Positions 1-22,994 of a DNA stretch of 22,994 nucleotides are shown in pieces; position 1 is the stretch's first letter; each line of letters begins with the position of its first letter. The notes below the pieces were generated by a model that did not search any database, was not told the origin of the DNA, and saw only the letters and a list, made by a program, of their open reading frames with translations. A program made the translations under genes and the position numbers. Source of the DNA: a virus; the IMG/VR virus record IMGVR_UViG_3300037071_003180, positions 1 through 22,994 of that record; one strand, given 5' to 3'.

Positions 1-1
1 G

Positions 2-64
2 AAAAGAACGCCGCTGCAAGGGAAAAACCTGTTTGTGCATGGGTTCACATTTGGGCTGCTGTAA
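2..64 (+). CDS. Possible 3' end of an upstream gene (partial)
   Basis: A reading frame enters from the left edge and ends at TAA 62-64, giving about 20 residues that finish in Phe-Gly-Leu-Leu. The support is positional. In two other places in this window (3201 and 19521) a gene's stop codon forms the first bases of a TANNNT box just upstream of the next start, and the same arrangement occurs here (TAAAGT at 62-67). The fragment is too short to recognise, and another frame is also open across this stretch, so the call is weak. Confidence 0.25.
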   Translation, partial: KRTPLQGKNLFVHGFTFGLL

Positions 65-67
65 AGT
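62..67 (+). promoter_or_regulatory. Possible leaderless -10 box (TAAAGT) upstream of the first gene
   Basis: TAAAGT fits the TANNNT -10 pattern and ends 7 bases before the ATG at 75. No Shine-Dalgarno sequence precedes that ATG, so a leaderless transcript would explain the start. It departs from the TANNCTCC octamer found at the other candidate promoters, because it has G at the fifth position and is followed by CG. I see no -35 box at normal spacing. Confidence 0.35.
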
Positions 68-74
68 CGACGCG

Positions 75-467
75 ATGTCGGATCGTTGGGTTGGTTACGC
101 GGTGGCCGGTTTGGCGGGGTACTGGATTGCCCGGGAGATTTCGAGGTACCGGGTTCCTCAGAAGGCGAGTGACCCGATCCGGGACCAGATTGTCGACGCA
201 TATCTGCGGCAAGTTGAGCCACCGGATGGGGAGGCCCGGGAGAACCCGGTGCTGTATGACCCACGGCTCACGGTGACCGATGAACGGGATCCGTTCGACA
301 CTTTGTACCCGGAGCGTCCCCAGTCGGATCCGTGGTATCTGGAGCCGAACTCGGAACACGGGCCGAACGACATCCTCGAACCCGAACTTGAGGGTGACGG
401 CGGTGACATGGTGCGGATCGACGGGAAACTCGTCAGTTTGGAAGAGGCGTTCGGGGAGTACCCATGA
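75..467 (+). CDS. Hypothetical membrane-anchored protein, 130 aa
   Basis: I do not recognise this protein. Residues 4-18 are hydrophobic and Gly/Ala/Trp-rich and look like an N-terminal transmembrane anchor. They are followed by a basic stretch and then a long acidic, proline-rich region with many Asp and Glu. This suggests a small protein held in the host membrane with a soluble C-terminus. I chose ATG 75 over the in-frame ATGs at 33 and 39. The longer versions would add a Cys-rich extension in front of the hydrophobic segment, and ATG 75 sits 7 bases after a TANNNT box. The stop codon overlaps the next start by four bases (ATGA, 464-467), so translation is probably coupled. The role is unknown. 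Confidence 0.6.
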   Translation: MSDRWVGYAVAGLAGYWIAREISRYRVPQKASDPIRDQIVDAYLRQVEPPDGEARENPVLYDPRLTVTDERDPFDTLYPERPQSDPWYLEPNSEHGPNDILEPELEGDGGDMVRIDGKLVSLEEAFGEYP

Positions 468-721
468 TTGAGCCGTACCCGACGGACGGGACGCTCACGG
501 AGGGGGAGGTCCGTCTGGTGGACCGCACTACCACCCCGTTCGCGGACGCCGATTCCGGGGATCTCATCGCGGTTCTGGTCGGATCCATCGAATCCGCCGT
601 GTTCACCCCGCGGGGCACGTTCGACATCAAGGTTTCGGTGCCGTTCGACGTCATCGGGGACCCCACAGAACTGATGCGGTCACAGGGCCGGATGCTGGTC
701 GTGGAGCTGTTCCGGCTGTGA
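464..721 (+). CDS. Hypothetical phage protein, 85 aa
   Basis: This is a short soluble protein with no motif that I recognise. It has alternating hydrophobic and polar residues suggestive of beta strands (for example around residues 33-40 and 52-60) and no signal peptide or membrane segment. It starts at the ATG of an ATGA overlap with the preceding gene and ends in a GTGA overlap with the next, so it lies inside a tightly packed, translationally coupled run of small genes upstream of the terminase. Its place beside the packaging genes suggests an early-assembly or accessory role, but that is inference from position only. Confidence 0.65.
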   Translation: MIEPYPTDGTLTEGEVRLVDRTTTPFADADSGDLIAVLVGSIESAVFTPRGTFDIKVSVPFDVIGDPTELMRSQGRMLVVELFRL

Positions 722-810
722 ACGACCCGCCGCTCATCCTCGTCCTGCTCAGCCTGATCATCATCGGGTTCGCGGTGTGGGCCGGCATCAACTTCTGGAA
801 CAACCGGTGA
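718..810 (+). CDS. 30-aa single-pass membrane miniprotein
   Basis: The frame opens at GTG 718 and stops at TGA 808-810. Residues 5-24 form one uninterrupted hydrophobic helix (Leu/Ile/Val-rich), preceded by Asn-Asp-Pro-Pro and followed by a short polar tail that ends in Arg. Both ends overlap neighbours: GTGA with the gene before (718-721) and GTGA with the gene after (807-810). That is the pattern of the surrounding real genes and argues that this short frame is translated. Small single-helix proteins of this kind occur in phages as holin-like or membrane-associated factors, but no specific function can be assigned. No lysis enzyme is visible nearby. Confidence 0.6.
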   Translation: MNDPPLILVLLSLIIIGFAVWAGINFWNNR

Positions 811-1166
811 CCGTCCGCGACCACCACATCGATTCCACCCTCCAAGCCGAACAGGACACCGAACGGCTACGCCGGCAGGTTGTCGAACTGGGGGAGCTCG
901 CCATCCAACGCCTCAAAGAGGATCTGGGTCCCAACGCGTCCATCGCGCAACGCAACGCCGCGATCTCCAAGATCGTGCCGTACCTGTTCAAGAACATCGA
1001 AGCCCGCGACACGGAGAGCGCCGCGATGAAGAAGATGAAAGGCGACTGGAACGAACTGGTTGCCCTCATGTCCGACGCCCCCGACTCCACTACCGAGATC
1101 ATCGCCGCGGACACGTCGATGGTTGACGCCCCCGCCCTCCCAGACATCGCGCACCCCACCGAATGA
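807..1166 (+). CDS. Possible small terminase subunit or terminase-associated protein, 119 aa
   Basis: The protein is mostly charged and helical, with an Arg/Glu-rich N-terminal half and a central stretch (about residues 41-60) where a Gly-Pro-Asn-Ala turn is followed by an amphipathic helix. Size, helical character and position two genes upstream of the large terminase fit a small terminase subunit, which binds phage DNA and starts packaging. I see no clear helix-turn-helix signature, so this rests on context. I chose GTG 807 because it forms a GTGA overlap with the miniprotein. A GTG at 777 is also in frame but would begin inside the miniprotein's membrane segment. The stop overlaps the next start (ATGA at 1163). 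Confidence 0.5.
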   Translation: MTVRDHHIDSTLQAEQDTERLRRQVVELGELAIQRLKEDLGPNASIAQRNAAISKIVPYLFKNIEARDTESAAMKKMKGDWNELVALMSDAPDSTTEIIAADTSMVDAPALPDIAHPTE

Positions 1167-1285
1167 AGGACTGCCCGGAGTGCCACAACCAGTTTGAAGG
1201 CCGGATGCCCGGTTGGAAGTACGGGTCGAACTGGGCTTGGGTGCCGTGCCAGACCTGCAAGGGGCGAGGCACGGTAGACGAGTGA
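1163..1285 (+). CDS. 40-aa zinc-ribbon protein
   Basis: The frame runs from ATG 1163 to TGA 1283-1285. It has two CxxC pairs, Cys4/Cys7 and Cys29/Cys32, spaced as in a zinc ribbon or treble-clef knuckle. The second pair is followed by Lys-Gly-Arg-Gly, resembling the CxxCxGxG repeats of DnaJ-type zinc domains. Trp and Tyr residues lie between the pairs. The gene is locked between neighbours by ATGA (1163-1166) and GTGA (1282-1285) overlaps and ends directly in the terminase start. A small zinc-binding protein here could bind nucleic acid or protein during packaging, but that is inferred. Its conserved cysteines and double overlap make it a convincing gene despite its size. Confidence 0.72.
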   Translation: MKDCPECHNQFEGRMPGWKYGSNWAWVPCQTCKGRGTVDE

Positions 1286-2952
1286 ACCTCCGCCCCCTCC
1301 TCTACCAACTCAACATCCAGGACCGCGACACCGGCCTCGTCCGACGTTGGCCCATCAACTGGGCCCAGGCCGAATTCATCGACGAATACCACCGCCAATG
1401 GAACGAAGACCGGCCCGTCCGCATCATCGTCCTGAAAGCCCGCCAGTTGGGGATCTCCACCGCGACGCAGGCCATCGGGTTCGCGCAGGCGCAGATCATC
1501 CCTGATCAGGCTGAGCTCACCGTCGCCCACGACATGGACAGCTCAGAGCATCTGCTGACCATGACCACCCGGTACTGGGACACGTTCGCGTACAAACCGC
1601 TGAGGGAAGCGAAATACCAGTCGCGGAAGCATCTCCAGTGGGACCAGTGGGGCAGCAGCATCCGGGTCACCACCGCGAAGAACACCGCCGCCGGCAGGGG
1701 GAAGACCATCCGGTTCCTGCACGGTTCGGAGGTCGCGTTCTGGGATGAGGGCGAGACCCTCATGCTCTCCCTCAACCAAACCGTCCCCGTCGCGCCGAAA
1801 ACCGGGGTCGTACTCGAATCGACCGCGAACGGGATCGGCAACTACTTCTACGACCTGTGGTACGCCGCGGTGGAAGGGAACGTCGACTATGTCCCCATGT
1901 TCTTCCCCTGGTGGAAACATCCCGGGTACCGCGCCTCCCACCTCAAACACGTCTACAAAGCCATCAAGTCCTCCACGCTCGACGAGGACGAACGACTACT
2001 GGTCCGTCTACTGGGTGGCCCCACGTCTGAGTGGGAGGACCGTGTTGCGTGGCGGCGGTGGGCGATCCGCAACCTCGCCAACGGGGACGTCAACCAGTTC
2101 AAACAGGAATACCCCGCGACCCCCGAAGAAGCGTTCGTCAGCACCGGGGTCAACATCTTCCCCATCGACAAACTCAACGCCTGCTACGCCCATGAGACCG
2201 GACGGACAGGGAGGCTCGTCTATGACGTCAAGGAAGCCACGGGGGTCAGGTTCATCCCCGATGTCAGCGGTCCCCTCACCCTCTACCGCAACCCCAGCAC
2301 TGATCTGGACTGGGGACGGTACGCCATCGGCGGTGACCCCAGCGGAACGACACGCGGGGACTACGCGTGCATCCAGGTCGTCAACCGCCGCGACCTCCAA
2401 CAGGTCGCAACGTGGCGTGCCAAGATCGACCCCCTCAGTTACGCGGACGACCTGGCTCGCCTCGGTCTGTACTTCAACAAAGCTCTCCTGGCCCCGGAAG
2501 CTACAGGTCCTGGTTACGGGACTATCGGACGACTGGTGGAGATGCAGTACCCGAACCTGTACCGGTCGACGTTCGCGGACAAGAACCCGGGCATCCTGGC
2601 TAGCCAGTACGGTTGGTCGACGACGTACAAGTCGAAAGAGTGGGCGATCGGGCACCTACTGAAGCTGCTCGTCGACCGCGACATCACCCTCCACAACGGC
2701 CACACCTACGGGGAACTGAGGAACTATGTCACCCTCACCACAGGTGGTTACGGTCCAGCTAGCGATAAGGGGCATGACGACACCGTCATGTCTCTCGCTA
2801 TCGCTTACATCGCTGCTGCCACCGCCGGACCCCTCGCTCCCTACACCGGCCCCGACCGCCAACTCGTACTACCGACTAGCTCCCTGGCGTCCGTCAACGC
2901 CCTCGACGACGCCCACTGGGACACCATCATCGAAGGACTCCTCAACCAGTGA
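1282..2952 (+). CDS. terL: Terminase large subunit (packaging ATPase-nuclease)
   Basis: This is the motor that pumps phage DNA into the prohead and cuts the concatemer. The 556-aa protein shows the expected two domains. The N-terminal ATPase has a terminase-type Walker A (Lys52-Ala-Arg-Gln-Leu-Gly-Ile-Ser-Thr60) and a Walker B ending in Asp155-Glu156. The C-terminal RNase H-like nuclease has an acidic strand with Asp352 and Asp360, a second acidic residue in an Ala-Pro-Glu406 context, and a late His-Asp-Asp motif (498-500). Length fits the family. GTG 1282 is chosen because it overlaps the zinc-ribbon stop (GTGA). An upstream in-frame start at 1213 would lie wholly within that gene. The stop overlaps the next gene (GTGA at 2949). 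Confidence 0.95.
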   Translation: MNLRPLLYQLNIQDRDTGLVRRWPINWAQAEFIDEYHRQWNEDRPVRIIVLKARQLGISTATQAIGFAQAQIIPDQAELTVAHDMDSSEHLLTMTTRYWDTFAYKPLREAKYQSRKHLQWDQWGSSIRVTTAKNTAAGRGKTIRFLHGSEVAFWDEGETLMLSLNQTVPVAPKTGVVLESTANGIGNYFYDLWYAAVEGNVDYVPMFFPWWKHPGYRASHLKHVYKAIKSSTLDEDERLLVRLLGGPTSEWEDRVAWRRWAIRNLANGDVNQFKQEYPATPEEAFVSTGVNIFPIDKLNACYAHETGRTGRLVYDVKEATGVRFIPDVSGPLTLYRNPSTDLDWGRYAIGGDPSGTTRGDYACIQVVNRRDLQQVATWRAKIDPLSYADDLARLGLYFNKALLAPEATGPGYGTIGRLVEMQYPNLYRSTFADKNPGILASQYGWSTTYKSKEWAIGHLLKLLVDRDITLHNGHTYGELRNYVTLTTGGYGPASDKGHDDTVMSLAIAYIAAATAGPLAPYTGPDRQLVLPTSSLASVNALDDAHWDTIIEGLLNQ

Positions 2953-3203
2953 TCTTCGATCCTGACACCGGGAAACTCATCGACCCCGACGGACTCAAAG
3001 GGGCGGCACGGTACGGGATCGGTCGTGTCACACACGCCGCGTACGATCCCTCTACCGGTGAAGAGGTGTCGTCCGAGAAGCAACAACGCAACCACCTGAA
3101 CCGGCAGCAGGACGAGATGTCGGCCCGCATGGGGTACGACGTCACCTACGGTCAGGCTGACCCAACAGACCGGTCAACCCTCGGGATCACCCCCGACGAG
3201 TAG
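2949..3203 (+). CDS. Hypothetical protein between terminase and portal, 84 aa
   Basis: I do not recognise this protein. It is hydrophilic, rich in Asp, Gly, Gln and Arg, and begins with Asp/Gly/Pro turns. A Lys-Gln-Gln-Arg-Asn-His stretch lies in the middle and is probably helical. There is no membrane segment or cysteine motif. It starts at the GTG of a GTGA overlap with the terminase, so it is probably made by coupled translation. Its TAG stop (3201-3203) also forms the first three bases of a -10-like box that precedes the portal gene. A packaging or head-assembly accessory role is possible by position only. Confidence 0.6.
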   Translation: MIFDPDTGKLIDPDGLKGAARYGIGRVTHAAYDPSTGEEVSSEKQQRNHLNRQQDEMSARMGYDVTYGQADPTDRSTLGITPDE

Positions 3204-3208
3204 CCTCA
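3201..3208 (+). promoter_or_regulatory. Candidate leaderless promoter -10 for the portal gene (TAGCCTCA)
   Basis: TAGCCT at 3201-3206 matches TANNNT and is followed by exactly six bases before the portal GTG at 3213, the spacing expected when transcription begins at the start codon. TAGCCTCA is the variant member of the TANNCTCC octamer family found in other intergenic gaps here. Its first three bases are the stop codon of the upstream gene. No good Shine-Dalgarno precedes GTG 3213, and no -35 box is seen. Confidence 0.55.
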
Positions 3209-3212
3209 GCGC

Positions 3213-5144
3213 GTGGCCGACGTCGAGATCACCTCCATCCCGCCGCCCCCGAAACCGGTCGGTTCAGGTGACCAACCCGTCCAGAAACAAGGCATCCCGC
3301 GAGCCGAAGCGCAACGGTACAACCGCGCCAGCCTTACCGGCCGGGACGTCCGCGCCAACTACGGGGACTACAAAACCGCGACCGACCCCGCGGAGCTCGC
3401 GCTCTCCGGGAAAGTGATCCAGCTTTTCCAGGACGCCCGCGCGTACCGCCGGCCGATGGTCACCGACTGGAGGCGGTGGGATGCGGTGATGAAGAACCGC
3501 ACGTGGATGAGTGGCGCGACGAAATACATGCCGCAACCGGAGATCCCGGAGGTACGCCCCATCATCAGCTCGCTCGTCGCCTACCTGTCCGACAGCCGGC
3601 CCGGGATCGAACTCGCGCCCGCGATGGTCCCCAACACCCCTCAGGCCGAGTTCTGGCAGCAGTGCTGCTGGGATCTTCAGACCGTCGCGGATGCCATCAC
3701 CCACAACGAACTGTCCGAACTGGAGCTAACGAAGGCGATGTTCGACGCCTTCCGGTACGGCACCGGGATCCTCAAAACCACCTGGGACCAGACCCTCAAC
3801 GGCGGACTCGGTGAGGCCCGGATCGACCGCGTCAACCCGTACTGCTTCTACCCGGACCCGCACGCCACATCCGACCGGGACGGCAACTACTTCATTGAAG
3901 CCCGTCGATACTCGCTCCAGGAGTTGGACCGTCGCTTCCCCGGGGCCGGTTCCAAGATCCGGTCTGGTCAGTGGCACGACATCGACGAACCCACTGACCC
4001 CATCGGCGGGCCAAACCCGAAACTCCCACGCGCGAACCCCGGTGCGATCACCGGCCAGAACTACGACGGGCAGACGGCACCCGCCAACCCGCAGTACGGG
4101 TACGGGCTTCCGGGCCAGTCCAATCGCGGTGCCGAATCCAGCGACCTCACCTTCTCCGACGACGTGGTACTCATCGAATGCTGGGTTCGGACCCACCAGC
4201 ATGTGAACCCCCCCATCCCCGACCAGCGTCAGCCAACTTCGACAGTTGAGTCGTGGCGGGTCATCTGCGTCGTCGGGAACTGTGTCCTCCTGGATTCCGA
4301 CGCCAAGGATCTCTACGGACACCCCAACCACCCGTACTCCCGGTACGTGTGCGAGGACGAGGGCGATTTCTGGGGTCAGTCGATGGTGGAGCTTCTCGCC
4401 CCCAGTCAGGTGCAGATCAACAAGTCCCTCGCGTCCATCACCCACAACCTCGACCTCCTCGGCAACCCGGTCCTCAAGGAGAACCAGCAGGCGCAGGTCT
4501 CCCGCCAACTCATCACCAACAAGCCAGGGCAGCGGGTCCTCATGGGCAACGGCGGTGAGGTGGACTGGCTGGACCCGCCCCCCATTCACCCCCTCCACCT
4601 CGACCTCGTCAAGTTCTTCATCGAAGAAATGGAGAGGATCAGCGGCTACAACGCGGTGTCACGCGCCCAGTCCGGTGGCGGGCGGAACTCCACCGACGTC
4701 GTCAACAGCATGCAGGAGGCAGGGTTTGTTCGCATACGGCTCGCTCTCAGGAATCTGGAGTACTCACTCCGTGGCGTCTACACCCGACTCTGCGACCTCG
4801 TCGTCGAGAACTACAGCGCGCCGCGAATACTGGCGATCGCGGGAGAGGACGGCGAACCCCACACGATCGCCCTCCGCGCCCGCCACTTCCAGCTTCCATC
4901 CGAGAACGGAGCCATTCCTCTTCGGTACAACATTCTGGTCAACGCCGGTTCCGCTCTCCCAGTCTCCCGATCCGCCTACCTGGAGCAGATGAACTTCCTG
5001 TTCTCCGTCGGCGCGATCGACCGTAAAGCCCTCCTCGAAGCTCACCGCGTCCCGAAGTGGCAGTTGATCGACAAACGGGTCCAAGCGGAAATCGACGCCG
5101 GCATGCAAGCCGAACAGTCCGCCCGCACCCAAGGCCGTGCCTGA
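3213..5144 (+). CDS. Portal protein
   Basis: The portal forms the dodecameric ring at one capsid vertex through which DNA enters and leaves. The 643-aa length and layout fit long portals of podovirus-like phages: a flexible Pro-rich N-terminus (1-35), then an alpha/beta body with a Val207-Asn-Pro-Tyr-Cys-Phe-Tyr-Pro-Asp motif typical of portal wing regions. A later helical stem/clip region includes Ile-Ser-Gly-Tyr-Asn followed by a Gly-rich loop (about 476-490), and the C-terminus is a charged, Gln/Ala-rich helix. Position directly after the terminase supports the call. GTG 3213 lacks a Shine-Dalgarno but sits six bases after a TAGCCT box. The stop shares a base with the next start (TGATG, 5142-5146). 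The family resemblance is judged from memory. Confidence 0.87.
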   Translation: MADVEITSIPPPPKPVGSGDQPVQKQGIPRAEAQRYNRASLTGRDVRANYGDYKTATDPAELALSGKVIQLFQDARAYRRPMVTDWRRWDAVMKNRTWMSGATKYMPQPEIPEVRPIISSLVAYLSDSRPGIELAPAMVPNTPQAEFWQQCCWDLQTVADAITHNELSELELTKAMFDAFRYGTGILKTTWDQTLNGGLGEARIDRVNPYCFYPDPHATSDRDGNYFIEARRYSLQELDRRFPGAGSKIRSGQWHDIDEPTDPIGGPNPKLPRANPGAITGQNYDGQTAPANPQYGYGLPGQSNRGAESSDLTFSDDVVLIECWVRTHQHVNPPIPDQRQPTSTVESWRVICVVGNCVLLDSDAKDLYGHPNHPYSRYVCEDEGDFWGQSMVELLAPSQVQINKSLASITHNLDLLGNPVLKENQQAQVSRQLITNKPGQRVLMGNGGEVDWLDPPPIHPLHLDLVKFFIEEMERISGYNAVSRAQSGGGRNSTDVVNSMQEAGFVRIRLALRNLEYSLRGVYTRLCDLVVENYSAPRILAIAGEDGEPHTIALRARHFQLPSENGAIPLRYNILVNAGSALPVSRSAYLEQMNFLFSVGAIDRKALLEAHRVPKWQLIDKRVQAEIDAGMQAEQSARTQGRA

Positions 5145-5524
5145 TGTGGCGGCACCGGTTCGACGGTGAGGAATCCTGCATCCTGGAAGGCCCGTCCACC
5201 GACGACCTCAAGGTCACTCTCGCGTCCCCGATCAACCGGCCCCCCGGCAGCATGTGGTACGCGCAGGCGTACATCCGCACATGGAACGCCCTCGCACAGG
5301 AACAGATCCAGCAGTTCACAACCGTTGACGACAACTCCACCGAAACGTTCCTCGACATCAACCTCACGATGACCGTCGCGGACTGGGTGAACATGGGAGT
5401 CAACCCGTCGTACCGCGCGGAATGGGTCGTGCAACTCATCCGGGTTGACGGTGACGGCCAGACCATCACCATCGTCCACGGTCCCGTCGTGTTCACCCTC
5501 CCGACCCCACCGTTCTCCGTCTGA
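5144..5524 (+). CDS. Hypothetical virion protein, 126 aa
   Basis: I do not recognise this protein. It is compact and beta-rich in character, with repeated aromatic/hydrophobic strands (for example Trp-Tyr-Ala-Gln-Ala-Tyr around residue 38 and Trp-Val-Val-Gln-Leu-Ile near 96), no signal peptide and no membrane segment. It may be a small structural or tail-associated subunit. ATG 5144 is chosen because it forms a TGATG overlap with the portal stop. In-frame upstream starts lie entirely within the portal gene. Its own stop overlaps the next ATG (TGATG, 5522-5526), so it is coupled to the likely receptor-binding protein that follows. Confidence 0.65.
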   Translation: MWRHRFDGEESCILEGPSTDDLKVTLASPINRPPGSMWYAQAYIRTWNALAQEQIQQFTTVDDNSTETFLDINLTMTVADWVNMGVNPSYRAEWVVQLIRVDGDGQTITIVHGPVVFTLPTPPFSV

Positions 5525-6765
5525 TGGCCCCGCATCTCGTCAGGGAGGAGGACAGCCCTCCGTGGGACGACTGGGAAACCCCGGAACTCCCTGACCTCCC
5601 TGTCGAACCGTGGGACGCCTTCCCCAACGCGTTCTGGCACCTCAATGTCGCGACAGCCCCCGTCGACACCGTCCGCACCGCGCAGCTCCCCGCGGTCAAC
5701 GTGACGTTCGGGGACTCCAGCGCCGGTCACAGCCCGTACCAGGGTGCGGTCGGTGGCTTCCCGTTCAACCTCATCACCCACGCCACCCCGAAGATCCTCG
5801 CCTGGGACCGGTCCCACTCCCCGATCCGCCGGTTCGTGCTGTTCACCGGGTTCGTCACCGACTACACCCCCGTCGACGTCATGGTGCCGTTCCCCGAACT
5901 GGTGCGACGGGAAGGCGACCCGAACGGGGCGTTCGACAACCACGTCTACCTGTACAACTGGGAAGACAAAGAGCTGTGGGAGATGATCCAGGTCGATCAC
6001 CTCTCCGACTTCCAGGCGTCGCTCGCCACCCAGGGCCGCACCAAATGGGTGATCCAGTACAACGGGGGTGGCACCTACGACCACTGGGACATGAAGATCC
6101 CGTGGGACGCCCCCGGTCAACCCGGTGGTGCGGTCGCCGCCCAGTTCCCCCACCTCCCGTTGTGGGTCCGGTACGAGGAAATCGAAGCCGGTCACATCAA
6201 CCACGCCCTGTTCCTCGCGCTCCCCAACTACGCCACCGGCTGGGTCGAACCGGCCCGCGGCGGTGACGGCGACATCCAGGGCCACCCCCTCCGCGCGGGT
6301 GCCCGCCTCCGTTTGAAGACCTCGGTCCGCAACACGTTCACCGCCGGCACCCCGGAACGCGTCTTCGCGAACGCCCTCACCGAATACGGGTGCATCGTCG
6401 GTGACCGCACCATGCACAACACCGGGGACTACCGCGGTGACACAGGCGGGTTCGCGGTCACGATGGACCCGCGCTGGGGGCCGTTCAACTTCCACACGTT
6501 CCAACTCACCGACTTCGAGGTCATCCCCCCGGTAGCGGAATGGCCGGTCGGCCCACCACCGGACCCTGATCCCGATCCCGATCCTGACCCGGACCCGGAC
6601 CCCGACCCACCACCGCCGGTCACCGGGCTCTCCCCCGTCCAGATCACCCTCCCAGCGGTCACCACCACCGCTGAACTCACCCTCCCCACCGACATCGTCA
6701 CCACCGCCGAGATCACGATCCCGTCGATCACGACCACCGTCTACATTGACCTTTCACCTTCCTGA
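5524..6765 (+). CDS. Probable tail or host-surface-interacting protein with (PD)8 linker, 413 aa
   Basis: The protein has three parts. Residues 1-345 form a Trp/His-rich globular region. It contains an Ile-Glu-Ala-Gly-His-Ile-Asn-His-Ala-Leu stretch followed by Pro-Ala-Arg and Arg-Leu-Arg-Leu segments, which resembles actinobacterial secreted proteins with a 'EAGHIDHAL' motif that I recall but cannot name as a family. Residues 346-361 are eight Pro-Asp repeats flanked by polyproline, a rigid acidic linker. The last 40 residues are three or four Thr-rich strand repeats of about 11-12 residues (pattern I/L-T-L/I-P-x3-T-T-A-E). A globular head on a stiff linker with a beta-repeat end suggests an attachment or receptor-binding part. 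Enzymatic activity cannot be claimed. Confidence 0.55.
   Translation: MAPHLVREEDSPPWDDWETPELPDLPVEPWDAFPNAFWHLNVATAPVDTVRTAQLPAVNVTFGDSSAGHSPYQGAVGGFPFNLITHATPKILAWDRSHSPIRRFVLFTGFVTDYTPVDVMVPFPELVRREGDPNGAFDNHVYLYNWEDKELWEMIQVDHLSDFQASLATQGRTKWVIQYNGGGTYDHWDMKIPWDAPGQPGGAVAAQFPHLPLWVRYEEIEAGHINHALFLALPNYATGWVEPARGGDGDIQGHPLRAGARLRLKTSVRNTFTAGTPERVFANALTEYGCIVGDRTMHNTGDYRGDTGGFAVTMDPRWGPFNFHTFQLTDFEVIPPVAEWPVGPPPDPDPDPDPDPDPDPDPPPPVTGLSPVQITLPAVTTTAELTLPTDIVTTAEITIPSITTTVYIDLSPS
6559..6606 (+). repeat. Hexanucleotide repeat encoding (Pro-Asp)8
   Basis: Eight tandem copies of CCN-GAY code for Pro-Asp. The third bases vary (CCT/CCC/CCG with GAT/GAC), so selection appears to keep the peptide rather than the DNA. 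It sits between the globular domain and the C-terminal strand repeats of the 413-aa protein and probably acts as a stiff, charged spacer. Confidence 0.9.
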
Positions 6766-6778
6766 CCCTGAGCTCCGG

Positions 6779-6786
6779 TAACCTCC
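6779..6786 (+). promoter_or_regulatory. Candidate leaderless promoter -10 (TAACCTCC)
   Basis: TAACCT (6779-6784) is followed by six bases and then ATG 6791. It lies in the 25-base gap between two genes, and no Shine-Dalgarno precedes the ATG, as expected for a leaderless mRNA. It is a full match to the TANNCTCC octamer. A TTGACC at 6746-6751 is 27 bases upstream, too far for a normal -35. Confidence 0.58.
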
Positions 6787-6790
6787 CCTC

Positions 6791-6979
6791 ATGCCCACTA
6801 CCCGCAAGTACGGACACGGTCAGGGCTACGGTTCCGGCCCCACCCCCAGCACCATCCGCGGCAAGTCCGTCGACGGCGGCGACGACTTCTACGTCCAGAA
6901 GATCGATCGTGACACCGCCGACTGGCGGCAGGAGGATTCGGAGAACGGCCTCCCCGAACCCCACGGCCCCAAGTCGTGA
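6791..6979 (+). CDS. Hypothetical small protein, 62 aa
   Basis: I do not recognise this protein. It is very hydrophilic, Gly- and Tyr-containing at the N-terminus and acidic at the C-terminus, with no hydrophobic core to suggest a stable single fold. It may be a partner or an extended linker protein. ATG 6791 follows a candidate leaderless -10 box by six bases. The stop overlaps the next gene (GTGA, 6976-6979), so it opens a new coupled unit leading into the esterase-domain and tail-spike genes. Confidence 0.6.
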   Translation: MPTTRKYGHGQGYGSGPTPSTIRGKSVDGGDDFYVQKIDRDTADWRQEDSENGLPEPHGPKS

Positions 6980-7269
6980 CACGGGTCGTCGCGGCGCAGA
7001 ACGTGACCAACACCGCGTCGAAGATCCTCACCACCAAAGGTGGTTCCGCGGAGGAACCCGACTGGTTCATCATCCAGAACAACGCGTCGGACGAGACCGT
7101 GTACATCGCGATCGTGTTGCGTGGCACGACCGGTGGGACCGCCACCGCGAACAACACCCATTTCCCCATCGCGCCGGGTGGGTCGATTCAGGTGAACAGC
7201 GTGTCCCCTGAGGACGTGTGGGCGTACTCCGCGAACGGCGCTCCGGTGTCCATCATCACCAGGTTCTAA
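6976..7269 (+). CDS. Hypothetical virion-type beta protein, 97 aa
   Basis: This small protein has a pattern of short hydrophobic strands separated by Asn/Gly/Thr turns, for example Trp-Phe-Ile-Ile-Gln-Asn, then Val-Tyr-Ile-Ala-Ile-Val, then Ile-Ala-Pro-Gly-Gly-Ser-Ile-Gln-Val. That sequence style is common in small phage structural proteins with a jelly-roll or immunoglobulin-like fold. I know no specific family. GTG 6976 overlaps the previous stop (GTGA). The TAA at 7267-7269 is followed two bases later by the GTG of the esterase-domain gene. Its position next to tail-protein genes suggests a tail or fibre accessory role, which is inference. Confidence 0.62.
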   Translation: MTRVVAAQNVTNTASKILTTKGGSAEEPDWFIIQNNASDETVYIAIVLRGTTGGTATANNTHFPIAPGGSIQVNSVSPEDVWAYSANGAPVSIITRF

Positions 7270-7271
7270 CC

Positions 7272-9485
7272 GTGACGAAGATCCTCGACATCGGGTGGGA
7301 GGAGATGCGGGATCCGACGACCGGGGCTGGCAGCCAGCCGTATTTCTCCGGGCCGACCACCACCGGATCCTCCAGTGTCGGCGCGATTCGCACCGGTAAC
7401 ACCCTCCTCGCAGCGGAAGTCGGATCCCTGCTCGGACCGATGTTCCAACCGGGGGGTTCTGTCAGCGACAATCCCACCCTTCTCGGCGGGAACCCGGCCC
7501 GGGCCGGCAAATCGATGGTGGCGCTCGACATCTCCGATTACGGGGCTGGTCTCATCCAGAACCCGATGATGTACTTCTATTTCGGGAACGGGGTGTCAAC
7601 CGTCCCGAATCTCACCACATGGTCGGCGCGGATCATCATGCGATGCCCGCTCCCGTTCGGGTCCACCGCCGCCCACATTTTCTCCGGGCTCAAACACACC
7701 GGGGCGTCACTCACCCCAACGGTCACGAACTGGGCGTTGGCCGGCCAGTGGAACGCCCTCACCGTCAACCGGAAGATCATCGTCCTGAACGGGACCGGAG
7801 GTGGCGGCACCCTCCAGTACACCGGGGACGCGTCACAGTCCTGGGGGATGAACGGGTGGGGACGGCTGGAAGTCCAGGCCGACAGCACCTTCGCAGGCCC
7901 CAACATCGTGTGGCGCTGGTACCAGAACGATTCCACCACCGCGTACCTCGGGCCTCTCTGGGGGACGGTGAACGGCAACGCCGACGCATGCGGGTTCGTG
8001 CTGGGCGACATGTACAACCTGCCGCTCGCACTTGAGGACACCACCTACCACATCGGTGAGGTCGAGGCGTGGAGCACCCGTGACGCCGACGGTGAGATGT
8101 CCAACACCTGGTCCGCGGCGGCGGGTGGGGCGTTCACATCCACCCCCACCCCGAACGGCCAACGCGGGGGTGTCGGTGACCCGATCTGGTCATTCCCGAC
8201 CGCCACCTACCACCGTCACCAGGACACCCCGGCCCTCCCACCCCACACCTTCCACTCGTCCATCCCGTACGGCAACAACGGTCGGGTCTTCAACCTGTGG
8301 ATCCCGGGTGGCACCCCGTCGAACACCGGGGGTTGGCCGTGTGTGGTGTCAACCCACGGCGGGTTCTGGACATCCGGTGACCGCGGCCAGGTCCCCCAAG
8401 CTTGGCTTGCCGCGATGCTCGGGGCCGGCATCGCGGTCATGTCCCCCGAATATGTCCTCGGGTCGATCTGCGGCACCCCGGTCAACGTCACGAACGTCTA
8501 CCCGGCGTACGGATCGGCGGGGATCGGAACCGGGTCCGCGGGTGGCGGGGCACGGTTCCCCAGTGACATCTGTGACGTGAAGCTGTCCGTCGTCCGGTTG
8601 AAAGCGAAGTACGCGCACGGGGTTGTTGGCACCGCTCTCACGAACGGCACCGGGTGGGGCATCAACCCGAACCTCGTCGGGATCGGCGGGTTCAGCGCCG
8701 GGTCGAACACCGGTCTGATGGCGGCGTTCACGAAAGGGCTCGCGGACAACGGGCTCGGGGTCGACTGCCGGATGGCGACCGCGGACGGCGGGCTGTACAA
8801 CACCGATGAGACCGGTGCCCACAACCTGTCCGCCGACCCGTCATTCATTTTCGTCCTCGGTTATGCCATCCCGTGGGATCTCGAACTCGCCGTCAACAAC
8901 GACTGGGGGAACACCCCCGCGGCCCCCAACCGGTTCGGGGTCCTCAAATCGTCGTCGTTCGGCAGCGGGCAGGCTGACACTGTGGTGCGCTGCACGATGA
9001 AAGCCCGGTACGCGACGTGGATCGACGGCACCATGCCGTCACTCGCCCAACAGCAGGCCCTCGGGATCACGAACGCCGTCACCCTCAATCCGTCCGCCGC
9101 CACCAACATGTGGTGCCGTGGGGTGTGGGGTTACTCCGATTTCCTCATCGGGATCCAACACAAGAATCAGGCTGACGCGTTCATGCCGGCGAAAGTCGCG
9201 CACTGGGAATCCACGACCGTCCCGTCAATCCACGACTGGACGCACCACATCGGCAAGATCGGTTTCCCGGACGACATCGCGTTCATCGCCGCCGCGGTTG
9301 CCGCCCAAGGTGTCACTCCCCCCGACCCGCCTGCTGTCGGGTTCGCGGGTGGACTCAACGTCCCGCGTCTCACCACGATCGCCACCATCGCGACCCCGAT
9401 CGGTGGCACCCGCGACACTGGTGTCACCCCTGTCGGCACCCTCACCTGGGACGGTGGGAACTGGAACGACGGGAACTGGACGTGA
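7272..9485 (+). CDS. Tail-associated protein with alpha/beta-hydrolase (esterase-like) domain, 737 aa
   Basis: Residues about 60-280 are Gly/Trp/Asn-rich and strand-forming and resemble a concanavalin/LamG-type carbohydrate-binding domain. Residues about 315-670 look like an alpha/beta-hydrolase. They contain a His362-Gly-Gly oxyanion-hole motif, a nucleophile elbow Gly-Phe-Ser475-Ala-Gly, and a candidate acid Asp505 in Asp-Gly-Gly. A late His cluster (His654, His658 or His659) in an Ile-His-Asp-Trp context could supply the catalytic base. The C-terminus ends in repeated Gly-Asn-Trp. No signal peptide is visible. Such an enzyme on a virion could remove ester-linked groups (for example acetyl) from surface polysaccharide during adsorption. 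The fold is supported by motifs; substrate and virion location are inferred. GTG 7272 avoids overlap with the preceding gene. Confidence 0.72.
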   Translation: MTKILDIGWEEMRDPTTGAGSQPYFSGPTTTGSSSVGAIRTGNTLLAAEVGSLLGPMFQPGGSVSDNPTLLGGNPARAGKSMVALDISDYGAGLIQNPMMYFYFGNGVSTVPNLTTWSARIIMRCPLPFGSTAAHIFSGLKHTGASLTPTVTNWALAGQWNALTVNRKIIVLNGTGGGGTLQYTGDASQSWGMNGWGRLEVQADSTFAGPNIVWRWYQNDSTTAYLGPLWGTVNGNADACGFVLGDMYNLPLALEDTTYHIGEVEAWSTRDADGEMSNTWSAAAGGAFTSTPTPNGQRGGVGDPIWSFPTATYHRHQDTPALPPHTFHSSIPYGNNGRVFNLWIPGGTPSNTGGWPCVVSTHGGFWTSGDRGQVPQAWLAAMLGAGIAVMSPEYVLGSICGTPVNVTNVYPAYGSAGIGTGSAGGGARFPSDICDVKLSVVRLKAKYAHGVVGTALTNGTGWGINPNLVGIGGFSAGSNTGLMAAFTKGLADNGLGVDCRMATADGGLYNTDETGAHNLSADPSFIFVLGYAIPWDLELAVNNDWGNTPAAPNRFGVLKSSSFGSGQADTVVRCTMKARYATWIDGTMPSLAQQQALGITNAVTLNPSAATNMWCRGVWGYSDFLIGIQHKNQADAFMPAKVAHWESTTVPSIHDWTHHIGKIGFPDDIAFIAAAVAAQGVTPPDPPAVGFAGGLNVPRLTTIATIATPIGGTRDTGVTPVGTLTWDGGNWNDGNWT

Positions 9486-9495
9486 GGAGATCGCC

Positions 9496-11415
9496 ATGCC
9501 GTGGCTAGGAGCAGGGGCGTACAGCCTCGCCATCCCGACATCCGGGACCCCCCGCGCGGCCGGGGAGAACGAGGTCACGAAGTTCACGAAGGTCGACCAG
9601 TTCATCGACGACGCCTCCGCGCTCCTCGACCAGCTCATCATCCACACCCAGGAAACCACCAACGACAACGTCCACGGACTCCCGTCAGGTGAGTTCATCG
9701 TCGAAGGTGACGCACGCCTCACCGATGAACGCACCCCGGCGAACTCGTCGGTTTCTACCTCCAAGATCCTGAATCAGGCGGTTGGCACCGCCCAACTCGC
9801 GGACAACTCCGTCACCGCCGCGAAGATCCCGAACGACGCCGTCGGGACCGCGGAGATCGCCACGAACGCGGTGACGAACACCGAACTGGCCCTCAACGCG
9901 GTCCAGTCCACGAACATTCAGGCGGGAGCGGTCGGCAACACCCAGCTCGCATCGAACATTGACGGGGCGAAACTCCTGGATGATTCCGTCGATCTGGACA
10001 AGATCCATGTCGACAACCCGGTGGATCTGAACAACCCGGAGATGTTCCTCAACGCAACCGGGGTGTGGGCGGTCCCGCCGTACCCGGAGTGGACCGGTGG
10101 GACCGTCACCCGCGGTTCCCAAATCAAGATCACGGTTGCATCCTCCACCGCTTCGCACCGCCTCCGGTCCATCGCGGACTACGAATGTGACGGGTCCAGT
10201 GACCAGGAGACCCTCAACACGGCGCTCACCCACGCGAACACCCAGTTCGGATCGAACGGCACGTTCCCGGCGTTCGGGGCGGTGGAGATGTCGTCCGGGA
10301 TGTTCTACTGCGATGGTCCGACCCTCATCCCCGGGCGTGGCACTTCGTTCTACGGGCAGGGTCACGACACGATCCTCGCGGCCACGACATCCGGCGGGTC
10401 GAAATGGGGGTTCGGGATGCCGACCACCATCAAGGCCCTCATCAAAATGGATGTGACCGCCGCCGCGCAGAACTGGCCGGTCGGGGTGTCGATCCACTCG
10501 ATGACCCTCCAACCCGGTGGGATGAGCTTCCCGCTCTCCTTCACTGACATCGACGGCATCTACCTTCGTGCCCACCCGAACCTCGGTCCCGGCGGGGTTA
10601 CCGAAGACGGCCGGAAAGCGGCGTACGGGTTCCCGTTCTCCGTCGAAGCCTCCGATGGCATGTTCGACATCCACCACATCAACATCCTCGGTCCCCGCAT
10701 GGGCCTGTACATCCAGTCCACCGACGATTCGGGGAACGCGTCCGAAGCCCTCCGTGGGTCCCACATCTCGAACATCAACGTCCAGTACATGCGCCAGACC
10801 GGCACCCCGGGCAACCAGGCGGGCATCTGGATCGAACTGTCCGACTGCTTCCTGGAGCACTCCACTGCTGGGTCCACCGGCAGCGGCAGTCCCTACGGCT
10901 TCCACATCGCGTCGGGCAACGCGTTCATCGACGACTGCAAAGCCTGGTACTGCGCCGGCCCGTCCTCATGGGGTTTCAACTTCCCCACCGCCCGCCCCAA
11001 CATCTCGAACATCGAAGCCCAGGACTGCAAGAACGGGATCAGGGTCTCGGGGGCGCAGAACGTCCGCATCCAGGGGTTCCGGGTCGACAACCAGGTCGGT
11101 TCCGCGGCAGCCCCCAACGACGCCCGCGCTGTCGGCATGGACATCTCGGGGATCGGGTCCGGGTTCAACATCTCCGGTGGGATCATCCACCAGCGTGCCG
11201 TCGGGGCTGAGTACGCGACCGCGGGCCTGATCCTCCCCACCGCCGGGAACGGGATCATCAACGAAACCCTCGTCGATTCCACGAACGGGATCTGGTCGGG
11301 CCGGGTTGTGCAACTGGGTGCGGTCGCATCGGAAGCCACCGCTCTCGGCACCTCCACGTACGGCCGGGTCGACAAGCGGAACGGTGGCACCATGTCGTCC
11401 CTCTCCCGTTCCTGA
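9496..11415 (+). CDS. Tail spike/fibre with decapeptide repeats and parallel beta-helix, 639 aa
   Basis: The N-terminal 90 residues are probably the virion-attachment part. Residues 94-163 are seven decapeptide repeats (x-A-V-x-T-x-x-L/I-x-x), as seen in fibrous phage proteins. From about residue 228 an Asp-Gly-Ser-Ser-Asp-Gln...Leu-Asn-Thr-Ala segment, followed by strands and a Tyr-Gly-Gln-Gly-His-Asp-Thr-Ile-Leu turn, matches the opening of pectate-lyase-3-type right-handed beta-helices. Strand-rich, Asn/Gly-rich coils continue to the C-terminus. Such spikes are trimeric and bind or cut bacterial surface polysaccharide. Catalytic residues cannot be placed. ATG 9496 has a GAGGAGA Shine-Dalgarno at 9484-9490, five bases upstream. 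In-frame starts further upstream lie in the esterase-domain gene. Confidence 0.78.
   Translation: MPWLGAGAYSLAIPTSGTPRAAGENEVTKFTKVDQFIDDASALLDQLIIHTQETTNDNVHGLPSGEFIVEGDARLTDERTPANSSVSTSKILNQAVGTAQLADNSVTAAKIPNDAVGTAEIATNAVTNTELALNAVQSTNIQAGAVGNTQLASNIDGAKLLDDSVDLDKIHVDNPVDLNNPEMFLNATGVWAVPPYPEWTGGTVTRGSQIKITVASSTASHRLRSIADYECDGSSDQETLNTALTHANTQFGSNGTFPAFGAVEMSSGMFYCDGPTLIPGRGTSFYGQGHDTILAATTSGGSKWGFGMPTTIKALIKMDVTAAAQNWPVGVSIHSMTLQPGGMSFPLSFTDIDGIYLRAHPNLGPGGVTEDGRKAAYGFPFSVEASDGMFDIHHINILGPRMGLYIQSTDDSGNASEALRGSHISNINVQYMRQTGTPGNQAGIWIELSDCFLEHSTAGSTGSGSPYGFHIASGNAFIDDCKAWYCAGPSSWGFNFPTARPNISNIEAQDCKNGIRVSGAQNVRIQGFRVDNQVGSAAAPNDARAVGMDISGIGSGFNISGGIIHQRAVGAEYATAGLILPTAGNGIINETLVDSTNGIWSGRVVQLGAVASEATALGTSTYGRVDKRNGGTMSSLSRS
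9775..9984 (+). repeat. Seven degenerate decapeptide-encoding repeats in the tail spike
   Basis: Seven 30-base units encode ten-residue repeats with Ala/Ser-Val near the start and a Leu or Ile at position 8, for example AVGTAQLADN and AVGTAEIATN. The DNA is diverged while the hydrophobic periodicity is kept, so the repeat is conserved as protein structure, probably a shaft segment. Confidence 0.8.
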
Positions 11416-11423
11416 CCGCCCGC

Positions 11424-11431
11424 TACACTCC
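11424..11431 (+). promoter_or_regulatory. Candidate promoter -10 (TACACTCC) before the capsid-assembly genes
   Basis: TACACT (11424-11429) fits TANNNT and the octamer TANNCTCC, and lies in the 33-base gap after the tail spike. A start of transcription six or seven bases downstream would leave a very short leader of about 12 bases that begins at the AAGGAGG ribosome site. No -35 element is apparent. Confidence 0.55.
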
Positions 11432-11436
11432 CAACC

Positions 11437-11443
11437 AAGGAGG
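11437..11443 (+). promoter_or_regulatory. Strong ribosome binding site (AAGGAGG)
   Basis: A near-perfect Shine-Dalgarno lies five bases before ATG 11449. It settles that the 45-aa ORF downstream is a real gene despite its length. Confidence 0.85.
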
Positions 11444-11448
11444 CCCCC

Positions 11449-11586
11449 ATGCCCAAGCAGATCCAGCAGAAGACCGGTTCGGCCAGCATCGACAAGATGG
11501 GTCACACCACCACCGGCCAGTTCGGGTCGTCACCCGACAACCAGCCGGTGTCGCGCAAGACGCCCCGCGACCTGAACGCGAAGTAA
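11449..11586 (+). CDS. Hypothetical 45-aa protein
   Basis: The frame runs from ATG 11449 to TAA 11584-11586 and encodes a small, basic, Gln/Thr/Ser-rich protein with no hydrophobic core. It contains a Gly-His-Thr-Thr-Thr-Gly-Gln segment and a Lys/Arg-rich C-terminus. It follows a candidate promoter and an AAGGAGG ribosome site and is the first gene of the transcription unit that leads to the scaffold. I recognise no family. A small basic assembly or DNA-contact protein would fit the place, but nothing in the sequence proves it. Confidence 0.65.
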   Translation: MPKQIQQKTGSASIDKMGHTTTGQFGSSPDNQPVSRKTPRDLNAK

Positions 11587-11589
11587 CCG

Positions 11590-11991
11590 GTGGCCGTCGG
11601 CGGTCGCACGACCAACACGTTCCCGGAGATCCTCACGGAAATCCTGCGGGACCTCGCGATCGCGCAGACACTCCCGGACACCGACCTGGAGTTCGCGTCC
11701 CAGTTGAACGCGATGATCACCGCGAAGCTCCGGGAGCCGATCGACAACGCGACGGCGTCGATGCCACCCGGTCAGGGTCCGACGGCGGGTGCGATGGGTC
11801 CGTCGGTTGGTGGGCCTCCGGGTGGCCCGCCGTTGATGGCACCCCCTGGTGGCCCGCCGCCTCCCGGTGGACCGCCTCCGGGTATGCCACCGATGGGTCC
11901 GCCGCCGATGCCGGGTGGCGCGGGTGGTCCCCCTCCGGGTCTCCGCAACCCCGGTCCTTCCCCTGACGAGCTCTCACGTCTACTCGGCTAG
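11590..11991 (+). CDS. Protein with Pro/Gly-rich tail upstream of scaffold, 133 aa
   Basis: The first 65 residues look folded and helical, with a Leu/Ile-rich segment (Phe-Pro-Glu-Ile-Leu-Thr-Glu-Ile-Leu-Arg-Asp-Leu). From about residue 57 to 125 the protein is almost wholly Pro, Gly and Met in Gly-Gly-Pro-Pro patterns, followed by a short polar end that finishes in Leu-Leu-Gly. This is probably a disordered tail attached to a small helical domain. Start GTG 11590 comes three bases after the previous stop, so translation is likely coupled. Place and composition suggest a capsid-assembly accessory protein, without a recognised family. Confidence 0.6.
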   Translation: MAVGGRTTNTFPEILTEILRDLAIAQTLPDTDLEFASQLNAMITAKLREPIDNATASMPPGQGPTAGAMGPSVGGPPGGPPLMAPPGGPPPPGGPPPGMPPMGPPPMPGGAGGPPPGLRNPGPSPDELSRLLG

Positions 11992-12012
11992 TCCCTCTCA
12001 CCGGAGTACCAA

Positions 12013-12996
12013 TTGAGCGATCTGCCCCCTCTCACCGACCCGGACGACGACGACCTCGGCATCGACCCGGCTCGTATGTCCGATCTGGAGCGCCAACTGG
12101 TCGAGGAGTTCCGTCCCCCCGTCGTGGACGAGGACCCGGAACCGGTCGACGCATCGGGCGGGGAGGACGGTGAGACCTCCCCGCCCGACCCAGCGGTAGC
12201 AGACGGGGAGGTTCAGGATGAGGTCCCCGAACTCGACACTCCTGAAACCCCGATGGACTCCGCGACCCGTGAGGTCGCGGACCAGTGGGACACCTTGTCC
12301 GACGAGGACCGCACCACTGCGTCCCGTCTGTACGAGTGGTACGGCACCCTCGACCAGGACCGAATCGCGGCGATCGACGCCGCCACATCCGGTGATTACA
12401 CCCTTGTCCGCAACGATCAGATCACAGAGCTCCAAGCGAACTACGACCTGTTGCAGAAGATGCGGGCCGGCGACTGGGAGACCACTCCCACCGAACCCGT
12501 CGACGACGACGATGTCCCTCCGCAGGTTCGCCTCCAACTCGAAGCGCAGCAACGCGAAATAGATCAGCTCCGCACGTTCCAGGTCCGGGACCAGACCGAC
12601 GCCCAACTCCACGCGGCCACGAACGAGATCGAACAGGCCGCGAACCAGTGGCGGTCCCAGCACCCGGAGCTCACCGATGACGAATTCGACGACCTTCAGC
12701 AGCGGGTCGTGGATTCGGGCCAGTTCGCGGGGATCGCGAACCGGTACGGGAATGTGCGTGCGGTCGATTCGCTGTACACGCAGGCTCTCACACAGTCCCC
12801 CACCTACATTCAGCAGACGATCGATCAGCGGGTGCAGGCCGAACTGGACCGCCGGCTGACCCCTCTCCAGGACGCGCAAGCGCGTGGGTCACGTGCGAGT
12901 GCCGTGTCGGGTGCGGCCTCGTCCGTGCCCGATCTGTCTCTGATGTCGGCGGATGAGGCGATGATCGAAGAGCTCCGTCAACATATGGGGCGATAA
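12013..12996 (+). CDS. Capsid scaffolding protein (probable), 327 aa
   Basis: The gene directly precedes the major capsid protein. The product is strongly acidic, with an Asp/Glu/Pro-rich N-terminal 75 residues and then long Gln/Glu/Arg helices (about 125-285) of coiled-coil type. A Ser/Ala-rich stretch and a final helix of mixed charge close the protein. Scaffolding proteins show this composition, length and place, acting inside the prohead to guide capsid assembly before leaving. No protease motif is visible. The start TTG 12013 has a GGAG element at 12003-12006, six bases upstream. The first in-frame ATG (12076) would remove 21 residues and lacks a better ribosome site. Confidence 0.75.
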   Translation: MSDLPPLTDPDDDDLGIDPARMSDLERQLVEEFRPPVVDEDPEPVDASGGEDGETSPPDPAVADGEVQDEVPELDTPETPMDSATREVADQWDTLSDEDRTTASRLYEWYGTLDQDRIAAIDAATSGDYTLVRNDQITELQANYDLLQKMRAGDWETTPTEPVDDDDVPPQVRLQLEAQQREIDQLRTFQVRDQTDAQLHAATNEIEQAANQWRSQHPELTDDEFDDLQQRVVDSGQFAGIANRYGNVRAVDSLYTQALTQSPTYIQQTIDQRVQAELDRRLTPLQDAQARGSRASAVSGAASSVPDLSLMSADEAMIEELRQHMGR

Positions 12997-13028
12997 CCCA
13001 GGATCACCCCCCACTGCTTTCCCCCGTG

Positions 13029-13036
13029 TAACCTCC
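13029..13036 (+). promoter_or_regulatory. Candidate promoter -10 for the major capsid gene (TAACCTCC)
   Basis: TAACCT (13029-13034) lies in the 86-base gap between scaffold and capsid genes and is a full match to the TANNCTCC octamer. Transcription starting about seven bases downstream would give a leader of about 40 bases that ends in GAGGAGGT, the strongest ribosome site type in the window. A separate, leadered promoter for the most abundant virion protein would make sense. No -35 is seen. Confidence 0.55.
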
Positions 13037-13070
13037 ACAGTGCTGCCCCGGCCAACCCAACCGGCGATCT

Positions 13071-13078
13071 GAGGAGGT
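13071..13078 (+). promoter_or_regulatory. Ribosome binding site deciding a TTG start (GAGGAGGT)
   Basis: GAGGAGGT ends four bases before TTG 13083. The next in-frame ATG is 22 codons further on with no comparable site, so this element fixes the capsid gene start at TTG. Confidence 0.8.
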
Positions 13079-13082
13079 CACC

Positions 13083-14078
13083 TTGGCCGGATCACCCACC
13101 GCGATCGGGACGAATGTGGTGACGTCCATCAGTCGGCAGTACATCATGCCGACGGTTGTGGACAACTGCTACAACTCGAACCCCGTGTTCTTCCGCATCA
13201 ACAAGTCGAAGCGGTTCATCAAGGGCGGCACCCAGATCGAAGTGCCCCTCATGTACTCCCGCTTCACGAACGGCGGGGCGTACGAGGGCCTCGACGTCCT
13301 CACCATCAGCCCATCGGACACCATCAAGAACGGTGTGTGGGACTGGCGGCAGTACTACGTGTCGGTCGCGGTCGATGGCCGCACCCTCATCAAGGTCGAT
13401 TCCCCCGAAGCGATCGCGAACTTCCTGAAGCTCCAGTTCGCCCAGGCCGAGATGGAAATGGCCGCGAACCTCGGTGCCGACCTGTGGGGCACGAACACGG
13501 CGGGCAGCGTCGTCGGGGCCGGGAAGCAGATCGACGGCATCCCCAACGCCGTCGACGGTTCCACCACCTATGGCGGGCTCACAACCGCCGCGAACCCGTG
13601 GTGGGCGGCGCAGGAGTACGCCGGCACCGAAGCCCTGTCGCTCGACATCCTGAACTCGAAGCTGTGGTCAGCGGCGAGTGAGGGCGGTCGGCATCCGACG
13701 CTCATCGTGTCCCGCCAGCAGGCGTACGACTCCTACTACAAGCTCGCGGTGTCGAAGCAGAACATCTACCAGGGCCCGGTCTCCTACGACGAACAGTTGT
13801 TCGCCGGAGGGTTCACCAACCTGCTGTTCAACGGCATCCCGTGGACAACCGACCCGAACGTCCCCAACAGTGGCGGCACGATCGGTTCCGACATCTACCT
13901 CCTCAACGAGGACTACATCTACTGGTGCATCTCCCCCCGCGGTGACATGTTCGTCACCGATTTCCAGGAGGGCATCAACCAGGACGCCATGGTCGCCAAG
14001 ATCCTGTGGGCCGGCAACCTCGTCGTCACCAACCGTGCCCGTCACGCCAAGGCTGTCGCCCTGGCTCCCGCAGCCTGA
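13083..14078 (+). CDS. Major capsid protein (HK97-fold type, probable)
   Basis: The 331-aa protein is the right size and sits between the scaffold and a decoration-like gene. It shows features of capsid proteins assembled on a scaffold. A short N-arm is followed by a strand-rich region with Gly-Gly-Thr-Gln-Ile-Glu-Val-Pro-Leu, which looks like an E-loop. A helix follows (Phe-Leu-Lys-Leu-Gln-Phe-Ala-Gln-Ala-Glu-Met-Glu-Met, about residues 114-130), resembling the long spine helix. Later strands include Pro-Arg-Gly-Asp-Met-Phe-Val, ending near Thr-Asn-Arg-Ala-Arg-His. TTG is used as start, fixed by GAGGAGGT at 13071-13078. I am confident of the role; the fold is inferred from family knowledge. 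Confidence 0.88.
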   Translation: MAGSPTAIGTNVVTSISRQYIMPTVVDNCYNSNPVFFRINKSKRFIKGGTQIEVPLMYSRFTNGGAYEGLDVLTISPSDTIKNGVWDWRQYYVSVAVDGRTLIKVDSPEAIANFLKLQFAQAEMEMAANLGADLWGTNTAGSVVGAGKQIDGIPNAVDGSTTYGGLTTAANPWWAAQEYAGTEALSLDILNSKLWSAASEGGRHPTLIVSRQQAYDSYYKLAVSKQNIYQGPVSYDEQLFAGGFTNLLFNGIPWTTDPNVPNSGGTIGSDIYLLNEDYIYWCISPRGDMFVTDFQEGINQDAMVAKILWAGNLVVTNRARHAKAVALAPAA

Positions 14079-14084
14079 GGAGGT
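14077..14084 (+). promoter_or_regulatory. Ribosome binding site for the decoration gene (GAGGAGGT)
   Basis: The same GAGGAGGT sequence used for the capsid gene overlaps the capsid TGA stop and precedes GTG 14092 by seven bases. It supports high expression of both proteins. Confidence 0.75.
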
Positions 14085-14091
14085 CTGACTA

Positions 14092-14592
14092 GTGGCAGAC
14101 AAGATGTTCACGAACCAGTCCGGTGCCTACGGCCTCGCGGTCGACGGCGACACCGGTCCCAGCGTCGTCATGTCGTTCCGTGTCGCGGAGTCATCCTCCG
14201 CGGCGACCACGATCAACAAGGGGCAGGTTGTCACCATCGGCACCGACCAGCGGGTCAGTGCGGGGGCGGCAGTCACCGGCATGGCGGTCGGCATCGCGAC
14301 CGAAACCGTCACCATCCCCGACACCGACGCCCCGACGACCACCGGGTTCACGAACGACCCCCAGTACCGGGGGCCACGTGAGATCTCGGTGTGCGTGTTC
14401 GGACTCGCGGAAGCCCAGGTGTCCGGCACGACCGTCGCCGCCGGCATCGCGGTGTCGACCGACGCCAACGGCCGTGTCACCACCGCAGGCACCGCGTCCG
14501 GCAACTACACCGTCGGGCGGGCCGTCGAGTCCACCGCCGGCACCGCCGGGGATTTCAAGACGATCTGGGTCGATCCGGCCCGCGTCCCCTGA
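14092..14592 (+). CDS. Probable capsid decoration (head stabilisation) protein, 166 aa
   Basis: This Gly/Ala/Thr/Val-rich beta protein begins with an Asn-Gln-Ser-Gly-Ala-Tyr-Gly stretch. It then has strands such as Gly-Gln-Val-Val-Thr-Ile-Gly and Val-Gly-Ile-Ala-Thr-Glu-Thr-Val-Thr-Ile, with a last strand near Thr-Ile-Trp-Val-Asp. Composition, size and the place just after the major capsid gene match small capsid decoration proteins of the DUF2190-like type, which cap the shell. The match is from style and synteny, not a clear signature. GTG 14092 has GAGGAGGT upstream. A strong terminator follows 14 bases after the stop, so this gene ends the capsid unit. Confidence 0.7.
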   Translation: MADKMFTNQSGAYGLAVDGDTGPSVVMSFRVAESSSAATTINKGQVVTIGTDQRVSAGAAVTGMAVGIATETVTIPDTDAPTTTGFTNDPQYRGPREISVCVFGLAEAQVSGTTVAAGIAVSTDANGRVTTAGTASGNYTVGRAVESTAGTAGDFKTIWVDPARVP

Positions 14593-14605
14593 TCCACGGC
14601 ACGGC

Positions 14606-14640
14606 ACCTCCCTCACCCACTCCCCGGGTGAGGGAGGTTT
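14606..14640 (+). terminator. Rho-independent-type terminator after the capsid genes
   Basis: A perfect inverted repeat, CCTCCCTCACCC (14607-14618) and GGGTGAGGGAGG (14626-14637), forms a 12-bp GC-rich stem with a seven-base loop. It can extend by one A-T pair at its base. TTT follows. The T-run is short, as often in high-GC genomes. It lies between the decoration gene and a new promoter-like box at 14647, so it separates two transcription units. Confidence 0.88.
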
Positions 14641-14646
14641 CGCGCG

Positions 14647-14654
14647 TACACTCC
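14647..14654 (+). promoter_or_regulatory. Candidate promoter -10 (TACACTCC) after the terminator
   Basis: TACACT (14647-14652) starts seven bases past the TTT of the terminator and matches the TANNCTCC octamer exactly. A leader of roughly 20 bases would carry GGAAAGG (14666-14672) before ATG 14681. A promoter directly after a terminator is strong positional support for the motif being functional. Confidence 0.62.
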
Positions 14655-14680
14655 GATAGGCCAACGGAAAGGTTCTCACC

Positions 14681-15301
14681 ATGCTCGACGGTCCAGGCGA
14701 ATTCGTGACCCTCACCCTCAAGGTCACCCCCACCGACAACAACCGGTTCCGGTACCGGTACATGGGGAACTGGGCGACCCTCCAGCTCGACCGGCCGCAG
14801 ACGGTGCCGTGGGGCCACATGGTGTACCTGCTCGGTGACCCGTTCTACACCGGCAAGGACCGCGAGATCGCGTACAACAACATCTGTCTCCGCGCCGGGG
14901 TGCTCCCCGGGATGGATCTCCCGTACTCCATGATCGTCGAAGACCAGGACGGGGACCGGATCTCCACCGTCGTTGACGATCCCGAAGGCGCGAACGCCCT
15001 CGAATCGAAGTCCGACAAGTTGGATCCGGTCGCGATCCGTCAGGCCATGATCTCCATGCAGCGCCGCATGGCCGACCTTGAACGCCAGCTTTCCGAATCG
15101 GAGGCCCGTGAAGCCGCCGACCCGGAAACACCGGATCTCCCGAAGCCGTCCGCGAAAGCCCGTGCGTCCCGCCGGAAGGACACCACGACCCGCGCCGCCG
15201 AGTCCCCGGTCCCGACCATCAACCCGGATGATCACGGTTCATCGGACCCGTCCGGGGGAATCATCCCTGACGACATGCCCACCCAACTCCCCGTCAGCTA
15301 G
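14681..15301 (+). CDS. Hypothetical virion-region protein, 206 aa
   Basis: The N-terminal 100 residues look folded: strands such as Val-Thr-Leu-Thr-Leu-Lys-Val and Phe-Arg-Tyr-Arg-Tyr, then a Trp-Gly-His-Met-Val-Tyr-Leu-Leu-Gly-Asp segment and Cys-Leu-Arg. Residues 120-145 form a charged helix that may be a coiled coil (Met-Gln-Arg-Arg-Met-Ala-Asp-Leu-Glu-Arg-Gln-Leu). The last 60 are Pro/Ser/Thr-rich and probably disordered. I know no family for it. A ribosome site (GGAAAGG, 14666-14672) supports ATG 14681. It opens the unit after the capsid terminator, so a minor head or connector role is possible but unproved. Confidence 0.62.
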   Translation: MLDGPGEFVTLTLKVTPTDNNRFRYRYMGNWATLQLDRPQTVPWGHMVYLLGDPFYTGKDREIAYNNICLRAGVLPGMDLPYSMIVEDQDGDRISTVVDDPEGANALESKSDKLDPVAIRQAMISMQRRMADLERQLSESEAREAADPETPDLPKPSAKARASRRKDTTTRAAESPVPTINPDDHGSSDPSGGIIPDDMPTQLPVS

Positions 15302-15310
15302 GAGACCATC

Positions 15311-15616
15311 ATGGCGAAGACCGAACTCACCGAAGACGAACAGGCCGCACAGGATCTCGCGGAGGCCCGCAAGGAAGAGGCCGAAGCGTGGGTCGCCGCG
15401 CACCCTGAGGACACCGTCCAGGCCGATCAGCTCCGCGCTGCCGGCGTCATCCCCGACACCCCCGTCGACAAGCCGTCCACCCCGTCGTCGCGCGCGAAGA
15501 CCGGTGAGCAGTCCCCGGCGCAGAAGGCCCGCGAGAAGGCCCAAGAGAAGGACACCGCGAAGTCCGAGAACACCGCGAAGGCGACAGGGCTCGGGTCATC
15601 GTCCACCCGGAAGTAG
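15311..15616 (+). CDS. Hypothetical Ala/Lys/Glu-rich protein, 101 aa
   Basis: The protein is helical at the N-terminus (Glu-Asp-Glu-Gln-Ala-Ala-Gln-Asp-Leu-Ala-Glu-Ala-Arg-Lys-Glu), then Pro/Thr/Ser-rich, and ends in a Lys/Ala/Thr-rich basic stretch. It has no hydrophobic core and is probably extended or disordered in its second half. GGAGA (15301-15305) sits five bases before ATG 15311. The 3' end overlaps the next open frame, which is shifted by -1 and lacks a normal start. The relation between the two is unclear. Function is unknown. Confidence 0.6.
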   Translation: MAKTELTEDEQAAQDLAEARKEEAEAWVAAHPEDTVQADQLRAAGVIPDTPVDKPSTPSSRAKTGEQSPAQKAREKAQEKDTAKSENTAKATGLGSSSTRK

Positions 15617-15936
15617 ACGACCACCGGATCCGTTGGGCGCGGGCCCTCACCGCGATCGCGCACACCCTCACCGACCTCCGGGGGGAACTCGCGACGATCG
15701 ACGTTGCGCTCATCGAAACCCGGTACGCCGTCGCGACCACCGACCGGCATGAACGCGCCTGGGAGTTCGAACGCGCCTACGAGGTCTCCACCAAAGAGCT
15801 CCGCATCCAACACGCGAAAGTCGACGCGGAGCTCCGTGCATACACGAACGCCCATTACGTCGTGAAGCTGTACCTCGAACTGGGGATCCCCTATCAGCAC
15901 GCCCTGGATCCGACACCGGTCCCGGCCGACGACTGA
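15598..15936 (+). CDS. Protein-coding ORF without a canonical start codon, about 105-112 aa
   Basis: The frame is open from 15508 to TGA 15934-15936. From about 15600 it reads like a genuine protein: helices containing Trp-Ala-Arg-Ala-Leu-Thr-Ala-Ile-Ala, Leu-Arg-Gly-Glu-Leu, Ala-Trp-Glu-Phe-Glu-Arg-Ala-Tyr and Lys-Leu-Tyr-Leu-Glu-Leu-Gly-Ile-Pro-Tyr. The C-terminus is Pro/Asp-rich. The other two frames look unlike protein here. The only in-frame ATG, GTG or TTG is GTG 15862, which would leave 24 residues. The given start is ATC 15598, a guess; ATC 15628 is an alternative. Entry by -1 shift from the upstream gene is possible, but I find no slippery heptamer. Otherwise 15617-15936 would be an unexplained gap. 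Confidence 0.5.
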   Translation: MVHPEVDDHRIRWARALTAIAHTLTDLRGELATIDVALIETRYAVATTDRHERAWEFERAYEVSTKELRIQHAKVDAELRAYTNAHYVVKLYLELGIPYQHALDPTPVPADD

Positions 15937-15945
15937 CCCCACCGG

Positions 15946-15953
15946 TAGCCTCC
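15946..15953 (+). promoter_or_regulatory. Candidate leaderless promoter -10 (TAGCCTCC)
   Basis: TAGCCT (15946-15951) is followed by exactly six C residues and then ATG 15958. It lies in a 21-base gap, no Shine-Dalgarno precedes the ATG, and the octamer match is full. This is the cleanest of the leaderless candidates. No -35 is seen. Confidence 0.62.
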
Positions 15954-15957
15954 CCCC

Positions 15958-18387
15958 ATGGCGCGTGACGACCTGAACTGGATCTCCCTCGTCGATTTCT
16001 CACCGGGGATCTACTCCAAATACGGGGCGTCATCCACCCTCGGGAAGGACGGTGCGGCCCGCATCGACGACGGCACCCAGGACACCCGGTACACGTTCGG
16101 GTGCTACGGCGACCCTGACGGTGGCCTGCGTCCCCTCCCCGGTCTGATCCGTTCCTACGTCAAAGACACCCATGACGTCACGGAACACGCCCACCATGTC
16201 CGCCCGCATCACACCTACCCGACTTCCAGCGCGATCGGAGCTCCACCGGGCGCGGGTGCGGTGAACGGACTCACGTTCCGTCAACACCCCACCACCCGTG
16301 CGTTGGGCACTTCTGACGGCGGTCGACGCGCCAAGATCGGTGTGATCGACATGCTGGTCGAAACCGCGGAACCGGTCGAATGGTCGACGTTCTGGCGGGA
16401 GGACTCCTGGTTCGGTGACGTCCCCGGTTACGTCGAAGCCGGATACAAGGATCGTGAGGGGGCGTCCCGCCCCGACCAGGTCCATTTCATCACCGCGTTC
16501 CGTCAGGACCCGGTGCCGCTCTCAGAGGACCCCGATTCCATGTTCCCGCGTTGGGGACGCCTCCGCTCCCAGTGGCGGCGGTTCATGCTCGGCCACTACG
16601 ACCCGTCCATCGGCAACGACCTGTACGACTACGAGTGGATCCAGTGCTCCCACGCCGACCTCGCGGAAGAGGATTCCTGGTGGATCGTCGACCAATCGAA
16701 CCTCCCTCACTACATCGAAATCGGGTACTACCCCCTCAACGACCAACGCATCCCGGTGTGGCCCGGGAACGCTGTTCCACCCCCACCGACCCCACCGTCG
16801 ATCATGTCGTACAACATCCCGATGCACATGACGAACATGTGGGGGGCCGGCGCGAAGAACCACAACGGGTGGGGCCGCGGGAACCTGTCCCGCGGTCGTG
16901 CGATCACTTCCGTCCCGAACTCTGAGGAGGTCACCCTCGACGCCCTCCAGGACCCGGGTTCGAACGTTGTTGTCGCCTGCTTCCAGTCGTACACGTCGCT
17001 CGGTTCCCCCGCTGGCATGGTCGAGGAGTACCTCGCGAACTTCTGGACGTACATCGGGGGTGACAACCCACCGGACGGCATCCTCGGCAACGGCCAGTCG
17101 ATCGTCCTCCCCCACTGGGATTCCGATTTCCTCGCGATCCAGTCGTCGTGGTGGACGACGATCACCCTCCCCGAGTTCCTCACCGAACACCAGGACCAGT
17201 TCGTCGGGATCATCCGGGACTACGGGGCGTACCACGGTGTGTTCGGCAACATGCGGGGCAGTGCCATCCACCCGCGTTCCACATACCGGTTCACGTGGTC
17301 GAACGCGATGCGGGTCCTGTGGCGACCCCCGACCGCGGGCGCGATCGCGAACGACGGGATCGAAGCCCAGTACGCCGACATGTGGTTCTGGTCGAAACGG
17401 GCTGATGAAACGTGGGGTGGTGTCTCATCGTCGTACCTCGGGACCCCACCGGGCACCACGAACCTCGTCACCCCCGGCTCCGTCAAGACGTACCCGGTGG
17501 CTCCGGGACCGATGGTCCCCGGGAACCAGATCGGGGAGATCTCCTGCCTGTTCTCCTGGCAGAACACCCTTGTGTTCGTGCCGGCCACCGGGGAAGGCAG
17601 CATCATCAAAGGCAGCCTTGTCACGTCCGCGGTGATCCGCACCGGGACCCTCATCCCGACCGGTGGCGTGGCATCCATCCCCGTTACCCTCCCCACCGGG
17701 GTCGCATATGGCACCACGGAAGGGGTGGCGTTCTGGTCGGGGGAGAAAGCGGACATCATCTCCCCGCAGCTTGACGGGGATTTCTGGATCTCCGATGACG
17801 CCAACGAATGCCGTGGCCCCGACGGCTACCGGCACACCGCGGAAGCCAGCATGGGACGGTTCGGGTACCTGTACCCGTTCGTGTACGCCCCGAACAACTG
17901 GGTGATGGACACCCGGACCGGCGGCTGGTTCCGGCTCGTCAACCCGGACGACCCCAACCCGTACGCCTACATGCATTACATGGCGAACGAATCCGGGGAA
18001 ATGTATGCAGCGCGGGGGTGTTACGACGACGTCAACACCGATGTCCTCGGCCTGTTCTCATCGCAGCACCGCGCCACCCGGTTCCGCTGGGTGAGCCAAC
18101 CCCTCATGTCGACCATCAACCGTGAGCAGACGGTCGAACGCCTGAACCTCGTCGCGCAGGGTCAAGGGGTGGTCACCATCAACCTCGTCGGGATTGACGG
18201 CACCGAACAGACCGAAACGGCGGTCATCGACTCGGTTCGGTCCGCGGAACAGGTCGTGATCCCGACGTCAATGCACAGCTCCGATCTCACCGTGATCATC
18301 ACGTCGGAAGGTGTCGACGGTGGGGAAGCCCCCACGGTCCACGCCCTCCATCTCGGCACCCGCGACGGACGGCAGCAAACCCGATGA
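15958..18387 (+). CDS. Candidate tail nozzle/tubular protein, 809 aa
   Basis: This is the largest gene of the window. The product is Trp-, Gly- and Pro-rich with many short strands throughout, has no transmembrane or signal segment, and opens with an Asp-Phe-Ser-Pro-Gly-Ile-Tyr motif. Such N-terminal 'FSPGI' motifs are typical of large podovirus tail-tube or nozzle proteins, in the same size class as T7 gp12. The C-terminal 110 residues include Glu-Arg-Leu-Asn-Leu-Val-Ala-Gln-Gly-Gln-Gly-Val-Val-Thr-Ile, a beta-barrel style found at the end of such proteins. The adaptor candidate two genes later supports a short-tail apparatus. Identity is inferred from size, motif and place. ATG 15958 follows a leaderless -10 box, and the stop overlaps the next start (ATGA, 18384). 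Confidence 0.58.
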   Translation: MARDDLNWISLVDFSPGIYSKYGASSTLGKDGAARIDDGTQDTRYTFGCYGDPDGGLRPLPGLIRSYVKDTHDVTEHAHHVRPHHTYPTSSAIGAPPGAGAVNGLTFRQHPTTRALGTSDGGRRAKIGVIDMLVETAEPVEWSTFWREDSWFGDVPGYVEAGYKDREGASRPDQVHFITAFRQDPVPLSEDPDSMFPRWGRLRSQWRRFMLGHYDPSIGNDLYDYEWIQCSHADLAEEDSWWIVDQSNLPHYIEIGYYPLNDQRIPVWPGNAVPPPPTPPSIMSYNIPMHMTNMWGAGAKNHNGWGRGNLSRGRAITSVPNSEEVTLDALQDPGSNVVVACFQSYTSLGSPAGMVEEYLANFWTYIGGDNPPDGILGNGQSIVLPHWDSDFLAIQSSWWTTITLPEFLTEHQDQFVGIIRDYGAYHGVFGNMRGSAIHPRSTYRFTWSNAMRVLWRPPTAGAIANDGIEAQYADMWFWSKRADETWGGVSSSYLGTPPGTTNLVTPGSVKTYPVAPGPMVPGNQIGEISCLFSWQNTLVFVPATGEGSIIKGSLVTSAVIRTGTLIPTGGVASIPVTLPTGVAYGTTEGVAFWSGEKADIISPQLDGDFWISDDANECRGPDGYRHTAEASMGRFGYLYPFVYAPNNWVMDTRTGGWFRLVNPDDPNPYAYMHYMANESGEMYAARGCYDDVNTDVLGLFSSQHRATRFRWVSQPLMSTINREQTVERLNLVAQGQGVVTINLVGIDGTEQTETAVIDSVRSAEQVVIPTSMHSSDLTVIITSEGVDGGEAPTVHALHLGTRDGRQQTR

Positions 18388-19523
18388 GCCCGTCGGTCCC
18401 GTTCCCGATCGATCAGGCCAGCATGCCGCCGATCACGGAACCGTTCCCCGAGTTCTATCCGCCGTCCACCTCCCCGAAGATCACGTCGCTGTGGTTCCGG
18501 TACGACCAGGAGATGGTCGAATCCGGTCTCCCGTCGGTCAACGAACCCCGGTACGGTCCCGCGCTCGCGAACATGTACGCCGGGACGTGGGGTGGGGCGT
18601 ACTCGTACGAAGGGGAGTACGACTGGTGTCAGGGGAACATCACCGCGACCACCCCCAGTTTCAGCGGGAACTACTCCGGGATCCCCGGCGGCACCCGCGC
18701 CACCAACATGCACAACATGTACCTGCGGAACGGGTTCCGGTTCTTCACCGAAACCGCGTATCAGGATGTCGCTCAGGCAAACGTCCTCACCGCGTCGGAT
18801 CTCCCACCCGGACAGGGCATGGTGGACGGGCAGCCGTACACCGGGATGATCCGGGTCACCGCCCCCCGTGACCGCCCCCTCCCTGTCAACATCACGTACT
18901 CCGGTGACTGGAAGGTGGGGGGGCAACGACATCCGGCGCTCGGAGGGTGGACCGACTTCACGGAACGCCGCCTTCTGGTGATGTCGTGGAACGCCCTGTA
19001 CCGCTCGAAGTTCCAGCCGTCCGGTACCACCCTCGACTGGAACAGTGCGACCCACGCCGCGATTTGGATGACCCGCGGCCCCGACTACCACTCGTTTTTC
19101 TGGTTCGGTGAACGCGGCCCTCTCGCCGGGACCTCCATCGACTCCGGGAACCAGCCCGGTCACTACCTCTCCCTCAACGTGTGGGACACCGTCGACCCGG
19201 GTGAAACCGTCTACTACTGGTTGGCCCGGTGGGTGTCGTCGAACAAGATGTGGTTGGAGCAGACCACCACCCCGGGTCGGCCCATGAACGGCATCGCGGA
19301 CGGGTACGGGAACGCAGGGTGGCACCCCCCGTTCTCCTGGCAGTTCGATCCATCGATCCCGGCAGGGTCCGTCACCACCGCCAACACCTCCTCCTACACC
19401 TTCCCGTCATATGTCGGTCAGGGCCTGTTCATGAACGACGTCACGGTCGACAACCCCCCGTACGAGGCTGAACTGTGGAACCTGAATCACCGCTCCCACT
19501 GCTTCCAGGTGGTCACGTTCTAG
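18384..19523 (+). CDS. Hypothetical tail-region structural protein, 379 aa
   Basis: This Trp/Tyr/Pro/Gly-rich protein has a strand-forming pattern, for example Leu-Trp-Phe-Arg-Tyr, Phe-Phe-Trp-Phe-Gly-Glu and Tyr-Tyr-Trp-Leu-Ala-Arg-Trp. It has no membrane segment or known catalytic motif. Aromatic-rich beta proteins next to tail genes often form or decorate tail structures or bind sugars, but I do not recognise this one. The ATGA overlap at 18384 couples it to the 809-aa protein, so the two probably function together. Its TAG stop (19521-19523) is the start of the -10-like box for the next gene. Confidence 0.6.
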   Translation: MSPSVPFPIDQASMPPITEPFPEFYPPSTSPKITSLWFRYDQEMVESGLPSVNEPRYGPALANMYAGTWGGAYSYEGEYDWCQGNITATTPSFSGNYSGIPGGTRATNMHNMYLRNGFRFFTETAYQDVAQANVLTASDLPPGQGMVDGQPYTGMIRVTAPRDRPLPVNITYSGDWKVGGQRHPALGGWTDFTERRLLVMSWNALYRSKFQPSGTTLDWNSATHAAIWMTRGPDYHSFFWFGERGPLAGTSIDSGNQPGHYLSLNVWDTVDPGETVYYWLARWVSSNKMWLEQTTTPGRPMNGIADGYGNAGWHPPFSWQFDPSIPAGSVTTANTSSYTFPSYVGQGLFMNDVTVDNPPYEAELWNLNHRSHCFQVVTF

Positions 19524-19528
19524 ACTCC
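19521..19528 (+). promoter_or_regulatory. Candidate leaderless promoter -10 (TAGACTCC)
   Basis: TAGACT (19521-19526) is followed by six bases (CCCTCC) and ATG 19533. It matches the octamer TANNCTCC exactly and overlaps the stop codon of the preceding gene. No Shine-Dalgarno precedes ATG 19533, which fits leaderless translation. No -35 is seen. Confidence 0.58.
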
Positions 19529-19532
19529 CTCC

Positions 19533-20228
19533 ATGCCGCTGACCCTCGGTGACGCCCGGATCGCCCTACGCGACAGGCTTGACGAATCAGCGGGCCGGCG
19601 GTGGACAGACGCCGAGTTGAACCGGTATCTGGCGGAAGGCGCGACCGACATTTCGAGGCGTGCCGAAACGAACATCCGCAAGTTCACGATCACGGGCACC
19701 CTCAACATCTCGGAGTACCCGGTTCCGTCCCTTCCGTACGACATTCTGCGCCTCCACCGTGCGGAATGGCAGCCGACCGCTGACACGAAGATCCGTTCAC
19801 TGGAGTACCGCGACCTCCAGAACATGGATGCTGTCTGGTTCGACGAGCAGGCGTCCGCGACTCGCCGCCAACCCGAGTTCTGGACCCTCCTCGGCTATCC
19901 ACCGGAGCTCGTCGTGAAAGTGTGGCCGGTGCCGTCCGACGGCGGGAACCTCATCATCCACGCCTACTGCACCCCGATGCCCCCGGCGTCCGATCCGACC
20001 CCCATCGACCTCCCCGCCGGGTGGGCGAACCTCACCGTCGACTACGCCGAGATGCGCGCGTTGAGGAAGGACGCCGATCCGCGGTGGAAGGATGCCCTCG
20101 GCAACTACGAATCCTCCATCGTCACCATGATCGACAACACCCGGCGGTACACCGATCAGAACACGGTGATCTCACCTGAAGTCCCTCACCTCCCAACCTG
20201 GATCTACGCCGACACCTGGGGGTACTGA
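19533..20228 (+). CDS. Head-tail adaptor-like protein, 231 aa
   Basis: The N-terminus resembles phage adaptor proteins (DUF6682/gp6-like): a first helix with Ala-Arg-Ile-Ala-Leu-Arg-Asp-Arg-Leu-Asp, then Arg23-Trp24-Thr-Asp-Ala-Glu-Leu-Asn-Arg-Tyr-Leu-Ala-Glu-Gly, then a further helix ending in Ile-Ser-Arg-Arg. The middle contains a strand region (Leu-Val-Val-Lys-Val-Trp-Pro-Val-Pro) and the end more helix (about residues 168-205). Such proteins dock under the portal and join it to the tail. In this phage it would connect to the candidate nozzle. The start follows a leaderless -10 box. The stop overlaps the next ATG (TGATG, 20226-20230). Confidence 0.72.
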   Translation: MPLTLGDARIALRDRLDESAGRRWTDAELNRYLAEGATDISRRAETNIRKFTITGTLNISEYPVPSLPYDILRLHRAEWQPTADTKIRSLEYRDLQNMDAVWFDEQASATRRQPEFWTLLGYPPELVVKVWPVPSDGGNLIIHAYCTPMPPASDPTPIDLPAGWANLTVDYAEMRALRKDADPRWKDALGNYESSIVTMIDNTRRYTDQNTVISPEVPHLPTWIYADTWGY

Positions 20229-20695
20229 TGGGGGTTTACGCGAACTGGTCACAGGCACAAACCTCGTCGTGGGGGAACGTCGGGTCGTTGGGCCGCAGCC
20301 CGTATCTCTCGACCGGGACCCCACCCCAGGTCGCCCTGTACGGCAACGCCGGCCAGTACAACCGGGGTATCGCGACACCATCCGGGTCGATGGACTCCGC
20401 GCTCGCCGCCCAACTCCAAGGCCAGTACACCCCGCAGCCCCCCACCCCCGCGACCCCCGCAGGCCCCGCACCCGCGCGCACCCCTGTCAGCGCCCCTCAA
20501 CCCCAGAACCGTGGCTTCAATGTCCGGCTCGCGACACAGGCTGCGTCCGCCGCTCCCGCCGCCGCGAACGCCCGCACACTGGGGACCGCCTCCACCACCC
20601 CGCGGCCCGTCACCCCATGGCAGTCGTACATGGGGAAAACGTCGTCGTCGCAGCCCTCCCAGTACTCGCGGGCCCTCAAGATGCGGGGCATGTAG
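20228..20695 (+). CDS. Ala/Pro/Gln-rich hypothetical protein, 155 aa
   Basis: This low-complexity protein is rich in Ala, Pro, Ser, Thr and Gln, with a Pro/Ala-rich centre (about residues 66-95) and Tyr/Gly/Gln/Ser-rich ends. It has no hydrophobic core and is probably largely disordered. Starting at TGATG, it is coupled to the adaptor-like gene, and its TAG stop is directly followed by the ATG of the coiled-coil protein. It may be a small internal or connecting virion component, since disordered proteins occur among podovirus ejection proteins, but this is context only. Confidence 0.55.
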   Translation: MGVYANWSQAQTSSWGNVGSLGRSPYLSTGTPPQVALYGNAGQYNRGIATPSGSMDSALAAQLQGQYTPQPPTPATPAGPAPARTPVSAPQPQNRGFNVRLATQAASAAPAAANARTLGTASTTPRPVTPWQSYMGKTSSSQPSQYSRALKMRGM

Positions 20696-22021
20696 ATGTC
20701 GGTCGGTACCCGCACCCAAAACACGAACCCGTATGCCGGGACCCTCAACCAACTCAACCGGTACGGGCAGAACGCGGTCACGTCCGACCCGAAGAACCCG
20801 TCGCCGTACAACCGCACCCCACCCCCCGCCCAAACCGGCAACATGGGGCTCACCTACGCGGAACGCCTCGCCCGTGACCACTACGACGTGAACGCCCTCG
20901 CTTCCCAGACCCGGGCGTACGGGGAAGCGATCTACGGCGGGGACATCGCCGCCAACAACTACAGCCTGTCCCAGGCGATCGCCGGCAACGAGTACGAACG
21001 GCTGTCATCCGGTGCGAAACTCGCCGCCCAGAAACAGACGTCGGAGCTCGACATCGGCAAGGCGAAACTCGGGGTCACCCAGGCGGAACGGGGTTACGCC
21101 CTCGATGAGAAAGGCAACCGGCTCCAACAGGGTGTCGATCAGATCGACGTGGACGCCGCGAAACGCCAGCAGGGCTACATCAACGACATGCTCGCCTACA
21201 CCAATCAGGATATCGGGGCGCGTGACGCGATCCAGAACCTCGACATGGGTCAGATGGAACGCCAGTTCCCTCTGCTCGCCTCGGCCCGTCAGGACATCGA
21301 AGTGAAGGTCGGGTTGCTCCGCGCTGACCTCGCCCGCGTCGACGTGAAGAACATCAAGGACGAGCGGATGAAGCAGCTCGACCTGTACATCCAAGCCACC
21401 GCGAACGGGTCGATCCACGGGGCGGAAGGTCAGGCACGGGCGAACGACGCCGCCGAAGACCTGAGACTGGAGATAGAGAACAACGACGCCAACCGGCAGC
21501 GTGGCGAGCTGGAGTACCAGGCAGCCCTCCGGGACAACACCGAGAAGCAGGCGCAGGCGCGGGACGCGATCGAAAAGATCAAGTTGGAGAAGGAACGGCT
21601 CCGCATCGAACGGGAACGTGCTGCCCGTCAAGCGGAGGAAGCCCGCCAGAAAGCGGCGGACGACCTGAAGAAAGCCCAGTACCAGCAGTACTTCACCGCC
21701 CTCCAACTCCAGAAGGACCAGGAAGCCCTCCAACGGGCGAGGGAGAACGCGTACTTCGAGATCGTCGCCGCCCAGCAACGTGCCCAGCAGGCCGCGTATT
21801 TCAACGCGATTGAGCAGCAGCGCCGGGAGCAGGCGAACTGGGATGCGATGGCCCAGCATGCCGCTCAGGCTCAGGCGACGGAAGCGAAACGGCAGCAGGA
21901 CGAGGCGGCGTACATCGCTCTCCTCCAGTCGCAGCAGGGCAACAGGACGGCGGGGCCGACCACCGGGGTGTGGATGCAGAACCCGAACGGATCCCGCCCC
22001 CTCGCCCACGAGAACCGATGA
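20696..22021 (+). CDS. Coiled-coil protein, candidate internal virion/ejection protein, 441 aa
   Basis: The first 60 residues are Asn/Pro/Thr-rich and flexible. From about residue 70 the protein is almost wholly helical, and residues about 255-415 form a long Glu/Lys/Arg/Gln/Ala coiled coil. The last 30 residues are polar and Gly/Pro-containing. It lacks membrane segments and enzyme motifs. Its size, elongated helical nature and position after the adaptor agree with ejection (internal virion) proteins of podoviruses, which are carried in the head and released with the DNA. No lytic domain is visible. ATG 20696 follows the previous TAG with no gap. No sequence family is recognised. Confidence 0.62.
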   Translation: MSVGTRTQNTNPYAGTLNQLNRYGQNAVTSDPKNPSPYNRTPPPAQTGNMGLTYAERLARDHYDVNALASQTRAYGEAIYGGDIAANNYSLSQAIAGNEYERLSSGAKLAAQKQTSELDIGKAKLGVTQAERGYALDEKGNRLQQGVDQIDVDAAKRQQGYINDMLAYTNQDIGARDAIQNLDMGQMERQFPLLASARQDIEVKVGLLRADLARVDVKNIKDERMKQLDLYIQATANGSIHGAEGQARANDAAEDLRLEIENNDANRQRGELEYQAALRDNTEKQAQARDAIEKIKLEKERLRIERERAARQAEEARQKAADDLKKAQYQQYFTALQLQKDQEALQRARENAYFEIVAAQQRAQQAAYFNAIEQQRREQANWDAMAQHAAQAQATEAKRQQDEAAYIALLQSQQGNRTAGPTTGVWMQNPNGSRPLAHENR

Positions 22022-22030
22022 GGATGAACC

Positions 22031-22994
22031 ATGGCTGACTCGAAGAACACGGTCGCTGCGGTTCGCCGCAAGCTCGACAGTGGCGCGACGTCGATCGACA
22101 ACTTCTCGACCACAGAACAGAACATCGCGCGCAAAGAGTTCTCCATCGACTGGAACAAGAACGGGTCGATCAAACGCGCAACTCACGACGCTTATAAGGC
22201 AAACCTCTCACCAAGCGGTAAAGAGTATCGGCCTACGAAAGCGGCGAAGGACGCCAACACCCGCGCCAACCGGCAGGCCAAGGCCCTCGCGGAACAGACC
22301 ACCGCATCAGAACCGAAAGCCCCGCCACGCACCACTCCCCGCGACGCCCCCACGGCCCGCACCACATCCCGCGCCGAAGCGAACGTGACGACCCGCACGA
22401 AACCGGTGAAAACGTCGCGGTACGCCCCGTCGTCCCGTGACGCCTCCACTCTCCCTTCGAAGGAAGCCACCTGGTTGAAGCCGGCGGATTCGGTGACCGG
22501 CCGCAAACCGACCGCAGCGCAGGCCCTCGCGGAACAGCAGGCGAAACTCGACGCCGCACCCCGCGGTCTCGTCCGCCCCGATCTCGACACCGCGGTCGGA
22601 ACCCGTACCCCTGTCGACCCGACCGCTCTGTCCGTCGAGAAGTCCGTTGGACCGTACCCGGAAGGCTCCATCGACCGGACCCTCCTGGGTCGCAACCGGG
22701 CGATCATGGGTGGCACCCTCGAATACCCGCAGGGGGCCGGTGGCCCGGAGCTCTACCACGGTCCCCCCGTCCAATCGAACGTGAACCTCACCCCCGGTTC
22801 GCGTCGCATGTCGAACATCTCACCGTCCACTGAGATCATGCCCGCCCCGAAACCGGGCGGGCTGGCGCGCATCGGGGGTGGGGTTACCGGGGCAGCACCC
22901 AACCCCACCCCTATCGCACCCCCGTCGTACGGACCGAACCTCGCACCGATCGAAGCCGGTGTGCGTGCCCCGATGGGGCAACTCCAAGCGGACC
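22031..22994 (+). CDS. Hypothetical virion-region protein, truncated by the window end (321+ aa)
   Basis: An open frame starts at ATG 22031 and runs to the window end without a stop. GAGG (22020-22023), overlapping the previous stop, is a modest ribosome site. The first 80 residues are charged and partly folded. The rest is Ala/Pro/Thr/Arg-rich with an AP-rich end, probably disordered. An identical 17-base direct repeat (22281-22297 and 22521-22537) encodes the hexapeptide (K/Q)ALAEQ twice in frame. A short stretch around 22190-22250 uses more A/T-ending codons than its neighbours. The gene may encode another internal virion protein after the coiled-coil one. Function is unknown. Confidence 0.65.
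   Translation, partial: MADSKNTVAAVRRKLDSGATSIDNFSTTEQNIARKEFSIDWNKNGSIKRATHDAYKANLSPSGKEYRPTKAAKDANTRANRQAKALAEQTTASEPKAPPRTTPRDAPTARTTSRAEANVTTRTKPVKTSRYAPSSRDASTLPSKEATWLKPADSVTGRKPTAAQALAEQQAKLDAAPRGLVRPDLDTAVGTRTPVDPTALSVEKSVGPYPEGSIDRTLLGRNRAIMGGTLEYPQGAGGPELYHGPPVQSNVNLTPGSRRMSNISPSTEIMPAPKPGGLARIGGGVTGAAPNPTPIAPPSYGPNLAPIEAGVRAPMGQLQAD

Follow-up and report, generated by a model that had tools for sequence, protein, structure and literature searches.

Genes and sites of the structural module

The DNA analysed here (the window) is a virus record of IMG/VR, 22,994 bases long with a GC content of 65%, and represents a 23-kb fragment from which the early region of the phage is absent. It carries a tailed-phage structural module, with genes for the terminase large subunit, the portal, the capsid and other virion proteins, nearly all on the plus strand (Table 1); no tRNA genes were found in a search of the window and six relatives. 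A short gene for a probable membrane protein (719–809, GTG 719, MNDPPLILVLLSLIIIGFAVWAGINFWNNR) sits between the listed open reading frames, and the gene 11590–11991 encodes a long Pro/Gly-rich stretch (11740–11950). The same phage appears in a second viral record, as the 5.7-kb viral contig L010 (IMGVR_UViG_3300037070_003402) is almost identical to positions 1450–7100 of the window. Isolates with a capsid related to that of the window (13083–14078) are all distant (at most 29% identity); Myxococcus phage Mx8 and a Bradyrhizobium phage are among them, and cultured actinophages gave no match to this protein.

Table 1. Genes, candidate -10 elements and other features of the window
Feature	Position	Strand	Details
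Terminase large subunit gene	1282–2952	+	phrog_2, E 1.4e-28
-10 hexamer TAGCCT	3201–3206	+	leaderless spacing, 6 nt before GTG 3213 of portal gene
Portal protein gene	3213–5144	+	phrog_156, E 2.5e-29; downstream of the 3201 promoter
-10 and extension TAACCTCC	6779–6786	+	leaderless spacing, 6 nt before ATG 6791 (62-aa gene); identical in L010
-10 and extension TACACTCC	11424–11431	+	leadered; Shine-Dalgarno AAGGAGG, then ATG 11449
-10 and extension TAACCTCC	13029–13036	+	leadered promoter of major capsid gene; Shine-Dalgarno GAGGAGG, TTG 13083
Major capsid protein gene	13083–14078	+	phrog_9953, E 1.7e-48; query for finding relatives
Hairpin, 13-bp stem, 7-nt loop, then TTT	14606–14638	+	after gene 14092–14592; fold -30.6 kcal/mol
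-10 and extension TACACTCC	14647–14654	+	directly after terminator; leadered; Shine-Dalgarno GGAAAGG, ATG 14681
-10 and extension TAGCCTCC	15946–15953	+	leaderless spacing, 6 nt before ATG 15958 (809-aa gene, gp20)
TANNCTCC match inside gene 15958–18387	17685–17692	+	no start codon at promoter distance
-10 and extension TAGACTCC	19521–19528	+	leaderless spacing, 6 nt before ATG 19533 (gp22)

The octamer TANNCTCC matches the plus strand of the window seven times and the minus strand not once: six matches lie in gaps between genes (6779, 11424, 13029, 14647, 15946 and 19521) and one lies inside a gene (17685), while a seventh gap, at 3201, holds the variant TAGCCTCA. The counts in the gaps agree with the original prediction, which had described six exact copies and one variant in seven intergenic gaps and had taken them to be phage promoters. 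The total is not significant (3.84 ± 1.77 expected by chance over both strands of the whole window, 7 being reached in 9 of 100 shuffles), and this dinucleotide expectation is superseded by tests of placement. In about 0.4 kb of gaps, six copies were seen against 0.04 expected (Poisson P ~4e-12, a post hoc value since the motif was picked from these gaps); inside genes, one was seen against 1.8 expected by codon shuffling, and this in-gene match probably arose by chance. All seven TANNNT hexamers of the gaps read TANNCTC[C/A], and the plus strand of the remaining 22.5 kb holds only 11 more TANNNT.

The distance to the start codon is equally specific. TANNNT followed by exactly six bases precedes four of the 597 ATG or GTG triplets of the plus strand, all four being true gene starts (GTG 3213, ATG 6791, ATG 15958 and ATG 19533), and none of the 919 triplets of the minus strand. 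These four sites lack a Shine-Dalgarno sequence, and at the other three (11424, 13029 and 14647) one lies between the -10 and the start, so that both halves of the predicted arrangement were recovered from the sequence. The absence of a -35 element was likewise confirmed, the best TTGACA matches (1–4 of 6 bases) being no better than the random mean of 2.8.

Several sites have particular surroundings. At two of them the TAG of the -10 is also the stop codon of the preceding gene (3201–3203 for gene 2949–3203, 19521–19523 for gene 18384–19523). The same overlap of the TA with a TAG or TAA stop is seen at 9 of 38 spacing-6 sites in automatic gene calls (for example in the relatives L002, L009, L011, L012, L059 and L091), and one triplet is then predicted both to end a gene and to start a promoter. 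Between 13029 and 13083, TAACCTCC is followed by ACA GTG CTG CCC CGG CCA ACC CAA CCG GCG ATC TGA, which may encode a leader peptide of 10 codons, its stop overlapping the Shine-Dalgarno sequence of the capsid gene. One site had been placed directly after a terminator: upstream of 14647 the hairpin is there, but its T run is just TTT, and we regard it as a probable intrinsic terminator. An equivalent hairpin (-28.0 kcal/mol) occurs in L002, where the orthologue of gene 14681 shows the order hairpin, TAACAT, Shine-Dalgarno sequence, ATG.

Conservation in related viral loci

Relatives were found with the capsid protein and its alignment, giving 62 viral loci, or 49 after de-duplication. Among the latter, TANNNT precedes called starts at spacing 6 in 35 cases and at spacing 7 in 12, against 5.9 per spacing elsewhere (P ~3e-16). 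A spacing of 6 sets the TA in frame with the start, and stop codons could therefore mimic the signal, so the other in-frame spacings were checked: none of spacings 0, 3, 9 and 12 has a comparable peak, and the peak at 6 persists when sites overlapping a called stop codon are removed (29 vs ~5).

The TANNNT-N6 sites recur at orthologous genes of diverged relatives, namely those of the portal, gp20 and gp22. At the portal start, spacing 6 is also found in L011, L012, L002, L074/L109 and L083, and spacing 7 in L110. The gp20 orthologues have TAGTCTCCTCGC directly before ATG in L009 and TAGAAT-N7-ATG in L002, and gp22 orthologues with TANNNT-N6-start occur in L002, L059, L069, L081, L091 and L108. 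The leadered capsid promoter also has a counterpart, a TATGCT about 40 nt before the ATG of the L002 capsid gene, with a Shine-Dalgarno sequence. What follows the hexamer varies: orthologous promoters keep TANNNT-N6-ATG with extensions such as TAGGATGATGTG, TAAGATACAACT and TATCCTGTACCC, the portal sites reading TAATCTCCCATC, TAGGATGATGTG and TAAGATACAACT, and no long conserved promoter sequence was found across orthologous sites. The expectation that related phages would share the motif thus holds for TANNNT and its 6-nt spacing but fails for the octamer, and in the sequences of the relatives the conserved unit is the hexamer with its spacing.

Host and sigma factor

A WhiB protein is encoded by 11 of 24 relatives, and by neither the window nor its closest long relative, G001; WhiB proteins are common in actinobacteriophages (PMC8612146), and the search matched only Corynebacterium among 14 control genomes. 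From the WhiB proteins of these relatives, the hosts are therefore predicted to be Actinomycetota. Sigma-70 regions 2 and 4 (Sigma70_r2, Sigma70_r4) are absent from all 25 records, in a search whose controls matched. A search for single-subunit RNA polymerases matched no control and is thus uninformative, and a capsid alignment search of 84,980 genomes found no prophage with a related capsid.

In Actinomycetota, TANNNT serves as the -10 box of SigA, and many genes are leaderless. A TANNNT some 12 nt upstream is the mark of such genes in Actinobacteria (Zheng et al. 2011, PMC3160421), the M. tuberculosis promoter is a TANNNT without a -35 (Cortes et al. 2013, PMC3898074), and for S. avermitilis and M. 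smegmatis the share of leaderless transcripts is 22–24% (PMC8780764, PMC6448022). The four leaderless-spaced sites of the window share the distance of such promoters, their lack of a -35 and of a Shine-Dalgarno sequence, their ATG or GTG starts, and the weakly informative middle three bases seen in high-GC genomes (PMC3160421; PMC3898074); the spacing of 6 nt falls in the 6–7 nt expected of them. The window sites differ in lying on a phage, clustered in a structural module, and in the uniformity of position 5 (C) and of the two bases behind the T (CC). Comparable sites are found in a bacterial chromosome: in the actinobacterial genome G402 (68% GC), spacing 6 is the commonest for TANNNT ahead of starts (19 sites), followed by 12, 11 and 7 sites at spacings 7–9 and about 2 at most others. 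Its sites, such as TAGCCTCTTCCC and TACCCTCCCTCT directly before ATG, resemble the TAGCCTC type of the window and show C at position 5 in 47% of cases and at position 7 in 63%; window-like sites therefore exist in chromosomes. Two very GC-rich genomes (G369 and G422) had too few sites for a profile with simple gene calls.

Depletion of TANNNT inside genes

When synonymous codons were shuffled within each of 26 curated genes (the plus-strand genes of the window, 33–22993), 111.5 ± 10.5 TANNNT were expected on both strands and 21 were seen, a ratio of 0.19 or an approximately five-fold depletion. Other distances between TA and T mostly gave 0.8–0.9, and 0.5–0.7 at multiples of three, partly because TA is avoided across codon borders. 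In sequences of very high GC the test partly overstates depletion at such multiple-of-three gaps; it was therefore run again on curated genes with codons shuffled inside each gene, and on other phages. Relatives at 52–57% GC show the depletion clearly on the sense strand (L002 0.44, L059 0.40, L070 0.36, vs ~0.8 at other gaps), weakly in L007 (0.75). The ratio is 0.24 in the Streptomyces phage phiC31 and 0.89 in the Pseudomonas phage phiKMV, which has a similar GC content and where depletion is nearly absent. Myxococcus phage Mx8 (0.38 vs 0.55 at gap 6) and, weakly, a Bradyrhizobium phage (0.54) are depleted too, so actinophages are not alone in showing the purge; distant low-GC phages showed no TANNNT depletion. 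In rough gene calls, the genes of actinobacterial chromosomes are depleted as well.

Stray -10 motifs are selected against in bacteria, being under-represented in coding and over-represented in regulatory sequence (Froula and Francino 2007, PMC1939733), as in the window, and in mycobacteria the density of TANNNT has been linked with stray transcription (PMC4128351). The former study covers 42 bacterial genomes and does not mention phages, whereas the purge described here is in a phage, about five-fold and on both strands. It is the more striking part of the results, the promoters themselves being of an ordinary type.

Reading of the sites and of their extension

Taken together, the seven sites are very probably promoters that consist of a -10 with no -35 and are recognised by the housekeeping sigma factor of the host; four of them would give leaderless mRNAs, and CTCC would form no separate code. 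Read as -10 elements, four leaderless-spaced and three leadered, they accord with the original prediction, and their spacing is conserved at orthologous genes of diverged relatives. From the sequence we infer that host RNA polymerase with a sigma factor of the SigA/HrdB type would read all seven elements, spread through the structural module. With the -10 placed 6 nt ahead of the start codon at 3201, 6779, 15946 and 19521, transcription should begin at that codon or within about one base of it, so that the host ribosome would initiate directly on leaderless messages. A longer distance, with a Shine-Dalgarno sequence in it, separates the -10 from the start codon at 11424, 13029 and 14647, and the 14647 promoter would re-start transcription past the terminator. 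The portal, capsid, gp20, gp22 and some small genes would thus be transcribed separately.

Does the extension carry a meaning of its own? At position 5 and at the two positions that follow the T, 20 of 21 bases in the window sites are C, against 45% C in the gaps (P 1.4e-6, post hoc), and CTCC is present at 6 of 7 window sites and 5 of 21 distinct GC-rich sites of relatives (Fisher p 0.007), the latter having C at position 5 in 8, at position 7 in 12 and at position 8 in 12. None of 14 lower-GC relative sites has CTCC. The idea that these bases go beyond TANNNT therefore survives as a description of the window, where they vary less than would be expected from composition or from relatives, but not as a conserved recognition unit, relatives having replaced the extension. 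It looks like a bias or preference, at high GC, of this phage or of its host, and not a separate recognition code, with the uniformity of the window left as a weak residue that neither composition nor relatives fully explain. Among actinobacterial chromosomes, TANNCTCC-N4-ATG occurs 306 times in 49 named genomes against 192 for reversed controls, and counts of a variant in 397 sampled genomes of the phylum are mostly small; no genome or clade in either set is dominated by TANNCTCC before ATG, which is a minor class throughout.

That TANNCTCC is a true extended -10 of late genes, contacted by a host sigma variant or by a phage protein on the host polymerase, is in our view unlikely; if it were, the late structural genes would be switched on together. 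We give still less credence to the octamer being a late promoter code specific to the phage, read either by a sigma factor of the phage's own or by one of the host's that a phage protein has reprogrammed. Such a code would fit the unexpected uniformity of the extension and the position of all sites in the structural (late) region, and the missing early region could hold the gene of a transcription factor. Against it, none of the 25 records encodes sigma-70 region 2 or 4, orthologous promoters retain TANNNT and the spacing while losing CTCC, and the genes are purged of TANNNT in general, not just of TANNCTCC, as actinobacterial chromosomes are in rough gene calls; the phage-directed factor that had been suggested thus finds no support and is not needed to explain the sites. 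The promoters of mycobacteriophage Adephagia (PMC11373665) provide a comparison: there too a host SigA-like -10 occurs in an actinophage, with one predicted leaderless transcript (P90), but in the repeated Adephagia promoters the -35 and -10 lie 17–18 bp from each other as parts of a long conserved element that contains inverted repeats, whereas the window conserves the -10 only.

A Shine-Dalgarno-like or start-associated element of translation would account for the constant spacing between motif and start at four genes, and the cluster K mycobacteriophages do own a start-associated sequence of unassigned role, short and repeated just before many starts of one phage (PMC3203893). This sequence, GGGATAGGAGCCC, is a different one and is not above chance in the window (4 matches with at most three mismatches vs 9.6 expected). 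Moreover, CTCC is anti-Shine-Dalgarno-like in the sense strand and cannot pair as a Shine-Dalgarno sequence, three sites lie well upstream of the start codon with a separate Shine-Dalgarno sequence in between, the spacing of 6 is that of a -10, and a translational signal would need no purge on both strands; a role in translation is thus highly improbable. Scarcely credible, finally, is a functionless TA..CTCC thrown up by C-rich gaps (45% C) beside stop codons, two sites using the TAG of the preceding gene, given that the spacing peaks at 6, is conserved at orthologous genes of independent relatives, and that TANNNT is nearly absent elsewhere in the window.

Implications for uncultivated actinophages

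Under the preferred reading, that of ordinary host-type -10 promoters, the structural module does not appear to be a single long late operon; the results suggest that host-type promoters lie at several points within it and that diverged phages have retained them at the same genes. The approximately five-fold purge, also found in phiC31, suggests that a bare -10 may suffice for harmful stray transcription in these phages, and the depletion of TANNNT could be of use in picking out actinophages from metagenomic contigs. The shortness of the host -10, its independence of a -35 and its fixed distance from the start codon would make promoters and leaderless starts readable from sequence alone in uncultivated actinophages.
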